From Bacteroidales bacterium (GTDB lineage Bacteria; Bacteroidota; Bacteroidia; Bacteroidales; P3), in assembly GCA_017480225.1 (NCBI GenBank), contig JAFVBB010000007.1, positions 1-64,000 on the forward strand: a DNA stretch of 64,000 bases. The letters run 5' to 3'. Within the stretch, counting starts at the first letter, position 1. Each line of letters starts with the position of its first letter. Position numbers and translations under genes: made by a program. Positions 1 through 64,000 of this stretch are shown here, in pieces. The notes below the pieces were generated by a model, which searched no databases, had not been told where the DNA came from, and saw only the letters and a list, made by a program, of their open reading frames with translations.

Positions 1-774
1 GACGGAGGCTCCATAGTAGGCCAACTCGATGGCTTCGTCGTAGGGTATTTCGCTGATTTTTACCGTGTCGGGGAAGAACTTGGGGTCGGCGTTGAGGAAG
101 CCCGGCACATCTTTCCAGATGGTTACGCTCTCGGCCCCCAGGCCATAGGCGAGGATGGCGGCCGAATAGTCGGAGCCTTCGCGTCCGAGGGTGGTGGTTT
201 TCATGTCCGATGTGGCACCGATGAACCCTTGTGTGATTGCCACCCGATGGCCCGAGGCCAGGTCGGCGAAGCGGTTGCATTCGCCGCAGGTGGCTTCCCA
301 GTCCACACGCCCTTCGCGGAAGTGGTTGTCGGTGACGACGACCTGCCGCGCGTCAATCCACCGCGTGCTTATGCCGATGTGGTTCAGGTAGTGCGCAATG
401 ATTGTGGTCGACAGCAGCTCGCCGTAGCCCACCACCTGGTCGTAGTTGTAGTTGTAGCTCCCGGCCTCAGCGTCGAGCGAGGCCAGGGTGGCGTCGAGCT
501 GGCGCAGCATCGACCTCACCTTGCCCTCCAGCTCCTCGTCGCCGGGCATGAGGCCGTTGGCTATGCCCAGGTGGTACTCCTCCAGCCGCTGCCGCAGCCC
601 GGGCTCACCCTGCCCGCCGGGCACCATCTTCTCAAGCAGGTTGGTGGTCTTGCCCATGGCCGAGACCACCACCACCAGGGGCTCCGTGCCGGTGTGGCTT
701 TGCACAATTGAGGCCATGTTGCGCACCGCGTCGGCACTGTTCACCGACGCCCCTCCGAACTTGAACACCCTCAT
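1..774 (-). CDS. lysC: Aspartate kinase, N-terminal 258 residues (partial)
   Basis: Phosphorylates L-aspartate with ATP, the first step towards lysine, diaminopimelate, threonine and methionine. Only the first 258 codons lie in the window; the gene continues beyond the left edge. The amino-acid-kinase start motif KFGGASV is at residues 5-11. The aspartokinase signature TTLGREGSD lies near residue 190, followed by a segment typical of the catalytic core ([14 protein letters not shown]). The ATG at 774-772 overlaps the smpB stop in an ATGA, so translation is probably coupled. The C-terminal ACT domains are not visible, so a fused homoserine dehydrogenase cannot be excluded, although this N-terminus looks like the monofunctional Bacteroidota enzyme. 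Confidence 0.93.
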
Positions 775-1223
775 GACAACTCCCTTTCCATGTCGCGCCG
801 CGAGTCCTTGGCCTTGAGGGTCTCGCGCTTGTCGTAGTGGTGCTTGCCCTTGGCCAGGGCAATGGTGAGCTTGGCCAGCCCTTGCGGGTTGACGTAGAGC
901 AACACCGGCACAATCGTGAAGCCGCGCTCCTTGATTTTGTTCTGCAGCTTGCGCAGCTCGCGCCTGTTCAGCAGCAGCTTGCGGTCGCGCTTGGCCTGGT
1001 GGCCCCAGTACGAGCCAAACTTGTACTCCGATATGTGCATATCCCTAACGAACAACTCGTTGCCCACGAATGTGCACCATGCGTCGCCCAAGTTGGCCTT
1101 GCCTTCGCGGATGCTCTTTATCTCGCTGCCCATAAGCACCAGCCCCGCCGTGTACTCGTCGAGTAGGAAGTACTCGTAGGCTGCGCGCTTGTTTTTTATC
1201 TCAATGATGTTCTTCTCCTGCAT
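771..1223 (-). CDS. smpB: SsrA-binding protein SmpB
   Basis: Binds tmRNA and brings it to stalled ribosomes for trans-translation. The 150-residue protein has the usual SmpB order: an N-terminal start ([18 protein letters not shown]), the beta-barrel core with [14 protein letters not shown], then the lysine/arginine-rich tail after [14 protein letters not shown] chose the ATG at 1223 because it matches the family start and is preceded by GGAAGT; an upstream in-frame ATG at 1289 would add 22 unconserved residues. It overlaps aspartokinase by 4 bases. The tmRNA gene itself is not in the window. Confidence 0.96.
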
Positions 1224-1404
1224 ACTTCCGTTGAACGCGCCGCGCCCGAAAATATTGCCGCCACCCCTGCCTAAATGTTTCGTCTGCAATCTTTGTGGCC
1301 GTGTTTCGGCTCATTGTATTGGGCTGATAAATAGCATGTTGTGGTAATTGTGTTTTGTATTGTATTGAAAATCAGTCTAAAGGAGTGTTAGGTCAATATC
1401 AAGG

Positions 1405-1507
1405 CCGTCTGTTCTTCGATTGTTCTCCGATTGTTCTTCGATTGTTCTTCGATTTTGTATCGGAGAACAATCGAAGAACAATCGGAGAACAATCGAAAAA
1501 CAGGCGG
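1405..1507 (+). repeat. 103-bp hairpin element, copy 1
   Basis: First of seven members of one repeat family. The 49-nt left arm (1405-1453) starts CCGTCTG and continues as four 11-nt units of form TGTTCTYCGAT. A 5-nt loop (TTTGT) and a 49-nt right arm follow. The right arm differs at a few sites: CCGCCTG at its outer end, TTTTTCGAT in the first unit and CCGAT in the innermost unit. A leader ending in TCAATATCAAGG lies on its left. The copy sits in the 420-bp gap between the 3' end of aroB and the start of smpB; I see no other gene or RNA in that gap. Open frames through it are by-products of the 11-nt period. Confidence 0.95.
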
Positions 1508-1643
1508 CTTCGACACGCGGCAGAGGCGTGGCGCGCCGCGTCCGCATTATCCTTGTATTGCCCGGCAGAAGGGAGAAGACGGCTGTTGCCGCGAAGCCGT
1601 TTGCGTATCGGTGGGCAGGGTGGGGTGTGTTGTTGTGTGGCTG

Positions 1644-2708
1644 CTAATTCAGCGGAGTCGGCTTGCTTGCGTTGAGCATGGCGTCGCGCACCTCGTTGTC
1701 GTCAACGTTCACGTCAATCATTGCCTCTCCTATGCCTCGCAGCAGCACGCACCGTAGTGAGCCGTCGTGGTTCTTTTTGTCGTGATGCATCAGCGGCAGC
1801 ATGGCCTCGATGTCGCGAAGCGAGTGCCGCGGTAGCTCCATCTTGCCGCCAACCCACTGCAAGTATGTGTTGTACACGTCGACAGGCAGCCCGCACTTGC
1901 GCACCGAGAGGTACATCGCAACCAGCATCCCTGCCCCCACGGCCAGTCCGTGCTCCAGGCCATGGTGAAGCTCGATGGCGTGGCCGAAGGTGTGGCCGAG
2001 GTTCAGAATGTGGCGCACGTCCGTGTCGTGGGGGTCGGCGGCCACGATGCGCCTTTTCAGCCTGGCCACCTCGACAATCTCGCCGTGCCCTGGCGTGCCG
2101 CAGCGTAGCAGACGGTCGTAGAGGCCGGGGTCGCACACAGCCGCCGTCTTCACCATCTCCATCTCGCCGCAGGCCAGCTGCCGGGCGTCGAGCGAGGCGC
2201 AGAAGGCCGACTCGATGACTGTGGCCACCGGCGGATAGAAGTGGCCTACGCTGTTCTTCACTCCGCCGAAGTCGATAGCCGTCTTGCCGCCGATGGCTGC
2301 GTCGGTCATTGCAAGCAACGTGCTTGGAACCAGCAGGTGGCGGATGCCGCGCATATAGCCTGCCGCCACGAACCCGCCCAGGTCGCACACCGCGCCGCCG
2401 CCCAGGCACACCAACGCATGGCTGCGGTCGGCGCCCCCTTCTATCAACGTCTGCCACACCTGTGCCGCCACCTCGAGACTTTTGCACTCCTCGCCCGTGG
2501 GCACCTCGATGAATTCGGCACTTTCCAGTGCGTCGACGCCGGCCACCAGCTGCGGCAGGCAATGGTTGAAGCTGTTCTCGTCCACGAGAATGGTGTAGCG
2601 CGTGCCTCTCCACTCGTCGCCGCGAAGCTCGCGTGCCAGCGAGGCAAGGCCTCCGGTAAGTAGTTTGCCCTGTTTCATAACGCCCCAGCCAACGGGCATC
2701 GTCCCCAT
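1644..2708 (-). CDS. aroB: 3-dehydroquinate synthase AroB
   Basis: Converts DAHP to 3-dehydroquinate, the second step of the shikimate pathway, using NAD and a divalent metal. The 354-residue protein has the NAD-binding GGGAVCDLGGF (residues 103-113), the core segment DAAIGGKTAID (136-146), and metal ligands expected at E184, H239 (NLGHTFGHAIE) and H253. Length is normal for the family. Alternative starts are the ATGs at codons 4 and 11; none has a strong ribosome-binding site, so the true start is uncertain by up to 10 codons. It is divergent from rlhA, with 54 bp between the starts. Confidence 0.95.
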   Translation of the reverse strand: MGTMPVGWGVMKQGKLLTGGLASLARELRGDEWRGTRYTILVDENSFNHCLPQLVAGVDALESAEFIEVPTGEECKSLEVAAQVWQTLIEGGADRSHALVCLGGGAVCDLGGFVAAGYMRGIRHLLVPSTLLAMTDAAIGGKTAIDFGGVKNSVGHFYPPVATVIESAFCASLDARQLACGEMEMVKTAAVCDPGLYDRLLRCGTPGHGEIVEVARLKRRIVAADPHDTDVRHILNLGHTFGHAIELHHGLEHGLAVGAGMLVAMYLSVRKCGLPVDVYNTYLQWVGGKMELPRHSLRDIEAMLPLMHHDKKNHDGSLRCVLLRGIGEAMIDVNVDDNEVRDAMLNASKPTPLN

Positions 2709-2762
2709 TTTATTGCCTTTCCGCGCAATATTCAGTCTTTTGGCGCCGTTCTTGATTATGGT

Positions 2763-4580
2763 ATGAAACTCGAATTACTATCTCCGGCCAAGAACCTTGA
2801 CTTCGGCAAGGAGGCAATAAACCATGGGGCCGACGCTGTCTACATCGGTGCCCCGGCCTTCGGCGCGCGGGCTGCGGCCACCAACAGCATTGCCGACATA
2901 GAGGCTCTTGTCAGGTATGCTCATCTGTTTGGTTCCAAGGTTTTTGCTACTGTCAATACGATACTCTTCGACGACGAGGTTGAGCCCGCCGTGACCATGA
3001 TTCGCAGGCTGTGCGACGCGGGCGTGGATGCGCTGATTGTGCAGGATATGGGTCTGCTCGAGTGCGATCTGCCGCCGGTGGAGCTGCACGCCAGCACCCA
3101 GTGCCACAACAGCGATGCCTCCAGGGTGGCCTTCCTCGGCAAGGCTGGCTTCCGGCGCGTGATATTGGCGCGTGAGACCTCGCTTGAGCAGATGCGCGCC
3201 ATCAGGCGGGCCACTGCCGTTGACCTTGAGGCATTCGTGCACGGCGCGCTGTGTGTGAGCTACAGCGGACAGTGTTACATGAGCCAGTACCTTGCCGGAC
3301 GCAGCGGCAACCGCGGATGCTGCTCGCAGCCTTGCCGCAGTTCGTACGACCTGCTGGGTGAGGGTGGCCGGGTATTGCTAAAGAACCGCCACCTGCTGTC
3401 GCTCAAGGATTTCAACGCTTCGGCGCACCTTGCCGCCATGGCCGGGGCTGGAATAAGTTCGTTCAAGATAGAGGGCAGGCTGAAGGACCTGGCCTATGTG
3501 AAGAACATCACGGCGCATTACCGCCGTCTGCTCGACGGTCTCATGGGCGACGACTACAGCCGGGCGTCGAGCGGACGCTGCACTTTCTTCTTCACCCCCG
3601 ACCAGGAGCGCACCTTCAACAGGGGCTACACCGACTATTTCCTGCGTGGACGGCAGCCGATGGCCTCGCTCGCCACCCAAAAGTCGATAGGCAAGCCCAT
3701 AGGAAGCGTCGTTGCCGTGGGTAGGGGCACCGTGACGGTTGGCGGCGACGAGCCGCTGGCTGCTGGCGACGGGCTTTGCTTCTTCGATGGCGACGGCTCG
3801 CTGCGGGGCTTTTCGGTCAACGAGGTGCACGGACGCGTCGTCACGCCAAACGCCATGCCGTCAATCAGGCAGGGCACCCCCCTGTGGCGCAACAACGACA
3901 GGTGTTTCGAGCGCCAGCTTGAGGGGCGTTCCGCCGAAAGGCGCGTCGCCGTCAACCTTCTGTTCAGTCGTGTGGAGGGCGGCTTTGCTCTGGAGATGAC
4001 CGACGAGGACGGCGTCCGTGCCGAGTGCCGCGTCGAGGCTGCACCGACGCAGGCCGAGAACCCGGAGCGGGCGTCGGCCATGGTGGTGAAGCAGCTGTCG
4101 AAGCTTGGAGGCACTCCCTTCGCCGCCCGCTCGGTGGTCGACGCCACAGGGGGGCACTTCTTCCTGCCAGTGTCGACGCTCAACGAGCTTCGCAGGCGGG
4201 CTGCGGACGAGCTGGCACGCCTGCGTGTGGAGCATTTCCGCCCTGCGCCCGCACCGCTTGAGCCGCAGCAGGCAGTCTACCCCGATGTCGACTACCGCGC
4301 CAACGTGGTGAACGCGCTGGCCGAGCGCTTCTATCGCCGCCATGGCGCTGCGGTGACCGAGCGTGGTGTGGAGCAGACCGCCAGCTACGACGGCAAGGCT
4401 CTCATGACCACAAAGTACTGCCTGCGCTACGAGCTTGGCTGCTGCCTGCGTGGCAAGTGCCATTTCCAGCCCGATGTCGACATTGCCCCAAGTGAGAGCC
4501 TCATGCTCCGCAACAACGGGCGCCTCTTCCGGCTCGACTTCGACTGCAGCCAGTGCATCATGCGCGTGCTGCCGGGCTGA
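2763..4580 (+). CDS. rlhA: RlhA-type U32 family protein, 23S rRNA cytidine hydroxylase
   Basis: Member of the U32 'peptidase' family whose E. coli relative RlhA makes 5-hydroxycytidine at 23S rRNA C2501. The 605-residue protein matches the RlhA layout: GADAVYIGAPAFGAR near the start, the segment VDALIVQDMGLLE, FVHGALCVSYSGQC, the cysteine cluster NRGCCSQPCR, then FKIEGRLKDLAYVKNIT. The C-terminal half resembles the collagenase-like extension and ends in a second cysteine group (GCCLRGKC and DCSQCIMRV), expected to help hold an iron-sulfur cluster. Family membership is very clear. The exact rRNA target is inferred from E. coli and not shown by the sequence. Confidence 0.9.
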   Translation: MKLELLSPAKNLDFGKEAINHGADAVYIGAPAFGARAAATNSIADIEALVRYAHLFGSKVFATVNTILFDDEVEPAVTMIRRLCDAGVDALIVQDMGLLECDLPPVELHASTQCHNSDASRVAFLGKAGFRRVILARETSLEQMRAIRRATAVDLEAFVHGALCVSYSGQCYMSQYLAGRSGNRGCCSQPCRSSYDLLGEGGRVLLKNRHLLSLKDFNASAHLAAMAGAGISSFKIEGRLKDLAYVKNITAHYRRLLDGLMGDDYSRASSGRCTFFFTPDQERTFNRGYTDYFLRGRQPMASLATQKSIGKPIGSVVAVGRGTVTVGGDEPLAAGDGLCFFDGDGSLRGFSVNEVHGRVVTPNAMPSIRQGTPLWRNNDRCFERQLEGRSAERRVAVNLLFSRVEGGFALEMTDEDGVRAECRVEAAPTQAENPERASAMVVKQLSKLGGTPFAARSVVDATGGHFFLPVSTLNELRRRAADELARLRVEHFRPAPAPLEPQQAVYPDVDYRANVVNALAERFYRRHGAAVTERGVEQTASYDGKALMTTKYCLRYELGCCLRGKCHFQPDVDIAPSESLMLRNNGRLFRLDFDCSQCIMRVLPG

Positions 4581-4699
4581 CCCCCTTCCCCTTACTCCTT
4601 TCAATGGCCGTAGCGCATACGGCCTGCCTTGTTGTGCCGCGCGCTGCGTGTAGAGTCGTTGTCGGCACTGCCGTGCTGCCTGTCGTGACAGAGCCTGCG

Positions 4700-4802
4700 C
4701 TGTCTGTTTTTCGATTGTTCTCCGATTGTTCTTCGATTGTTCTCCGATACAAAATCGAAGAACAATCGAAGAACAATCGGAGAACAATCGAAGAACAGAC
4801 GG
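4700..4802 (-). repeat. 103-bp hairpin element, copy 2
   Basis: Same design as copy 1 in the opposite orientation: the invariant arm is on the right (4754-4802, ending AACAGACGG), with the leader TGTTGACACGGAGTCAATGC beyond it. The left arm carries the TTTTTCGAT variant also seen in copies 1 and 3. The loop is ACAAA, the reverse complement of the copy 1 loop. It lies in the 470-bp gap between rlhA and the DUF6266-like gene. The rest of the gap is AT-rich, with a run of T near 4950, and holds no recognisable gene. Confidence 0.95.
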
Positions 4803-5050
4803 TGTTGACACGGAGTCAATGCGGCGTGCGGAGTTTGGCCGTGGAAAATTATTTTTGCCGTTTTCTGTCCCAATTCCGTTTTCTCCAAGTCGCTGTTTTG
4901 CAGTATCTGCTGTCTTCTATCTTCTTCTATTGTTCTTCTCTGCCTCTTCATTTTTTTTTTTGAATATGCGCAATATTTTCGTCACTGTGTCGTTTGCCAT
5001 TCGTGGCATTGGTTGCCGAAATATTCATCACGAAAAAACAGATTGACGAT

Positions 5051-5869
5051 ATGGCAGTGTTGAGCCAAAGTGCATTCGGGCAGTTCAGCGGCAGGGTTGG
5101 GACCGCCGTTGGCTATATGTGGAAGGGGAAGGCCTGTGTGAGGGTCTACCGCAAGGAGATAAACTATCCCAACACGCCGCACCAGCAGCGCCAGCGCGAC
5201 TGGTTTGTGGGAATGGTGCGTTTCGCCTCGAAGGCCACGGCGGCCTTGCGGCTGGGGTTGCGGCAGCGGGCAAGCGAGGCCGGCATGACTGAGGGCAACT
5301 GGTTCGTGAAGCAGAACAAACGCTGGTTTGGTGGTGGCGACACTCAAGGTGAGGTTGATTACCAGCGGCTTGTGCTTGCCAGCGGCCCGGCTGCCGATGT
5401 CTATTTCAAGACTCCCCGCTTCGAGGAGAACGAGACGGTGGTGGTGGAGTTCGAGAAGAACAGCCTGTCGCTACATGCGTCGGGTGCGGACAAGGTCTAT
5501 CTCTACGTCTATGCCCCTGGGCTGGGGCAGGGGATGCTCACCGCCCCAGCCGAGCGCCGCAGCAAGAGGCTGGCCGTGAGACTGCCCGAGGAGTGGGCAG
5601 GGCAGGAGGTGCACCTTTATGGCTTTGTTGTTGACCGGGAGGGGCGCTCATCCGACTCGACCTATATCGGTGTTGGGCGCGTCAATCACTATGAGGAACG
5701 TGGCCGCTATTTTCCTGTAAACAAGGGTTGGAAGGACTTTGTTGACATGGCCAGCGGTGTGTCGTCGAATGAGGACGTTACGGCAGACACTGCCTCGCAC
5801 CAACCCTCGCATGACGCTGCCGCGGCTCCCGCCAGGCACGACCTTTTCGCCGACATGCCGCCCGATTGA
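5051..5869 (+). CDS. DUF6266-like protein of unknown function
   Basis: A 272-residue protein without a signal peptide. The N-terminus (SQSAFGQFSGRVGTAVGYMW, then KGKACVRVYRKEI) resembles the Bacteroidota family DUF6266, in which a glycine-rich G-x-FSG-x-VG-x-VG stretch is followed by a WKG motif. The middle of the protein looks like beta-rich repeats, and the last 35 residues are Ala/Asp/His-rich and probably disordered. I chose the ATG at 5051; the upstream in-frame ATG at 4994 would add 19 residues before the conserved start. No function is known for the family, and the isolated position gives no clue. Confidence 0.65.
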   Translation: MAVLSQSAFGQFSGRVGTAVGYMWKGKACVRVYRKEINYPNTPHQQRQRDWFVGMVRFASKATAALRLGLRQRASEAGMTEGNWFVKQNKRWFGGGDTQGEVDYQRLVLASGPAADVYFKTPRFEENETVVVEFEKNSLSLHASGADKVYLYVYAPGLGQGMLTAPAERRSKRLAVRLPEEWAGQEVHLYGFVVDREGRSSDSTYIGVGRVNHYEERGRYFPVNKGWKDFVDMASGVSSNEDVTADTASHQPSHDAAAAPARHDLFADMPPD

Positions 5870-5964
5870 GCCGTTGGCCGTGTGACCGGTTGATGCCGGC
5901 CACGACCGGTGATGTGCTGACGGGCTTTGTGTGGTGGCAGCGTGGGCTGTCGCCGAAGAAATAT

Positions 5965-5995
5965 TTTGCCATGCGGCCGAATTAGTGTAACTTTG
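5965..5995 (+). promoter_or_regulatory. Bacteroides-type promoter for kal
   Basis: TTTG at 5965-5968 and TAACTTTG at 5988-5995 are separated by 19 bases, matching the Bacteroides -33/-7 consensus (TTTG, then TAnnTTTG). Transcription would begin about 100 bases before the kal ATG at 6097. Confidence 0.7.
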
Positions 5996-6096
5996 CTTTT
6001 GGAAAATGTGGCCCACTTGGAATGGCTATGGCTCTGCAATGAGTGTTAATACAGCGAGATAGCGCAATTATTCATCAAAAAATAAACATAGAGATT

Positions 6097-6486
6097 ATGG
6101 CAGTAAAATCAATGCTCCGCGTCCGTATGAGCGCCAAGGACGCACATTATGGCGGCAATCTTGTAGACGGTGCGCACATGCTTCACCTCTTTGGTGATGT
6201 GGCCACCGAGCTTCTCATCATTCAGGATGGCGACGAGGGCCTGTTCTGCGCCTACGACATGGTGGAGTTCAAGGCACCGGTCTACGCTGGTGACTACATC
6301 GAGGCCTATGGCGAGATTACCCACGTTGGCAACACCAGTCGCAAGATGAGTTTCGAGGCCTACAAGGTCATCAAGACGCGCCCCGACATCAGTGCGTCGG
6401 CAGCCGATGTGCTGGAGGAGAAGGTGCTTGTGTGCCGTGCCAGCGGCACTTGCGTCACCCCGAAGGAGTGCCAGCGAAATAAGTAA
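6097..6486 (+). CDS. kal: 3-aminobutyryl-CoA ammonia-lyase (hotdog fold)
   Basis: Expected to remove ammonia from L-3-aminobutyryl-CoA to give crotonyl-CoA, a late step of lysine fermentation to butyrate and acetate. The 129-residue hotdog protein has the family's opening ([19 protein letters not shown]) and the segment [19 protein letters not shown] chose the ATG at 6097 because the conserved sequence starts there; the longer frame from 6043 adds 18 unlikely residues. It has its own promoter and terminator, so it is a single-gene unit. The other lysine-fermentation genes (kamA, kamDE, kdd, kce) are not beside it; only a CoA-transferase alpha subunit appears, 16 kb away. Confidence 0.85.
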
Positions 6487-6504
6487 ACCTTGTTACAGAA
6501 AGCA

Positions 6505-6535
6505 CGAGGGGCGGCGCCTGCGGCGCCGCCCCTCG
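6505..6535. terminator. Bidirectional hairpin between kal and metG
   Basis: A 14-bp GC-rich stem (CGAGGGGCGGCGCC and its complement) with a 3-nt loop lies between the convergent stops of kal (6486) and metG (6543). The T tracts on either side are short. Confidence 0.75.
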
Positions 6536-6542
6536 TTGTGTT

Positions 6543-8609
6543 TCAGCCCACACTGCAGCCTGGTGCCACCAGGTCGCTTGGTTGCAGCAGCACGAGCCGT
6601 CCGTCCTTGTCCTCCGCGCTGAGTATCATCCCCTGGCTTTCCACGCCTTTCAGTTTGCGGGGCGGGAAGTTGGCAATGAAGCACACCTGCCTGCCCACCA
6701 GGGCTGCGGGGTCGGGGTAGTATTTTGCTATGCCGCTCACAATGGTGCGCTTGCCCATGCCGTCGTTGATGAGGAAGCGCAGGAGTTTGTCGGCTTTAGG
6801 CACTTTGGCGCACTCCTCGATGGTGCCTACGCGGATGTCCATGCGCCCGAAGTCGTCGATGGTGACGCTGGGCTTGACCTCCGCAGGCCTCCACGCGGCC
6901 TGCTCGTTCTGTTCCTTGGTGCGTGCCAGCCTGTCAACCTGCGCCTGTATGGCCGTGTCTTCAATCTTTTCGAACAGCAGTTCGGGGGTCGATGTGGTGT
7001 GCCCCTCGCGCAGAAGAGCCACGCTGCCTGCGTCGGTCCAACGTAGCGGCATCCCTTCCATGCACAGCATACGGCGCATTTTGGTGGCGGTGAATGGCAG
7101 GAACGGTTCGCAGAGTATTGCCAGGTTGGCACAAATCTGCAGAGAAAGGTTCATCACTGTGGCCGTGCGTGCGGGGTCGTTTTTGATGAGCTTCCACGGC
7201 TCGGTGTCGGTGAGGTACTTGTTGCCGAGGCGGGCCAGGTTCATCATTTCGCTCAGTGCCTCGCGGAAGCGGTAGGTCTCAATGGAGCGGCCAATGCGCT
7301 CCGGGTAGGTGGCAATCTCCTGCGCCAGCTCTTTCTCTTCACCGCCCATGTCGCCGATGGCAGGCACGGCACCGCCGTAGAACTTTTGCGTCAACACCAG
7401 TGTTCGGTTGACGAAGTTGCCGAGGATGGCCACCAGCTCGCTGTTGTTCTTCAGTTGGAAGTCCTTCCAGGTGAAGTCGTTGTCTTTGGTTTCGGGGGTG
7501 TTGGAGCACAGTGTGTAACGCAACACATCCTGCTTGCCGGGGAAGTCGGCAAGGTATTCGTGCGCCCAGACTGCCCAGTTGCGCGAGGTGCTGATCTTGT
7601 CGCCCTCGAGGTTGAGGAACTCGTTGGCGGGCACATTGGCGGGCAGTATGTAGCTGCCGTCGGCGTGGAGCATCGACGGGAAGATGATGCAGTGGAAGAC
7701 GATATTGTCCTTTCCGATGAAATGCACCAGCTTGGTGTCGTCGGCTTTCCACCAGCGCTCCCAGTCGTCGCCTTTGAGTTGCTTGGTGAAACTGATGTAG
7801 CCAATCGGAGCGTCGAACCACACGTATAGCACCTTGCCGTCGGCGCCCTCGACGGGAACCTTCACTCCCCATTCGAGGTCGCGTGTCACGGCGCGCGGCT
7901 GAAGCCCGGCGTCAATCCACGACTTGCATTGCCCGTAGACATTCACCTTCCAGTCGCCCTTGTGGCCTTCCAGTATCCACTGCCGCAGCCAGGGCTCGTC
8001 TTTGTCGAGCGGAAGGAACCAGTGTTTTGTGGTTTTAAGCACCGGTTTTGAGCCGCTGAGCGCGCTTTTCGGGTTGATAAGGTCGGTCGCAGCCAGCGAA
8101 GTGCCGCAAGCCTCGCATTGGTCGCCATAGGCGTGCTCGTTGCCGCAATGGGGGCATGTGCCGGTGATGTAGCGGTCGGCCAGGAACTGGCCCGCCTCTT
8201 CGTCGTAGTATTGCTCCGATTCTTTCTCGATGAATTTGCCTTCGTTGTACAGCTTCGAGAAGTACTCCGACGCTGTGCGGTGGTGCTCTTCGCAGCTGGT
8301 ACGGCTGTAGATGTCAAACGATATACCCAGGCCGGCGAAACTCTCCTTGATGATGCTGTGGTAGCGATCCACAATGTCCTGCGGGGTGACGCCCTCTTTG
8401 CGCGCCTTGATGGTGATGGGCACTCCATGCTCGTCACTGCCGCCGATGAAGATGACGTCCTCGCCTTGCGCCCGCAGGTAGCGCACGTACACGTCTGCTG
8501 GCACATACACACCGGCCAGGTGGCCAATGTGTACAGGTCCGTTGGCGTAGGGGAGGGCCGAGGTCACTGTGTAGCGCCTGTATTTGCTGTCTTTCTCTGT
8601 GTATGTCAT
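6543..8609 (-). CDS. metG: Methionyl-tRNA synthetase
   Basis: Charges tRNA-Met with methionine. The 688-residue class I enzyme has the HIGH signature at residues 27-30, a zinc-binding [18 protein letters not shown] knuckle in the connective domain, the KMSKS-loop equivalent KISTSRN near residue 340, and the anticodon-binding helical domain. From about residue 585 a C-terminal EMAPII-like tRNA-binding OB domain follows ([20 protein letters not shown]). Length is normal for the long dimeric form. Its ATG lies 4 bases after the stop of the upstream lipoprotein gene, so the two are probably co-transcribed. Confidence 0.97.
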
Positions 8610-8613
8610 TGCG

Positions 8614-9654
8614 TTAGTCTTTGTAATGATATGTCACCGTCCCCTCTTCCTCGCTGAATGACGACACGGGGTAGCCGAGGTCGTCGTACTCATAGGTGAA
8701 GCTTGCCGACGAGGCAGGCAGCGGCATGGGGAACTCGAATGGGAAGTCGCCCATGAAAGTGGGCACGATGATGGCCACGCTCATGGCAGACCTGCTTGTT
8801 TCCGACCGTACATTGTTGGCACACAGGACGGCGGGTGAGAGTTTATAAAGCAGGCCATGAGTGGGATTGGTCTTGTCGTCGTAGGTGTAGTCGGCCGTGT
8901 CGTTCAGTGTGACGTTCAGCGCGAGCCTCGTGGAGTCGGGCATCATGTCGGCCAGTGCAGCGTAGTCGCCGAGCAGTTGGCCAAGGTCGATCAGGTTGCG
9001 CAAGGCACCCAGTGTGACGTGTGATTCAATGCCGACCTTCAGTACGCGACGCGCCACGTTCTCGCCGTGCCAGTCGAGCGTGGCTGCCATGTCCGCGCTT
9101 TGCACGTCGAGCATTGCCAACGCGTCCTCCAGGCCAGTGTCACCTGCCGGCCCCAGTTCGCCTGAGGCCATCTCCATGAGCCACGCCAGCGACTCTTTGT
9201 CAATGGTTGCGGTGGCTTTCGTAATGTGGCCTTTGTCGTCGCTGGTCACGTTCAGGTCGAGCATTTGCTCGCCGTAGGCAGCCAGGCTCACGCGGGCCAG
9301 CCCCGCAGCATTGTACTGCAACTCTGCGTCGCGACTGATGCCGTCGTCGGTCATCCTTACCTTCACCACGCGCGATTTGTCGTCGGTGACGAAAAAGTAG
9401 ACTTCGTCGTAGCCGCCGCACTGGTCGTCGGCCACGATGGCTTCCAGGTTGTCGCCGTCCCACATCCAGCGTTGCGTCACCCCGTCGCGACCGGCGGTGT
9501 AGTCAATGTGCCTTTCCGGGTGGTACACCCCGGCTGTGACGGAGGCTGTATGCCCTGGCCCCTCGGGGTTTTTGCCCTCAGTGCTGTTCTTGCTGCACGC
9601 GGTCAAAGCCAGCGCCGTGGCTGCGCAGCAGAGGATAAGGACTGTGCGTTTCAT
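8614..9654 (-). CDS. Lipoprotein of unknown function
   Basis: A 346-residue predicted lipoprotein with a signal peptide and lipobox LTAC (Cys20). The body contains strands of the type [23 protein letters not shown] (positions about 51-73) and, at the C-terminus, [19 protein letters not shown]. These resemble the YD-type beta strands of Bacteroidota lipoproteins such as the DUF4595 group, but I cannot assign a family with confidence. It is tightly linked to metG (4 bp) and follows the DUF5606 gene by 9 bp, so it sits inside a housekeeping operon. It is probably anchored in the cell envelope facing the periplasm. Confidence 0.7.
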
Positions 9655-9663
9655 CGTGTCGCC

Positions 9664-10104
9664 CTATGCTTGTTGCTCTTCCTGCTGCCCTTCTGTCGCG
9701 TCGGCTTCAGGCTCCTCAAGGTCAATGCGCCCTGCGGCAAGCAGAATGTTGTACCATGCAAATATCTTCTTCACGTCGCTGGCGTGCACGCGCTCGCGGT
9801 CGTAGTCGGGCAGCACCTCGGCCAGCATCGCGAACATCTCCTTCGCTTCTGCCTTGTGTGTGTCGAATGGAGTGGGTTGGCCGTCAAGTTTCTTGAAGAT
9901 GCTCTGCATCACTTCTTGCAGTGGGCACTCGTCACTGTCGGTGAAGATGCGAATGTCGCCCAGCGAGCTGACACGGTCGCTGCGGAAGATAGAGTATTTC
10001 TGCCCGGTTACCAGGCTCTTCACCACACCGCCGCCGCGCGTCTGCGACACCAGCTCGCTCAGGTCGGGCTTGCCGGCAATCATAAGGATGTTACTCAGAT
10101 CCAT
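9664..10104 (-). CDS. DUF5606 family protein
   Basis: A 146-residue soluble protein that starts MDLSNILMIAGKPDLSELVS and continues with GGGVVKSLVTGQKYSIF, closely matching the Bacteroidota family DUF5606. The N-terminal 60 residues look like a small beta-barrel domain, followed by a helical segment. The tail from about residue 125 is acidic and Gln/Glu-rich (ATEGQQEEQQA). There is no signal peptide or membrane segment. It lies 9 bp before the lipoprotein gene, in the same direction as metG. Function is unknown. Confidence 0.8.
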   Translation of the reverse strand: MDLSNILMIAGKPDLSELVSQTRGGGVVKSLVTGQKYSIFRSDRVSSLGDIRIFTDSDECPLQEVMQSIFKKLDGQPTPFDTHKAEAKEMFAMLAEVLPDYDRERVHASDVKKIFAWYNILLAAGRIDLEEPEADATEGQQEEQQA

Positions 10105-10209
10105 TGTTTGGTTGTTGCTATTGTTGTTTAGTTGTGTTTCTTCACTCGCAGGCTGATAACGTTGCCGCGTGCCTGTTTAGTACATTGTGACCGCAAAAAG
10201 TTAGCGCTG

Positions 10210-11046
10210 TCATTGGGCGGCATGGTGGCGCAGCAGTCCTGCCATGGGACTGGCGACAACACTGCCAAGCCGCAGTCCGGCCTCGGCAAGCACCTCGCCC
10301 AGCAGTCCTTCCGCGGCTTTGGCCAGCCCGCCCACTGCGTTCACAACGACTGTCCCGGCTCCTTTGGACAGCGGCAGGAGCACGTCGTCGCGCCAACCAG
10401 AAAGGCACCGTTCCACGACGTTGCGGCAATAGTCGTCGTCAAGGTTGCTCACCGCCACCGGAGCCAGCGATGCCAGGAAGCGGTTGGCCCGTGGCTTGAG
10501 GTAGACTGCCTCCATCAGTTCGTCTTTGCTCATGGGGCAAAGGTCATGGAATAAGTGCATTACGTGGTCAGGCATGTTGCCCGACAGGTAGGCGTCTGTC
10601 AGCACCCGGCCCACGTGGTTGGCCGACCCTTTGTCGCCCAGGATGAAGCCTGTGCTGACGGATTGCCGCTCGATTGCGGAGCCGTCGAAGAGGCATGCGT
10701 TGCTGCCAGTGCCGAGTATGCCCACCAGGCTGCGCCGTCCGTCGCTTGTGGCGAGGCAGGCTGCCAGCATGTCGGTGGCCACAACGGTGTGGCTTGTGCG
10801 AAATGCGCTGGCAATCAGCCTGGCCACACGCTCGCGAGCCTGTGCCGACCCGCAGCCCGCGCCGTAGAAAACCACGCTGCATTGCTGCCCGCTCGCGGCA
10901 AGCTCATGCCGCGCTTTGCCGCAGGCAGCCATGAAAGCGTCGTCGTCGGTGAAGTGCGGGTTAAGCCCTTCGGTGAGCGCTGTGCGCCCGCTCTCCACAC
11001 ATGCCCAGGCGGTTTTGGTGCTGCCGCTGTCGGCCACAATGGTCAT
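10210..11046 (-). CDS. BadF/BadG/BcrA/BcrD-type ATPase, probable N-acetylglucosamine kinase
   Basis: A 278-residue ASKHA-fold protein. The phosphate-1 loop is the N-terminal DSGSTKTAW (residues 6-14), and an adenosine-type loop is GILGTGSNACLFDG near residue 110. Family members of this size in Bacteroidota are usually annotated as N-acetylglucosamine kinases; the radical-enzyme activators of the same superfamily carry iron-sulfur cysteines that are not seen here. Its ATG shares ATGA with the pyrD stop region (overlap 11043-11046), so it is the last gene of a pyrK-pyrD-kinase operon. The sugar substrate is inferred from the family. Confidence 0.75.
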   Translation of the reverse strand: MTIVADSGSTKTAWACVESGRTALTEGLNPHFTDDDAFMAACGKARHELAASGQQCSVVFYGAGCGSAQARERVARLIASAFRTSHTVVATDMLAACLATSDGRRSLVGILGTGSNACLFDGSAIERQSVSTGFILGDKGSANHVGRVLTDAYLSGNMPDHVMHLFHDLCPMSKDELMEAVYLKPRANRFLASLAPVAVSNLDDDYCRNVVERCLSGWRDDVLLPLSKGAGTVVVNAVGGLAKAAEGLLGEVLAEAGLRLGSVVASPMAGLLRHHAAQ

Positions 11047-11954
11047 ACGATGCCTATGATGTCGTTTATATCGTTGATAGCATGGTCTTTGCAGAATTGT
11101 TCCATGCCGTCGACTATCTTCATTGTCACCGTGGGGTCTACGAAGTTGGCCGTGCCCACCTCAACGGCTGTGGCTCCTGCCATCATGAACTCGATGGCAT
11201 CCTCTGCCGTGCAGATGCCGCCGAGCCCCACCACGGGTATCTTCACCGCATGGGCCACCTGCCACACCATGCGCACCGCCACCGGCTTCACGGCAGGCCC
11301 GCTCAATCCGCCAGTGATGTTTGCCATGACCGGCATACGGCGCTCAATGTCGATGGCCATGCCAAGCAGGGTGTTAATCAAGCTCACGCTGTCGGCTCCG
11401 GCGCCCTCCACGGCCTTGGCAATCTCGGCAATGTTGGTCACGTTGGGCGAGAGCTTTACAATCAGGGTCTTGCTATAAACCCTGCGCACCGCCTCCACCA
11501 CCTGGGCAGCCATCCCGGGGTCGGTGCCGAAGGACATGCCGCCGCACTTCACGTTGGGGCACGATATGTTGAGCTCGATGGCGGGCACGCGCTCCAGCGC
11601 GTCAATCTTCGAGGCCACCTCGCAGTACTCCTCAATGCTCGACCCGCTGACATTGACAATCACATTCGTGTCCAAGTGCTTGATTCTATGGTACACCTCG
11701 TCGCAGAACTTGTCCACCCCGCCGTTCTGCAGCCCAACCGAGTTGAGCATTCCGGAGGGTGTCTCGACCATGCGGGGATAGGGGTTGCCCTCGCGGTGCG
11801 AGCCGGTGGTGCCTTTCACCACAAAGCCGCCCAGGCGATTGAGGTCGACAAAGTCGGCAAACTCCTCGCCGTAGCCGAATGTGCCGCTGGCTGTGAGCAC
11901 CGGGTTCTTCAGCTGCAGGTTGTGCAGTCTTACTTTCAGCGTGTCATTGTTCAT
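11043..11954 (-). CDS. pyrD: Dihydroorotate dehydrogenase B, catalytic subunit
   Basis: Oxidises dihydroorotate to orotate in pyrimidine synthesis. The 303-residue FMN TIM barrel has the class 1B features: NPVLTASGTFGYGEEF near the start, the active-site cysteine in NISCPN (Cys132), and FMN-binding GLSGPAVKPVAVRM and VVGLGGI segments near the C-terminus. Class 1B enzymes need the PyrK subunit, and pyrK is directly upstream with an 11-bp overlap. The downstream kinase overlaps by 4 bases. Confidence 0.96.
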   Translation of the reverse strand: MNNDTLKVRLHNLQLKNPVLTASGTFGYGEEFADFVDLNRLGGFVVKGTTGSHREGNPYPRMVETPSGMLNSVGLQNGGVDKFCDEVYHRIKHLDTNVIVNVSGSSIEEYCEVASKIDALERVPAIELNISCPNVKCGGMSFGTDPGMAAQVVEAVRRVYSKTLIVKLSPNVTNIAEIAKAVEGAGADSVSLINTLLGMAIDIERRMPVMANITGGLSGPAVKPVAVRMVWQVAHAVKIPVVGLGGICTAEDAIEFMMAGATAVEVGTANFVDPTVTMKIVDGMEQFCKDHAINDINDIIGIV

Positions 11955-12714
11955 ACCACCTCCTCATGTTTTTGATGTTGAACACCGGGCCGTCCTTGCA
12001 CACACAGCGGTGGCCGTGGTCGGTGTCGGTGACGCAGCACAGGCAGGCCCCCACGCCGCAGGCCATTACGTTCTCCAGACTCACCTCGCACTCCACGCCG
12101 CGTTGCGCCGCCGAGCGGGCCACGGCTTTCATCATGGGCGTAGGGCCGCAGGCGTAAATCATGTCGTAACTGTCGTTGAACACAGGGTGTTCCACCACCA
12201 GTCCACGATGCCCGAGCGAGCCGTCGTCGGTGGCGGTGTGCAGTGTGCAGAGCGATGCGAATGCGTCGCGCGCGGGAATGAGCTCCGCTGTGCGCCCGCC
12301 AAGCAGCACGGTGGGTTGCACCTCATTGGCTTGCAACGTCTTGGCCAACAGCAGCAGAGGCGCTATGCCTGCCCCGCCACCCACCAGCAGCGGCTTTTTG
12401 CAGCCTTCGGTGGTGAAGCCATGACCCAGCGGATAGACCAGATTTAGGCGGTCGCCCTCGCGCAGCGTCGCCAGCTTGCGTGTGCCGCGCCCCACAATCT
12501 GCACCATAAGCGTCAGTGTGCCTGCCTGCGGGTCAGCGTCGTGCACCGAGATAGGTCGGCGCAGCATCACGCCCGGGCAATCCTCGACCAGCGCCTCCAC
12601 AAACTGCCCCGGCGCGGGGGACTGCAATGTGCCGCCGTGGGCCAGTACAAGCGCGAAGTAGCGCTCACCGTGCTCAATGCGCTGGATAATAGTGAAATTG
12701 TGAACTTCTTTCAT
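11944..12714 (-). CDS. pyrK: Dihydroorotate dehydrogenase B, electron-transfer subunit
   Basis: Passes electrons from PyrD to NAD through FAD and a [2Fe-2S] cluster. The 256-residue protein has the FAD-binding RRPISVHD motif and the NAD-domain segment LLVGGGAGIAPLL. The C-terminal iron-sulfur ligands lie in ACGVGACLCC followed by HRCVCKDGPVF. I chose the ATG at 12714; the longer frame from 12780 begins in the promoter region and adds 22 residues without conservation. It is the first gene of pyrK-pyrD-kinase. Confidence 0.95.
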   Translation of the reverse strand: MKEVHNFTIIQRIEHGERYFALVLAHGGTLQSPAPGQFVEALVEDCPGVMLRRPISVHDADPQAGTLTLMVQIVGRGTRKLATLREGDRLNLVYPLGHGFTTEGCKKPLLVGGGAGIAPLLLLAKTLQANEVQPTVLLGGRTAELIPARDAFASLCTLHTATDDGSLGHRGLVVEHPVFNDSYDMIYACGPTPMMKAVARSAAQRGVECEVSLENVMACGVGACLCCVTDTDHGHRCVCKDGPVFNIKNMRRWYEQ

Positions 12715-12740
12715 AGCAATGCCGCTGTCGTTATCGGGTG

Positions 12741-12771
12741 CAAAGATACAAAAAAAAGCCCACACTGCAAT
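12741..12771 (-). promoter_or_regulatory. Bacteroides-type promoter for pyrK
   Basis: On the minus strand TATCTTTG (12748-12741) is preceded, after 19 bases, by ATTG (12771-12768), a 3-of-4 match to the TTTG -33 box. It lies 27 bases before the pyrK start. Confidence 0.55.
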
Positions 12772-12799
12772 CCCACGCAACGAAAAAGCCGTGCCAGCG

Positions 12800-12902
12800 C
12801 CGCCTGTTTTTCGATTGATGTCCGATTGTTCTTCGATTGTTCTCCGATACTAAATCGAAGAACAATCGAAGAACAATCGGAGAACAATCGAAGAACAGAC
12901 GG
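12800..12902 (-). repeat. 103-bp hairpin element, copy 3
   Basis: The invariant arm is on the right (12854-12902) and its leader (TGTTGACATTGCCTTGATGC and beyond, to about 12950) lies outside it. The left arm has TTTTTCGAT in the first unit and the TGATGT variant before the second, which is also found in copies 4 and 7. The loop is ACTAA. It lies in the 292-bp gap between the end of lpxK and the promoter of pyrK. Confidence 0.95.
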
Positions 12903-13006
12903 TGTTGACATTGCCTTGATGCTGTCTTCGTCTGAATATCAATAAGATACAGTGTTGTCTTGCTGTAACTTATTTGTATGCAATGTGTTGTGTGGGTGCT
13001 TGGGGG

Positions 13007-14044
13007 CTATTCCCGGCTTGTCGCGGCCTTGACCAGGCGTGACATTTCCAGTTCGCCGTTGCCCAGGAAGACGACCTTTATTGGCAGCACGTAGACCGGC
13101 AGGCTGCCCGTGAGGCCACGCAGGCGGACGGCGTCCTTGGCTGTAGTAACCACCGCCGGACGGCTTCCGTCAAGCCTGCCGTAGGCGTCGTGGATGGCCT
13201 CAATGTCGCGCGGCGAGAAGTTGTGGTGGTCGGCAAAGCGCATGTGCTCCACGCGGTGGCTGCGCCGCAGCCATGCCACCATCGGCTCGGGGTGGGCTAT
13301 GCCGGTGACGCAAAGCAGGCTGTCGAAGTGGTCGAGCGAGGCCGCCGGTGTGCTGTCGTCGATTGGCTGCAGTGCTCCATAGGCCATGCTGGAGAAGAGC
13401 ACCGGGCAGCTTGCACCGAGTCTGCTGGCCACGTCGCGCTGTGCGGCCTCGTCCATTTCGGGCGGGCATTTTGTCACTACCACGGCATCGGCACGGCGAA
13501 TGCCGCGGCGGCTTTCGCGCAGGGTGCCGAAGGGCATCACCCGGTCGTCGCAGCAGAGGTTGCCGCATTCGGTGAGAAGCAGGTTCAGGGTGGGCTTGAC
13601 GGCGCGGTGCTGGTAGACGTCGTCGAGCACCACCACCTGCGGCGGTGAGGGCCATTGCAGCATTTTCCGCAGCCCCTCCATGCGGTCGGCGCAGACTGCC
13701 ACCGCCACCTCCTCGTGGGCAGAGGCCACCATGGCAGGCTCGTCGCCCAGGAGGGCGGCGCTGTGCGAGCCGTCGTCGGCCACGAAGTCTTTGCTCCGGC
13801 GCTTGTAGCCCCGGCTGAGCATGGCTGTGCGGTGGGTGGGTGCCAGCAGGGCGAGCAGGTACTCGGTGTGCGGTGTCTTGCCGCTGCCGCCCACGTTGAG
13901 GTTGCCCACGCCGATGGTGGGCATGGGTGTGGGGCTCGACCGAAGCAGGCCGTGGTCAAAAAGGAAGTTCCGCACCGCGACCCCGGCGGCGTACCACATG
14001 GTGAGCGGCAGCAGCAGCCAGGAGCAGACGGTGCGGAGCTTCAT
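13007..14044 (-). CDS. lpxK: Tetraacyldisaccharide 4'-kinase LpxK
   Basis: Phosphorylates the lipid A disaccharide precursor at the 4' position. The 345-residue protein has a hydrophobic N-terminus for membrane association and the Walker A stretch GVGNLNVGGSGKTPHTEYL (residues 45-63). The downstream motif reads VLDDVYQHR where most LpxK enzymes have LDDGFQHR; both aspartates, the glutamine and the histidine are kept. Length is normal. It is the last gene of the minus-strand run amidase-gldA-pyrF-rubrerythrin-lpxK, 15 bp after rubrerythrin. Confidence 0.93.
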   Translation of the reverse strand: MKLRTVCSWLLLPLTMWYAAGVAVRNFLFDHGLLRSSPTPMPTIGVGNLNVGGSGKTPHTEYLLALLAPTHRTAMLSRGYKRRSKDFVADDGSHSAALLGDEPAMVASAHEEVAVAVCADRMEGLRKMLQWPSPPQVVVLDDVYQHRAVKPTLNLLLTECGNLCCDDRVMPFGTLRESRRGIRRADAVVVTKCPPEMDEAAQRDVASRLGASCPVLFSSMAYGALQPIDDSTPAASLDHFDSLLCVTGIAHPEPMVAWLRRSHRVEHMRFADHHNFSPRDIEAIHDAYGRLDGSRPAVVTTAKDAVRLRGLTGSLPVYVLPIKVVFLGNGELEMSRLVKAATSRE

Positions 14045-14059
14045 TGTCGAGGAGGGCGC

Positions 14060-14602
14060 TTACTTCTTGAAGTAGCGGTTGTAGAGACCCTCGAAGGCCT
14101 TGCCGTGGCGGGCCTCGTCGCGGCCCATCTCGTGCACGGTGTCGTGAATGGCGTCGAGGTTGAGGGCTTTGGCGCGCTTGGCGAGGTCGGTCTTGCCGGC
14201 GGTGGCGCCGTACTCGGCCTCAATGCGCACGCGGAGGTTCTCGGCGGTGCTGTCGGTGAGCACCTCGCCCAGCAGCTCGGCGAACTTGGCTGCGTGCTCG
14301 GCCTCCTCGAAGGCGGCCTTCTCCCAGTAGAGGCCAATCTCGGGGTAGCCCTCGCGGTGGGCCACGCGGGCCATGGCAAGGTACATGCCCACTTCTTTGC
14401 ACTCGCCCTCAAAGTTCATGCGAAGATCGGCCTTGATGTCCTCCGGGGCGTCCTTGGCCACGCCGACGATGTGCTCGGCGGCCCAGGTCTTGACGTCCTC
14501 TTTCATTTCCTGCATCTGCTTGCCGCAGATGGGGCACTTCTCGGGCATCTCGTCGCCTTCGTGGACGTAGCCGCACACGGGGCAGATGAATTTTTTACTC
14601 AT
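14060..14602 (-). CDS. Reverse rubrerythrin
   Basis: A non-haem iron peroxidase for hydrogen peroxide detoxification in anaerobes. In this 180-residue protein the rubredoxin-like FeCys4 domain comes first ([20 protein letters not shown], residues 7-26) and the ferritin-like di-iron domain second. The latter shows glutamate ligands in [22 protein letters not shown] and the later [12 protein letters not shown]. Classical rubrerythrins have the opposite order. No signal peptide, so cytoplasmic. It lies between lpxK and pyrF in one transcription direction. Its gene product suggests an obligate or strict anaerobe. Confidence 0.93.
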
Positions 14603-14658
14603 AGCGTTTTATTTTTGTTTTAGGGTTAATATTTCTCTCGGAGTGATGCGGCTGCCGC

Positions 14659-15480
14659 TCAAAGCCATGCTGCCATCTGCCGCTGCAGCTTGGCTGCCTC
14701 GGCGCGGGCTGCCTCGGCAAAGTCTTCGCCCTGCGACGCGTAGATAATGCCGCGCGAGGAGTTGACCAGCAGGCTGCAGTCGGCCGTCATGCCGTGGCGG
14801 CACACCTCGTCGAGGCTGCCGCCCTGGGCGCCGACGCCAGGCACCAGCAGGAAACTGCCTGGCACCACGCGGCGCACGTCGGCGAGCATCTCGGCCTTGG
14901 TGGCACCGACAACGTACATCATGTTGTCGTCACCACCCCACTGGCGCGACTGCGCGAGCACGCGCTGGTAGAGGGGTGTGCCGTCGGCCGAGGCCGTGAG
15001 CTGGAAGTCGAATGCCCCCTTGTTGGAGGTCAGGGCAAGCAGTATCACCCATTTGCCCTGCACTGTGGTGAACGGCTGCACGGAATCGGAACCCATGTAT
15101 GGCGCCACGGTGATGGCGTCGAAGTCGAAGTCGCCTCGCGGGTCGAGGTATGCGCGGGCATAGCGCTCGCTGGTGTTGCCGATGTCGCCGCGCTTGGCGT
15201 CGGCAATGGTGAAAGCCGGTTTGCCGAGCGAGTGGAGGTAGTCCATAGTGAGTTTGAGCTGGCGCATACCATCCAGCCCCATGGCCTCGTAGAAGGCCAG
15301 GTTGGGCTTGTAGGCCACGCAGAGGTCGATGGTGGCATCGATGATGGCCTTGTTGAAGAGGAACACTCCGTCTGCAGTGCCTTGCAGGTGTGCGGGCATC
15401 TTTGCGGGGTCGGTGTCGAGGCCTACGCAGAGGAAAGAGCGACGGCTGCGGATGAGGTCGATTAATTCTTGGCGGGTCAT
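14659..15480 (-). CDS. pyrF: Orotidine 5'-phosphate decarboxylase (type 2)
   Basis: Decarboxylates OMP to UMP, the last step of pyrimidine synthesis. The 273-residue protein is of the longer type 2 group. The N-terminal FLCVGLDTDPAKMP and the catalytic DAKRGDIGNT motif (residues 94-103, with D94, K96 and D99) are clear, as is the phosphate-binding VPGVGAQGG loop. It lies 28 bp after gldA on the minus strand. pyrK and pyrD are only a few kilobases away but in a separate unit. Confidence 0.95.
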   Translation of the reverse strand: MTRQELIDLIRSRRSFLCVGLDTDPAKMPAHLQGTADGVFLFNKAIIDATIDLCVAYKPNLAFYEAMGLDGMRQLKLTMDYLHSLGKPAFTIADAKRGDIGNTSERYARAYLDPRGDFDFDAITVAPYMGSDSVQPFTTVQGKWVILLALTSNKGAFDFQLTASADGTPLYQRVLAQSRQWGGDDNMMYVVGATKAEMLADVRRVVPGSFLLVPGVGAQGGSLDEVCRHGMTADCSLLVNSSRGIIYASQGEDFAEAARAEAAKLQRQMAAWL

Positions 15481-15508
15481 TGCTGGTGCTGATTTCGGTT
15501 GAAAAAGG

Positions 15509-16210
15509 TCATGCCTGTCCTATGGTCAGGCGGTGGAATTGTTCGGTCAGTCGGCTGGCGTTGAGGCCGTCGGTGCTTTCGTCGGCCACGATGCGTCCGT
15601 TGCTGATGATGATGGCGCGCGAGCACATGGCCTCGACCTCCTGCATGATGTGAGTGGAGAGCAGGACGGTCTTTTTCTGCCCCACCTTGCGGATGAGGCT
15701 GCGTATGAACTCCAGCTGGTTGGGGTCAAGACCGGTGGTGGGCTCGTCGAGGATGAGCACCTCCGGGTCGTGCACCAATGCCTGCGCCAGCCCCACGCGC
15801 TGGCGGTAGCCTTTCGAGAGCTGGCCTATGCGCTTGGAGGCCTCGGGAGCCAGTCCGGTGAGCTCAATCATCTCGTTGACCCGTGTGGCGGCATTCTTTG
15901 TGCCGCTCAAGCCTGCAGCCATGCGCAGGTATTCGCGCACATACATGTCGAGGTAGAGCGGGTTGTGCTCTGGCAGGTAGCCTATGGAACGCCTCACGGC
16001 GAGGGTGTCGTCGAAGATGCTGTGCCCGCACACGGAGGCATTGCCGTCGGTGGGCGGAATGTAGCAGGTCAGTATCTTCATCAAGGTCGACTTGCCTGCG
16101 CCGTTGGGGCCAAGCAGACCCACAATCTCGCCTCGGCCTACGCTGAAACTCACATCGTCGAGGGCACGCTGTTCGCCGTAGAGCTTGGTGATGCTTTTTA
16201 CTTCAATCAT
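15509..16210 (-). CDS. ABC transporter ATP-binding protein, GldA-like
   Basis: ATPase subunit of an ABC exporter. The 233-residue protein has Walker A GPNGAGKST (34-42), the Q-loop region YLPEHNPLY, signature LSKGYRQRVGLAQ, Walker B ILDEPTTGLDP and the switch histidine in STHIM. The YLPEHNPLY segment and overall likeness point to GldA, the gliding-motility-associated family of Bacteroidota. However, it is shorter than the roughly 300-residue GldA and the GldF/GldG membrane subunits are absent nearby. It overlaps the amidase stop by 4 bases (ATGA), so the pair is translationally linked. A role in gliding is not implied; many non-gliding Bacteroidales keep this gene. Confidence 0.8.
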   Translation of the reverse strand: MIEVKSITKLYGEQRALDDVSFSVGRGEIVGLLGPNGAGKSTLMKILTCYIPPTDGNASVCGHSIFDDTLAVRRSIGYLPEHNPLYLDMYVREYLRMAAGLSGTKNAATRVNEMIELTGLAPEASKRIGQLSKGYRQRVGLAQALVHDPEVLILDEPTTGLDPNQLEFIRSLIRKVGQKKTVLLSTHIMQEVEAMCSRAIIISNGRIVADESTDGLNASRLTEQFHRLTIGQA

Positions 16211-17601
16211 TTGCTTTTCTTTTCAATCTGTGCCGCGCGCTCGAGAGTGATGCGCGTCCCGCGGTAGATGGCCACCACAAATGCGTCCTTGAAGCGGGTG
16301 CTGTCCTGTATCTGCTTGCATCTGTTGCGGGCTTCGGTCAGCGAGCTGTAGTTGCCGGCAGTGTAGACAAAGTGCTTGCCGTTGCGTGCAATGTAGAAGT
16401 CTTTGATGCCGTGAAGGTCTGGGTCGCCGACTTTCATCTCGCGCATGGCTGTGCAAAATTGCACGCGGTAGGTCACCACGTCCTTTGTGGCCGGAGGTTC
16501 GGCCTTCGGCGGAGCCTGTTGTGTGGCCGGCTTGTCTGCCGTATGCACTGGGGGCAGGTCTACTGCCGGCAGAGGCTTGTCGGCGGGAGTGACCACTGGT
16601 TTCACGGATGGTTGCGGCTGCACGGAGTCTGACTTGGCCGGGGCATTGCCGGCAGCCTGCACCGGCTGAGGCTCGGATGGTTTCACGGTGTCTATTGGAG
16701 GTTCGGCAACCTGAGCCTCGGCCACGGCGGTGTCGGCCTGGTGCTGCACTGTGGCAGCTGGCCTGGCGGCGCCCTCGGGCACGTAGCCGGCAATGTCGAA
16801 CTTCGGGTTGGCCGGACGCGGGGTGCCCTCTTCGGCGGCCTTGTAGGACATGAATGCGTTGAACAGGCAAATGGCGATGGTGGCCTGACCCTCCTCGCTC
16901 ATCATGAAACTCTCCTCGTCGGGGTTGCTGATGAAGCCGACCTCGGTGAGCACAGATGGGCATGTGGTCTTGTAAAGCACATACAGCTCGGCCTGTTTCA
17001 CCCCTCGGTTTATGGTTTTCAGCCTCTGGCGGTATTGCCCCTGTATGGCGCTGGCAAGGTTGAGGCTTTTGTCAATGAATGCGTTCTGGAACATGGCCAG
17101 CATCACGTAGGTCTCTGGCGCGTTGGGGTCGAAGCCGCTATAGTCGGAGTTGTTTTTGTAGTCGGCCTCAAGCAAAATATCGGTATTTTCCTTGCGTGCA
17201 ACCTCAAGGTTGGCTTTGCTTTCCGACAGTCCCATCACAAATGTCTCCACCCCGGTTGGGGCGCTGGTAGGGTGTGAGTTGGCATGAATTGATATGAAAA
17301 GGTCGGCCTTGTTGCGGTTTGCGATTTGTGCGCGCTCGGCCAGAGAAATGTCAACGTCGGTGGTGCGGGTATAAATTACCTTCATGTCAGGGTAATTGTC
17401 CTCCAGCAGTTTGCCAAACTTCTTCGCCACAGCCAGTGTAATGTCTTTCTCCTGTGAGCGTTTCCCCTGTGCTCCGGGTTTGGCGCCGCCGTGGCCAGGA
17501 TCAATTACCACAGTGCTGACCTTATAGACCTCTTTTTTTTGAGAAAAAACAGGCGACACTGCAAGCAGCGACACAATAATGATTGACAGAATGCGTTTCA
17601 T
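16207..17601 (-). CDS. N-acetylmuramoyl-L-alanine amidase with SPOR domain
   Basis: Cuts the amide bond between MurNAc and the peptide stem, for cell separation or wall recycling. The 464-residue protein starts at ATG 17601 with a signal peptide (MKRILSIIIVSLLAVSPVFS). An Amidase_3 domain follows, with zinc-site motifs VIDPGHGGAKPGAQG, SIHANSH and the catalytic glutamate in TEVGFISNPDEE. A Pro/Ala/Val-rich linker of about 130 residues leads to a C-terminal SPOR domain (VTYRVQFCTA to FKDAFVVAIYRG) that binds denuded glycan at the division site. The same frame stays open far upstream, but that part is antisense to lptD and not coding. It is divergent from lptD, with 63 bp between starts. Confidence 0.93.
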   Translation of the reverse strand: MKRILSIIIVSLLAVSPVFSQKKEVYKVSTVVIDPGHGGAKPGAQGKRSQEKDITLAVAKKFGKLLEDNYPDMKVIYTRTTDVDISLAERAQIANRNKADLFISIHANSHPTSAPTGVETFVMGLSESKANLEVARKENTDILLEADYKNNSDYSGFDPNAPETYVMLAMFQNAFIDKSLNLASAIQGQYRQRLKTINRGVKQAELYVLYKTTCPSVLTEVGFISNPDEESFMMSEEGQATIAICLFNAFMSYKAAEEGTPRPANPKFDIAGYVPEGAARPAATVQHQADTAVAEAQVAEPPIDTVKPSEPQPVQAAGNAPAKSDSVQPQPSVKPVVTPADKPLPAVDLPPVHTADKPATQQAPPKAEPPATKDVVTYRVQFCTAMREMKVGDPDLHGIKDFYIARNGKHFVYTAGNYSSLTEARNRCKQIQDSTRFKDAFVVAIYRGTRITLERAAQIEKKSK

Positions 17602-17622
17602 ACACGTCCACAATTGGAAATG

Positions 17623-17655
17623 CAAAAGTACGAAAAGTTTTTGATATTCGACAAT
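17623..17655 (-). promoter_or_regulatory. Putative promoter for the amidase-gldA run
   Basis: Minus-strand TACTTTTG (17630-17623) is preceded after 21 bases by ATTG (17655-17652), a 3-of-4 match to TTTG. It lies 21 bases before the amidase ATG, in the 63-bp divergent spacer shared with lptD. Confidence 0.5.
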
Positions 17656-17664
17656 TAAAATAAG

Positions 17665-20229
17665 TTGGAGCGACACGGCAGGCATACGTTGGATGGCGCT
17701 TTGTGGTTGATAGCTATGCTGTTGACCACTGCCTTGTCGCAAGCGCAGACTGACGACATAGACACCTTGATGGCGGTCTCGCCAGGAGGCATTGACAAGA
17801 TAATCAAGTACCGTGCCACCGATTCGGTTGCGATGAACCTGCGCACGCGCCATGCCTTCCTCTACACCAACGGCAATATCGATTACGACAACATGATGCT
17901 GCAGGCTGAGCAGGTGGTGGTCGATTTCGACCAGCAGACTCTCCATGCACATGGCTTGCCCGACACTGCGGGAGGCATGAAGGGACGGCCATTCTTCAAG
18001 CAGGGCGATGCTGAATACCATGCAGACAGCCTGCGCTTCAACTATGCCACCGAGAAGGGGATAATCCATGGTGTCATCACCCAGGAAGGCGAGGGTTTCC
18101 TGCACGGCAACCGCGTAAAGAAAGTGAGCGACTCTGTGATGTACCTCAATGGAGGCAGCTACACCACGTGCAACTACGCGCATCCCCATTTCGCGATAAA
18201 CTTCACCAAAAGCAAGCTGATAAGCGGTGAGAAGATTGTGACCGGCCCTGCTTGGCTCAGTGTGGAGGATGTGCCCACCCCGGTTGCGTTGCCGTTTGCA
18301 TTCTTCCCAATCACCAAGCATCGCCAGAGCGGGGTGCTGCTTCCTTCCTATGGATGGATGAACTATCGTGGTTACTATCTGCGCGATGGCGGCTACTACT
18401 TCGCAATCAACGACAACATCGACTTGTCGCTGCTGGCCGACCTTTACACAAACCTTTCGTGGGCTGTGGAGGGTAAAAGCAGCTACTACCGCCGATACAA
18501 GTATAAGGGTGCCATAGACGTGCGCTATGGGCAGACCTTTGAGGGCATTCGTGGCGACACCGCTGGATTCAACTCCTTCAATGATTTCAAAATCACGTGG
18601 CAGCATGATCAGGACGCGAAGGCTAATCCCTATTCCCGGTTTTCGGCCAATGTAAACCTGCAAAGCCGCAACTACAACAAGAACACCAGCAACCGCAACG
18701 ACTACTTCAACTCCACCACCACGTCGAGCATCAGCTACAGCACCAAGTTGGGCACATACTTCAACCTGGCGGCCTCTGCCCGCGAGTCGTTCAATGCACA
18801 GACCGGCATTATGAATATCAAACTGCCATCGGTGTCGTTGTCGAGCATCACTGTTTACCCGCTGCGTCGGCGTGTGCCCAGCGGTGCGTATCGCTGGTGG
18901 GAGAATATCTCCCTCTCCTATGTCATGAATGCTGAAAACAATGTCACCACCCAGGACTCCACACTCTTCACCCTGCGCACACTTGACTTGATGCAGTACG
19001 GTGTGCAGCACAGTGTGCCGCTCTCGAGCAGTGTCAAGGTGCTGCGCTTCTTCAATTGGACAAACTCTGTGAGTTATACCGAGCGCTGGCACTGGAGCAC
19101 CATCGACCGTACCTACGACAACACAACCGGCATCGTCACTACCGACACTCTGCATGGTTTCCGCTCAAATCGTGAGTTCAGCGTCAGCAGCTCGCTCGCC
19201 ACCCGTGTTTATGGTATGTTCCAGTTCCGCAAGGGTCCACTCAAGGCGTTGCGCCACGTGATTGCCCCGACACTTTCTTTCAGTTATCACCCCGATTTCG
19301 GTAAGGAGAGCTATGGCTGGTGGAAGCAGTATACAGACACGACGGGCTACGTTCACCGCTACTCCATCTTCCAGCAGTCGCTCTATGGGGGGCCGCCCGA
19401 TGGCAAAAGTGGCAATGTACGCCTTAACATCGGCAACAATTTTGAAATCAAGGTGCAGAACCCATTCGACAGCACTGCCGATGTGAAGAAGATTGCCCTT
19501 ATTGAGAGTCTCAATCTGAGCATGGGTTACGACATGGCCAAAGACTCGCTCAACTTCTCAAGCCTCAGCGTCAGTGGCCGCACCACCCTGTTCCGCGCGT
19601 TGACAATCAACTATAGCGGCTCATTCTCCCCCTATGTGATTGACACCATGGGGCGGATGCACAATCGTTTTCTGTGGAATGAGCAGCGCCGTGTGTTCCG
19701 CATGGACCAATCCACATGGAGTGCACAAATCTCATACAGCCTCAACAACAATACCTTCAGCAGTGGCAACAAGGAGGCGAAAAGTCAGGGCCGGCCAACG
19801 TCCACCCTCATTCAAACGCCCAACAACAGCCTGGTGCCGGTGCTGCTGGGTGGCTATGCCGACTTCTCTGTGCCCTGGAACGTCAGCTTGAGTTACACCT
19901 TCTCGCATGTTGACCGTTATGTGGCCAGCGCCATGAACATTGCCTCGGAGACGATACAGAGCATCACCTTGAGTGCAAACGTCAGCTTGACTCAGAATTG
20001 GCGCATCTCGCTGGCCACTGGCTACGACATTGCCAACCATGGCATGAGCTACACCACTCTCGACGTTTTCCGCGACTTGCACTGCTGGGAAATGCGCTTT
20101 TCGTGGGTGCCGTTTGGTTACTACAAAAGCTGGTTCTTCCAGATTAATATCAAAGCTGACGCCTTGCGCGACGTGAAGTACGAGAAGAAGAAGTCCTACC
20201 TCGACAACCAGGGCTATTATTCCTACTGA
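17665..20229 (+). CDS. lptD: LptD-like outer-membrane LPS assembly protein
   Basis: Inserts lipopolysaccharide into the outer leaflet. The 854-residue protein has a signal sequence (ALWLIAMLLTTALSQAQ, residues 12-28), then an OstA-like beta-jelly region (residues about 35-200, with repeated strands such as DNMMLQAEQVVVDFDQQTLHAHG). A long beta-barrel with regularly alternating aromatic strands follows, ending in an aromatic residue (GYYSY). No in-frame ATG exists early enough to keep the signal peptide, so TTG at 17665 is the likely start; the first in-frame ATG would remove most of the signal. It is divergent from the amidase and ends at a strong terminator. Confidence 0.85.
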   Translation: MERHGRHTLDGALWLIAMLLTTALSQAQTDDIDTLMAVSPGGIDKIIKYRATDSVAMNLRTRHAFLYTNGNIDYDNMMLQAEQVVVDFDQQTLHAHGLPDTAGGMKGRPFFKQGDAEYHADSLRFNYATEKGIIHGVITQEGEGFLHGNRVKKVSDSVMYLNGGSYTTCNYAHPHFAINFTKSKLISGEKIVTGPAWLSVEDVPTPVALPFAFFPITKHRQSGVLLPSYGWMNYRGYYLRDGGYYFAINDNIDLSLLADLYTNLSWAVEGKSSYYRRYKYKGAIDVRYGQTFEGIRGDTAGFNSFNDFKITWQHDQDAKANPYSRFSANVNLQSRNYNKNTSNRNDYFNSTTTSSISYSTKLGTYFNLAASARESFNAQTGIMNIKLPSVSLSSITVYPLRRRVPSGAYRWWENISLSYVMNAENNVTTQDSTLFTLRTLDLMQYGVQHSVPLSSSVKVLRFFNWTNSVSYTERWHWSTIDRTYDNTTGIVTTDTLHGFRSNREFSVSSSLATRVYGMFQFRKGPLKALRHVIAPTLSFSYHPDFGKESYGWWKQYTDTTGYVHRYSIFQQSLYGGPPDGKSGNVRLNIGNNFEIKVQNPFDSTADVKKIALIESLNLSMGYDMAKDSLNFSSLSVSGRTTLFRALTINYSGSFSPYVIDTMGRMHNRFLWNEQRRVFRMDQSTWSAQISYSLNNNTFSSGNKEAKSQGRPTSTLIQTPNNSLVPVLLGGYADFSVPWNVSLSYTFSHVDRYVASAMNIASETIQSITLSANVSLTQNWRISLATGYDIANHGMSYTTLDVFRDLHCWEMRFSWVPFGYYKSWFFQINIKADALRDVKYEKKKSYLDNQGYYSY

Positions 20230-20236
20230 AAAATCA

Positions 20237-20273
20237 ACGCCCCGGAGCATGTGGCTCCGGGGCGTCTGTTCTT
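20237..20273 (+). terminator. Terminator after lptD
   Basis: A 12-bp stem (ACGCCCCGGAGC and complement) with a 5-nt loop is followed by CTGTTCTTT. It separates lptD from the convergent aspC, whose stop is at 20289. Confidence 0.8.
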
Positions 20274-20288
20274 TCTGGCATGGGGCGC

Positions 20289-21491
20289 CTATTGCAGTCG
20301 CGCCAAGGCCTCCTTGATGCGGCGCAGTGCCTCGCGCAGTTGCTCCTCGCTGGTGGCGTAGCTCAGGCGGATGCAGTTGTCATCGCCGAAGGCGGAGCCC
20401 ATCACTGTGGCCACACCGGCCTCTTCCAGCAGGTAGAATGCCATGTCGGTCGAGTTGCTCACCACGCGGTCGCCGCAGCGCTTGCCGTAGTAGCTGCTCA
20501 CGTCGGGGAAGAAGTAGAAGGCTCCTTGCGGCAGGCGTACCTTCACGCCAGGAATGTCGCAGAGCATTTTGTACACCATGTCGCGGCGCTCTTGGAAGAT
20601 GCGGCGCATGTCCTGTATGTCGCTGCTGGTGGCAGGATCCATGAGCATGGCGCATACCGTGGCTTTCTGTGCAATGGAGCATGTGGCCGAGGTGACCTGC
20701 CCCTGCAGTTTGTTGCAAGCCTTGGCTATCTCCAGCGGCGCGGCGATGAACCCAATGCGCCAGCCTGTCATGGCGAAGCCCTTGGCCACCCCGTTCACCG
20801 TGATCACGCGGTCCTTGACTTCGGCAAACTGGCCTATGCTCTCGTGGCGGCCGGTGAAGTTGATGTGCTCGTATATCTCGTCGGCCATGACAAACAGGTT
20901 GTCGTGGCGTGCCACCACCTCGGCAATTGCCTTGAGCTCTTCTTTGGTGTAGAGCATCCCGGTGGGGTTGCTGGGCGAGGAGAACATGATGAGTTTTGTG
21001 CGGGGGGTGATGGCGGCCTCAAGCTGCTCCGGTGTCACCTTGAAGTCGTTCTCAAGCTTGGTGGTGACGTAGACTGGCACGCCTTCCGCCACACGCACTA
21101 TCTCCTTGTAGCTCACCCAGAATGGCGTGGGGATGATTACCTCGTCGCCCGGATCGATGAGGCACTGCACCAGCTGGTAGATGCTCTGCTTGGCACCTGT
21201 GCTCACCACAATCTGCTCTGGCGTGAACTCCAGGCCGTTGTCGCGACGGAACTTGGTGCAGATTGCTTCGCGCAGGTCTGCGTAGCCGGGCACCGGGGGA
21301 TAGTGGGTGAAATTGTCGTCGATGGCTTTCTTCGCGGCCTCCTTGATGGCCTCCGGCGTGTTGAAGTCGGGCTCGCCAATGGAAAGGCTGATTACATCCT
21401 TGCCCTGCGCTTTGAGTTCGCGGGCCTTGGCAGTCATGGCCAGCGTCTCGCTGGCGGCCATGCTCTGAATGCGTTTTGAAAGGACTGACAT
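20289..21491 (-). CDS. aspC: Aspartate aminotransferase (class I, PLP)
   Basis: Transfers the amino group between aspartate and 2-oxoglutarate. The 400-residue fold-type I enzyme has SNPTG (174-178), the PLP-contacting DEIY (204-207), and the Schiff-base lysine K237 in NGVAKGFAMTGWRIG, with the C-terminal arginine in CIRLSYA. The sequence is of the Ib subgroup found in bacteria and archaea, which may also accept prephenate or other substrates. Its start follows the GtrA stop by one base, so the three genes from 22566 to 20289 read as one operon. Confidence 0.93.
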   Translation of the reverse strand: MSVLSKRIQSMAASETLAMTAKARELKAQGKDVISLSIGEPDFNTPEAIKEAAKKAIDDNFTHYPPVPGYADLREAICTKFRRDNGLEFTPEQIVVSTGAKQSIYQLVQCLIDPGDEVIIPTPFWVSYKEIVRVAEGVPVYVTTKLENDFKVTPEQLEAAITPRTKLIMFSSPSNPTGMLYTKEELKAIAEVVARHDNLFVMADEIYEHINFTGRHESIGQFAEVKDRVITVNGVAKGFAMTGWRIGFIAAPLEIAKACNKLQGQVTSATCSIAQKATVCAMLMDPATSSDIQDMRRIFQERRDMVYKMLCDIPGVKVRLPQGAFYFFPDVSSYYGKRCGDRVVSNSTDMAFYLLEEAGVATVMGSAFGDDNCIRLSYATSEEQLREALRRIKEALARLQ

Positions 21492-21492
21492 A

Positions 21493-21933
21493 TTATGCTT
21501 TGTGTTTGAAAGTGAATATCATATTGCCGAAAAAGTTCCACAACGTGGTGATGGCTATTGCCAGCAGCTTGAACAGGTAGAAGTCGTCAATCCTAAGCGA
21601 GGCCAGCGTCACCGACCCGGTCTCGTAGGCCTCGGGCCACAGCAGGCGCGACAGCATGAGCACCCCGGTGTTGATGCCGAGTCCCACCACGCTGACCAGC
21701 AGAAACTTCATGTATTCCACGCCTACCTGGCGCTCGTGGCTGCGGAATGTCCACACACGGTTCAGCACATAGTTGCTTGAGGCGGCGGCTGTGAAGCTGA
21801 TTGCGTTTGACAGGAGGTCGGGCAGCCCCACCAGCTCGCGCATCACGTATAGCACCCCGAAGTCGACAACCATGCCGCTGGCGCCGACCACTCCGAACTT
21901 CAGAAACTTGCCGATAATCGAGCGCAGCCCCAT
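21493..21933 (-). CDS. GtrA family membrane protein
   Basis: A 146-residue integral membrane protein with four hydrophobic segments (about residues 9-30, 35-55, 75-98 and 115-140). It has the GtrA signature of an N-terminal FLKFGVVGASGMVVDFG followed by NYVLNRVWTF. GtrA proteins are thought to help move lipid-linked sugars across the inner membrane. No glycosyltransferase gene is next to it. It abuts the upstream secreted-protein gene with no spacing and precedes aspC by one base. Confidence 0.88.
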   Translation of the reverse strand: MGLRSIIGKFLKFGVVGASGMVVDFGVLYVMRELVGLPDLLSNAISFTAAASSNYVLNRVWTFRSHERQVGVEYMKFLLVSVVGLGINTGVLMLSRLLWPEAYETGSVTLASLRIDDFYLFKLLAIAITTLWNFFGNMIFTFKHKA

Positions 21934-22566
21934 TTAGAATTGCTTGTCGGCCTCGCTGTGTATGATGCCGGTCTTGCGCACCTTTTGGTTGCCTGAACGG
22001 CGCGAGCGGCTGATGCGCGGAGCCTTCTTGGGCGCGCGCGGCGTGTAGTGCACATCGCCCGTGCCGTTCACCTCGAGGCAGCACAGCTTGCGGGTGGCCA
22101 GGTTGCACTGCAGGTGCCAGAAGTGGCCGCAGCCGCCTGTGGTGAGCAGCACGTCGGAGGCCAGCTTCTCGTCGGTCAAATCGTCGTCCCACAGGAAGTT
22201 GACCCACACTATGTGGTCGCCGCGGTCGTTGGTGAAGCCCACATACTGGCGGCGATACTTGTGCATGTGCTCGTCGATTATGGGGCACATGCCGCCCTGG
22301 TTCACGTGGTCGCGGTTCAGGTAGTCAATGCGTTTTTGGATGAGGCGCTCGGCCTCGGCTATCTCGGCGTCGGTCGGCGTGAACCTGCCGTCCTGGCCCT
22401 CCACGGTGAAGTCCACCTCCCAGTCTTGGTGGAACGACCATCCATGGTAGTTTATGCCCCACACCTCGGCCACTTTCCACTTTTCTACGGCCTCCATGTA
22501 CTCCTGCGCTGCCGCGCGGCCTCCGGCCAACATGGCTATTATGGCTACAATCAGTGCTTTTCTCAT
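21934..22566 (-). CDS. Secreted protein of unknown function
   Basis: A 210-residue protein with a signal peptide (MRKALIVAIIAMLAGGRAAA, residues 1-20). The mature part has an acidic helical stretch (PTDAEIAEAERLIQKRIDYL) and a block with four cysteines and a GCGHFWHLQCN motif. It ends in a strongly basic tail of about 35 residues (KKAPRISRSRRSGNQKVRK). I recognise no family. I chose the ATG at 22566, which starts the signal peptide. It is the first gene of the operon with the GtrA gene and aspC. The basic tail could bind nucleic acid or acidic glycans, but that is only a guess. Confidence 0.75.
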   Translation of the reverse strand: MRKALIVAIIAMLAGGRAAAQEYMEAVEKWKVAEVWGINYHGWSFHQDWEVDFTVEGQDGRFTPTDAEIAEAERLIQKRIDYLNRDHVNQGGMCPIIDEHMHKYRRQYVGFTNDRGDHIVWVNFLWDDDLTDEKLASDVLLTTGGCGHFWHLQCNLATRKLCCLEVNGTGDVHYTPRAPKKAPRISRSRRSGNQKVRKTGIIHSEADKQF

Positions 22567-22593
22567 CGTGGGTTTTCTCTTAATATTCAAATG

Positions 22594-22625
22594 CAAAAGT
22601 ACTCATATTTCGGCACGTGGGCAAA
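22594..22625 (-). promoter_or_regulatory. Promoter for the secreted protein-gtrA-aspC operon
   Basis: On the minus strand TACTTTTG (22601-22594) lies 20 bases after TTTG (22625-22622), a full match to the Bacteroides -33/-7 pattern. It is back to back with the atoD promoter on the other strand. Confidence 0.75.
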
Positions 22626-22629
22626 TTTT

Positions 22630-22661
22630 TTTTCCGATGTGGGAAAATAAGCGTATCTTTG
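22630..22661 (+). promoter_or_regulatory. Promoter for the CoA-transferase alpha gene
   Basis: TATCTTTG at 22654-22661 fits the -7 box. A T-rich TTTT/TTTC stretch at 22630-22634 stands where the -33 TTTG is expected. Confidence 0.6.
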
Positions 22662-22707
22662 CACTTCGAATATCCAACGCAAGAAAGAACAAAAAAGTAT
22701 AGTCAAC

Positions 22708-23352
22708 ATGAAGAAATTTGTCACTGTGAAAGAGGCTGCCGCCATGATACACGACGGCATGACCGTGATGGTCGGCGGCTTCCTCGGCGTGGGCAACCCG
22801 ATAGCCCTCATTGACGAGCTGGTAGCCAGCGGCGTGAAAGACCTCACCATCATCTGCAACGACACAGCCTACCCCGAAGTGGGTGTCGGCAAGCTGATTA
22901 CCAACCACCAGGTGCGCGAGCTCATAGCCACCCACATAGGCACCAACAACAACACCATCGACCAGATGAACGCTGGCGAGCTGAAGGTGACCCTCCAACC
23001 GCAGGGCACGCTGGCCGAGCAGATACGCGCTGCCGGCGCCGGCCTGGGCGGCGTGCTGACGCAGACCGGCCTCGGCACCGTGGTCGAGAACGGCAAGCAG
23101 AAAGTCACCGTCGACGGCAAGGAATACCTGCTCGAGAAGCCCGTCCGCGCCGACGTGGCCATCATCGGCGCCAACATTGCCGACGAGAGCGGCAACCTGG
23201 TCTACAAGGGCACCTCGCAGAACTTCAGCCCCATGATGGCCACCGCCGCCGACGTGGTGATTGTCGAGCCGCAGGAGGTGGTGCCCACCGGCAGCATTGC
23301 CCCCGAGGCGGTGAAGACCCCCGGCATATTTGTCGACTACATCATCCGCTGA
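22708..23352 (+). CDS. atoD: CoA-transferase subunit alpha (AtoD type), orphan
   Basis: Alpha subunit of a family I CoA-transferase that moves CoA between acetoacetate or butyrate and acetate. The 214-residue protein starts with KEAAAMIHDGMTVMVGGFLG, the glycine-rich beginning of the family, and shows GGVLTQTGLGTVVE and VRADVAIIGANIADESGNLVY in the expected places. The heteromeric enzyme needs a beta subunit (AtoA, with the catalytic glutamate), normally directly downstream. Here a strong terminator follows and the next gene is unrelated and convergent. In lysine-fermenting bacteria this enzyme acts with Kal, whose gene is 16 kb to the left. Confidence 0.88.
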   Translation: MKKFVTVKEAAAMIHDGMTVMVGGFLGVGNPIALIDELVASGVKDLTIICNDTAYPEVGVGKLITNHQVRELIATHIGTNNNTIDQMNAGELKVTLQPQGTLAEQIRAAGAGLGGVLTQTGLGTVVENGKQKVTVDGKEYLLEKPVRADVAIIGANIADESGNLVYKGTSQNFSPMMATAADVVIVEPQEVVPTGSIAPEAVKTPGIFVDYIIR

Positions 23353-23372
23353 CGCCTGTCGCGCAGCATGGC

Positions 23373-23412
23373 AAGAGAGGGCGCCCCGCAGAAGGGGCGC
23401 CCTCTCTTTTTT
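23373..23412 (+). terminator. Terminator after atoD
   Basis: A 15-bp stem (AAGAGAGGGCGCCCC and complement) with a 6-nt loop is followed by a run of six T. It closes atoD and faces the convergent Ser-rich gene. Confidence 0.88.
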
Positions 23413-23432
23413 GTTGCTCTGCCTGCCGGTGT

Positions 23433-24512
23433 TCAGTCGGCCTCGTAGATGAGCAGCTGGCCTTCGGCCCAGATGAAGAGCAGCGGATCCTTGTCTTTCT
23501 TTTTGCTGATCCAGCAACCGCCGTTCTCGCTGTCTATGACCATGTTGCAGTACTTCTTGTTGATTTTCTGCTCGGCCAGCAGGTGGTCGTCCTTGTCGTA
23601 GACCTGCAGGTAGGTGCTGCCGCCGTCGCGCACTATAGCGTACATTATGTCGCCGCTTATGCCGTAGGTCACCATGTCCACGTGGTAGGTGTCCTGAACG
23701 TAGCGGCGCACCACAACCACATCGGTCACGTGGTAGTCATACCAGAAGCTGTTGCAGTAGCGCCAGAAGCCGGGCCAGTACCAAGGACGTGGGGGAATGG
23801 GGTCCCAGAAGATGGGGTGGCAGTGCACCACGTAGCCGTGCCAGGGGTGATGGAAGTAGGGTGCTGGGTGGATGGGGCGCGCTGCAGGGGGCATGTGGCC
23901 GCCTGGACGGCCGGGACGGGCCAGGCCGTTGCCCTCAAACTCGCGCCTCACGCTGGGATCCGAAGCGGGCAGGCCGTTGGCGTGGACTGATCCGCCGGGT
24001 GCCTTCATGGGCGCGCGCCCGGCCTGCTGGCCGTGCGCTCCGCCGGTAGTGGTGGCCGCGCCGCGCGCGCCGGGGAAGCTTGCGCTCGAGGTGCGCCTGG
24101 CTTCGCGTCCGCGCACGCCCTCGTGGCTGGCGCGTGTGGTGCCACGCTGCACGGTGCCGCTTGGACGGCTCTCCGAGCCGCGGCTTCCGCTGAACGAGCT
24201 GCTGCTGCGCGTCGAGGGGGTGGATGCGGCCGACGAGCTGCTGCGTGTCGAAGGGGTGTTGCGGCTCACCGACGAACTGCTGCGGCTGCTGCTTGATGAA
24301 CTGCTGCCCACCGAACTGCGACTGCTGCTCGACGAGCTGCTGCGGCTGCCCGAGCTGAACGAACCGCCACTCGACGAGCGGCTGGAACTGACCGAGCTGT
24401 GGCTGCCGCCACCGCCGCCCGAACGGCTGCCGCCACCGCGCTGTGCCAGCGCGGGGCTGGCTCCCAGTGCCAAGAGCGCCATTGCCATGACTATCGCCTT
24501 GCTGCTTTTCAT
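23433..24512 (-). CDS. Ser-rich secreted protein with aromatic/His C-terminal region
   Basis: A 359-residue protein with a signal peptide (SKAIVMAMALLALGASPALA). After it come a Gly/Arg patch (QRGGGSRSGGGGGS) and about 90 residues that are mostly serine with arginine, including two near-identical NTPSTRSSSS/STPSTRSSSS segments. An Arg/Gly/Pro region follows. Residues about 215-265 are His/Pro/Trp-rich (HPAPYFHHPWHGYVVHCHPI). The last 100 residues form a compact beta-rich domain (VVVRRYVQDTYHVDMVTYGI to LLFIWAEGQLLIYEAD). I recognise no characterised family. The Ser tract uses mixed codons, so it is not a simple nucleotide repeat. The ATG at 24512 begins the signal peptide. Confidence 0.75.
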   Translation of the reverse strand: MKSSKAIVMAMALLALGASPALAQRGGGSRSGGGGGSHSSVSSSRSSSGGSFSSGSRSSSSSSSRSSVGSSSSSSSRSSSSVSRNTPSTRSSSSAASTPSTRSSSSFSGSRGSESRPSGTVQRGTTRASHEGVRGREARRTSSASFPGARGAATTTGGAHGQQAGRAPMKAPGGSVHANGLPASDPSVRREFEGNGLARPGRPGGHMPPAARPIHPAPYFHHPWHGYVVHCHPIFWDPIPPRPWYWPGFWRYCNSFWYDYHVTDVVVVRRYVQDTYHVDMVTYGISGDIMYAIVRDGGSTYLQVYDKDDHLLAEQKINKKYCNMVIDSENGGCWISKKKDKDPLLFIWAEGQLLIYEAD

Positions 24513-24819
24513 ATCGTTGCTCCTTTCTTTTTGGTTGTTTCTTTTCTGCTGCAAAAGTACACACAAATTGTGAGGGAAATTCCTAAAGCCGCACATATTT
24601 TTCCGCACACTGCCTGTTTGTGGTGTGCAACACTTTGTGTGGTAGTGGTTTGTGTGGCTTGCCGGCTCTCTGCTCCACGGCCGATGCTGTATCTGGCATA
24701 AAAGAGTTGGTAACGCCGGACAACCAGTGTGTTGATGGCATATGAGGAGGTTTTTGCCCTCTCTGCTTTCGTAACTGCCTCATTCATAGCGTCAACAAGG
24801 CGCTGGGTCTATGTCAGGG

Positions 24820-24922
24820 CCGTCTGTTCTTCGATTGTTCTCCGATTGTTCTTCGATTGTTCTTCGATTTTGTATCGGAGAACAATCGAAGAACAATCGC
24901 ACATCAATCGAAGAACGGGCGG
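24820..24922 (+). repeat. 103-bp hairpin element, copy 4
   Basis: The invariant arm is on the left (24820-24868), with a leader AACAAGGCGCTGGGTCTATG before it. The loop is TTTGT. The right arm has a GCGAT unit and the TGATGT variant (CACATCAATCG on this strand) and ends GGGCGG. It lies in the 444-bp gap between the start of the Ser-rich gene and the 3' end of the TfoX-like gene. The rest of this gap shows a -7-like box for the Ser-rich gene (24552-24559, minus strand) and nothing else that I can name. Confidence 0.95.
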
Positions 24923-24956
24923 TGTTGCCAGCCTTCGGGATGGCCGCAGACTGTGC

Positions 24957-25280
24957 CTACGGCCTCTTTTTCTTGGGCTTGGGCGCAGGCAGCGCGCGGC
25001 AGGTGGCCGCCACGAGGGCGGCAAGATGGTCGCAGTCGTCGAGGTCCTCAATGTAGAAGCACTCTTTTGCGCCCTGATACGGAGGGCGCATGTCGACGGT
25101 GCGCAGCAACTGCCTTGCGGCGTCGGTGGGCTTGAGGTACAGTCCGTTGTCGCTGATGAGGCCAATCACCTTGCCCTCGAGGTAGAGCGTGTAGTCGCCA
25201 AACATCTTGCGTGCCGTCACCTCGCCCGCGCCTCCGCACTGGTCGAGGACGTATTGCACAAAATCGGGGTTGCTTGCCAT
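24957..25280 (-). CDS. TfoX N-terminal domain protein
   Basis: A 107-residue cytoplasmic protein consisting of the TfoX_N fold: TARKMFGDYTLYLEGKVIGL then DNGLYLKPTDAARQLL. In gamma-proteobacteria this domain is part of the competence regulator TfoX/Sxy, but single-domain versions are widespread and their role is unknown. The C-terminus is a short Pro/Lys tail (PAPKPKKKRP). It starts 5 bp after the cupin gene and is probably co-transcribed with it. A link to competence should not be assumed. Confidence 0.85.
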   Translation of the reverse strand: MASNPDFVQYVLDQCGGAGEVTARKMFGDYTLYLEGKVIGLISDNGLYLKPTDAARQLLRTVDMRPPYQGAKECFYIEDLDDCDHLAALVAATCRALPAPKPKKKRP

Positions 25281-25285
25281 GCGGT

Positions 25286-25630
25286 TTACAGTCTGTCACG
25301 GTGTTCGGCAACCACTGCGAAGTAGAGCAGCGGCTCGGTGGGGCTGGCGTTGATGAGGCTGTGCGAGTGGCCTTGCGGGCAGTAGTGGCACTGGCCTGCG
25401 GTGAGTGTCTCCTCGCCGTCGTCGTAGAGGCAGCGCGCCTGTCCGCTCGTGATGAGTATGGTTTCGCTGCTGGTGGTGTGGGTGTGGTAGCCGATGTTGC
25501 ACCCGGGCTCGAGCCTTCCGAGCATGATTTTGCCGTTGCCGTCGGCGTGTGTGCGCGAGTGCGTCACCCCCTCGCCCCCCTTGAAGTGTGGCGTGGCGGT
25601 TTCGGCGATTGTGTTGAAGTCTATTATCAT
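25286..25630 (-). CDS. Small cupin-domain protein
   Basis: A 114-residue single-domain cupin. The two metal-binding motifs are visible: GCNIGYHTHTTSSETILI (residues about 43-60) and HYCPQGHSHSLIN (about 82-94), which supply the His/Glu ligands. There is no signal peptide. Such proteins bind a metal and a small ligand or act as sugar isomerases; the substrate cannot be read from the sequence. It is the first gene of a two-gene unit with the TfoX-like gene. A -7-like box lies on the minus strand at 25692-25699. Confidence 0.85.
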   Translation of the reverse strand: MIIDFNTIAETATPHFKGGEGVTHSRTHADGNGKIMLGRLEPGCNIGYHTHTTSSETILITSGQARCLYDDGEETLTAGQCHYCPQGHSHSLINASPTEPLLYFAVVAEHRDRL

Positions 25631-25790
25631 CTTGTTGCTGTTTGTGTTGTACCGTTGTAAGTGGAGGCCTCAGGGGCTCCGTCCAGGGCTGCAAAGTTAC
25701 GACTTTTTTCTCAAAACAGTTGCCGCCATGTGCTGGTGGCACAATAAAAAGGCCGTGGCCGCGTTGGTCTTGATAAAAATAGGAACGCTT

Positions 25791-26390
25791 ATGAAGAAAG
25801 GAACAGTTGTCGTTGTGGCCATCGTTGCGGTGGTGGCTGTTGTGGCCATGTGGGCCATAGGGGTGAACAACCGTCTTGTCACGCACGATGAGAACGTGCA
25901 GAAGGCCTGGGCGCAGGTGGAGAATGTCTACAAGCGCCGCATGGACCTCATTCCGCAGCTTGTGTCGACCGTGCAGGGCGCGGCCGACTATGAGCGCAGT
26001 GTGCTCACCGAGGTCACCAATGCCCGCGCGGGGGTGGAGCAGTCGGCTGTCGACGCGTCGACCTTGAGCGAGGAGCAGGTGCGTGCCTACCAGCAGGCGC
26101 AGGACCGCCTGTCGAAGGCTGTGGCCAACACGATTAAGGTCACCGTGGAGCGTTACCCCGAGCTCACTGCCACGCAGGGCTTCCGCGACCTGCAGACGCA
26201 GCTCGAGGGCACGGAGAACCGCATCGCCGTGGAGCGTGGCAGGTTCAACGAGGCCGTGCAGGCCTACAACACGGCTTTGCGCCGCTTTCCCGCGTCGCTG
26301 CTGGCCGGTGTGTTCGGTTTCCACAAGAAGGGCTACTTCACAGCGCCCGAAGAGGCTGCCGAGCCGGTGAAGGTGGAGTTCAATTTCTAA
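25791..26390 (+). CDS. LemA family protein
   Basis: A 199-residue protein with one N-terminal transmembrane helix (residues 5-25) and the LemA helical-bundle domain, marked by NRLVTHDENVQKAWAQVENV and YKRRMDLIPQLVSTVQG. The gene starts at ATG 25791; the longer open frame from 25494 runs through the divergent promoter region and is not coding. It is followed after 13 bp by a TPM-domain gene, the usual partner. The pair is common in bacteria and is implicated in envelope homeostasis, but its molecular role is not established. Confidence 0.93.
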   Translation: MKKGTVVVVAIVAVVAVVAMWAIGVNNRLVTHDENVQKAWAQVENVYKRRMDLIPQLVSTVQGAADYERSVLTEVTNARAGVEQSAVDASTLSEEQVRAYQQAQDRLSKAVANTIKVTVERYPELTATQGFRDLQTQLEGTENRIAVERGRFNEAVQAYNTALRRFPASLLAGVFGFHKKGYFTAPEEAAEPVKVEFNF

Positions 26391-26403
26391 CGTTGGCCTG
26401 TCT

Positions 26404-27180
26404 GTGAGGCGCTGGCTTGCACTGGTGCTGCTGCTGGCGGCGGCTGTTGCGCGGGCTGAGTGGCTGCCGCCACGCCTCGACCGTCTGGTGAACGACTATT
26501 CCGGTGTGCTCTCGGCAGAGCAGGCCGCCGGGCTGGAGCGGAGGCTGGTGTCCTTTGCCGACAGCACGTCGAACCAGGTCGTTGTCGTCATCACTCCCAC
26601 GCTGGAGGGCGACGACGAGCAGTCGGCCGCACAGCGCCTTGGCGAGCGTTGGGGCGTGGGGCAGAGCAGGTTCGACAACGGCCTGGTCATACTGATAAAA
26701 AGCAAGACGCCCGACGAGGACTGGGGTGCTGTGGCGTTGGCCACAGGCTATGGCGTGGAGGGTGCCCTGCCCGATGTTTTCTGCAAGCGCATCATCGACG
26801 ACCGTATGCTGCCCGCGCTGGGCGAGGGCGACTACTATGGCGCGGTGGTTGCGGCGCTCGACGTGGTGGAGCCTGCCATGCGGGGCGAATACAGCTTCGG
26901 GCAGTACAGGGACGATGAGCGCCGTGCAGCCCTGCGTGCCCTGCTGCCGCTTATCGTTTTCTTCGTGGCGGTGATTGTCGCTCTGGTGCTGTACTACAAA
27001 AAACACCCCGACCAGTGGAACAACACGGGTCGGGGCGGTGGAGGCGGTGGCGGAATCTATTTAGGAGGTTTCCCCGGCTCTTTCGGCGACGGCCGTGGCT
27101 CGTCGGGGGGCTCGTTTGGAGGCTTTGGCGGTTTTGGAGGCGGTTCTTTCGGTGGAGGCGGCGCCAGCGGGCGTTTTTAG
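26404..27180 (+). CDS. TPM domain protein (YgcG family)
   Basis: A 258-residue membrane protein with a signal peptide (RRWLALVLLLAAAVARA), a TPM domain (residues about 25-165, starting LVNDYSGVLSAEQAAGLERR), a transmembrane helix (about 182-203) and a Gly/Phe/Ser-rich tail (GGFGGFGGGSFGGGG) ending in GRF. The start is GTG at 26404. It is the normal partner of LemA. Its stop overlaps the convergent DUF4301 stop by 4 bases. Confidence 0.9.
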   Translation: MRRWLALVLLLAAAVARAEWLPPRLDRLVNDYSGVLSAEQAAGLERRLVSFADSTSNQVVVVITPTLEGDDEQSAAQRLGERWGVGQSRFDNGLVILIKSKTPDEDWGAVALATGYGVEGALPDVFCKRIIDDRMLPALGEGDYYGAVVAALDVVEPAMRGEYSFGQYRDDERRAALRALLPLIVFFVAVIVALVLYYKKHPDQWNNTGRGGGGGGGIYLGGFPGSFGDGRGSSGGSFGGFGGFGGGSFGGGGASGRF

Positions 27181-28703
27181 CCCTCGCGGTGCTCCTTGCG
27201 CAGCAGGTCGTTAACCGTCTTCACCGGGTTGAATGTGGCCATTGGCACCTCAACAAAGAGTGTAATCCACCCGGCCATGGCTCCGTTCCACAATCCTGGC
27301 AGTTCCTGCGACTTGAGGGTCTGCGCGCCTTTTGTCTTCTTGCTAATGAAGCCCGTGGCAGGGTCTACGAACTGCCGCAGCTTGAAGTAGCGTCCCCTGT
27401 AATCCTTGGTGCAGCACACGAGGTCGACTGGGTTGAAGTGTGTCGACGTCTGGAAAATGGCCTCCTGCTGCGGGTCGCGGTGGTTCACCTGCGCAGCCTC
27501 CACAATCTGCAGGGTACGTCTGCCTTGCGTGTCAATGGTGTAGAAAGGCCCTCCTCCAGGTTCCCCAGTGTTCTTCACCATGCCGCACACCCTTATCGGG
27601 CGGTTGAGCAGACCTCGCAGTGTGTCGGCGTCGCAGTCTTCCGGCACGGCTATGCGCAGTTTCTCGCGAGCTGTGCGTGCTATGCGTTCCAGCGTGCGCT
27701 TGTCTGTGTCGGCGTCAAGCTCGCGCAAGGCGTCGTGTGCGGTTCTCCTCGCCTCTACCAGCATTCCTGCAAGTGCCTGTTTGTAGATTATCGTGGTGTG
27801 TTTCAGCCAGTCGGGTGCCACGTTGTCTATGTTTTTCACGAAGATGATGTCGGCACGTTGCTCGCCCAGGTTCTCGATGAGTGCACCGTGGCCGCCGGGA
27901 CGGAACACCAGCCTTCCCTCCTCGTCGCGCAGGGGCTGGTTTTGCTCGTCAACGGCGATAATGTCGGTGTAGTGCTTTTGTTCGGAGAATGTTATGATGA
28001 GCTTTATTCCCAAAATGCTCTCATAGTAGTGCTTCACTTCGCCCAGTTTCTTCCGGAATGCCCGCCTGTGTTCGGGCGAAATGGTGAAGTGCAGGCGCAC
28101 AGTGCCGTCAGTGTTGCGCGCGTACATGGCTCCCTCCACGATGTGCTCTTCCAGCGGTGTGCGTTGCAGTGCCCCGTAGCGGTGGAACTTAAGCAACGCT
28201 TTCGGCAGTGAGCCGTAGCCCAGATATTGCTCTTTGAGAAGGAAGTTGATGATTGTGGTGTAGTCGCCGCGACCCATGTATTCCTCAATGTCGAGGTCTG
28301 ACTGCATCATGCATGTCTTCAGGTCGTTGTAGAATGCGAATGAGCGCAGGTTGGACAGGAACTCCTTGACCTCGGGGAACTCCTTGTCGAAGTTGCCGGA
28401 AACGCCGAAGTAGGTTGACGAGAAGGAGTATAGATCCTTGAACATCCGCGTTGCCGCGCCCGACGCAGGGACGAATTTCATAACCCTCATGTTGCGCGTG
28501 GCTGTGCGGTAGATGCGCTCGTAGCGCGCTATGGCGCTGTCGTCGAGCACAATGATGCCCCCGTTTGCCGGTGTGGCGGCTTGGTCAAGGTGTGTGCGAG
28601 GAAACCCTTGCTTGAAGTTGTCTATCTGCTGCTGGACAACCCGCGGCTCGAGGCCGAGCGAGCGTAGTTGCTCCAAGTCGGCCTCGGTTGGATTAAATAC
28701 CAT
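27177..28703 (-). CDS. DUF4301 family protein
   Basis: A 508-residue cytoplasmic protein that matches the Bacteroidota family DUF4301. Typical segments are FVPASGAATRMFKDLY near residue 80, VFRPGGHGALIENLGEQRAD in the middle and IIFVKNIDNVAPDW directly after it. The GASGAATRMFK and GGHGAL loops recall nucleotidyltransferases of the UDP-sugar pyrophosphorylase type, but no activity is established. It has no signal peptide. It overlaps the TPM gene tail to tail and lies 17 bp from the lipoprotein gene upstream. Confidence 0.85.
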   Translation of the reverse strand: MVFNPTEADLEQLRSLGLEPRVVQQQIDNFKQGFPRTHLDQAATPANGGIIVLDDSAIARYERIYRTATRNMRVMKFVPASGAATRMFKDLYSFSSTYFGVSGNFDKEFPEVKEFLSNLRSFAFYNDLKTCMMQSDLDIEEYMGRGDYTTIINFLLKEQYLGYGSLPKALLKFHRYGALQRTPLEEHIVEGAMYARNTDGTVRLHFTISPEHRRAFRKKLGEVKHYYESILGIKLIITFSEQKHYTDIIAVDEQNQPLRDEEGRLVFRPGGHGALIENLGEQRADIIFVKNIDNVAPDWLKHTTIIYKQALAGMLVEARRTAHDALRELDADTDKRTLERIARTAREKLRIAVPEDCDADTLRGLLNRPIRVCGMVKNTGEPGGGPFYTIDTQGRRTLQIVEAAQVNHRDPQQEAIFQTSTHFNPVDLVCCTKDYRGRYFKLRQFVDPATGFISKKTKGAQTLKSQELPGLWNGAMAGWITLFVEVPMATFNPVKTVNDLLRKEHREG

Positions 28704-28720
28704 GGAATATGCTGGTTGGA

Positions 28721-29101
28721 TTAGTATCTGATGCTTGACTCAAGGGTAATTTCGGCAGTCTTTGTCTGCCCCTCGAGCAGCCTCACTGTGCCCATACCTT
28801 GGCGGTAACCGCCCTCTGCCAGCGGATATATGCACTTCACTGAAAGGATTGCCGGTGCGATGTAGTAGGTTGAGAATATGCCGTCGGCGCCGGTCACGCC
28901 CTTCTGGTAGTTGTAGTCGCTCACGTCGCAGTTGCGGCTGTAGAGCTCCACGTTGACGCCGGAAACTGGTTTCCGCGTCAGCTCGTCGAGCACCAAAACG
29001 TCGAGATAGCTGTTGGTGTCGCTATCGCAGGCGCTGAAGAGGGTGAATGTTAAGACGCTGAAAAACAGCAGTGCCGAAAAACTGGCGATTTTTTTCTTCA
29101 T
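28721..29101 (-). CDS. Small lipoprotein with carboxypeptidase-regulatory-like domain
   Basis: A 126-residue predicted lipoprotein. The signal peptide ends in lipobox FSAC (Cys25). The mature part is a single transthyretin-like beta domain: LDVLVLDELTRKPVSGVNVELY followed by GVTGADGIFSTYYIAPAILS, the pattern of carboxypeptidase-regulatory domains. The ATG at 29101 is chosen because it starts the signal; upstream codons run into the cyclophilin gene. It is divergent from the cyclophilin gene with 77 bp between starts. Its function is unknown. Confidence 0.78.
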   Translation of the reverse strand: MKKKIASFSALLFFSVLTFTLFSACDSDTNSYLDVLVLDELTRKPVSGVNVELYSRNCDVSDYNYQKGVTGADGIFSTYYIAPAILSVKCIYPLAEGGYRQGMGTVRLLEGQTKTAEITLESSIRY

Positions 29102-29142
29102 AAAACTGTGGGTTTTTGTAGTGTTATGTCTATTTTTCTTCT

Positions 29143-29163
29143 TACTTTTGCAGTGCAAAATTA
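29143..29163. promoter_or_regulatory. Overlapping divergent -7 boxes
   Basis: TACTTTTG at 29143-29150 on the plus strand serves the cyclophilin gene. TAATTTTG on the minus strand (29163-29156) serves the small lipoprotein gene. Properly spaced -33 boxes are weak on both sides. Confidence 0.45.
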
Positions 29164-29178
29164 GACAAAATAATCCAT

Positions 29179-29868
29179 ATGTCGATGAAAAAAACGCTTT
29201 TGACGGCAATTTTTTTGCTCCTGTGCGCTGTATGTTCGGCGCAAGCCGTTGACCCTCTGTTTGCAAAGGGTGGTGCAGGCCCCAAGTTCAAGATCCGCAC
29301 AACGATGGGCGACATCACTGTGCAGTTGAGCAACCTCACTCCCAGGCACCGCGACAACTTCGTGAAATTGGTGAGCGAGCATTTCTACGACAGCCTTCTT
29401 TTCCACCGTGTCATCCAGGACTTCATGGTGCAGGGGGGCGACCCCACGTCGCGCCATGCCGGCAGGGGACAAATGCTCGGCAGCGGCTCGCTCGACTACA
29501 CCGTTCCCGCCGAGTTCAGCAGCGACCTATACCATCGCCGTGGCGCGCTCTGCGCCGCCCGCATGGGCGACCAGGTGAACCCGAAGAAAGCCTCGTCGGC
29601 CTCGCAGTTCTACATTGTGCAGGGGCGCAAGTGGACCGACCGCGAGCTGACGCAGATGTCGGCTAGGTCTGGCCGCAAGTTCCTGCCCGCGCAGGCCGAG
29701 GTCTACAAGAATGAGGGCGGCACCCCGTTCCTCGACGGAGAATACACGGTGTTCGGCATTGTGGTGGAGGGCATGGATGTGGTCGACCGCATAGCCGCCG
29801 TCAGGAAGGATGGCGCCGACAGGCCTCTGCAGGATGTCAGAATAATCACTATCGAGGCACTCAAATAA
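29179..29868 (+). CDS. Secreted cyclophilin-type peptidyl-prolyl isomerase
   Basis: Catalyses cis-trans isomerisation of prolyl bonds in exported proteins. The 229-residue protein has a signal peptide (KKTLLTAIFLLLCAVCSA) and a cyclophilin domain with IRTTMGDITVQLSN, the active-site FHRVIQDFMVQGGDP, and SASQFYIVQGRKW. An insertion of about 35 residues (WTDRELTQMSARSGRKFLPA and following) precedes the final strands, as often seen in Bacteroidota versions. It is expected in the periplasm. pheS follows 55 bp later in the same direction. Confidence 0.93.
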   Translation: MSMKKTLLTAIFLLLCAVCSAQAVDPLFAKGGAGPKFKIRTTMGDITVQLSNLTPRHRDNFVKLVSEHFYDSLLFHRVIQDFMVQGGDPTSRHAGRGQMLGSGSLDYTVPAEFSSDLYHRRGALCAARMGDQVNPKKASSASQFYIVQGRKWTDRELTQMSARSGRKFLPAQAEVYKNEGGTPFLDGEYTVFGIVVEGMDVVDRIAAVRKDGADRPLQDVRIITIEALK

Positions 29869-29923
29869 CTGATTCCATGCGCTGCCGTATGCGGCGCAGA
29901 CAATTCCAACACACTTACAACCG

Positions 29924-30964
29924 ATGAAGTCAGAGATTGCAAAATACATTGAGGAAATACGTGCAGCCCGCATAGAGGAGTTCAAGGACCGTGCTGCCGG
30001 GGTCGAGGCGTTCCGCGTGCGCTTCCTTGGCCGCAAGGGCATCATGAACGAGCTTTTCGAGCAGTTCAAGGCGCTGCCTGCCGAGCAGAAAAAAGAGATG
30101 GGCCAGGCTCTGAACCAGCTTAAGCTTGCCGCGCAGGCCAAGGTGGAGGAGTGGAAGAACTTCGTGGAGCAGGCTCCGGAGCTCAACGACACCCACGACC
30201 TCACGCTTCCGGCCGACTTCCTTCAGCAGGGCAGCCGCCATGTGCTGTCGGTCACCATGAATGAGATTGTCGACATATTCGCCCGCATAGGCTTCACCGT
30301 CGAGGAGTCGGTCGAGATTGAGGACGACTGGCATCTCTTCTCCGCGCTCAATTTCCCCCACGACCACCCTGCCCGCGACATGCAGGACACCTTCTTCGTC
30401 GAGAAGACGGAGGGGCGGCAGGAGGTGGCCCTCCGCACCCACACCTCGTCGGTGCAGGTGCGAGTCATGGAGAACCGCAAGCCTCCGATACGCATTATTG
30501 CCCCAGGGCGTGTTTTCCGCAACGAGGCCATCAGCGCCAGGGCCCATTGCATATTCCACCAGGTTGAGGCTCTGTATGTGGATCGCAAGGTCACATTCGC
30601 CGACCTGAAGCAGACGCTGCTCTACTTCGCCAAGGAAATGTTCGGCCCCGACACGCAGATACGCCTCCGCCCCAGTTACTTCCCATTCACCGAGCCAAGC
30701 GCCGAGATGGACATTTCGTGCAACATCTGCGGGGGCAAGGGCTGCAACATCTGCAAGGGCACAGGCTGGCTGGAGATACTGGGCTGCGGCATGGTCGATC
30801 CCAACGTGCTGGAAGCATGTGGTATAGACAGCAAGGAATACACCGGTTTCGCTCTCGGTATGGGCGTGGAGCGCATGGCCATGCTCAAGTATCAGGTGCG
30901 CGACCTGCGCCTCTATTTTGAGAACGACCTCCGCTTCCTGCATCAGTTCGACAACATCGTCTGA
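29924..30964 (+). CDS. pheS: Phenylalanyl-tRNA synthetase alpha subunit
   Basis: Catalytic subunit of the (alpha-beta)2 enzyme that charges tRNA-Phe. The 346-residue class II core shows the N-terminal coiled coil, motif 2 (GRVFRNEAISARAHCIFHQV), and motif 3 (GFALGMGVERMAMLKYQVRD). A four-cysteine insert CNICGGKGCNICKGTGW precedes LGCGMVDPNVL. The beta subunit gene pheT is not adjacent. The stop overlaps the folB start by one base (TGATG). Confidence 0.95.
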   Translation: MKSEIAKYIEEIRAARIEEFKDRAAGVEAFRVRFLGRKGIMNELFEQFKALPAEQKKEMGQALNQLKLAAQAKVEEWKNFVEQAPELNDTHDLTLPADFLQQGSRHVLSVTMNEIVDIFARIGFTVEESVEIEDDWHLFSALNFPHDHPARDMQDTFFVEKTEGRQEVALRTHTSSVQVRVMENRKPPIRIIAPGRVFRNEAISARAHCIFHQVEALYVDRKVTFADLKQTLLYFAKEMFGPDTQIRLRPSYFPFTEPSAEMDISCNICGGKGCNICKGTGWLEILGCGMVDPNVLEACGIDSKEYTGFALGMGVERMAMLKYQVRDLRLYFENDLRFLHQFDNIV

Positions 30965-31320
30965 TGGCCACAATTAGCATCAACAACATGCGCTTCTACG
31001 CGCACCACGGCTGCTTCGAGGAGGAGCGGCGCATCGGCACGCATTTCAAGGTCGACCTCCGTCTCGTGACTGATACCAGCCGGGCCGAGCTCTCCGACGA
31101 CATTGCCGACACGGTGAACTACCTTGAGGTTTACCGTGTCGTCAAGGCCGAGATGGAGAAGCCTTCACACCTGCTGGAGCATGTGGCCCGCAGGGTGGGG
31201 GATAGTGTGCTGCGCGATTTCCCTGCTGTGCAGCAGGTTGTGGTTGCGGTGCACAAGCTCAATCCTCCGCTCGGAGGGCAGATGGATTCGGTCTGCGTGG
31301 AGATTGAGATGAAGCGATAA
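30964..31320 (+). CDS. folB: Dihydroneopterin aldolase FolB
   Basis: Converts dihydroneopterin to 6-hydroxymethyl-dihydropterin in folate synthesis. The 118-residue protein has the family opening INNMRFYAHHGCFEEERRIG, the substrate-contacting tyrosine in DTVNYLEVYRVV, and the catalytic lysine in VAVHKLNPPLGG. It overlaps pheS by one base, so translation is probably coupled. The repeat copy 5 follows in the downstream gap. Confidence 0.93.
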   Translation: MATISINNMRFYAHHGCFEEERRIGTHFKVDLRLVTDTSRAELSDDIADTVNYLEVYRVVKAEMEKPSHLLEHVARRVGDSVLRDFPAVQQVVVAVHKLNPPLGGQMDSVCVEIEMKR

Positions 31321-31418
31321 CCTGCTGTTTGCATGATTTTTGGCGGCTCTTCTTGGTCAAGGGCTGCCTTAAGCGTGGGTCTGTCCGCGCTGTGGACATG
31401 GTCAACACCGTGTCAAGG

Positions 31419-31521
31419 CCGTCTGTTCTTCGATTGTTCTCCGATTGTTCTTCGATTGTTCTTCGATATTAAATCGAAGAACAATCGAAGAACAATCGGA
31501 GAACAATCGAAGAACAGACGG
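31419..31521 (-). repeat. 103-bp hairpin element, copy 5 (perfect palindrome arms)
   Basis: The two 49-nt arms (31419-31467 and 31473-31521) are exact reverse complements around an ATTAA loop. Both arms are of the invariant type. The better leader is on the right (TGTTGATATGGACTTGATGC). On the left a second copy of the leader edge (GTCAACACCG, 31401-31410) precedes GTGTCAAGG. It lies in the 390-bp gap between the convergent 3' ends of folB and radC. The flanking DNA on both sides holds nothing else that I recognise. Confidence 0.95.
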
Positions 31522-31710
31522 TGTTGATATGGACTTGATGCCTTTTGTGTGCTGATGATGAATGGTTTAATGGCGCTTTGCGGTGTGGGTTGGACTTCTG
31601 TTGGCGCAATGTGGTTGGTTATCAGGCGCTACAATGAGTTGTGCCTGTTGGCGGTTTGCGTGCCGGCCGGGCTGCGAGTGTGTGGATGACGCTCTTCTTC
31701 TGTGCTGTGT

Positions 31711-32454
31711 CTATGGCTTTTGCGTTGTAACAAGGCTTTCCTGGAGCAGGTTGTTGTCGTGAAAACTGAAGTACGATGCCTGCCCGCTTGGGCCTATGCC
31801 GATGATGAGGTGCTCCATTAGTTTGATTCCAAGAATATTGCCTGCTTCCATGATGCGTTTGGTCAGCCCGATGTCGGCTTTGCTTGGCCGCAGGCTGCCT
31901 GATGGGTGGTTGTGCAGCGCCGCCAGCCACACTGCCTTGCTCTCCAATGCGCCACGGAACAGGATGCGCATGTCGACCTGTGTGTCGGTTTGCCCGCCGA
32001 CGGCAATGCGCTGGCGTCCAAGTACCTTGTGGCGGTTGGAAAGGTACACTCCCCAGAACTCCTCGTGGTCGAGGTCGGCAAGCATCGGCGCCATGTAGTT
32101 GAACAGGCTCCGGCTGTCGGTTACCAGGACCTCGCGACTGGCATCGATTTCGCCCAGCATTCGCCAGCCCATCTCGAGCGAGGCCAGTATGGTCGCTGCC
32201 TTGGCCTCGCCAACCCCTTTGATTGATGCCAGTCGGCTGTGTTCCAGGCGCGACAGGTCGGTGAGACTGCCACCTGCAAGTTGCAGTATCTCGCGTGCTG
32301 TGTCGACTGCCGACTTGCCGGGGACCCCGCTGCGTATCAGGATGGCCAGCAACTCGGCGTTGCTCAGCTCTTTCTTGCCCCTTGACAGCAGTTTCTCGCG
32401 TGGCTTGTCGCCGTCGTCCCAGTCCTTCACTGTGAAAGTTTTTTTGGCTTCCAT
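31711..32454 (-). CDS. radC: RadC family protein (JAB/MPN metallo-domain)
   Basis: A 247-residue member of the UPF0758/RadC family. The N-terminal part has two helix-hairpin-helix-like stretches (LSNAELLAILIRSGVPGKSA and LASIKGVGEAKAATILA). The C-terminal JAB1/MPN+ domain carries the metal motif HNHPSGSLRPSKAD near residues 173-186, with the upstream glutamate expected in the EFWGVYLSNRH region. The biochemical role of RadC is unresolved; the old DNA-repair assignment in E. coli was withdrawn. A minus-strand -7-like box (TATCTTTG) lies at 32483-32490. Confidence 0.93.
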   Translation of the reverse strand: MEAKKTFTVKDWDDGDKPREKLLSRGKKELSNAELLAILIRSGVPGKSAVDTAREILQLAGGSLTDLSRLEHSRLASIKGVGEAKAATILASLEMGWRMLGEIDASREVLVTDSRSLFNYMAPMLADLDHEEFWGVYLSNRHKVLGRQRIAVGGQTDTQVDMRILFRGALESKAVWLAALHNHPSGSLRPSKADIGLTKRIMEAGNILGIKLMEHLIIGIGPSGQASYFSFHDNNLLQESLVTTQKP

Positions 32455-32510
32455 ATCTGATTGTTATTCTATCATTTTGGTGCAAAGATACATCTTTTTT
32501 TCTCATTTGT

Positions 32511-32541
32511 TTTGCCACGTCAATATTTTTTCATATTTTTG
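32511..32541 (+). promoter_or_regulatory. Bacteroides-type promoter for secDF
   Basis: TTTG at 32511-32514 and TATTTTTG at 32534-32541 are 19 bases apart, a full match to the -33/-7 pattern, 47 bases before the secDF start. Confidence 0.75.
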
Positions 32542-32588
32542 CACATTCAAAGTAGTGTAGAAACAAAACATAAATTTATAAGTAAACT

Positions 32589-35500
32589 ATGCAGAATAAA
32601 GGACTTATCAGATTTTTGGCATGGGCTTTCGCTTTGGTGTGTTTGTTCCAGCTGTCATTCACTTTTGTGACGGGGAATGTCGAGCGGAAGGCCAAGAAAG
32701 CGGCCGAAAACTACATTGTGAGCAGTCCGGCGCGCCAGTATGTCGAGCGGCATACTGCCAATCAGGTCGATGCCGACATGATGGTCGATTCGCTCCGCAA
32801 TGCCTATGAGGCTCACTACCTTGACTCCATGGCCTCGGAAAAAGTCTACCTCGGTTACACCTACCGCCAGTGCCAGGCTCGCGAGATCAACCTCGGCCTC
32901 GACCTCAAGGGCGGTATGAATGTGATGCTTGAGGTCTCCACGGTCGACGTTGTCCGCGCCCTGGCCGACCACACAGAGGATCCCCTCTTCAACCAGGCCA
33001 TCGACAATGCTCTCGCCGCGCAGAGGCGCAGCACCAACCGCGACTTTGTTTCGCTTTTCTACGACGAGATTACCAAGCTCGACCCCAATGTGTCGCTTGC
33101 CGCCTACTTCCGCGGCCAGCTTCGCGACAAAATCAAGATTGATGACAAGAATGATGCTGTGATTCGCGTTGTGCGCGAGGAGGCCGCGTCGGCCTACGAC
33201 CGCACCTACCAGATTTTGAGCCAGCGCATCGACAAGTTCGGTGTGGCCCAGCCCACAATACAGAAGCTCTCGGCCTCGGAGCGCATCCTCGTCGAGCTTC
33301 CCGGTGTGAAGGAGCCCGAGCGTGTGCGCAAGCTTTTGCAGGGAACCGCGCAGCTCGAGTTTTGGCAGACCTACGACAACAGCGAGGCCATCCGCTTTGT
33401 CGATGCCGCCAACAGCTACCTCGCCTCAATCAGCGAGGGCACAGCCGAGACCGAGGGTGACGACGCCTCCGGCGAGGATGCCGTCAAGGACAGCGCCGAC
33501 GCGCTGCTCGACCAACTGACTGCCGGCGACGGCGCCACGACGGCACAACAGTCCGCCAACGCCGAGGCCTACGCCAAGTCCAACCCCCTGTTTGCAAAGC
33601 TTCAGCCCTATATCGACCAGATGGGGCAGGCCGTGCCGGGTCCCATTGTGGGTCTGGCACGCAGCAAGGATCGCGCCGAAATCAGCGCCATGCTTGAGAA
33701 GGCTGCCGCCAAGAAGGTGTTCGATCCCCGCACGGTGAAGTTCCTGTGGTCCGCCAAGGCCGACGAGCACTTCGGCAATGACCTGTATGTGCTCTATGCA
33801 ATAAAGATTACGAGCCGCGACGGCTCCGCCCTGCTCGACGGCGGCTCCATCAGCGACGCCAGGCAGGACTTCTCGACCGTGGGAGGCAACGAGATTTCCA
33901 TGACAATGAACAGCGAGGGCGCCCGTGAATGGAAACGCATCACCGGCGAGAATGTAGGCAACTGCATAGCCATCGTGCTTGACGACCAGGTCTACTCCGC
34001 CCCGCGCGTCAACGGTGAGATTGCCGGCGGCCGTTCCAGCATCACTGGTGATTTCACCCTCGAAGAGGCAAAGGACCTGGCCAACATCTTGAAGAGCGGC
34101 AAGCTTCCTGCCCCGGCGGTGATCGTGCAGGAGGCTGTTGTCGGCCCCTCGCTGGGTCAGGAGTCCATCCGCAACGGCTTGTGGTCCTTTGTGCTGGCGT
34201 TCATCGTGGTGCTCATCTACATGGTTGTGTTCTACAACCGCGCGGGTTGGGTGTCGGTGGCGGCACTTATTACTAATGTATTCCTTCTTATTGGAATTCT
34301 TGCCTCGCTGGGCGCCGTGCTCACTCTGCCCGGCATTGCCGGTATTGTGCTTACCATGGCAATGGCGGTCGACGGCAACGTCATCATCTACGAGCGCATC
34401 AAGGAGGAACTGCGCGGCGGTGCCAGCATGACCAACGCCGTGACTACCGGTTTCAAGAACGCCTACTCGGCCATCATCGACGGCCAGGTGACCACTTTCC
34501 TGCTTGGATTGGTGCTCATCCTGTTCGGTTCGGGTGCGGTGCAGGGTTTTGCTGTGACACTGTGCATAGGTATCGTCACCTCGCTCTTCACCTCCATCTT
34601 CATCACCCGCCTCATCATCGACAGCCGCCTTGACCACAAGCGCAAACTCAACTTCTCTTTCCCATTCTCGGAAAACTTCCTGCGCGATGTGCATATCGAC
34701 TTCATCGGTAGGCGCAAGACTTTCTATATCATTGCCGGTGTCGCCATAGCCATCTGCGTTGCCAGCTTCTTTGTGCGTGGCATGAGCTTCGGCATTGACT
34801 TCAGCGGTGGCCGCACGTATGTGGTTCGTTTCGACCAGCCTGTCAATGCTGTCGATGTGCGTTCCGCTTTGTCAGGCCAGTTTGAGGATGCTCCCGAGGT
34901 GAAGACCTATGGCCCCAGCAACCAGCTGAAGATTACGACCAAGTACAAGATTGCCGAGGATGGCGACAATGTGAAGAACGAGATTGTTGGCAAGCTGTAT
35001 GACGGTGTTGGCAAGTTCTTTGCCTCTCCCATTTCGCTCGATGAGTTCAAGAGCACCGAGACCAACCCCCTCGGCATCATTCAGGCCGACCAGGTGGGCG
35101 GCACCATTGCCCACGACAATTTGGTGCACTCCATATGGGCTGTGCTCGGAGGCTTGCTCATCATGTTTGTATACATTGGCCTGCGTTTCCGCAGCTGGCG
35201 TTTCGGTGTCGGCTCGGTCGCGGCCTTGACCCACGACACCATTCTTGTCATCGGTGTCTTCTCGCTGCTGCATGGCCTGCTCCCGTTCAACCTTGAGGTC
35301 GACCAGTACTTCATCTCGGCGGTGCTGACCGTGATAGGCTACTCCATCAACGCCACGGTGGTTATCTTCGACCGTGTGCGTGAGTACCGCAAGCTCTATC
35401 CGAAGCGCGAGCTCATTGTCCATGTGAACGATGCCATCAACTCTACCCTCGCCCGTACCATCAACACTTCGGGTACCACGTTTGTGACGCTGCTCATGAT

Positions 35501-35657
35501 GTTCATCTTCGGCGGCGAGGTTATCCGTGGCTTCATCTTCGCCCTCCTTGTTGGTGTTCTCGTCGGTGTTTTCTCGTCGCTCTGCATCGCCAGCGCCATC
35601 GTGTACGAGATTTCCGGCAAGCAGAAGACCAAGGACGCGGCTGTAACAACCAGGTAG
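32589..35657 (+). CDS. secDF: SecDF protein-export membrane protein (fusion)
   Basis: Uses the proton gradient to pull exported proteins out of the SecYEG channel. The 1022-residue protein is a natural SecD-SecF fusion, as usual in Bacteroidota. The SecD part has an N-terminal membrane helix, a periplasmic head with LGLDLKGGMNVMLE, and a six-helix domain with AMAVDGNVIIYERIKEELR. The SecF part begins near residue 700, with FGIDFSGGRTYVVRF and the second six-helix domain (ATVVIFDRVREYRK). Residues about 285-335 form an Ala/Asp/Glu/Gly-rich low-complexity insert in the SecD head. It is followed after 34 bp by the receptor gene. Confidence 0.96.
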   Translation: MQNKGLIRFLAWAFALVCLFQLSFTFVTGNVERKAKKAAENYIVSSPARQYVERHTANQVDADMMVDSLRNAYEAHYLDSMASEKVYLGYTYRQCQAREINLGLDLKGGMNVMLEVSTVDVVRALADHTEDPLFNQAIDNALAAQRRSTNRDFVSLFYDEITKLDPNVSLAAYFRGQLRDKIKIDDKNDAVIRVVREEAASAYDRTYQILSQRIDKFGVAQPTIQKLSASERILVELPGVKEPERVRKLLQGTAQLEFWQTYDNSEAIRFVDAANSYLASISEGTAETEGDDASGEDAVKDSADALLDQLTAGDGATTAQQSANAEAYAKSNPLFAKLQPYIDQMGQAVPGPIVGLARSKDRAEISAMLEKAAAKKVFDPRTVKFLWSAKADEHFGNDLYVLYAIKITSRDGSALLDGGSISDARQDFSTVGGNEISMTMNSEGAREWKRITGENVGNCIAIVLDDQVYSAPRVNGEIAGGRSSITGDFTLEEAKDLANILKSGKLPAPAVIVQEAVVGPSLGQESIRNGLWSFVLAFIVVLIYMVVFYNRAGWVSVAALITNVFLLIGILASLGAVLTLPGIAGIVLTMAMAVDGNVIIYERIKEELRGGASMTNAVTTGFKNAYSAIIDGQVTTFLLGLVLILFGSGAVQGFAVTLCIGIVTSLFTSIFITRLIIDSRLDHKRKLNFSFPFSENFLRDVHIDFIGRRKTFYIIAGVAIAICVASFFVRGMSFGIDFSGGRTYVVRFDQPVNAVDVRSALSGQFEDAPEVKTYGPSNQLKITTKYKIAEDGDNVKNEIVGKLYDGVGKFFASPISLDEFKSTETNPLGIIQADQVGGTIAHDNLVHSIWAVLGGLLIMFVYIGLRFRSWRFGVGSVAALTHDTILVIGVFSLLHGLLPFNLEVDQYFISAVLTVIGYSINATVVIFDRVREYRKLYPKRELIVHVNDAINSTLARTINTSGTTFVTLLMMFIFGGEVIRGFIFALLVGVLVGVFSSLCIASAIVYEISGKQKTKDAAVTTR

Positions 35658-35691
35658 AAAAAAGTAAGTAAATCTCATACACGAACAAGCA

Positions 35692-38600
35692 ATGAGAATG
35701 ATGAAAAAATTACTATTGGCAATAGGCCTGCTGCTCGTCGCAGAGATGTCGGTCTTTGCACAGGGTACCATGAAAGGCACCATTGTAGACTCCAAGACAA
35801 AGGAGGAGCTGCCTTTCGTCAACATCATCGTCAAGCAGGATGGCGTGCAGGTCAATGCCGGTCAGACCGACCTCGACGGTATCTTCACTGTCAAGCCGCT
35901 GCAGGTGGGCAAGTACGACATCGAAGTGTCGTCGGTCGGCTACCAAAGGTATATCCAGACGGGCATCAACGTCAAGGCCTCTGGCTTCACGGTCGTCAAC
36001 ATTGAGCTTAACCCCATGTCTACGACCATTGACGAGGTTGAGATTGTGGTTGACAAAGAGCCTATAATCGACCTTGGAGGCGCGGAGGTCAGTACGCACC
36101 TCTCCTCCGACGATATTGCTCGTATGCCCGGTAATTCGGTGGAAAGCATAGTCGCCAGCGTCGGAGGTGTCTCCTTCAGCGATGGCGGCACCGGCACGGC
36201 CCGCGGTGAGGGTGGCATGGTCACGATGCAGGGTAATGTGCGCAAGCGCACGGGCATCATGGCGCCAAAAGAGGCCTACGCTGAAATTCAGGTTATCCTC
36301 GGTGGTACGCCAGCCTCCATCGGTGAGGCCATCGGTGGCACGCAGATTATCACCCTCAAGCCGCCTACCAGCCAGTTCAAGGGCCAAGTGCAGCTTGAGA
36401 GTGTGCTTGACTATCGCCTGTACAACCGCTTGACCTTCTATCTGACGGGTCCGGTCTACAAGCGCAACGTAAAGCAGGCCGACGGCTCGCAGGTTGAGCG
36501 CACGCTGGTGGGCTTCCGTTTCACTGGTGGCCTGAACTATCAGAACTGGCCGTTCTATCGTGTGCACGACTACCGTTACCAAATTGTCAAGGATGAGATT
36601 GTGAGCTACATCGAGCAGAATCCTCTGACCTATGACCCGCTGTCGGGCGGTGTCAACTACACGGCTGAGACCATTCTCCGCAAGGACAGCTTCTACCCAT
36701 TCTCCCGCCTCACCGGAAAGAACTTCATCAACTCGAACCGCCTGCCCAACCTGCAGTCGTACAGCGTCGGAGTTGAGGGCGCCCTCGACTTCCGTTTCTC
36801 CGACTACATTTCGTTGGTGCTCACTGGTGAGTTCAGCGCCAGCCACTCGCCGAGCGCATCGCTGCTGCCCCTTGGTATGCCCCTGTCTGGCTCGATGGTC
36901 GGCGAGGGTTTGAGCTGGGCCATCACCGCCGAGTTCACCCAGCGTTTCCCCGATGTCGAATCCAGCAACGAGGATGAGGCTCGCAGTTCGTCTGCCATCA
37001 AGAATGTGCTGTACAACATCACGGGTATGTTCAACCGGAGCACTTCGCGCTCTTTCGACGAGCGTTTCGGCAGCAGCATCGACGACATCTTCAAGTATGG
37101 TTACATCGGCCAGTTCATCACCGAGAAGATTCCTTCCTACGAACTTCGCCAAATCGATTATAACGGCATCCAGCAGTGGGCAAACGTGCAGAACAACTGG
37201 ACGGACCAGGTTACCTATGTGCCCGGCAGCGGTTCGCAGTACAACCCGGTGCTTGCAAACTACAACGAGCAGTTGTTCTCCTCCGAGGAGTTCGCCGACA
37301 TTCGTCCCTACCTCTTCACCCGCGACTTTATTCTTTCGTACAAGGGTCTCTACAACGGAGATTCCCCATCGTCCATCTACAGCTTGATTAACAATGTCGG
37401 TGTCTCCAGCACCAGCTTTGGCAAGAGCAACAACGACTATCTGTATTTGTCGGCCAAAGCTTCGGCAGACGTTCTTGGCCATGAGATTGAGGTCGGTGTG
37501 CAGTACGACCGAATGTGGCAATCGTCCTACTCGCTTGGTGCCTACAGCATTTGGACCCTGATGCGCCAGAATGCCAACCGTCACATCTCGCAGCTTGACC
37601 TCGACAATCCCATCTACAGCCAGCATGGCTCGCAACTTTATGTGGACTACAATCGCCTGCTCGACAAGGATCAGCAGACCCCGTTCGACGAGGCGTTCCG
37701 TGATTACCTCATGCAGAATGGTTATCTCAACAGCGACGGCACCCCGATTGACGATTACAGCTGGATTGACGTCGACCGCTATACTCCCGATGTGTTTGCA
37801 AAAGCTGGCGGCATCAGCATGTTCTCTGCCGACGAGCTCTTCAACAGCGGTAATCCTTACGTGAGTTATTTGGGCTACACTCATACGGGTGAGAGGTACA
37901 ATGGCGCTGACTGGACCCTCGCCAAGTTCTTTGACTCGGATGACCGTCCGCTCCCCGCATTCTCGCCCATCTATGTGGCTGGTTACATTCAGGACAAGTT
38001 CTATTTTCAGGACCTTATCTTCAACGTAGGTGTCCGTCTTGACTATTTCGACGGAAACCAGTACGTCATGAAAGACCCCTATCTGCTTTATGAGTCGTAC
38101 AGTGTGGCTGACCTTAAGAAAAACCGCAACCTCGTTGCAGGAGGTGACTCTTACCTCGACCTTGCAGGCGATGATTGGACGCCGTATGTGAACCGTGTTC
38201 CAGAAGGCAGTGAGATGCCTACTATCGTCGGTTACCGTGACTCCGAGGGCAACTGGTACGATGCTACTGGCACTCAGGTCGCTTCGGCCGATAAGGTGGC
38301 GGGTGCTTCGGGCAAACCTACCCCCTACCGCACACCCAAGGGTCAGCAGACGATGAAGGAGGGCAAGGTGTCTGCCGATGCTTTCGAGAAATACACTCCG
38401 CAGCCTGTCGCCATGCCGCGTATTGCTTTCTCGTTCCCGGTCGGTGAAATGTCGCAGTTCAAGGCCAACTTTGACATTATCGCGCGTCGTCCGTCTGAGG
38501 GCTGGGCAGCCAGTTACCTCAGCTACCTCTACATGTCTCAAATCTCGCAGATCACCAACCCGAACCTTAAGCCCGAGCGAATCACCAACTACGAGTTGGG

Positions 38601-39471
38601 CTTCCAGCAGGCACTCAACAAGAATACCGCCATCAGCGCGTCGGCCTACTACAAGGAGACTCGCGACCTTATCCAGCTTGTGCAGTATGCCGGTGCTGAC
38701 CCCAACCCCAACTACTACAGCTATGACAACAAGGACTTCCGTACCATCAAGGGTGTCACACTTGCTTTCGACCTCCGTCAGACCAAGAACATTCGCGTCA
38801 GTGCCAACTACACTCTGCAGTATGCTGAAGGCACCGGTTTGACCACGACCACCATGACTGAGCTCATCAAGGAGGGTTATACCACACTTAAGATGCTCAA
38901 TCCAATCAGTGACGACCGCCGCCACGAGTTCAAGGCAAACGTTGACTTCCGCTATGGTATGGGCAACAGCTACAATGGACCCATCATCACTCGTGTTGTC
39001 ACGGACAAGGAAACAGGAGAGAAGCGCAGTAAGGAAATCAAGCTGCTTGAAAACTTTGGTATCAACTTCCTCGCAGTCGCACAGTCGGGCCGCCCCTACA
39101 CTCGCCAGTATTCTAACTCGCAGGCCACTATCATCGGTGGTTTCCGAGGCGCTCGACTGCCGTGGGGCTTCTATTTCAACGCTGTGGCCGACAAGGCCTG
39201 GATATTCAACAAGGGCAAGCGCCAGACTTCGCTTCGTGTAGCCCTTCAGGTCGACAACGTGTTTAATATCCGCAACGTCCTCAATGTGTTCCCGGTCACT
39301 GGCAGCACCGAAGACAACGGTTATCTTACCGACCCGGAGTCGCAGCAGAATATCAATGCATACCTTGATCCGCAGGCCTACCGCGACATCTACTCCATCG
39401 TTCTGCGCAACGGCACGTGGAACTACTCCTCGCCGCGTATCTTCCGTCTCACCTTGACCTATGGGTTCTAA
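35692..39471 (+). CDS. TonB-dependent receptor-like outer-membrane protein
   Basis: A 1259-residue outer-membrane barrel. A signal peptide (KKLLLAIGLLLVAEMSVFAQ) is followed by a carboxypeptidase-regulatory domain (residues about 25-110, GTIVDSKTKEELPFVNIIVK). A plug-like domain (about 120-225) contains IARMPGNSVESIVASVGGVS. A long beta-barrel then ends in an aromatic residue (LTLTYGF). No SusD gene follows; instead a giant secreted protein (24 bp) and a PorV-like barrel gene come next. I therefore think it serves export or display together with them rather than glycan uptake, but the substrate is unknown. The start could also be the ATG at 35698 or 35701. Arg and Gly codons shift towards CGT and GGT compared with the flanking genes, as in highly expressed genes. 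Confidence 0.85.
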   Translation: MRMMKKLLLAIGLLLVAEMSVFAQGTMKGTIVDSKTKEELPFVNIIVKQDGVQVNAGQTDLDGIFTVKPLQVGKYDIEVSSVGYQRYIQTGINVKASGFTVVNIELNPMSTTIDEVEIVVDKEPIIDLGGAEVSTHLSSDDIARMPGNSVESIVASVGGVSFSDGGTGTARGEGGMVTMQGNVRKRTGIMAPKEAYAEIQVILGGTPASIGEAIGGTQIITLKPPTSQFKGQVQLESVLDYRLYNRLTFYLTGPVYKRNVKQADGSQVERTLVGFRFTGGLNYQNWPFYRVHDYRYQIVKDEIVSYIEQNPLTYDPLSGGVNYTAETILRKDSFYPFSRLTGKNFINSNRLPNLQSYSVGVEGALDFRFSDYISLVLTGEFSASHSPSASLLPLGMPLSGSMVGEGLSWAITAEFTQRFPDVESSNEDEARSSSAIKNVLYNITGMFNRSTSRSFDERFGSSIDDIFKYGYIGQFITEKIPSYELRQIDYNGIQQWANVQNNWTDQVTYVPGSGSQYNPVLANYNEQLFSSEEFADIRPYLFTRDFILSYKGLYNGDSPSSIYSLINNVGVSSTSFGKSNNDYLYLSAKASADVLGHEIEVGVQYDRMWQSSYSLGAYSIWTLMRQNANRHISQLDLDNPIYSQHGSQLYVDYNRLLDKDQQTPFDEAFRDYLMQNGYLNSDGTPIDDYSWIDVDRYTPDVFAKAGGISMFSADELFNSGNPYVSYLGYTHTGERYNGADWTLAKFFDSDDRPLPAFSPIYVAGYIQDKFYFQDLIFNVGVRLDYFDGNQYVMKDPYLLYESYSVADLKKNRNLVAGGDSYLDLAGDDWTPYVNRVPEGSEMPTIVGYRDSEGNWYDATGTQVASADKVAGASGKPTPYRTPKGQQTMKEGKVSADAFEKYTPQPVAMPRIAFSFPVGEMSQFKANFDIIARRPSEGWAASYLSYLYMSQISQITNPNLKPERITNYELGFQQALNKNTAISASAYYKETRDLIQLVQYAGADPNPNYYSYDNKDFRTIKGVTLAFDLRQTKNIRVSANYTLQYAEGTGLTTTTMTELIKEGYTTLKMLNPISDDRRHEFKANVDFRYGMGNSYNGPIITRVVTDKETGEKRSKEIKLLENFGINFLAVAQSGRPYTRQYSNSQATIIGGFRGARLPWGFYFNAVADKAWIFNKGKRQTSLRVALQVDNVFNIRNVLNVFPVTGSTEDNGYLTDPESQQNINAYLDPQAYRDIYSIVLRNGTWNYSSPRIFRLTLTYGF

Positions 39472-39495
39472 TACAAATAGATAAAAATCACAGAG

Positions 39496-42400
39496 ATGAA
39501 AAACATATACAAAAACGCACTACTTGCATCCTTGATGCTGCTTGCAGTCACCTCTACGGTCTCGGCCCGCGAGTGTGTGGAGTGTGCCAAGCAGTCCAGT
39601 GCCCACCGCGCCAAGGTGCAGTCGAAAGCGGCAGTGTGTAAGCGCGCCCAGAGCACTGCCGAGCTCAACATCAACAACGTACGTGCCTTGATCAACGGCT
39701 ACGGCAACATGTGGTACGATGGCAGTGTTGCACGCTACCACCTGCCCAAGAACAGCAACACCTGCCCGCTGTTCTGTGCCGCTCTGTGGATTGGTGGCAC
39801 CGATGTCAACGACCAGTTGCGTCTGGCGGCTCTCCGTTTCGGTAGTGACGGTGATGATTACTGGCCAGGCCCCCTGCGCATCAATGGTACGGCTTCTGTC
39901 GACCTCCCCATCTGCAACGAGTACGACCGTCACTACATCATCACCAAGGCCGAGGTGCTTGCCCACAAGGCACGCTTCGAGTACGACACCAATGGCCATG
40001 TGACAAGCTCGCCGGTGTCCGATGTGCCGGAGAATATCAAGAACTGGCCTGCGAAGGGTGAGGGTGATGATTACCTTACTCTCTTCCTTGCGCCGTTCTA
40101 TGATGCAAACGAGAACATGCAGTATGATCCGGAGGCTGGTGACTATCCCTACTATGATTTCGACAATAAGCTGTGCCCGCGTTCGCTGAAGGCCGCCAAC
40201 CCCAACAAGAACTATGTTCCCGATCCTACTTATGAAACCAGTTTCTACGACAGCAGTATCATTCGTGGCGGTATTCTCCACGATCAGGTGCTGAAAGGCG
40301 ACCAGACCATCTGGTGGGTTTTCAACGACAAGGGTAATACCCACACTGAGTCTAAGGGTGAGTCTATTGGTCTTGAGATTCGTGCGCAGGCTTTCGCCTT
40401 CTCGACCAACGATGAGATCAACAACATGACTTTCTACTCGTACGAGATTATCAACCGTTCTTCGTATGAGTTGAGGCAGACCTATTTCAGCCAGTGGGTC
40501 GACCCCGACCTGGGTTATGCTTGGGACGACTATGTGGGTTGCGATGTGCGTCGCGGTCTGGGCTACTGCTATAACGGTAAACCGCAGGACACGCCCGGTG
40601 CTGGTTCCTATTCGGGTCTTCCTCCTGCAGTAGGTATTGACTTCTTCCAAGGCCCCTACATGGATCCCGATGGCAAGGATAACCCCAAGATTGACATTGA
40701 CAAGATTCGCGGTGACGGCTATATCAACCAGCCTGTCAAGGCGCTGCTTGAGACCTACCGCCGTCCCGACACTATCATCAACGGTGTCACGGTCGTTCGC
40801 TATGACACTATTGCTATCACCGACGACGCTGACTTGTTCTTCGCTCTCGACCACAAGAGTTGGTACTTCCATGAGGGTGACGCCGTAGGAAACTGCGCCA
40901 TCAATGGTGTAAACTTCGGTAACAACATTATCGATGACGAGCGTTTTGGTATGCGTCGTTTCGTCTACTACGACAACAGCCTCAATGCCGTTTATGGTGA
41001 GCCCACCAAAGCCAGCGACTATTACAACTACCTTCGTGGTTACTGGAAGAACGGCCAGCGTATGAAGTTCGGAGGCAACGCCGTTTCGACCGGTACCACC
41101 GACCTCGACTGCGACTTTATGTTCCCTGACAACAGCGACCCATGGTTCTGGGGCACTGATGGTGCTGATCCTGCAGAGCACGGCTACACCGCTGATTATT
41201 GGAATGAAATCACCGCAGGCAACAGCCCTGGTGACCGTCGCTTCATGCAGTCTGCCGGTCCGTTCACTCTGAAGCCCGGCGCTCTCAACTACATCACGGT
41301 CGGTATCCCCTTTGCGCAGGCTTCTTCCGGCGAGGGTCAGTGGGCTTCGGTCGCTCTGCTCCGTCAGATTGATGATGTTTGTCAGGCACTGTTTGAGAAC
41401 TGCTTCAAGGTTCTCGATGGCCCTGACGCTCCCACAGTCACCTTCCAGGAGCTCAGCAACGAGGTTATTCTCTACCTCAGCTATGAGGATCGCAGCTCGA
41501 ACAACTACAACGAGAAGTATCGTGAGATTGACCCGGCCATTGTGCGCAGCTACACTGACGAGTCCGGCAATATCCATACGTATGACACTGTCTCGCGCAG
41601 TTACATCTTCGAGGGCTACCAGATTTATCAGTTGAAGGATGCCAATGCCTCCATCGCCGACATCAACGACCCCACCAAGGCACGTTTGGTTGCCCAGTGC
41701 GATATTGAGAACTACTACGACACTATCCTCAGCCGCGACACTGTCTGGAAGACCGACCCTGCCACTAATCAGCGCGTGGTTGACAGTGTAAAGATTACCT
41801 ACAACCCGGCTCCCAGCCTGCCCATTGGCACTCTTGTCAACTACACCACCAACTCTGCCACCGGCCTTATTAGCCCCACCGTCATGGTAGAGGGTGCGAA
41901 CAAGGGTATCCAGCATGTCTTCCGCATTACTACCGACGCATTTGCCACCGGTGTTAACGCGCAGCTTGTCAACAACCGTGAGTACTACTTTGTCGCTGTG
42001 GCCTATGCCCAGAACCGCTACAAGGAGTATTCGCAGACCGACCCCGCCTATCTCGATGGCCAGAAAGAACCCTATCTTGCTGGCCGCAAGAATGAGCGTG
42101 GCGGCAGTATCCAGCCTGTGACTGTCATCCCCCACGATCCTGTCAGTGAGGATGGTGGCAAGATGGCCCAGGCTGAGTTCGGTATGTCGCCCAGCGTCAT
42201 CCGCATTGAGGGTTACGGCAACGGCACCAGCAATGGCCTTCGCCTGTCGCAGGCCTCCATCGAGGAGCTTATGGGAGCCCCCGGCGTCGAGGGTCGCCAG
42301 CCTGGCCTCTTCATTGACAGCATTGTCTTCGGTGAGGATCACTCGCGCATGAGCCAGCCTTGCATCGTCGCCCGTCCGCAGTATGAGGAGAACTATGGCC

Positions 42401-44535
42401 CGGTCAATGTCCGGGTGATTGACCCGCTCCGCCTGCGCGAGGGACGTTACAACATCCTCTTCTGGAACATCGCTACCAGCAGTGCCGGCCTCAACTACAA
42501 CAACGCCAATCTCGGTGTCACCAACAAGACCCACTGGTGCATTGTCAACGCCGACGGTGGCCCCGTCTATGACGATGTCGACACTGTGTGGTCGCACTTC
42601 TCGATTTCACGCTACAACGAGCAGATATTCCCTGAACTCGGTATCTCGGTGACTTTGGTCAACCCCGAGCCAGCCGCATCGAGCATCGACATCAGCACGT
42701 GGCTCGATGGCTCCAACCCGCCGCAGCCAAATGGCAACAACATCTTCCGTGGAGGTTTCTATCAGGGATTTGTCAAGGAGGGTGCCCTGCTTGGTTCGAG
42801 CATGGAGTTTGCCGACAACAACAAGCAGTGGCTCATGGCTCTGCCCGACAATGACTCTTACCTCAGCTCCAACTGGATCCGCTCGGGCGCCCAGTTCAGC
42901 CCCAGTGCCTACGAGTCGTTCTACGGCCTCACCACCAAGTACAATGTCAACGAGTCGTACCTCGACGAGGACTTCTTCAAGGCTTACAAGTGCAGACCCT
43001 ACACCACTACGTCGCAGATTGACTCGAGCGAGGGTATTGACAAGACTCAGATTTTCGAGGCAGTTGTTGGTGGCACCTGGGCTCCCTATGGTCTGGTTTC
43101 GACCATGCCTTTCCACCCGGGCTTCAACTTCACGAGTTTTATGGCCGACGACACCGTGTTGCAGCGTCTTGGCGAGAATCCCAACATGCTTGAGCGCCAG
43201 TTGATGGTCAACACCTTGAACAAGGCTCTCAACTACAACGAGCTTGCCAACCTGCCGAGTGTGCACATCGTCTTCACTGCCGACCAGTCGAAGTGGACCC
43301 GCTGCCCAGTGATTGAGCAGTGCGACGACCACACACAGTCTGAGGGCAATGCCCGTCGCTTTGCGCTGCGTCGCCATGCTTCTGTCGACAAGGATGGCAA
43401 GACCTGCGCTGAGCTCGGTATTAACCCCGACCCGAGCGACCCGAACAACCCCGCCTACATCGAGGCTGAAGGCATGGGCTGGTTCCCCGGCTATGCCATC
43501 AACACACTCACAGGTGAGCGCCTCAACATCATGTTCGGCGAAGACTCGCGCTACGTGCAGTACAATGGCCGCGACATGAAGTGGAACCCCGTCAGCGAGA
43601 CGGTCATCGGCAGTGAGAACTACGTGCTCGGCGGCCGCCACTTCATCTATGTGATGAACGCCTCCACGCAGTTGTTCTACGACCTGGCCAACTGGTATTC
43701 CACAAGCCCGGTCCTCTACAAGACCTACATCACCCCGAGCTACGACGCTGGCCGCTGGGCAATGAAGATGCTCCACTCGGCCGAGCGCATGATGACCTCG
43801 CCGCGCATCCTGTCGCAGCGCAATATGGGCACCACCCTTGTTGACAAGGGCATCACCCACCGCGCCGACAACACCTGCGCCCAGCGCGATTCCATCGCCC
43901 TGCTCTATGCCTCGTGCGCTTGGGTCAACATTCCGCTTGTCAACCCGCGCTACCAGTTCGATGACCCGAAGGACATACCCTGCGACGTTGCTGTTGACAT
44001 CGACATCCGCACTCCCTACAGCAAGAATATGACCTTCGGCGGTTCCACAGCAATCCAGGCCGGCAACTATGCCATCAACCGCGACATGCCTGCCTATCAG
44101 TTTGTCATCAACGCCAGCGACGCTGTGATAGAGAACATCGCCACACGCGAGAACGCACGCAAGGAATATGTCGATTCTCTGCTTGCCCTCATCAATGTGG
44201 TTCCCAACCCCTACTACAGCTACTCTGACTACGAGACCGCCAGCCAGCTTGACACCAAGGTGCGCATTGTCAACCTGCCCACCGGTGTCAATGAGAACGG
44301 CAAGGCCGAGGGTTGCTACATCCGCATCTACACTGTTGACGGCACGCTGGTGCGCACGCTTGGCCCGACGCCTGTCAATGCCACCACCTACGACTGGGAT
44401 CTGCACAACCAAACCGGCATACCCATTGCCGGCGGCATGTACCTCATTCACGTCACCGTGCCTGGCATCGGCGAGCGTGTCATCAAGTGGTTCGGTACCA
44501 CCCGTCCGGTCGACCTCAACTCCTTCGGTTTCTAA
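39496..44535 (+). CDS. 1679-residue secreted protein with C-terminal FlgD/T9SS-like domain
   Basis: A very large exported protein of unknown function. The signal peptide is KNALLASLMLLAVTSTVSA. The mature N-terminus has a motif region LNINNVRALINGYGNMWYDG and then FCAALWIGGTDVNDQLRLAA and DDYWPGPL, a pattern I know from large uncharacterised proteins in many Bacteroidota. The middle is Asn/Asp/Tyr-rich. The last 110 residues form an Ig-like FlgD/T9SS-type fold: VVPNPYYSYSDYE, then IRIYTVDGTLVRTLG, DWDLHNQTGIPIAGGMYLIH and GERVIKWFGTTRPVDL. This tail differs from the standard type A sorting domain, which ends in basic residues. The gene lies between a receptor gene and a PorV-like gene. Confidence 0.8.
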   Translation: MKNIYKNALLASLMLLAVTSTVSARECVECAKQSSAHRAKVQSKAAVCKRAQSTAELNINNVRALINGYGNMWYDGSVARYHLPKNSNTCPLFCAALWIGGTDVNDQLRLAALRFGSDGDDYWPGPLRINGTASVDLPICNEYDRHYIITKAEVLAHKARFEYDTNGHVTSSPVSDVPENIKNWPAKGEGDDYLTLFLAPFYDANENMQYDPEAGDYPYYDFDNKLCPRSLKAANPNKNYVPDPTYETSFYDSSIIRGGILHDQVLKGDQTIWWVFNDKGNTHTESKGESIGLEIRAQAFAFSTNDEINNMTFYSYEIINRSSYELRQTYFSQWVDPDLGYAWDDYVGCDVRRGLGYCYNGKPQDTPGAGSYSGLPPAVGIDFFQGPYMDPDGKDNPKIDIDKIRGDGYINQPVKALLETYRRPDTIINGVTVVRYDTIAITDDADLFFALDHKSWYFHEGDAVGNCAINGVNFGNNIIDDERFGMRRFVYYDNSLNAVYGEPTKASDYYNYLRGYWKNGQRMKFGGNAVSTGTTDLDCDFMFPDNSDPWFWGTDGADPAEHGYTADYWNEITAGNSPGDRRFMQSAGPFTLKPGALNYITVGIPFAQASSGEGQWASVALLRQIDDVCQALFENCFKVLDGPDAPTVTFQELSNEVILYLSYEDRSSNNYNEKYREIDPAIVRSYTDESGNIHTYDTVSRSYIFEGYQIYQLKDANASIADINDPTKARLVAQCDIENYYDTILSRDTVWKTDPATNQRVVDSVKITYNPAPSLPIGTLVNYTTNSATGLISPTVMVEGANKGIQHVFRITTDAFATGVNAQLVNNREYYFVAVAYAQNRYKEYSQTDPAYLDGQKEPYLAGRKNERGGSIQPVTVIPHDPVSEDGGKMAQAEFGMSPSVIRIEGYGNGTSNGLRLSQASIEELMGAPGVEGRQPGLFIDSIVFGEDHSRMSQPCIVARPQYEENYGPVNVRVIDPLRLREGRYNILFWNIATSSAGLNYNNANLGVTNKTHWCIVNADGGPVYDDVDTVWSHFSISRYNEQIFPELGISVTLVNPEPAASSIDISTWLDGSNPPQPNGNNIFRGGFYQGFVKEGALLGSSMEFADNNKQWLMALPDNDSYLSSNWIRSGAQFSPSAYESFYGLTTKYNVNESYLDEDFFKAYKCRPYTTTSQIDSSEGIDKTQIFEAVVGGTWAPYGLVSTMPFHPGFNFTSFMADDTVLQRLGENPNMLERQLMVNTLNKALNYNELANLPSVHIVFTADQSKWTRCPVIEQCDDHTQSEGNARRFALRRHASVDKDGKTCAELGINPDPSDPNNPAYIEAEGMGWFPGYAINTLTGERLNIMFGEDSRYVQYNGRDMKWNPVSETVIGSENYVLGGRHFIYVMNASTQLFYDLANWYSTSPVLYKTYITPSYDAGRWAMKMLHSAERMMTSPRILSQRNMGTTLVDKGITHRADNTCAQRDSIALLYASCAWVNIPLVNPRYQFDDPKDIPCDVAVDIDIRTPYSKNMTFGGSTAIQAGNYAINRDMPAYQFVINASDAVIENIATRENARKEYVDSLLALINVVPNPYYSYSDYETASQLDTKVRIVNLPTGVNENGKAEGCYIRIYTVDGTLVRTLGPTPVNATTYDWDLHNQTGIPIAGGMYLIHVTVPGIGERVIKWFGTTRPVDLNSFGF

Positions 44536-44577
44536 CCAAAGCACGCAACTCACACTAACCTCTAAAACGCATATAAG

Positions 44578-45651
44578 ATGAAAAATATAGTCAGAATATT
44601 TGCAGCAGTTGCGGTTCTTTCGTCGCTCACGTTGTCGGCAGCCTATGCCGGCAACGACGAGCGCCGCGGCACCGCTGGTGCGTCCGAACTGCTCATCAAC
44701 CCCTGGGCCCGCAACACGGGCTGGGGTGGGGTGAATGTGGCCAACGTGCACGGCCTGGAAGCCATGTTCTCCAATGTGGCCGGCCTCTCGTTTGTCAAGG
44801 ACATCGAGGTGGCCTACTCCAACACCATGCTCTATGGTGGCAGGAACGGCCTCAGCAGCGGCGCTTCCATCAACACCTTCGGCATCGGTGTCCGCATCTT
44901 CGACCGTGGTGTGGCTGGTGTCTACATCATGTCGATGGGCTTTGGTGAGCTCGACATCACCAAGTATGACAGCCCGGAGGCCGGTACCAACGGCACCTTC
45001 TCGCCCTCCTACATGAACATCAACGTGGCCTATGCCCACTCGTTCACCAACACCATCCATGGCGCCGTCACTTTCAAGGTGGTCACCGAGAGCACCGACA
45101 ACGTCAGCGCCTCCGGCCTGGGCATCGACGCCGGTATCCAGTATGTGACTGGTGAAAACGACGAGTTGAAGTTCGGTATCTCGCTCAAGAACTGGGGTCC
45201 CACCATCAAGTTTGGCGGCACCGGCCTCTCGCTGCAGATGGTCAACACCGCCGGCAACAATTTCACCGTCGAGACCCGCGCCGCCGAGATGCAGCTGCCC
45301 ACGTGCCTTAATATCGGCCTGAGCTACGACTTCTTCCTCCCCTCGCTTGACCAGCGCCTGACGGTCGCCGCCGCGTTCACCAGTAACGCCTTCCTGCGCG
45401 ACAACTACACGCTTGGCCTCGAGTACTCGATGCTCAACCTCTTCCAGGTGCGCTGCGGCTACATCTTGCAGTCCGGCATGTGGACAAACGACCGTGCCAC
45501 GGCCATGAACGGCATCTGCGCCGGTGCATCGGTCGATGTGCCGCTGTCGAAAAATGAAGAGAGCAACCTGGGCCTCACCATCGACTACTCCTACCAGTCG
45601 GCATTGCCCATGCGCGGCACACATTCCATCGGCGCAAGCTTCCGCTTCTGA
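44578..45651 (+). CDS. PorV/PorQ-like outer-membrane barrel protein
   Basis: A 357-residue outer-membrane protein of the FadL-like PorV/PorQ type. A signal peptide (residues 1-23, ending SAAYA) is followed by GTAGASELLINPWARNTGWG and the NVHGLEAMFSNVAGLS segment, which fits the PorV pattern of a Gly-rich start and a N-x-AGL motif. Regular amphipathic strands follow, with a terminal phenylalanine (GASFRF). PorV carries T9SS cargo from the translocon to the attachment complex. This paralogue, directly behind a giant T9SS-like cargo gene (42 bp), could be a dedicated shuttle for it; that role is inference. Confidence 0.82.
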   Translation: MKNIVRIFAAVAVLSSLTLSAAYAGNDERRGTAGASELLINPWARNTGWGGVNVANVHGLEAMFSNVAGLSFVKDIEVAYSNTMLYGGRNGLSSGASINTFGIGVRIFDRGVAGVYIMSMGFGELDITKYDSPEAGTNGTFSPSYMNINVAYAHSFTNTIHGAVTFKVVTESTDNVSASGLGIDAGIQYVTGENDELKFGISLKNWGPTIKFGGTGLSLQMVNTAGNNFTVETRAAEMQLPTCLNIGLSYDFFLPSLDQRLTVAAAFTSNAFLRDNYTLGLEYSMLNLFQVRCGYILQSGMWTNDRATAMNGICAGASVDVPLSKNEESNLGLTIDYSYQSALPMRGTHSIGASFRF

Positions 45652-45710
45652 CGGCTCGCCTTTGGCCACAACCAAGTCCGCTCAATAGAGAAAACGAAAA
45701 AAACACAAAA

Positions 45711-45750
45711 GCTGGGAAAGGCTTTGCAAGAAAAGCCTTTCCCGCTTTTT
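45711..45750 (+). terminator. Terminator after the PorV-like gene
   Basis: The stem GGGAAAGGCTTT pairs with AAAGCCTTTCCC across a short loop and is followed by a T run (CGCTTTTT). It lies between the PorV-like gene and greA and ends the receptor-cargo-PorV unit. Confidence 0.8.
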
Positions 45751-45791
45751 AGAGCAATCACACAAGCATTCATCAACAGAAATCAACCGAA

Positions 45792-46265
45792 ATGGCAGAG
45801 ATTAAATACTACAGCGAGGAGGGTCTGCAGAAGCTAAAGGACGAGCTTCACCACCTGATCGCCATCGAGCGCCCGGCAGCCTCGGCCGCCATTGCCGAAG
45901 CCCGCGACAAAGGCGACCTCAGCGAGAACGCCGAGTACGACGCCGCCAAGGAGGCTCAGGGGCACCTCGAAGCCCGCATCAGCAAGTTGCAGGAACTGGT
46001 GGCCAACGCCCGCCTGCTCGACGAAAGCAAGATTGACACCTCAAAGGTGCTCCTGCTCTCCATCATCACCATCCGCAACACCAAGACCAAGGCGGTGCAG
46101 ACCTACACCATCGTGCCCGAGAGCGAGGCCAACCTCAAGCAGGGCAAGATCAGCATCACCTCACCCTTCGCCTCGGCCTTCCTGGGTCATCGTCAGGGCG
46201 ACGTGGTCGACGTGGTGGTGCCGGCAGGCAAGATGACCTTTGAACTCATCAAGGTGGAACGCTAA
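45792..46265 (+). CDS. greA: Transcription elongation factor GreA
   Basis: Rescues backtracked RNA polymerase by stimulating transcript cleavage. The 157-residue protein has the N-terminal antiparallel coiled coil with the acidic tip (DKGDLSENAEYDAAKEAQG, residues 37-55) and the C-terminal FKBP-like domain (TITSPFASAFLGH..., with SPFASAFLGHRQGDVVDV). Length is normal. The HIT gene follows after 17 bp in the same direction. Confidence 0.96.
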   Translation: MAEIKYYSEEGLQKLKDELHHLIAIERPAASAAIAEARDKGDLSENAEYDAAKEAQGHLEARISKLQELVANARLLDESKIDTSKVLLLSIITIRNTKTKAVQTYTIVPESEANLKQGKISITSPFASAFLGHRQGDVVDVVVPAGKMTFELIKVER

Positions 46266-46282
46266 ACAACCGCATACTCATT

Positions 46283-46675
46283 ATGGCAAGCATCTTCAGC
46301 AAGATTGTGGCGGGCGAGATACCCTGCCACCGCGTGGCCGAGACCGACCACTGCCTGGCTTTCCTCGACATCAACCCAGTGGTGAGAGGCCATGTGCTCT
46401 GCATTCCGAAAAAAGAGGTTGACAACCTCTTCGACCTTGACCCGCAGCTCTACGACGAGCTGATGCGTTTTGCCCGCCGTGTGGCGAAGGGCGTGTCTGC
46501 CGTCTGCCTCTGCAAGAAGGTGGGTGTGGCCGTGGTGGGGCTCGACGTGCCTCACGCCCATGTGCACCTGCTCCCGCTCAACGAGCCGTCCGATTTCAGC
46601 TTCAGCCACCACGTGTCGATGACGCCCGAGGAGCTTGCCCGGCTGGCTGCCGACATAGCGGCTGCCGTCGAGTAG
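46283..46675 (+). CDS. HIT family nucleotide-binding protein
   Basis: A 130-residue histidine-triad protein related to Hint-type hydrolases that act on adenylated or AMP-linked substrates. The N-terminal SIFSKIVAGEIPCHRVAE and VVRGHVLCIPKKEVDN are typical. The catalytic triad motif HAHVHLLP lies at residues 91-98. Cytoplasmic. It is probably co-transcribed with greA and ends at a terminator. Confidence 0.93.
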   Translation: MASIFSKIVAGEIPCHRVAETDHCLAFLDINPVVRGHVLCIPKKEVDNLFDLDPQLYDELMRFARRVAKGVSAVCLCKKVGVAVVGLDVPHAHVHLLPLNEPSDFSFSHHVSMTPEELARLAADIAAAVE

Positions 46676-46697
46676 CGCCCCTTCCTGCCAACCATTT

Positions 46698-46722
46698 GCC
46701 CCGCCCATGCGGGGCTTTTTTT
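46698..46722 (+). terminator. Terminator after the HIT gene
   Basis: A 7-bp stem (GCCCCGC, loop CCAT, GCGGGGC) is followed by seven T. It ends the greA-HIT unit. Confidence 0.85.
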
Positions 46723-46864
46723 GTTTCCTTCAGCACGATGCCCGCACGTGCAGAAATCTTCGCCGGAGAACTCTCTCTTTGTGTTGGATGACAATGTGTT
46801 ATGAATTATAAGTGCCGGAATGTGTTGAATTACAGCCTGGAAGGGCATTGGGGCAATGTCAGGG

Positions 46865-46967
46865 TCGTCTGTTCTTCGATTGTTCTCCGATTGTTCTTCG
46901 ATTGTTCTTCGATATTAAATCGAAGAACAATCGAAGAACAATCGGAGAACAATCGAAGAACAGACGG
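46865..46967 (+). repeat. 103-bp hairpin element, copy 6
   Basis: The arms differ at one position only (TCGTCTG at the left outer end against CCGTCTG), around an ATTAA loop. Leader-like sequence is present on both sides: AAGGGCATTGGGGCAATGTC on the left, extending to about 46825, and TGTTGACACGGACC on the right. It lies in the 544-bp gap between the HIT gene and the choice-of-anchor L gene. The remainder of that gap holds the HIT terminator (46698-46722), a -7-like TAGTTTTG at 47162-47169 and AT-rich DNA. Confidence 0.95.
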
Positions 46968-47219
46968 TGTTGACACGGACCTGAGGTGTCTGCCGCGCGT
47001 GGTGTACCGATGGGCGGCAGCGAATCTCCTGTAGTCCGCAAATGGGTGAAATGTGGTGTAATGTATTGGTCATCATTGTATTGCATAGGGGGGGGCTTGT
47101 TAATAAATCTTAAATCTTGTTTTTGTCGCTTACTGCGCTTGCATTTTGTGTGGATTTTGCATAGTTTTGCAGTTCAAAGATTTGAACAAAATTGCAATAC
47201 TAACAAAACCTAATTCGTT

Positions 47220-48965
47220 ATGAAAAAAGTAATTACAACGTTACTTGCGTTGGCGAGCCTTGTGGCGTGCCTGCGCGCGCAGAACGTCGTGACGACACCG
47301 GCCGTGGGGCAGTCGCCGCTGACGTTTGTGCGAGAGAACCTGGCGGGTGGAGGCGTCTTCGTCTTCAACGTCAAGTTCCAAAACAGCTCGAGCAGCATCA
47401 AGACGACCAACATCGGCACCTTCTCGCAAAACGGTGCCGACGTGCTTCCGTTTGAGAACGGCATCATCCTCACCACGGGCGACATCGCCGTGGCCGAGGG
47501 GCCGAACCTTGAGACGGGGAAGGCCAACTCCAATTTCGGCGGCTCGGCCTACCTCGACCCCGACATGAGCGGCGTGGCCTCGGGCGAGGTGACCGCCTGC
47601 GCCACCATCGACTTCGACTTCGTGTCGCTCTCGTCGTCGGTGATGTTCAACTACATGTTCGGCTCGGACGAGTACCCGGAGTACGTGTGCAGCAGTTTCA
47701 ACGACTGCTTCGCCTTCTTCCTCACCGGCCCCGACCCTGAGACCGGCATGGAGGTGACGCGCAACATAGCCATGATTCCCGGCTCCGACACCATCTACGG
47801 CGGCCTCTATCCCAATGGAATCGCGGTGACGGTGAACAGCGTGAACATAGGCCAGCCGGGCAACTACGGCGATGAGGGCAAGAACTGCTTCTATGAGTTC
47901 AGCGACTACTACATCGACAACAACATGGAGAGCTACAACAGCGCCGACACCATCTACGGCGTGGGCTACGACGGCCTCACCAACAAGCTCTCGGCCGAAG
48001 GCAGCATCGTTCCCTGCCAGGTGTACCACATGCACATCTCGGTGTGCAACGTTGGCGACCAGAACTTCGACAGCGGCGTGTTCCTGGAGGGCAACTCGTT
48101 CAGCTCGCCCAACACCAACATCGGCCTCACCATCCCCGGCGTGCAGCAGGTGATGGGCAGCTGCCCGAAGGGTGTGAAACTGACGCTGGGCAACACCGGC
48201 TTCCATAACGGCACGGTGTTCTTCGACGCCTCCGGCACGGCCAAGCTCGGCGTGGACTACGACATCGTCGACGAGAGCGGCGCGGTGGTGGGCGAGAACG
48301 GCTTCGCCATCGACGAGAGCGAGCGCAGCTTCTACGTCAAGGTGCGCCAGGGCGTGGACCTCGGCACTGACAAGACCTTCGACCTCTACCTCACCACGCA
48401 GCTCTGCGCCGAGTATCCGCAGCTGAACCTGCACGACACGATGCATTTCCGCATCAGCAAGGGCACCGACGTGCGCCTGCGCGACACGGTGCTCAACTGC
48501 ACAGAGGCCTGCTTCGAGGTGACGGCTCCGCTCGAATACGGCACGGGCGACATCAGCTATCGCTGGGTGCCCACCGACGGCATCGCCAACCCGTATGAGC
48601 GCACTTCGCCGGCACTGATCTTCGAGGACGCCGACTACAGCCTCATCGCCACCGGCGGCACCGGCTGCAACAGCGACACCGCATCGGTGAAGGTGCGCAT
48701 CAAGGGCAGTGAGTTTGTTGGCATCGACGACGTGGCGGCACAGGCCGATGTGGCCGTGGCCGACGGCAGCCTGCTGGTCAAGGCCGAGGGTCTGATGAAG
48801 GTCGAGGTGTATGCCGTCGACGGACGCCTGGCCCTGATGCGCGAGTACAACGGCCAGGGCGGCACGGCGAGGATCGACCTTGCCGGGCTGGAGAGCGGCG
48901 TCTACGCGGTGCGCGTCGAGTCGAAGGCCGGTGTGGCCGGAGCCAAGATGGTCATCAACAAATAA
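47220..48965 (+). CDS. Choice-of-anchor L domain protein with T9SS sorting domain
   Basis: A 581-residue secreted surface protein. The signal peptide ends near residue 20 (LASLVACLRAQ). Residues about 22-300 form the choice-of-anchor L domain: LTFVRENLAGGGVFVFNVKF, then GIILTTGDIAVAEGPN, FNYMFGSDEYPEYVCSSFND and FAFFLTGPDPETG. Beta-sandwich modules follow. The last 75 residues are a type A T9SS sorting domain (VEVYAVDGRLALMREY, then LAGLESGVYAVRVES, ending KMVINK). It lies 7 bp before the giant FN3 gene and both probably share one transcript. It is expected to be displayed on the cell surface or released after cleavage of the sorting domain. Confidence 0.88.
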   Translation: MKKVITTLLALASLVACLRAQNVVTTPAVGQSPLTFVRENLAGGGVFVFNVKFQNSSSSIKTTNIGTFSQNGADVLPFENGIILTTGDIAVAEGPNLETGKANSNFGGSAYLDPDMSGVASGEVTACATIDFDFVSLSSSVMFNYMFGSDEYPEYVCSSFNDCFAFFLTGPDPETGMEVTRNIAMIPGSDTIYGGLYPNGIAVTVNSVNIGQPGNYGDEGKNCFYEFSDYYIDNNMESYNSADTIYGVGYDGLTNKLSAEGSIVPCQVYHMHISVCNVGDQNFDSGVFLEGNSFSSPNTNIGLTIPGVQQVMGSCPKGVKLTLGNTGFHNGTVFFDASGTAKLGVDYDIVDESGAVVGENGFAIDESERSFYVKVRQGVDLGTDKTFDLYLTTQLCAEYPQLNLHDTMHFRISKGTDVRLRDTVLNCTEACFEVTAPLEYGTGDISYRWVPTDGIANPYERTSPALIFEDADYSLIATGGTGCNSDTASVKVRIKGSEFVGIDDVAAQADVAVADGSLLVKAEGLMKVEVYAVDGRLALMREYNGQGGTARIDLAGLESGVYAVRVESKAGVAGAKMVINK

Positions 48966-48972
48966 CCACTAA

Positions 48973-51900
48973 ATGAAGACTGATATGAAAAAGATACTGA
49001 TATGCTTGGCACTGCTGCCGCTGGCCCTGGCCTTCGCGTCGAAAGCCGAGGCACAGTGCGCCGACTGCACCCTCTACATCGAGATGGAAGACACGTATGG
49101 CGACGGATGGAACGGCAACACGGTGACCATTAGCCAGAATGGTGTGCAGGTTGGGTCGTTTACCCTCAACGACGGCTACTCCGGCACCAGCTCGCTCGAC
49201 GTCTGCAAGGCCGACGGCTCGCTGACCATCAACTACGGCGGCGGCATGTACCCGGACGAGAACTCCTTCGTGCTCACCGACCAGAACGGCAACGTGCTGG
49301 CTCAGTGCAGCAACGGCAGCTCGTGGAGCGGTGCCGTCGAGGCGGCTCCCTGCTCTAACTGCCTGACGCCGCAGCTGTCGCTGACAAGCGTCACCGAGAC
49401 CACGGCCAGTGTGTCGTGGGAGGAGAGCGGCATGGCCTCCAGCTGGCTGTATCGCCTGGGCGACGGCGACTGGACGTCGACCACCTCCACAAGCCTCGAC
49501 TTCACAGACCTTGCGCCCGGTGTGGCCTACACCCTGCAGGTGAAGGCACAGTGCGACGACGACGAGGTGTCGTCAACCGCCCAGTTCGTCTTCGCCACCC
49601 TCTGCGCGAAGTCCACGCTTCCTCTGACACAGGATTTCGAGTACTTCGACAACGAGAGCAAGATGCCCATGTGCTGGGAGGCTCTCGAGGTGTTCGACAG
49701 CTACGGCGAGGCCTACCCCAGCGTCTCCAACTATGTGGAGACCCACAGCGGCGGCAATGCCTTGGTCTTCATGCCCTATTATGCAAACAACTCTGTTGCG
49801 TCGCCTGTGCTCGACGTGGAGGCAAGCAAGCTTGAGGTGATACTCTACGTCAACTCTTCCTCGTATGGCAACCTGCAGGTGGGCTACATCCCCGCCGAGT
49901 CGAGCAGCATCGACGACTTTGTGCTCGTCGACGTGGTGCAGGTGAGCAACGACAACCTCTTCCACCAGTACAAGGTGAGCTTTGCCGATGTCGACTACAG
50001 CGGCGACTTCCGCGTGGTGCTGCACATGGACGCCTCACCCAGCTACTCCACCTACTCCATCGACGATGTCTGCTTCCGTGTGGCCAGCAGCTGCCCCGAG
50101 GTAACCGGCCTTGCGGCCAACGGCCTCTTCGGCTCTGGCAACGTTGCATTGAGTTGGGGTGGCGACGGCACAAACTTTGAGGTTGCCTATGGCCCCATTG
50201 GCTTCAACCCCGATGCCGCCGACGCCAGCATAATGCAGGTCGACGACGCGCACAACTGCGTAATCTCCGGCCTTGACGACGCTTCGCTCTACGACTTCTA
50301 CGTGCGTTCGGTGTGCGGCAGCGAGAAGAGCTACTGGTGCGAGGCCGTCAGCGGTGTGCGCCCCAACACCTATTGGCTTGACCAGCCCTCCGACACCATC
50401 AGTGGCTGCGACTTCTACATCGTTGACAACGGCGGCCCCGCCGGCGACTACAAGCAGACCTCGCTGGTCAAGGTGGTGGTCTACCCCGAGGAGGAGGGCA
50501 AAGCCCTGCGCATCACGGGTTCCTACGCGGGCTCCTACTACAGCTATGTCACCTCGCCGCTGATTATCTATGACGGCGACAGCGCCAACGCGCCGGTCGG
50601 CGTGCAGTACACCTATGGCTCTGCCAACATCAACTTCCGCTCGCACGGCCCGGTCACGCTGACCTTCAGCGCCGCCAACGGCTCCTCGTTCTATGTGGAC
50701 GAAGGCTTTGACCTGCACGTTGAATGCGTCGAGCCCAGCTATTGCAGCGAGATTGCCGACTTCAAGGTTGTGGAGGCCGCCGTCGACGAGGCAACCTTCA
50801 GCTGGACGCCTTCGGAAATGCCAGACATGAAGTATGTCATCGAGCTGGTCGACATGCTCGACCCCGACAGCACCGTCTACTCCTACGACATTGACCCCGA
50901 GCTCACCACCGCCACCATCGCCGGCCTTGAGGAGCGCACCACCTACCGTGCCACTATCCACTCGGTGTGCGCGGCGGGCAACGGGTTCAACTATAGCACC
51001 ACCTTTGTGACGCGTTGCGGCCAGCTTGGCGAGATGCCTGTGGGCGACCCCGAGACGAGCAGCACCAACATGCCCACCAACGCAGGCTACAACTACTCGA
51101 TAGTGCAGACCATCTACAGCCGCTCCGAGTTCGACCACGCGGCCGACACGGTGTACGGCATTGTGGTCAACATGCAGCAGGTGGTAGACAAGGACATAGA
51201 GCTGAGCATCTACATGGATGTCACCGAGGACAGCAACTACGTGAGCTCGGGCTACTACAGCTCCGGCTACATCTCGATGGGACCCAGCCAGCTTGTCTAC
51301 AACGGAACGCGCAAGATGACCGTCGGTGATAACGAGATTGTCTTCGACAAGCCGTGGCTCTCGCCCGACACGTCGAAGCACATTGTCATCACCTACCTTT
51401 CGCACATAGACGGCGCCAGCTACAACAACACGCAGCGCGGTCGTGTCTTCACCACCGATGACGGCCGCCTTCGCTCGATTACCGGCAGCGGCAGCAACCA
51501 GATTACTCCCGGCAGTGGCTACAACTACTCCACGTCGACCAACCAGGCGCTTGCTCTGGTCTTCCTTGAGCCGTGCGGCCGCGTGCTTTGCTCGGCCCCC
51601 ACAGTGACTGTTGAGGAGGTGAGCACCAGCAACATCTCCATCAGCTGGGTGCCTGGCTTCGACGAGACTGCATGGAATGTGGAGTACCGCATAGAGGGCG
51701 AAGAGGACTGGACGATGTTCAGCGAGTCCACCTCGCAGACCAGTGCCGACCTCACCGGGCTGGCTCAGGGCACGTGGTATCAGATTCGCGTCACCAGCCT
51801 CTGCGGCGAGAAGAGCCATGGCCGCACAGTTCGCGTGGCCACCGACTGCGGTGTGTTCAGCGCCCCGTTTGTTGAGTCTTTCGTCAACTTTGACGCCTCA

Positions 51901-54900
51901 AGCCTCAGCCAGACCACGCAGCTCTGCTGGGACCGCAAGAGCCTCTACCCCTACAACACCACCTTCCCCTACGTCGACAGTTACGCCGCCGGCTACGACG
52001 ACAACCGCTCCCTCTACATGGACTACTACGGAAGCAGCCTCATCCTGCCCGAACTCAGCAACCCGATAGAGCAGCTGCAGCTGTCGGCCTATGTGCGCAA
52101 GTCCTATGAGAGCACCTCCACTGTAAGCCTCGAAGTTGGAGCCTGCACCGATCCGGCTGACACCAGCACCTATGTTGTCATCAACAGCGTCGAGGTCCCC
52201 AGCAATGAGTTCACCCTGGTCGAGCTTCCTCTCGACAAGCTTGGCGCGGTCGATGGCCGCATCTTCATCCGTGGCGCTGTGGGTGGCGCAATCAACTTCT
52301 ACCTCGACAGCCTTGCTATCGACCTCATCCCCGCCTGCCGCTCCATCAAGTCGGCAGCCTACGTGAACTTCAACCACAACACCGTCACGCTCGACATCGA
52401 CGACGACGTTGCGCGCGAGGGCTACATCGTGTACTACAACACTTCCGATGACTTTGCCAGCGCCACGCCGGTCAGCACCACCTCCAAGCAGCCCGTAATC
52501 ACTGGCCTGACCCCTGCCTCAACTTACTACATGTGGGTTGTTGCCACCTGCGGCAGCGACACCCAGTCGAAGTTGCTGAAGCTCGGCTCTGTCCGCACCA
52601 TGTGCGAGCCCATCGAGGTGAGCGACGACAACCTTTACACCAACGACATCGAGGAGGCAAGCAGCATCAGTTGCTTCACCTACCTCCCCAGCGGCAGCAA
52701 CAAGTGGGTCGTGGGTCAACCGACCACCTACACCTCCGGCTATGTGCACAGCGGTGCCGTGGCGTTCTCCTTCATCCCCAACAACAACAAGGAGGCCTAC
52801 GTCTTCCTGCCTGCCTTCGACTTCACCGGCATGACCACCGAGGCCGACTTTGGCTTCTACCGCTACAGCGCCCATAGTGAGTGGTCCAGCGAGAGCGCGT
52901 CGCGCCTTAGGGTGTACTACCGCACCAGCCCCGACGCCGACTGGACGTTCATCAAGGAGTGCAACCCCGATGTGGTCAACACCTGGTCGCACGAGCTGAT
53001 TACCCTTCCCGGTTCGCAGGGTGCCGCCTTCTACCAGTTGCGCCTGGGCGGTGTCGGCAAGGAGACCAGCACCGGTTACATGTATGTCGACGACCTCGAA
53101 ATACGCCGCTACAGCGACTGTCGCGCGCCCGAGGCTGTCATGGTCAGTGACGTCACCGAGCGCTCGGCCAAGGCCTCGTGGAACGCTGGCGAGAACACCA
53201 ACTTCCGCGTGCAGTTCCGCAACGAGCTCGACTGGAGCTGGACTACCTACAACGTCGAGAATGAGGAAAGCGTCAGCCTGAACCCGCTTGAGCATTCGAG
53301 CACCTACCAGGTGCGCATTGCCTCGCGCTGCGCCGACGGCGTAGTGAGCGAGTTCTCGCCCGTCACCACCTTCCAGACCCCGTTCTGCGACAGCGTCTTC
53401 ACCATTACATCTTATGCGCAGGATGCTGAGGCTGGCACCTTCACCTTGAGTGCCAATAACAACGGCTCCTACTACGAGGTCGTCATTCCGGCCGAGGAAC
53501 TTGACAGCAGCGTTCCCATCGAGCGCCTCTCCTTCACCATTGCCGAGCCGCTGCCATACTCGATCTACCTCAACCTCTACATTAGCCCGGCGATCTCCAG
53601 TTCCTTCGCCACCTTCAAGATCGACTACAACAGCAACACCTCCGTGTGGGGCAGTCTCGATTCGGGCTATGTGGGTGATGTGGTTGTCGAGTTCGAGAAC
53701 CCCATCCAGCTCGAGGCCGGCAAGGATCTGGTCATAGGCATGGCGTTGCAGTCTGACTACTATGAGTACGACTACGACACCTACGAATACCTCTACACCC
53801 AGCTCGACCATGTGTTTGCCTCTCACAAGTCTGCCACCAGTGTGGCCAGGTACTATGTCTCCGACCAAGACTATCTCTCCATCCCCAGCATCATCAACAT
53901 GCCCAGCAGCATTGTTCCCTCCACCGACGACATCATCGACTTCTCGCTGGCAGGGTGCAATACCGTCTGCTGGGAGCCTGTCGTGCGCAGCACCTCCTCC
54001 ACCGCCAACAGCATCACTGTCGACTGGGTCAAGGAGAAGTCTGTCGTCGAGCTTGCCATCAAGCGTGCCGACGAGGCTGCCTTCGGAGCGCCAGTCAGCG
54101 TGGCCAGCGGCCATGTCTACATCTTCTCCAACCTGATGCCGCAGACCGAGTATGACCTGCGCGTCCGTGCCAACTGCTCCAACTCCGGCTCGGGCTACAC
54201 CGAGTGGGCCGAGTTCAGCGTTGCCACCGACACCGCTTGCTCCATACCCTCCGCGCTGCAGGTCACTGCCGTCAGCGCCCACTCCGCCACCCTCACCTGG
54301 AATGCCGGCGAGATGCACAGCAACCACTGGGACATCCACGTGTGGAACGACGGCTTCGACTCCATCTACGACGCCAAGAGCAACCCCGCCACCATCGGCG
54401 GCTTGCTGCCGGGCAACGACTACCGCGTGCAGATGCGCTCCTACTGCGGCGTTGACGACCACGTGGTGAGCGAGTGGAGCGAGGTGCGCCACATCCAGAA
54501 CACCTGCGCACCCGTCACCGGTGTCAAGGCCGAGCTCAGTGGCGACGACGTCACCGTGAGCTGGGTGGCTGGCGACCGCAACAAGAAGTGGCTCGTGGCC
54601 TACGGCCTCAAGGACTTCACCGGCGCCGAGGCCATTGAGTACCGCACCGTCACCGAGAACCACGTCACCTTCGAGGGACTCAAGCGCGGCAACACCTACT
54701 CGTTCCGCGTTCTGGCCTACTGCGACGACGACTGGACCAGCGAATGGAGCGCCAATGCCAACGTGCAGATGGTGGGCATCGACGAGGTCGAGGGCACTCA
54801 GGTCACCCTGCAGCCCAACCCCGCCACCGGCTTTGTCACCCTCGGCCTTGAGGGCGCCGAAGGTCGCGCCACGGTGACCATCCTCACTGTCGACGGCCGC

Positions 54901-55029
54901 CAGGTGAGCCAGTTCCCCACCGACCGGAGCTCCCTCCGCATCGACCTCGACCAGTATGCCGCGGGCACCTACTTCGTCCGCGTGCAGACCGAGGGCTGGA
55001 CTGCCACCCGCAAGCTTGTGGTCAAGTAG
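48973..55029 (+). CDS. 2018-residue FN3-repeat surface protein with T9SS sorting domain
   Basis: A giant secreted protein. A signal peptide (KKILICLALLPLALAFA) is followed by a cysteine-bounded head (residues about 28-125) that opens with the MEDTYGDGWNGNTVTI motif. I count about nine FN3-like modules, most beginning with a Cys-Pro type boundary (near residues 130, 377, 595, 877, 1115, 1378, 1670, 1752 and 1838). Between them lie jelly-roll modules of the MAM/cleaved-adhesin type and a CUB-like one near 470-590. The last 80 residues are a type A sorting domain (TVTILTVDGRQVSQF, then LDQYAAGTYFVRVQTEG, ending RKLVVK). A role in adhesion or polymer binding is likely from the architecture. ATG at 48985 is an alternative start. 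Confidence 0.87.
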   Translation: MKTDMKKILICLALLPLALAFASKAEAQCADCTLYIEMEDTYGDGWNGNTVTISQNGVQVGSFTLNDGYSGTSSLDVCKADGSLTINYGGGMYPDENSFVLTDQNGNVLAQCSNGSSWSGAVEAAPCSNCLTPQLSLTSVTETTASVSWEESGMASSWLYRLGDGDWTSTTSTSLDFTDLAPGVAYTLQVKAQCDDDEVSSTAQFVFATLCAKSTLPLTQDFEYFDNESKMPMCWEALEVFDSYGEAYPSVSNYVETHSGGNALVFMPYYANNSVASPVLDVEASKLEVILYVNSSSYGNLQVGYIPAESSSIDDFVLVDVVQVSNDNLFHQYKVSFADVDYSGDFRVVLHMDASPSYSTYSIDDVCFRVASSCPEVTGLAANGLFGSGNVALSWGGDGTNFEVAYGPIGFNPDAADASIMQVDDAHNCVISGLDDASLYDFYVRSVCGSEKSYWCEAVSGVRPNTYWLDQPSDTISGCDFYIVDNGGPAGDYKQTSLVKVVVYPEEEGKALRITGSYAGSYYSYVTSPLIIYDGDSANAPVGVQYTYGSANINFRSHGPVTLTFSAANGSSFYVDEGFDLHVECVEPSYCSEIADFKVVEAAVDEATFSWTPSEMPDMKYVIELVDMLDPDSTVYSYDIDPELTTATIAGLEERTTYRATIHSVCAAGNGFNYSTTFVTRCGQLGEMPVGDPETSSTNMPTNAGYNYSIVQTIYSRSEFDHAADTVYGIVVNMQQVVDKDIELSIYMDVTEDSNYVSSGYYSSGYISMGPSQLVYNGTRKMTVGDNEIVFDKPWLSPDTSKHIVITYLSHIDGASYNNTQRGRVFTTDDGRLRSITGSGSNQITPGSGYNYSTSTNQALALVFLEPCGRVLCSAPTVTVEEVSTSNISISWVPGFDETAWNVEYRIEGEEDWTMFSESTSQTSADLTGLAQGTWYQIRVTSLCGEKSHGRTVRVATDCGVFSAPFVESFVNFDASSLSQTTQLCWDRKSLYPYNTTFPYVDSYAAGYDDNRSLYMDYYGSSLILPELSNPIEQLQLSAYVRKSYESTSTVSLEVGACTDPADTSTYVVINSVEVPSNEFTLVELPLDKLGAVDGRIFIRGAVGGAINFYLDSLAIDLIPACRSIKSAAYVNFNHNTVTLDIDDDVAREGYIVYYNTSDDFASATPVSTTSKQPVITGLTPASTYYMWVVATCGSDTQSKLLKLGSVRTMCEPIEVSDDNLYTNDIEEASSISCFTYLPSGSNKWVVGQPTTYTSGYVHSGAVAFSFIPNNNKEAYVFLPAFDFTGMTTEADFGFYRYSAHSEWSSESASRLRVYYRTSPDADWTFIKECNPDVVNTWSHELITLPGSQGAAFYQLRLGGVGKETSTGYMYVDDLEIRRYSDCRAPEAVMVSDVTERSAKASWNAGENTNFRVQFRNELDWSWTTYNVENEESVSLNPLEHSSTYQVRIASRCADGVVSEFSPVTTFQTPFCDSVFTITSYAQDAEAGTFTLSANNNGSYYEVVIPAEELDSSVPIERLSFTIAEPLPYSIYLNLYISPAISSSFATFKIDYNSNTSVWGSLDSGYVGDVVVEFENPIQLEAGKDLVIGMALQSDYYEYDYDTYEYLYTQLDHVFASHKSATSVARYYVSDQDYLSIPSIINMPSSIVPSTDDIIDFSLAGCNTVCWEPVVRSTSSTANSITVDWVKEKSVVELAIKRADEAAFGAPVSVASGHVYIFSNLMPQTEYDLRVRANCSNSGSGYTEWAEFSVATDTACSIPSALQVTAVSAHSATLTWNAGEMHSNHWDIHVWNDGFDSIYDAKSNPATIGGLLPGNDYRVQMRSYCGVDDHVVSEWSEVRHIQNTCAPVTGVKAELSGDDVTVSWVAGDRNKKWLVAYGLKDFTGAEAIEYRTVTENHVTFEGLKRGNTYSFRVLAYCDDDWTSEWSANANVQMVGIDEVEGTQVTLQPNPATGFVTLGLEGAEGRATVTILTVDGRQVSQFPTDRSSLRIDLDQYAAGTYFVRVQTEGWTATRKLVVK

Positions 55030-55058
55030 TCTTGCTCAGGAACACACACGCAACCTTC

Positions 55059-55096
55059 AGCGAGCGCCCCGCACAGTGTCGGGGCGCTCGCTTTTT
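55059..55096 (+). terminator. Terminator after the FN3 gene
   Basis: A 13-bp stem (AGCGAGCGCCCCG and complement) with an 8-nt loop is followed by TTTTTG. It closes the choice-of-anchor L and FN3 gene pair. Confidence 0.87.
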
Positions 55097-55228
55097 GTTG
55101 GCAAAGTGAGCGTTGGCCTGTGCAGACTGCGGCCATTCGGCAAAAAAGTTGTATCTTTGCACTGGATGATGCCGTGCGTGCCTGCTTGCAACGCATTGGC
55201 AACCAGCCATTGAATACTAACAACGACA

Positions 55229-56374
55229 GTGATGAGACGCTTTTTGGCACTGGTCTGCGCCCTGGTGGCTACGCTCACGGCCTCGGCCTGGGACTTCAGC
55301 GAGACTGCCCCCACCGGGCAGACGCTCTACTTTGAACGCACTTCTGCCACCACCGCCAAGGTGGTGGCGCCCGACGGCTACAGCTGGGATGGCTACACCA
55401 CTCCGGCCGGCGCCCTCACCATTCCGCAGCAGGCAGGCGGCTGCGCCGTCACCGCGATTGACCGCCTCGCGTTTGTCGACTGCCAGAAGCTGGTGTCTGT
55501 CCAGGTGCCGGGCTCGGTGCTCACGGTGGGTATGCGCGCCTTCGCCCTCGACACGCTGCTCGAATCGGTCGTGATGGCCGAGGGCGTTCAGCAGATAGAG
55601 TCTATGGCCTTCTCCGGATGCTCGCGCCTTGCCTACGTCGACCTGCCGTCCACGTTGGTGCGCCTGGGCAACGCGGCCTTCAACTCGACAGCCTTCTACA
55701 TGGATTCCTCCAACTGGACGGCCTGCTACACGCTGGCCCTCGACGGCTGGGTGCTGCGCGAGGGCGACAAGTGGGAAGGCCCCGTCGCGGTCGGCGAGGG
55801 TGTGGTGGGCATTGCCAACAACGCCTTCTTCGGCTGTGCGGCTGTCGACGTGGTCGAGCTGCCGTCCACGCTGCGCATCATTGGCGACGAGGCTTTCCGC
55901 CAGTGCCCCGCGCTCGACACGCTGCGCCTTGCCGCCGTCGAGCCTCCCAAGCTGGGGAGTGACGTGTTCGTGGGCACGCCCGTGTCGGTGGTCGAGGTGC
56001 CGTGCCATTCGCTTGCCCTCTACCAGGCTGCCGCCGGATGGTCGGCCATGAACATTGTCGAGGTGGGCTGTGTGGGCGACACGGTGGCCGATACGGTTAG
56101 CCCCTTGCCGCCTGTGCCTCCGCTCCCACCGCTGCCGCCCGTTGTCGGCATAGACGAGGCTGGGGCCGAGGGCCTGACAATCCGTGCCACATCCTGCGGG
56201 GTGGCCGTCTGCGGGCTCGAGGAGGGCATGGCGACCGTCTACGACCTGCGTGGCCGACGCGTGGCCGCCGTCGCGGGTGGCCGGGGCGAGGTGGAGGTGG
56301 CTTTGCCTGCCGCAGGCATCTACCTGCTGGCCACGCCCTCCGGGCGCGCCTGCAAGCTGGCCTACTTCAAGTAG
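55229..56374 (+). CDS. BspA-like leucine-rich repeat protein with T9SS sorting domain
   Basis: A 381-residue secreted protein. After a signal peptide (RRFLALVCALVATLTASA) come BspA-type LRR_5 repeats of about 23 residues (LVSVQVPGSVLTVGMRAFAL, LAYVDLPSTLVRLGNAAF, VDVVELPSTLRIIGDEAF) up to about residue 265. A Pro-rich linker (PLPPVPPLPPLPPVVG) leads to a C-terminal sorting domain (ATVYDLRGRRVAAV, then LPAAGIYLLATPSG, ending CKLAYFK). BspA-type proteins bind host matrix or other bacteria. The start could also be the second ATG at 55232. The 3' end overlaps the convergent LysE gene by 13 bp. A -7-like TATCTTTG lies at 55152-55159. Confidence 0.87.
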   Translation: MMRRFLALVCALVATLTASAWDFSETAPTGQTLYFERTSATTAKVVAPDGYSWDGYTTPAGALTIPQQAGGCAVTAIDRLAFVDCQKLVSVQVPGSVLTVGMRAFALDTLLESVVMAEGVQQIESMAFSGCSRLAYVDLPSTLVRLGNAAFNSTAFYMDSSNWTACYTLALDGWVLREGDKWEGPVAVGEGVVGIANNAFFGCAAVDVVELPSTLRIIGDEAFRQCPALDTLRLAAVEPPKLGSDVFVGTPVSVVEVPCHSLALYQAAAGWSAMNIVEVGCVGDTVADTVSPLPPVPPLPPLPPVVGIDEAGAEGLTIRATSCGVAVCGLEEGMATVYDLRGRRVAAVAGGRGEVEVALPAAGIYLLATPSGRACKLAYFK

Positions 56375-57111
56375 AGCGTGTCACCGCGCCGCGCGTTGCT
56401 GTCGTGGGTTATGGTGTTGTGGAAACGCTGTATCAGCTGCGCCGCCCCCTCGCTGCTTTCGGGTTTTTGCAGCTCCGGGTGCGAGCGGTAGACTATCATT
56501 GACACTATCAGGAACACGCCCACGCCAATCAGCACCGCGCCTACACCCCGGCTGATGAGGCGCATCAGCGAGTCTGACATCACCTTCTGCAGCAGCGACG
56601 CCAGGCGGCACTTCAGTATGCCCACGCCCAGCTCCGTGAGCAACAGGCTGATGAAGAAAGCCCACCGCTCGCCCGCCGTCAGGCCCATCTCGGCCGAAAG
56701 GAAGGTCACCAGCGATATCCAGTAGAGCCACACCGTGGGGTTGAACAGGTTGAGGGCGAAGCCCTGCACGGCCAGTTCGCGGCCGCGCGGCACCTTGTCG
56801 AACACCAGCTTCGTGCCCTCGCGCCGCGCGGGCTTGCGCAGCAGCGACATCACGCCCAGCGCAATCACTGCCGAGCCGCCGATCACTGCCACGTAGGGAT
56901 TGCGCACAATGGAGGTCATTTCGACGTTTTTCAGCAATGTCAGCATGAGGCTCACGATGAGGATGTCGCTCGAATTGACCCCCACCTCGAAAGCCACGCC
57001 TTTGCGGAAGCCGTAGTTTATGCTGTTCTGTATCAGGCCAAAGAAAGCTGGGCCGAAGCCGAAAAACAGCGACAGCGCCAATCCGCAGATTATGCCGACC
57101 AGTATCTCCAT
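56362..57111 (-). CDS. LysE/RhtB family exporter
   Basis: A 249-residue inner-membrane protein of the LysE-type amino-acid exporter family. It has six predicted membrane segments (about residues 3-27, 40-62, 70-90, 118-142, 148-170 and 188-210). The family features are FFGFGPAFFGLIQNSINYGF near the start and ALNLFNPTVWLYWISLVTF in the middle. The substrate is not readable. The C-terminal 35 residues are hydrophilic. It overlaps the BspA-like gene tail to tail. Confidence 0.85.
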   Translation of the reverse strand: MEILVGIICGLALSLFFGFGPAFFGLIQNSINYGFRKGVAFEVGVNSSDILIVSLMLTLLKNVEMTSIVRNPYVAVIGGSAVIALGVMSLLRKPARREGTKLVFDKVPRGRELAVQGFALNLFNPTVWLYWISLVTFLSAEMGLTAGERWAFFISLLLTELGVGILKCRLASLLQKVMSDSLMRLISRGVGAVLIGVGVFLIVSMIVYRSHPELQKPESSEGAAQLIQRFHNTITHDSNARRGDTLYLK

Positions 57112-57130
57112 TCAGCAAAATATTGCGCGG

Positions 57131-57163
57131 CAAAATTACACAAAAAAAACGTAACGCGTCAAA
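57131..57163 (-). promoter_or_regulatory. Bacteroides-type promoter for the LysE gene
   Basis: On the minus strand TAATTTTG (57138-57131) is preceded after 21 bases by TTTG (57163-57160), a full match to the consensus, 19 bases before the LysE ATG. Confidence 0.7.
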
Positions 57164-57338
57164 TTATTTGTGCCACTGTCTTTTCCAGTCTTCCGCAACC
57201 ATGCCTCTACGGATTACTACTTGGCTGGATGTTAAAAATTTAACCCCTGCTAACTTGCGCATTAATAGGTAATTATGAGTGCTATTCTTTGTAATGTATT
57301 GATTTATAGACTAACAAGGCGTTAAGTCCGTATCAACA

Positions 57339-57441
57339 CCGTCTGTTCTTCGATTGTTCTCCGATTGTTCTTCGATTGTTCTTCGATACAAAATCGAAGA
57401 ACAATCGAAGAACAATCGGACATCAATCGAAGAACAAGCGG
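57339..57441 (+). repeat. 103-bp hairpin element, copy 7
   Basis: The invariant arm is on the left (57339-57387). Its leader is the best preserved of all copies: it runs from about 57291 (TGTAATGTATTGATTTATAG) to GTTAAGTCCGTATCAACA. The loop is ACAAA. The right arm has the TGATGT variant and ends AAGCGG. This copy lies in the 455-bp gap between two divergent starts (LysE and porin), so it cannot be a transcription terminator for either neighbour. The gap also holds the LysE promoter and a -7-like TATTTTTG for the porin gene at 57529-57536. Confidence 0.95.
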
Positions 57442-57566
57442 CCTTCGCGCGACGGCGGCACAGGGTGACAGGGGGCTGATTTTTGGCTCTTTTTTTGGCG
57501 TCACGGTTGATGGAGTGCTTTTTTTTCGTATTTTTGCAAAACTATTAATGCGTCAAGAAGTGCAGT

Positions 57567-58661
57567 ATGCAGTTGAGAAATAGACTTTTTGCCATCGCTT
57601 CCGCGCTGTGCGCGGCGCTTGCCCCGCTTTCGGGCGCGGCGCAGGTGGATTTTGGGAGCGTCTTCAGCAAGTTCAAACTCGAGGCCAGGGCCGATGCCGA
57701 GGTGCTGTCGTCAGACCGCGACGACGCCACCGCCTACGGTATGCGCGGCCGCTACTTCAACCTCATGGTGGGCGGCGACCTGGGCGAGGGCTTCAGCTAC
57801 TACTTCCGCCAGCGGCTCAAGGCCGAGCCGGGCTCGATAAAATTCTTCGACAACACCGACTTCATGTGGCTCAACTACCAGCTGTCCGACCAGTGGCGCG
57901 TGCGGTTGGGCAAGGACGCCATGGCGGTGGGCGGCTACGAGTACGACGCGGCGCCTATCGACGTGTACATGGAGAGCGAGTACTGGAACAACTTCTATTG
58001 CTTTCAGCTCGGCGCCAGTGTGGCCTACACCACAGCCGACGGCAGGCAGTCTTTCGTGGCCCAGGTCACGCAGTCGCCCTACATTCAGACGCGCGGCTAT
58101 GAGTGGAACAGCGGCCTGCTGGCCTACAACTTCGAGTGGCTGGGCAGCATAGGGCAGAATGTGCACACCCTGTTCAGCACAAGCATGATGCAGCGCGACC
58201 CCGGGCAGAAGTTCGTGAACCTCACGGTGCTGGGCACGCAGGTGGCATACGGCCGCTGGGACTCCTACCTGGATCTCATGCACCAGGTGCTGGATGCCGA
58301 CGAGTGGGGCAAGGTGTGGGGTGTGGTGTGGCGGTGCAACTATCGCCTGTCGCCTCGCTGGACCCTCTTCGCCAAGTTCAGCCACGAGGAGAACCGCTCA
58401 CTCGTGCAGGATTACAGCCTGCCCGGGTCCTGGTTCAACGAGGTCGACGGCCTTGTGCCCACGTCCCGGGTCTACTCGAAGGCAGGGCTTGGCGTCGAGT
58501 TCCACCCCAAGGGTATGCAGAATGTGCGCCTGCACGGCTATGTGGCCATGCTCCACGAGGACAACCTGGATCAGCCTGTCGGCACGGCAGACCTCAATTA
58601 CCTGACCTGTAACCTCGGCTTCACGTGGGCCGTGGATGTCCGCAACATCTTCAAGAAATAA
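57567..58661 (+). CDS. OprO/OprP-type porin
   Basis: A 364-residue outer-membrane beta-barrel with a signal peptide (RNRLFAIASALCAALAPLSGAAQ). It fits the phosphate-selective porin O/P family: GRYFNLMVGGDLGEGFSYYF, then DFMWLNYQLSDQWRVRLGKD, and alternating aromatic strands to the end (LGFTWAVDVRNIFKK). Anion specificity is inferred from the family only. The ATG of the Gate-type membrane protein follows 10 bp after its stop, so the two are probably one uptake unit spanning both membranes. Confidence 0.8.
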   Translation: MQLRNRLFAIASALCAALAPLSGAAQVDFGSVFSKFKLEARADAEVLSSDRDDATAYGMRGRYFNLMVGGDLGEGFSYYFRQRLKAEPGSIKFFDNTDFMWLNYQLSDQWRVRLGKDAMAVGGYEYDAAPIDVYMESEYWNNFYCFQLGASVAYTTADGRQSFVAQVTQSPYIQTRGYEWNSGLLAYNFEWLGSIGQNVHTLFSTSMMQRDPGQKFVNLTVLGTQVAYGRWDSYLDLMHQVLDADEWGKVWGVVWRCNYRLSPRWTLFAKFSHEENRSLVQDYSLPGSWFNEVDGLVPTSRVYSKAGLGVEFHPKGMQNVRLHGYVAMLHEDNLDQPVGTADLNYLTCNLGFTWAVDVRNIFKK

Positions 58662-58671
58662 CACAGACAAC

Positions 58672-59919
58672 ATGGAAGAGAAGCACAGCAAGAAGAATAG
58701 CCTGCTCTCGGTGCTCAACCCCTTCGAGGCGTTCCGCCACCACGAGACCGCTGAGAACAAGCGCAACGGCAACCCCCGCAAGCTGAAGTTCACCACCAGC
58801 CGAAGCCTTGAGGCCTTGGTGTTCCTGGTGGTCTTTTTCGCTTTCTTCGGGTTCCTGGCCTACAAGATGTCGCTGCCCAACATGCTCAACACGTTCATGC
58901 AGACGGCCTACCACCTGCTGCTCGAGACGGTGTTCTACATCATGGCCATATGCGTGCTGATGGGCGCCATTTCGAAACTGCTCACCGAGTTCGGCGTGGT
59001 GCGCCTGATGGAGAACCTGCTGCGCCCGCTCATGAAGCCCCTCTACAACCTGCCCGGTGTGGCTGCCCTGGGGGCTGTGATGACCTTCCTCAGCGACAAC
59101 CCCGCCATCATCTCGCTGGCCAAGGACAACAACTTCGCCCGCTACTTCAAGAAGTACCAGCTGGTGTCGCTCACCAATTTCGGCACTGCCTTCGGCATGG
59201 GGCTGGTGGTCATAGCCTTCATGACCGGCCTGGGCTTCGGCAAGGGCGCGTTGGTGGGGCTGCTCGGTGCGGTGGTGGGCAGCGTGGTGAGCACGCGCAT
59301 CATGCAGCGCAGCACGCTCAAGAGCTATCCTGAGATGGATAGCCCTGTGACCGAGGATTCGGGCACTGAGCAGAACATATCGTTCAAGAGCGAGGGCTCG
59401 GTGTTCCAGCGTTTTCTCAACGCCATGCTCGACGGCGGCAAGAGCGGCGTGGGCATCGGTGTCGCCATCATCCCCGGCGTGCTCTGCATCAGCACCATCG
59501 TGATGATGCTCACCTTTGGCCCTTCGGGCTCGGCTGGTGAGTATACCGGTGCGGCCTACGAGGGTGTGCCGGTCATCACCTGGCTGGCCGACAAGGTCAA
59601 CATCGTCTTCTACTGGCTCTTCGGCTTCGAGAGTGGAGCCTTGGTGAGCTTCCCCATAACCGCGCTGGGTGCGGTGGGTGCCGCGCTGGGACTGGTGCCG
59701 CGCTTTGTGAGCGAGGGCATCATCAACGGCAACGCCATTGCCGTGTTCACCGCCATGGGCATGTGCTGGAGCGGCTACCTCAGCACTCACACCGCCATGC
59801 TCGACAGTCTCGGCTACCGCAAGCTCATCGGCAAGGCCATCGGAGCCCACACCGTGGGCGGCCTCTGCGCAGGCATAGCAGCCCACTGGCTGTGGGTGCT
59901 GCTGACGCTCATCTTTTAA
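58672..59919 (+). CDS. Nucleoside-recognition (Gate) type inner-membrane protein
   Basis: A 415-residue polytopic membrane protein, with a 40-residue basic cytoplasmic N-terminus and about nine hydrophobic segments. LTEFGVVRLMENLLRPLMKP and then LGAVMTFLSDNPAIISLAKD fit the Gate/nucleoside-recognition domain, and overall it resembles the CD0519/CD1768 family of membrane proteins. I chose the ATG at 58672; the longer frame from 58636 overlaps the porin gene. The transported substrate is unknown. The 10-bp link to the porin gene suggests that both handle the same solute. Confidence 0.75.
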   Translation: MEEKHSKKNSLLSVLNPFEAFRHHETAENKRNGNPRKLKFTTSRSLEALVFLVVFFAFFGFLAYKMSLPNMLNTFMQTAYHLLLETVFYIMAICVLMGAISKLLTEFGVVRLMENLLRPLMKPLYNLPGVAALGAVMTFLSDNPAIISLAKDNNFARYFKKYQLVSLTNFGTAFGMGLVVIAFMTGLGFGKGALVGLLGAVVGSVVSTRIMQRSTLKSYPEMDSPVTEDSGTEQNISFKSEGSVFQRFLNAMLDGGKSGVGIGVAIIPGVLCISTIVMMLTFGPSGSAGEYTGAAYEGVPVITWLADKVNIVFYWLFGFESGALVSFPITALGAVGAALGLVPRFVSEGIINGNAIAVFTAMGMCWSGYLSTHTAMLDSLGYRKLIGKAIGAHTVGGLCAGIAAHWLWVLLTLIF

Positions 59920-60067
59920 GCCTTCGGTTGCCAAAAAGGGATGCCAACAGGGCATGATGAGCGACTATGCAGGGTGTGGCCATCGTGTATTGTGGATAAA
60001 TACCGCCTCGTAATGCATTGAGATATAGTGGTGTTAGATGATACCCTCACCAAAAATGGTGAAAATA

Positions 60068-60099
60068 TTTTGCCATAATTGAAAAAGTTTGTACTTTTG
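60068..60099 (+). promoter_or_regulatory. Bacteroides-type promoter for the ferredoxin gene
   Basis: TTTG at 60068-60071 and TACTTTTG at 60092-60099 are 20 bases apart, a full consensus match, 53 bases before the ferredoxin ATG. The remainder of the 59920-60152 spacer holds nothing that I recognise. Confidence 0.78.
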
Positions 60100-60152
60100 C
60101 ACCCGATTTGACAAGGCAAACAGAATATTAATCCTAAAAACGAATAAAAACA

Positions 60153-60320
60153 ATGGCTTACAAAATCACCGACATCTGCGTTGCTTGCGGTACCTGCATC
60201 GACGAGTGCCCCGTTGGCGCTATCAGCGAGGGTCAGATCTACAAGATTGACGAGAACGCATGTGTCAGCTGTGGCACTTGCGCCGGCGCCTGCCCCACCG
60301 GTGCCATCGTCGAGGGCTAA
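60153..60320 (+). CDS. 2x[4Fe-4S] ferredoxin
   Basis: A 55-residue electron carrier. Two CxxCxxCxxxCP motifs are visible: CVACGTCIDECP (residues 9-20) and CVSCGTCAGACP (37-48), which bind two [4Fe-4S] clusters. It is of the clostridial type, used with pyruvate:ferredoxin oxidoreductase and hydrogenases in anaerobes. It has a strong promoter of its own. Its TAA stop overlaps the ATG of the next gene (TAATG, shared A at 60320). Confidence 0.96.
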   Translation: MAYKITDICVACGTCIDECPVGAISEGQIYKIDENACVSCGTCAGACPTGAIVEG

Positions 60321-60970
60321 TGCCGTCGGCTTTGGGCAAGACGTCGAGGTCACCCTTCGGAGTGGCCTCTTCTTTTATTGTGTGCTGCCTGCTGCTCATG
60401 GTCTCGTGTGGCGGTGCGCCGGGGCAGGGTGGGGAATTGCGCAGCGGCGACCTTCTCTTTGTCGAGGATGCCGGCTCTGCACTGGGCGAGGCTATCAGCG
60501 CCAGCACCGGCAGCTACACGCACGTGGCCATGGTGTGGCGCGACAGCGCGCTGTGGGTTGTCGAGGCCACCGCGCCCGAAGGGGTGCGCCGTGTGGAATA
60601 CGGCGAGTGGATGGCCGGTCAGCGGGGCAGGGTGGTGGCCATGCGCCCGTCGGTGGCTGTCGACACCGCCGCCCTTATCGCTCGCGCTGAGGCTCACCTT
60701 GGCGAGCCTTACGACAGCCTCTACCTGCCTGGCAATGGCGCCATGTATTGCTCAGAGCTCGTGGCCGAGTGCATGGTCGACATGGCTGGGCGTCCGCTGT
60801 TCTCTCAGTCGCCCATGCGGTTCCGCGACGAGAGTGGTGAGCTGCCGCCCTATTGGGTTGATTTTTATTCCGGCCATGGCATGGCTGTCCCCGAAGGGTT
60901 GCCCGGCACCAATCCCAGCGGCCTTGCCGCCTCGCCGTTGTTGGTGCGAATAGGGGTGAGTGGCAAATGA
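60320..60970 (+). CDS. Lipoprotein, permuted papain-like (YiiX/YaeF) peptidase or amidase
   Basis: A 216-residue predicted lipoprotein; the signal ends in lipobox MVSC (Cys30). The mature part fits the permuted NlpC/P60-like YiiX/YaeF family: GDLLFVED near the start, the catalytic histidine in SYTHVAMV (about residue 72) and the catalytic cysteine in MYCSELVAECM (about residue 148). These enzymes act on amide or ester bonds in the envelope; the substrate is unknown. The start is the ATG inside TAATG, coupling it to the ferredoxin gene. That pairing is odd, because one product is cytoplasmic and the other periplasmic. Confidence 0.8.
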   Translation: MPSALGKTSRSPFGVASSFIVCCLLLMVSCGGAPGQGGELRSGDLLFVEDAGSALGEAISASTGSYTHVAMVWRDSALWVVEATAPEGVRRVEYGEWMAGQRGRVVAMRPSVAVDTAALIARAEAHLGEPYDSLYLPGNGAMYCSELVAECMVDMAGRPLFSQSPMRFRDESGELPPYWVDFYSGHGMAVPEGLPGTNPSGLAASPLLVRIGVSGK

Positions 60971-60995
60971 AAAAAGGCTGCCTTGTGGCAGCCTT
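60971..60995 (-). terminator. Terminator after rpmA
   Basis: On the minus strand a 9-bp stem (AAGGCTGCC, short loop, GGCAGCCTT) is followed by a run of six T. It ends rplU-rpmA and lies between the convergent lipoprotein stop (60970) and rpmA stop (61023). Confidence 0.85.
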
Positions 60996-61022
60996 CACTG
61001 TTTTAGTGTGTACGCGCCGGTG

Positions 61023-61280
61023 TTACTCGGCGGGCACCACGCTCACAAACGAGCGGTCTTCGCGACCCTTGTGGAACTTCACCACGCCGTCGATGAGGGC
61101 GTAGAGAGTGTGATCCTTGCCCATGCCCACGTTCTGACCGGGGTTGTGCACGGTGCCGCGCTGGCGGACGATGATGTTGCCGGCGATGCACTTCTGACCG
61201 CCAAAAATCTTAACGCCAAGTCGTTTGCTTTCGCTCTCGCGGCCGTTGCTGGAACTACCAACACCTTTTTTGTGTGCCAT
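61023..61280 (-). CDS. rpmA: 50S ribosomal protein L27
   Basis: A ribosomal protein near the peptidyl-transferase centre. The 85-residue protein starts [20 protein letters not shown], with the conserved N-terminal tail already mature (no cleavable N-terminal extension as in Firmicutes). It continues with [20 protein letters not shown] and ends with the [14 protein letters not shown] strand. It follows rplU by 31 bp. Confidence 0.98.
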
Positions 61281-61311
61281 ATTCTTTTGCTGTTTTTAAC
61301 GGTTAGACTTC

Positions 61312-61620
61312 TTAGTTGATGCTGTCAATCTTGAGCTGGGTCAAGTAGTCGCGGTGGCCGTTCATCTTCTGGTAGCCCTTGCGACGAATTTTCTTGAACA
61401 CCAACACCTTATCGCCCTTGAGATGGCGAAGCACGGTGGCCTTTACATTTGCGCCTGCAATGTAAGGTTTGCCCACTTCCACATTGCCATCATTGTCTTT
61501 AAGCATCACGGTGTCAAAAGATACCTCGCTGCCCTCGTCCTGATGCAGACGGTTGACGAAGATCTTTTGATCTTGGGCGACCTTGAATTGCTTTCCTGCG
61601 ATTTCTACGATTGCGTACAT
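61312..61620 (-). CDS. rplU: 50S ribosomal protein L21
   Basis: A ribosomal protein that binds 23S rRNA. The 102-residue protein begins MYAIVEIAGKQFKVAQDQKI and ends with the conserved basic block KIRRKGYQKMNGHRDYLTQL. I chose the ATG at 61620; a longer frame from 61665 adds 15 Asn/His-rich residues that are not part of the family. It is the first gene of rplU-rpmA. Confidence 0.97.
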   Translation of the reverse strand: MYAIVEIAGKQFKVAQDQKIFVNRLHQDEGSEVSFDTVMLKDNDGNVEVGKPYIAGANVKATVLRHLKGDKVLVFKKIRRKGYQKMNGHRDYLTQLKIDSIN

Positions 61621-61691
61621 GTTGTTTATATGTTTGTTGTTGTGTTTCTTACAGTAGTCCTGCACGTGTATTCAGCGTGCAAATCAGACTG

Positions 61692-61722
61692 CAAAGATAC
61701 ATCTTTTTCGTGACATGGCAAA
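61692..61722 (-). promoter_or_regulatory. Promoter for rplU-rpmA
   Basis: On the minus strand TATCTTTG (61699-61692) is preceded after 19 bases by TTTG (61722-61719), a full consensus match, 72 bases before the rplU start. Confidence 0.78.
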
Positions 61723-61766
61723 TTTTTTTTGACATGCCATTGTTTGCCATGGAGTACCATGGCGCA

Positions 61767-61799
61767 AAAAAGGCGGCCTGGAAAGGCCGCCTTTTGGGG
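61767..61799 (-). terminator. Terminator after the adhesin-like T9SS gene
   Basis: On the minus strand an AAAAGGCGGCCT stem, with loop and complement, is followed by a T run. It separates the gene ending at 61819 from the rplU promoter. Confidence 0.82.
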
Positions 61800-61818
61800 A
61801 GTTATGGCTATGAGGTCG

Positions 61819-63807
61819 TCAGCGCACCAGCAGTTTGCGGGTGGTTGTGCGGCCTTCATGAACGATGCGCACAAAGTAGGTTCCACTTGGCATTGAGTAC
61901 AGGTCGATGGCCACCGACTCTGCCGTGGCGGTTGTTTCATGTACAGTGCGTCCGTTTTGGTCGATGATGGCAAGTCTGGCACCTGCTGGCAGGCCACGCA
62001 GGTTGACGCTGCCCAGTGCCGGATTGGGGTAGAGCTCGACCCCGGCGGCGAAGCTCACGTCGGCGATGCCGGTCTTCTCGCGGAAGATGGCGGTGAACTC
62101 GACGTCGGCTGTGGCCACGAAGACCATTGGGTTGGCGGTGTCGCCAGTCTGCCAGCCTTCGAACACGTAGCCGTTGTATGCTATGGCCTTAAGGCGCACG
62201 GTGTCGCCCTCGACGAACAGTCCGCCGCCCTCCACGCTGCCCCATTCGTGATTGCTGCTTGCAACGGTGATGGTGTAGATGATGGAGCCTTCAGGCACGA
62301 AGGTCGCCACATATTCTACTTCGCTCATGGAGGCCGACTTTGTGGCAAAATATCCGCCAGTGGCCGAGGCCACCACTTTGCGCGGGTTCTCTGTGTTGCC
62401 GTCCTGCCAGTGCAGGAACATGTAGCCGTTGGCCGGTGTGGCTGTGAGGGTGATGGTGTCACCTTCAATGTAGACGCCGCTACCGTAGACTGTGCCCGTG
62501 CTCTCATCGGCGCTGTGGGCGTTGATTGTGAAGTAGACGGTGTCGGTGGCCGTTGTGGTATCGCTGCCGAACTCACCGAACACGGCCTTTAGGGTATGGT
62601 CGGCATCGGCGGTGATTTCATATTGGTAGATGATGTATCCGTATCCTGGCTCGTCCATCATGTTGTATACCTCAAGGTTTGCGATGTCGACCTCCGGGCC
62701 GTCGATGTAGACGTTGTTGAGTTGCGAAGCGGCATTGGTTGGGTCGTAATATGGGCTGGCTGGGCTGTCTGTGTTCATTTCCACCAGTATCTTGGTGTTG
62801 TGTGCGACGGTCATCGTTATCGTGTTTTCAACGGCGTAGCCCTGTGAGCCGTTGAGGAAATGCATGGAGCCGCCACCGTCGTTTACGAGGGTGATGGTGT
62901 GCGTGATGTTGAGAGAGTCGCTCAATGGGCCGAAGATGGCTTTCACCGTGTGGTCATCTGCGGCGGTGAACTGGTATGTGTACATGGTGTATCCCTCTTG
63001 ATGGGCGGTCTGGATCAGTGGGTCACTGCCGTCGAGGGTGATTTCCGTGCCGTCGATGTAGAGGTGCTCAAGCACAGCAGCCGAGGGGTCGACTCCATAG
63101 CCGATGGGATTGATGTTGAAGGAAGCCAGCTGTATAATGCCCTGTGCGGAGGCGGGAAGGGTGAGGACTGTGGAGTCATACAAGCTGTAATATTGGTACA
63201 TGACGCTGGTGGTGTAGAGCATGTATCCGCCGCCATTGTTGATGAGTGTGGCGGTGTGGGTCTCTGACGAGGTGTCGCCCTCCCCAATGCTTACGCTTTC
63301 AAGGATGAGATATGACTGGTTTGTGCAGTCGTGGTGGCGGAAACTGATATGGACAGTCTGCCCGGCATAATCGGCCATGCTTATCTGGTTGGTAGTGGTA
63401 ACACCGTTGGTGAGCGTTGTGCTGAACACTGGTTCTCCGTAGTCCTCGGGCGAGGTGTGGATGTACACGGAATAGTGCTCGGCGCTGTAGTCGTCGCTGA
63501 ATGCGCCGATCTTCCATGTCAGCGTCAACGGCTCGCCGTCGGCAGGCAGCGACAGTGGCGGGGAGGTAAGGTAGTTGTCTGGCTCCAGGCTGATGGAGGA
63601 AGATAAGACACCGCTGCCGAAATTGAGCAGGGCGGTGAACCATGTAAATCCGTCGCCGTCGGCGTCGGTGGCGACCCATCCTTCCGGGAGGTCGCCGTCA
63701 CCCCCCGCGGGGAATTCCTCCGTCCAGGGGAACGACGTCACCGCCTCCTGCGCTTGCAGCACCGCGCCCAACAGCAGCGCGAAAAGCAATGTAAGTGTCT
63801 TTTTCAT
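61819..63807 (-). CDS. Cleaved-adhesin/InlB B-repeat type surface protein with T9SS sorting domain
   Basis: A 662-residue secreted protein. After a signal peptide (KKTLTLLFALLLGAVLQAQ) comes a cleaved-adhesin-like jelly roll (residues about 25-175, with WTEEFPAGGDGDLPEGWVATD and LTSPPLSLPADGEPLTLTWK). Several repeats of about 100 residues follow (TATLINNGGGYML, TITLVNDGGGSMHFLNGSQG). Two divergent InlB B-repeat modules lie near 450-590 (GVYIEGDTITLTATPANGYM, LFVEGDTVRLKAIAYNGYVF). The type A sorting domain at the end has VELYPNPALGSVNL and YSMPSGTYFVRIVHEG, ending RKLLVR. I chose ATG 63807 as the signal start. A -7-like TATATTTG lies on the minus strand at 63942-63935. Probable surface adhesin. 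Confidence 0.86.
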   Translation of the reverse strand: MKKTLTLLFALLLGAVLQAQEAVTSFPWTEEFPAGGDGDLPEGWVATDADGDGFTWFTALLNFGSGVLSSSISLEPDNYLTSPPLSLPADGEPLTLTWKIGAFSDDYSAEHYSVYIHTSPEDYGEPVFSTTLTNGVTTTNQISMADYAGQTVHISFRHHDCTNQSYLILESVSIGEGDTSSETHTATLINNGGGYMLYTTSVMYQYYSLYDSTVLTLPASAQGIIQLASFNINPIGYGVDPSAAVLEHLYIDGTEITLDGSDPLIQTAHQEGYTMYTYQFTAADDHTVKAIFGPLSDSLNITHTITLVNDGGGSMHFLNGSQGYAVENTITMTVAHNTKILVEMNTDSPASPYYDPTNAASQLNNVYIDGPEVDIANLEVYNMMDEPGYGYIIYQYEITADADHTLKAVFGEFGSDTTTATDTVYFTINAHSADESTGTVYGSGVYIEGDTITLTATPANGYMFLHWQDGNTENPRKVVASATGGYFATKSASMSEVEYVATFVPEGSIIYTITVASSNHEWGSVEGGGLFVEGDTVRLKAIAYNGYVFEGWQTGDTANPMVFVATADVEFTAIFREKTGIADVSFAAGVELYPNPALGSVNLRGLPAGARLAIIDQNGRTVHETTATAESVAIDLYSMPSGTYFVRIVHEGRTTTRKLLVR

Positions 63808-64000
63808 AATGTGCGTTTTTAGTTTGGTTTTATCAATATTGCCCAATAATATGCAAATACCCCCCCCGTAATGGGAGGGTATTCGTTTGACTTTTAGTGA
63901 ATAGTGCCGTCTTGTCCTGTCAAGGCGGCAGATGCAAATATACAAAAAAGATTCTACCTGCAAGGAGTAAATGAGAAAAACGCCGACAGAAAAAGCATAA

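Follow-up and report, generated by a model that had tools for sequence, protein, structure and literature searches.

Related repeat elements

ParR, a partition protein, binds the 11-bp repeats arrayed in the parC-type centromeres of plasmid R1. The elements described here, from an uncultured Bacteroidales bacterium, resemble parC in their 11-bp direct repeats of one helical turn but differ from it in occupying more than 100 chromosomal loci and in carrying an additional conserved site, the anchor. BrickBuilt and MITE464/PgRS of Porphyromonas gingivalis are intergenic multi-copy elements with tandem minisatellites of 23 and 41 nt, respectively, beside flanking modules, and BrickBuilt, three of whose four complete copies show short duplications, also has IS5-like terminal repeats (PMC4596501). 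The present elements are likewise intergenic, multi-copy, species-limited elements of Bacteroidetes that join a tandem repeat to a flanking module. By contrast, their unit is 11 bp, so that they fall outside a class defined by 23- or 41-nt units with modules, their arrays occur as inverted pairs forming hairpins, a scan for target duplications found none above the null, and their anchor, a one-sided leader-like module, is common to arrays of unrelated sequence and to several species. REPs are palindromes of 20–40 bp, and CGTC-tagged REPs carry CGTC at one end and a loop of 4–5 bp (PMC3733652). Our hairpins resemble GTAG- and CGTC-tagged REPs as high-copy intergenic palindromes, with arms starting in CCGTC and a 5-nt loop, but their length of 103 bp and their 49-bp arms, each a direct-repeat array, do not fit; furthermore, unlike REPs, hairpins of congeners built from other units rest on other sequences. 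Literature searches, with subscription papers mostly outside their coverage, retrieved no published description of such elements.

Hairpins in the window and across the genome

The window is the whole analyzed stretch of 64,000 nucleotides, in which the sequence-only reading had placed seven hairpins of exactly 103 bp (49 + 5 + 49). All seven were found at those positions (Table 1), and in each of them one arm consists, as had been claimed, of CCGTC followed by TGTTCTTCGAT TGTTCTCCGAT TGTTCTTCGAT TGTTCTTCGAT. The partner arm had been described as varying by a last T replaced by C; this change occurs, but variation is not limited to it, since the copies at 12800, 24820, and 57339 contain a TGATGTCCGAT or TGATGTGCGAT unit. 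The two arms differ at 3, 3, 5, 6, 0, 1, and 4 positions in copies 1 to 7, respectively, and pairing extends past CCGTC into one further degenerate 11-mer on each side (inverted outer units). Elsewhere in the window, no two-unit match with up to 2 mismatches was found, and single 11-mers with 1–2 mismatches lie at 19 scattered places. Window neighbors of the hairpins include SmpB, AroB-like, LpxK, and FolB.

Table 1. Hairpin copies and adjoining anchor flanks in the window (R1, the anchor-flank model, not the plasmid).
Feature	Position	Strand	Remarks
Hairpin copy 1	1405..1507	+	Invariant anchor-side arm 1405-1453, loop 1454-1458, distal arm 1459-1507; anchor left
Copy 1 anchor flank (paired 21-bp sites and spacer)	1317..1409	+	R1 match 64.5 bits; R1 training sequence
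Hairpin copy 2	4700..4802	-	Invariant arm right, 4754-4802
Copy 2 flank	4798-4827		Outer unit alone matches R1, 12.7 bits, E 0.05
Hairpin copy 3	12800..12902	-	Invariant arm right, 12854-12902; TGATGTCCGAT unit in distal arm
Copy 3 anchor flank	12898..12988	-	R1 match 59.9 bits; R1 training sequence
Hairpin copy 4	24820..24922	+	TGATGTGCGAT unit in distal arm
Copy 4 partial anchor match, weak	24765-24824		14.6 bits, E 0.014
Hairpin copy 5	31419..31521	-	Both arms perfect; convergent folB and radC-family genes either side
Copy 5 partial anchor flank	31517..31568	-	R1 match 27.2 bits, E 1.6e-6; outside training set
Hairpin copy 6	46865..46967	+	Sole arm difference at first base; strand assigned from anchor flank
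Copy 6 anchor flank	46778..46869	+	R1 match 55.4 bits; R1 training sequence
Hairpin copy 7	57339..57441	+	Divergent genes either side; TGATGTCCGAT unit in distal arm
Copy 7 anchor flank	57253..57343	+	R1 match 57 bits; R1 training sequence

The hairpins are neither confined to these seven copies nor without relatives: allowing up to 3 mismatches, the central pattern occurs at 143 places in the 2.05-Mb genome, each read on both strands (reversed-pattern control, 0), and congeners contain 11-bp arrays; the original observation therefore stands. Sixty copies in 656 kb of the genome formed the detailed sample. Their arms comprise 4 + 4 units in 50 copies and 3 + 4, 4 + 3, or 4 + 5 units in the other 10, so that the exact 103-bp length holds for the window's seven but not for the sample. 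None of the 60 overlaps a predicted gene, although 86.7% of the sampled DNA is predicted to be coding. The gaps containing 59 of the copies are divergent (23), co-directional (29), or convergent (7), roughly in proportion to gap length; this spread is as expected of a neutral insert and counts against reading the repeats as a binding array. The proteins flanking the copies formed two sets (115 proteins in all; 94 and 88 Pfam families matched). In neither set did the 25 families with the most matches include a transposase or point to a common gene type. Origin from a phage or plasmid was dropped, as window positions 31380–31560 had no blastn match in phages or plasmids and viral contigs contained no exact three-unit match.

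The anchor site and the two unequal arms

Paired 21-bp sites, approximately YTGRTTTWCARTNNNTTAYRR, lie on one flank of 33 of the 60 copies, the other 27 having no clear anchor under the scoring used; the original observation had described the hairpin alone, and the anchor is an addition to it. In the hairpin family, the two sites are inverted to each other, and the array starts approximately 30–35 bp from the nearer one. Anchor matches of at least 16 bits lie near arrays in 49 of 52 cases in the own genome, where the surroundings of arrays make up 7.3% of the DNA and the count includes training flanks, and in 10 of 34 cases in congeners, where they make up 2.4% and no sequence served for training. 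At 12 bits the site is not genus-specific, with a match density per 100 kb of 27.2 in other families (13.8 for the reversed-sequence control) and of 16.2 in the own genome (1.5 for the control); a clear excess in the own genome is seen only from 16 bits upward (7.9 vs. 1.9 per 100 kb). The anchor was rejected as a promoter because TAnnTTTG motifs occur at variable distances beyond it (the 22 start-facing copies have them at 14 places, and the 11 end-facing copies lack them), exact motifs beginning at least 101 bases from the repeat units. A sigma-70 and terminator scan around copy 7 returned no promoter-like site, against 0.7 in shuffles, and a single terminator-like site, against 1.0.

The arms were compared in 30 anchor-bearing copies, whose orientation was set from those flank columns that lie clear of the arms. 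The anchor-side arm is more strictly conserved than the distal arm: it is identical to the consensus in 24 copies, with 0.27 substitutions per 44 nt, and the distal arm in 5, with 2.53. Furthermore, a GATGT-type unit, which breaks pairing, is present in the distal arm of 16 of 33 anchor-bearing copies and in the anchor-side arm of none. Flanks have diverged between copies (mean distance 0.54) and the anchor-side arm has not. Homogenization may explain part of this conservation, because the common T,C,T,T unit order and the GATGT variant show copying. Identity over 44 nt exceeds the strictness usual for protein sites.

These data bear on the possibility of a structured RNA, in which the hairpin, located in transcribed leaders or trailers, would act through its 49-bp double helix as an RNase III substrate or as a stability or termination element. 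Copy 1 with its flank does have a very stable fold on either strand (−100.3 kcal/mol, z −12.4, and −89.7 kcal/mol, z −15.0), and 36 of the 80 arm–arm mismatches are wobble-compatible when read from the anchor, with 8 A–C. However, the remaining 36 cannot pair on either strand, and two positions shared among copies account for 30 of the 36 wobble-compatible cases, for which reason the wobble asymmetry was rejected as evidence for RNA. The frequency of the GATGT-type unit, the distance of the exact TAnnTTTG motifs, the absence of any match to an Rfam family at the gathering score in the window, and the absence of the hairpin from most array-bearing congener stretches also oppose this explanation, which we regard as very unlikely.

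A mobile element is a less remote candidate, if still rather unlikely. In a MITE-like, non-autonomous element, the anchor and the outer palindrome would be the ends used by a trans-acting transposase or recombinase, the hairpins would be copied from a few masters, and the location would be intergenic since insertions inside genes get lost. The unit order and variant unit common to the copies are consistent with this, as are the absence of a clear gene-context bias, the patchy spread of the own-genome unit in the genus (8 of 120 genomes, with 2 to 701 matches), and the compact multi-copy palindromes of one congener (G012), whose outer flanks appear by eye to be unrelated. Nevertheless, no target duplication exceeded the mismatched-pair null (33 and 27 copies; 112,000 and 70,000 offset/length tests), and the flanking-protein families named above include no transposase. 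The Y1 (RAYT) transposase family PF01797 had no match in the own genome (97.6% complete), the control being positive in 5 of 14 known genomes; a REP/RAYT (REPIN) system was rejected on this ground. Moreover, dead copies would not be expected to diverge in their flanks and not in the anchor-side arm.

Arrays of different units beside a conserved anchor

A second array family, with the unit GAGTAGGAGWT, is present in the own genome, and an anchor of at least 12 bits lies beside 10 of its 12 arrays, none of which was used in training the site model. Congeners have 11-bp arrays of still other units, some of them as hairpins: period-11 arrays occur in 19 of 40 congener stretches and 11-unit hairpins in 4 of 40. 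As in phased arrays, the period is kept while the sequence varies across species, with 23 congener runs scoring at least 20 at period 11 and none at periods 10, 12, or 13. The anchor lies within 130 nt of 27 of 70 congener arrays; the corresponding rate was 2.0% for shuffled flanks (n = 350) and 7.1% for AT-rich windows (n = 450). A sample of 261 kb, drawn from 20 other families, yielded no 11-bp arrays.

Neutral minisatellites under gene conversion would account for some of these features: slippage would make the 11-bp arrays, and identical 49-bp arms would convert each other as the flanks drift. Flank distance is only weakly correlated with the distance between distal arms (r 0.11, permutation p 0.055) and between loops (r 0.13, p 0.036), period-7 arrays are also present in congeners, and tandem arrays of the own-genome hairpin unit also occur in Verrucomicrobia, for which gene transfer is not claimed because an independent origin is possible. 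However, conversion explains neither the anchor, which two array families and congener arrays possess, nor the unequal homogenization of the distal arm, and we consider it quite unlikely.

The anatomy, copy number, and intergenic position (in the sample) of the elements, the association of the anchor with two array families and with congener units, and the stricter conservation of the anchor-side arm are established observations. Our preferred reading, held tentatively and at somewhat below an even chance, is that the element is a dispersed non-coding DNA of two parts, a conserved anchor and an exchangeable, helix-phased, putative protein-binding array, of which the hairpin is one form. The sequence-only reading had offered a mobile element, a structured RNA, and a protein-binding array; of these, the protein-binding array agrees best with the data, because the unit differs between species but its 11-bp period returns, because congener arrays are commoner than hairpins, and because the constrained arm is the one on the anchor side. 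Copying or homogenization is likely, since unit order and variant unit are common to the copies, whereas the searches made for signs of mobility found neither target duplication nor partner transposase.

The phased units, one per helix turn, would form a row of putative sites for a protein seated once per turn, and the anchor may bind a second, conserved protein. The resulting nucleoprotein complex could perform a chromosomal job independent of gene type, e.g., folding, insulation, or partition-like marking. In the own genome, the anchor-side array has four units; after a short loop, a less strict inverted copy of it follows, and the two together form the hairpin. New units may arise and, through gene conversion or copying akin to transposition, spread between loci of a genome, such that a species would keep one or a few dominant units as anchor and period persist. 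The same 11-base spacing with different repeats in related species may reflect a system for DNA binding or DNA copying that has yet to be described. A bolder version, which we judge unlikely, posits genus-wide anchor sites with exchangeable 11-bp cassettes, wherein a trans-acting machine would copy the cassette to more than 100 intergenic loci and rewrite the anchor-side arm, giving each species its own unit; the anchor-binding machinery would be ancient and the array recognizer or template fast-changing.

Short interspersed palindromes and minisatellites in print, among those compared, were reported per single species or family. Here, a single plan is common to many members of one genus: a repeat of one helical turn, in many cases next to a conserved site. 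The repeat sequences vary from species to species, and one genome has two families. This plan enables one to ask directly what holds period and anchor during sequence turnover: gene conversion, an active copying machine, or a fast-changing DNA-binding protein. Positional conservation at orthologous loci was dropped as a feature, because arrays at one such locus in 7 of 40 congeners are no more frequent than the estimated background of approximately 24% of gaps. Among gaps of at least 150 bp without a hairpin, 5 of 26 comparisons contained an array of any period scoring at least 14. Of the hairpin gaps syntenic with a relative (n = 3 only), one contained a period-11 array (score 16), another an array of period 7 (score 20), and the third, by eye, only a row of degenerate 11-mers (score 7).

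Intergenic hairpins and their anchor

The elements are best read as two-part and intergenic, consisting of a conserved anchor and an exchangeable 11-bp array, with the hairpin as one form. The seven window hairpins lie where the sequence-only reading had placed them, each of 49 + 5 + 49 bp; in every copy one arm matches the consensus exactly and its partner differs at 0 to 6 positions. The 11-bp arrays were independently called by Tandem Repeats Finder, and no further two-unit match was found elsewhere in the window. The initial observation is right and larger than reported: a whole-genome count found the central pattern (at most three mismatches) at 143 places in a 2.05-Mb genome of 22 contigs (97.6% complete; the window is on contig C18). 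Forward and reverse matches are equal (143 each) because the central pattern is a palindrome, and a reversed-pattern control gave 0.

The window and 32 more stretches (592 kb), picked for holding listed copies, form a 656-kb sample that covers 60 of the 143 copies, and copy density in it therefore exceeds that of the genome. The arms hold 4+4 units in 50 of the 60 copies and 3+4, 4+3 or 4+5 in the remainder. Genes were predicted by an in-house simple hexamer gene finder (526 genes, 86.7% coding), so that gene ends are approximate, and no copy overlaps a predicted gene. The copies lie in divergent (23), co-directional (29) and convergent (7) gaps, with 1 at a stretch edge; given the numbers and lengths of gaps of at least 150 bp (47 divergent, 23.8 kb; 77 co-directional, 35.3 kb; 14 convergent, 7.8 kb), a preference for gap type is not clear. 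Proteins encoded near the window hairpins include SmpB, AroB-like, LpxK, FolB and RadC-family proteins.

Alignment of the flanks revealed common sequence past the hairpin, on one side, in many copies. This anchor, its side picked from flank columns at least 22 bp away from the repeat units, is present in 33 of 60 copies and consists of two inverted 21-bp sites about 12 bases apart, each composed of CTG-N5-CAG, about four bases and TTAYR. In several copies, both strands of the dyad region are matched by a sequence-only model of the anchor flank (R1), which also finds partial anchors at more copies, including one in the window (27.2 bits, E 1.6e-6). The anchor faces a gene start in 22 of the 33 copies, over which promoter-like TAnnTTTG motifs occur at 14 places past the anchor; none was found past the anchor in the 11 end-facing copies. 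A promoter role for the element itself was considered and looks unlikely, since these motifs lie outside the anchor at variable distance and are absent from end-facing copies.

Arm asymmetry and a second array family

Among the 30 anchor-bearing 4+4 copies, substitutions per 44 nt number 0.27 in the anchor-side arm and 2.53 in the distal arm; 24 anchor-side arms and 5 distal arms match the consensus fully. A GATGT variant unit occurs in 16 of 33 distal arms versus 0 of 33 anchor-side arms; the seed for side choice came from an arm-based orientation, which could bias this contrast, and the final choice was made by flanks only. Flank divergence is large (mean distance 0.54 over 72 nt), and its correlation is only weak both with the distance between loops (r 0.13, p 0.036) and with that between distal arms (r 0.11, p 0.055). 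On these data the copies have a common ancestry, and their anchor-side arm has been either selected or rewritten.

Twelve other period-11 arrays (score at least 14; unit GAGTAGGAGWT), all intergenic, form a second family in the 656 kb. An anchor of at least 12 bits lies within 130 nt of 10 of them, as scored by a site model trained on the first family only. By eye, their layout is that of the first family: an inverted arm of loose match, then well-matched direct units, some 15 nt of spacer and the anchor. The 656 kb holds 106 anchor matches of at least 12 bits: 85 no more than 230 nt from the centre of an array, a number that includes the first-family training flanks, 10 intergenic elsewhere and 11 in genes.

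The second-family two-unit pattern (at most one mismatch) occurs in 31 of 120 genus genomes, with 62 matches in the genome under study and 103 in the congener G048. The first-family pattern, at the same tolerance, occurs in 8 of 120 (701 matches in the genome under study; G136, 245; G119, 74; G149, 53; G132, 11; G124, 8; G146, 2; G012, 2) and in none of the 40 genomes searched from other families.

Arrays and anchors in related genomes

One stretch was taken from each of 40 congeners (710 kb), around the orthologue of a gene adjoining hairpin copy 7 of the window. Period 11 gave 23 runs of score at least 20, period 7 gave 13, and periods 10, 12 and 13 gave 0. With a low-complexity filter and a score of at least 18, period-11 arrays reach 3.8 per 100 kb, in 19 of the 40 stretches, and 5.6 per 100 kb, in 11 of 20 stretches, for five congeners chosen as known array carriers; 20 other families of the order (261 kb) yielded none, a rough contrast because that set is not locus-matched and includes some very short stretches. 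Hairpins of 11-bp units with other sequences occur in 4 of the 40 stretches. In G012, a hairpin of unit TTACGGTAGTA has four dispersed copies in other stretches, and their outer flanks appear unrelated, and hairpins with drifted units occur in G119, G124, G132, G136 and G149 (unit TGTTCTTCGAT).

Further features were noted in congeners. A G119 repeat, about 180 bp long by eye and present in three copies, combines 11-mers of a degenerate AGTAAGAGAGG type with several sites resembling the anchor, and G053 has yet another 11-mer hairpin in two copies. Period-7 arrays are many, some inverted (e.g., AGCGGAA in G053), and none reached a score of 18 in the own-genome sample. In the draft genome G136 (C9, C19, C20), and in G163, considered identical to G136 (C36, C37, C45, C53, C57), several contigs start no more than about 20 bases from hairpin arms; short-read assembly is therefore probably interrupted by these elements, and the number of copies counted in this genome is an underestimate.

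Coordinates and units of array elements and associated features
Feature	Source	Coordinates	Unit
Partial anchor	window	31517-31568	
Open frame	window	60153-60320	
Second-family arrays (these and 8 more, all outside the window)	own genome	L009 259-293; L009 13831-13872; L011 1062-1122; L012 18811-18865	GAGTAGGAGWT
Hairpin	G025		ATRTCAACGAT
Hairpin	G053		TGTACGSTATW
Hairpin	G026		ATRTGTGCTAT
Hairpin (short)	G012		GTTCRACTTGA
Further hairpin	G053	L112 296-346; L113 18300-18394	GTTCTTATATC
Repeat of about 180 bp	G119	L175 16542-16598; L175 3330-3385; L177 1597-1649	
Period-7 arrays	congeners	L112 165-266; L114 2142-2178; L117 846-925; L123 1388-1468	
Tandem arrays, own-genome unit	verrucomicrobial MAGs	L186 4893-4925; L193 1406-1504; L195 2269-2301	ATCGAAGAACA

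With the site model trained on own-genome flanks only, 27 of the 70 congener arrays with enough flank (out of 73) have a site of at least 12 bits no more than 130 nt away, against control rates of 2.0% in 350 shuffled flanks and 7.1% in 450 AT-rich windows of the same genomes; a 12-bit site is frequent in AT-rich DNA regardless of arrays, and many of the strongest cases come from G048. With the threshold raised to 16 bits, congener DNA has 34 matches, 10 of which lie within 170 nt of arrays, a zone that makes up 2.4% of that DNA. The full R1 model gave weak matches in congener DNA (best E 0.042 in one search and 0.0042 in another). In other families, the site occurs at 27.2 per 100 kb at 12 bits (reversed-sequence control 13.8) and 1.9 per 100 kb at 16 bits (control 0.0), without any array; thus, the bare anchor site is not restricted to the genus.

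In 7 of 40 congeners, the orthologue of window gene 57567-58661 has a period-11 array (score at least 14) in its upstream region, taken as at most 700 nt and less where contigs end, with units all different; this is not above a rough background of about one gap in four, obtained from 73 arrays in 1.44 Mb and the 138 gaps of at least 150 bp in 656 kb of own DNA. The G048 array at this locus has a second-family-type unit and lies between the anchor and the right-hand gene, as in the genome under study, a like arrangement that is suggestive only.

Three exact first-family units in a row were found, among the matches listed, in the Bacteroidales MAGs RGIG6769 (sheep rumen), RUG737 and Loc080925-6m, and in Limisphaerales palsa_1440, of a verrucomicrobial order, and Verrucomicrobia subdivision 3 Ki1-2-7m; the matches cover at least 18 stretches. 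RGIG6769 and RUG737 have the same match counts as G119 and G136 and are taken to be these genomes. At the displayed loci of palsa_1440, Ki1-2-7m and Loc080925-6m, the arrays are tandem, not hairpin. Phage, plasmid and viral collections gave no match.

Mobility, RNA and known systems

Target duplications did not exceed a mismatched-pair null, the genome encodes no Y1 transposase, and in neither of two sets of flanking proteins (115 proteins in all) do the 25 Pfam families with the most matches include a transposase. The RNA fold of copy 1 with its flank is predicted to be very stable, but of 80 mismatches between the arms 36 disrupt pairing whichever strand is read, and Rfam gave no match in the window. 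We infer that the element binds proteins, and the way its units spread is likewise inferred. The parC site of plasmid R1 offers an analogy for the 11-bp arrays.

None of the papers listed by literature searches describes these elements. Nearest in kind, as far as the excerpted text goes, is BrickBuilt of P. gingivalis, an intergenic tandem minisatellite with leader and tail, 19 copies and IS5-like terminal repeats (PMC4596501). CGTC- and GTAG-REPs, in the excerpt of their description, are shorter than the 103-bp hairpins (PMC3733652), and an excerpt on RepRanger was also compared (PMC12306157). Furthermore, an excerpted survey of DNA structure describes tandem repeats of 6-11 bp as over-represented between genes in two Methanococcus species and Natrialba magadii, and less so in several other genomes (PMC4060949).

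Separately, a 55-codon open frame in the window, uncalled by the gene finder, has two CxxCxxCxxxCP motifs by eye and apparently encodes a small ferredoxin.
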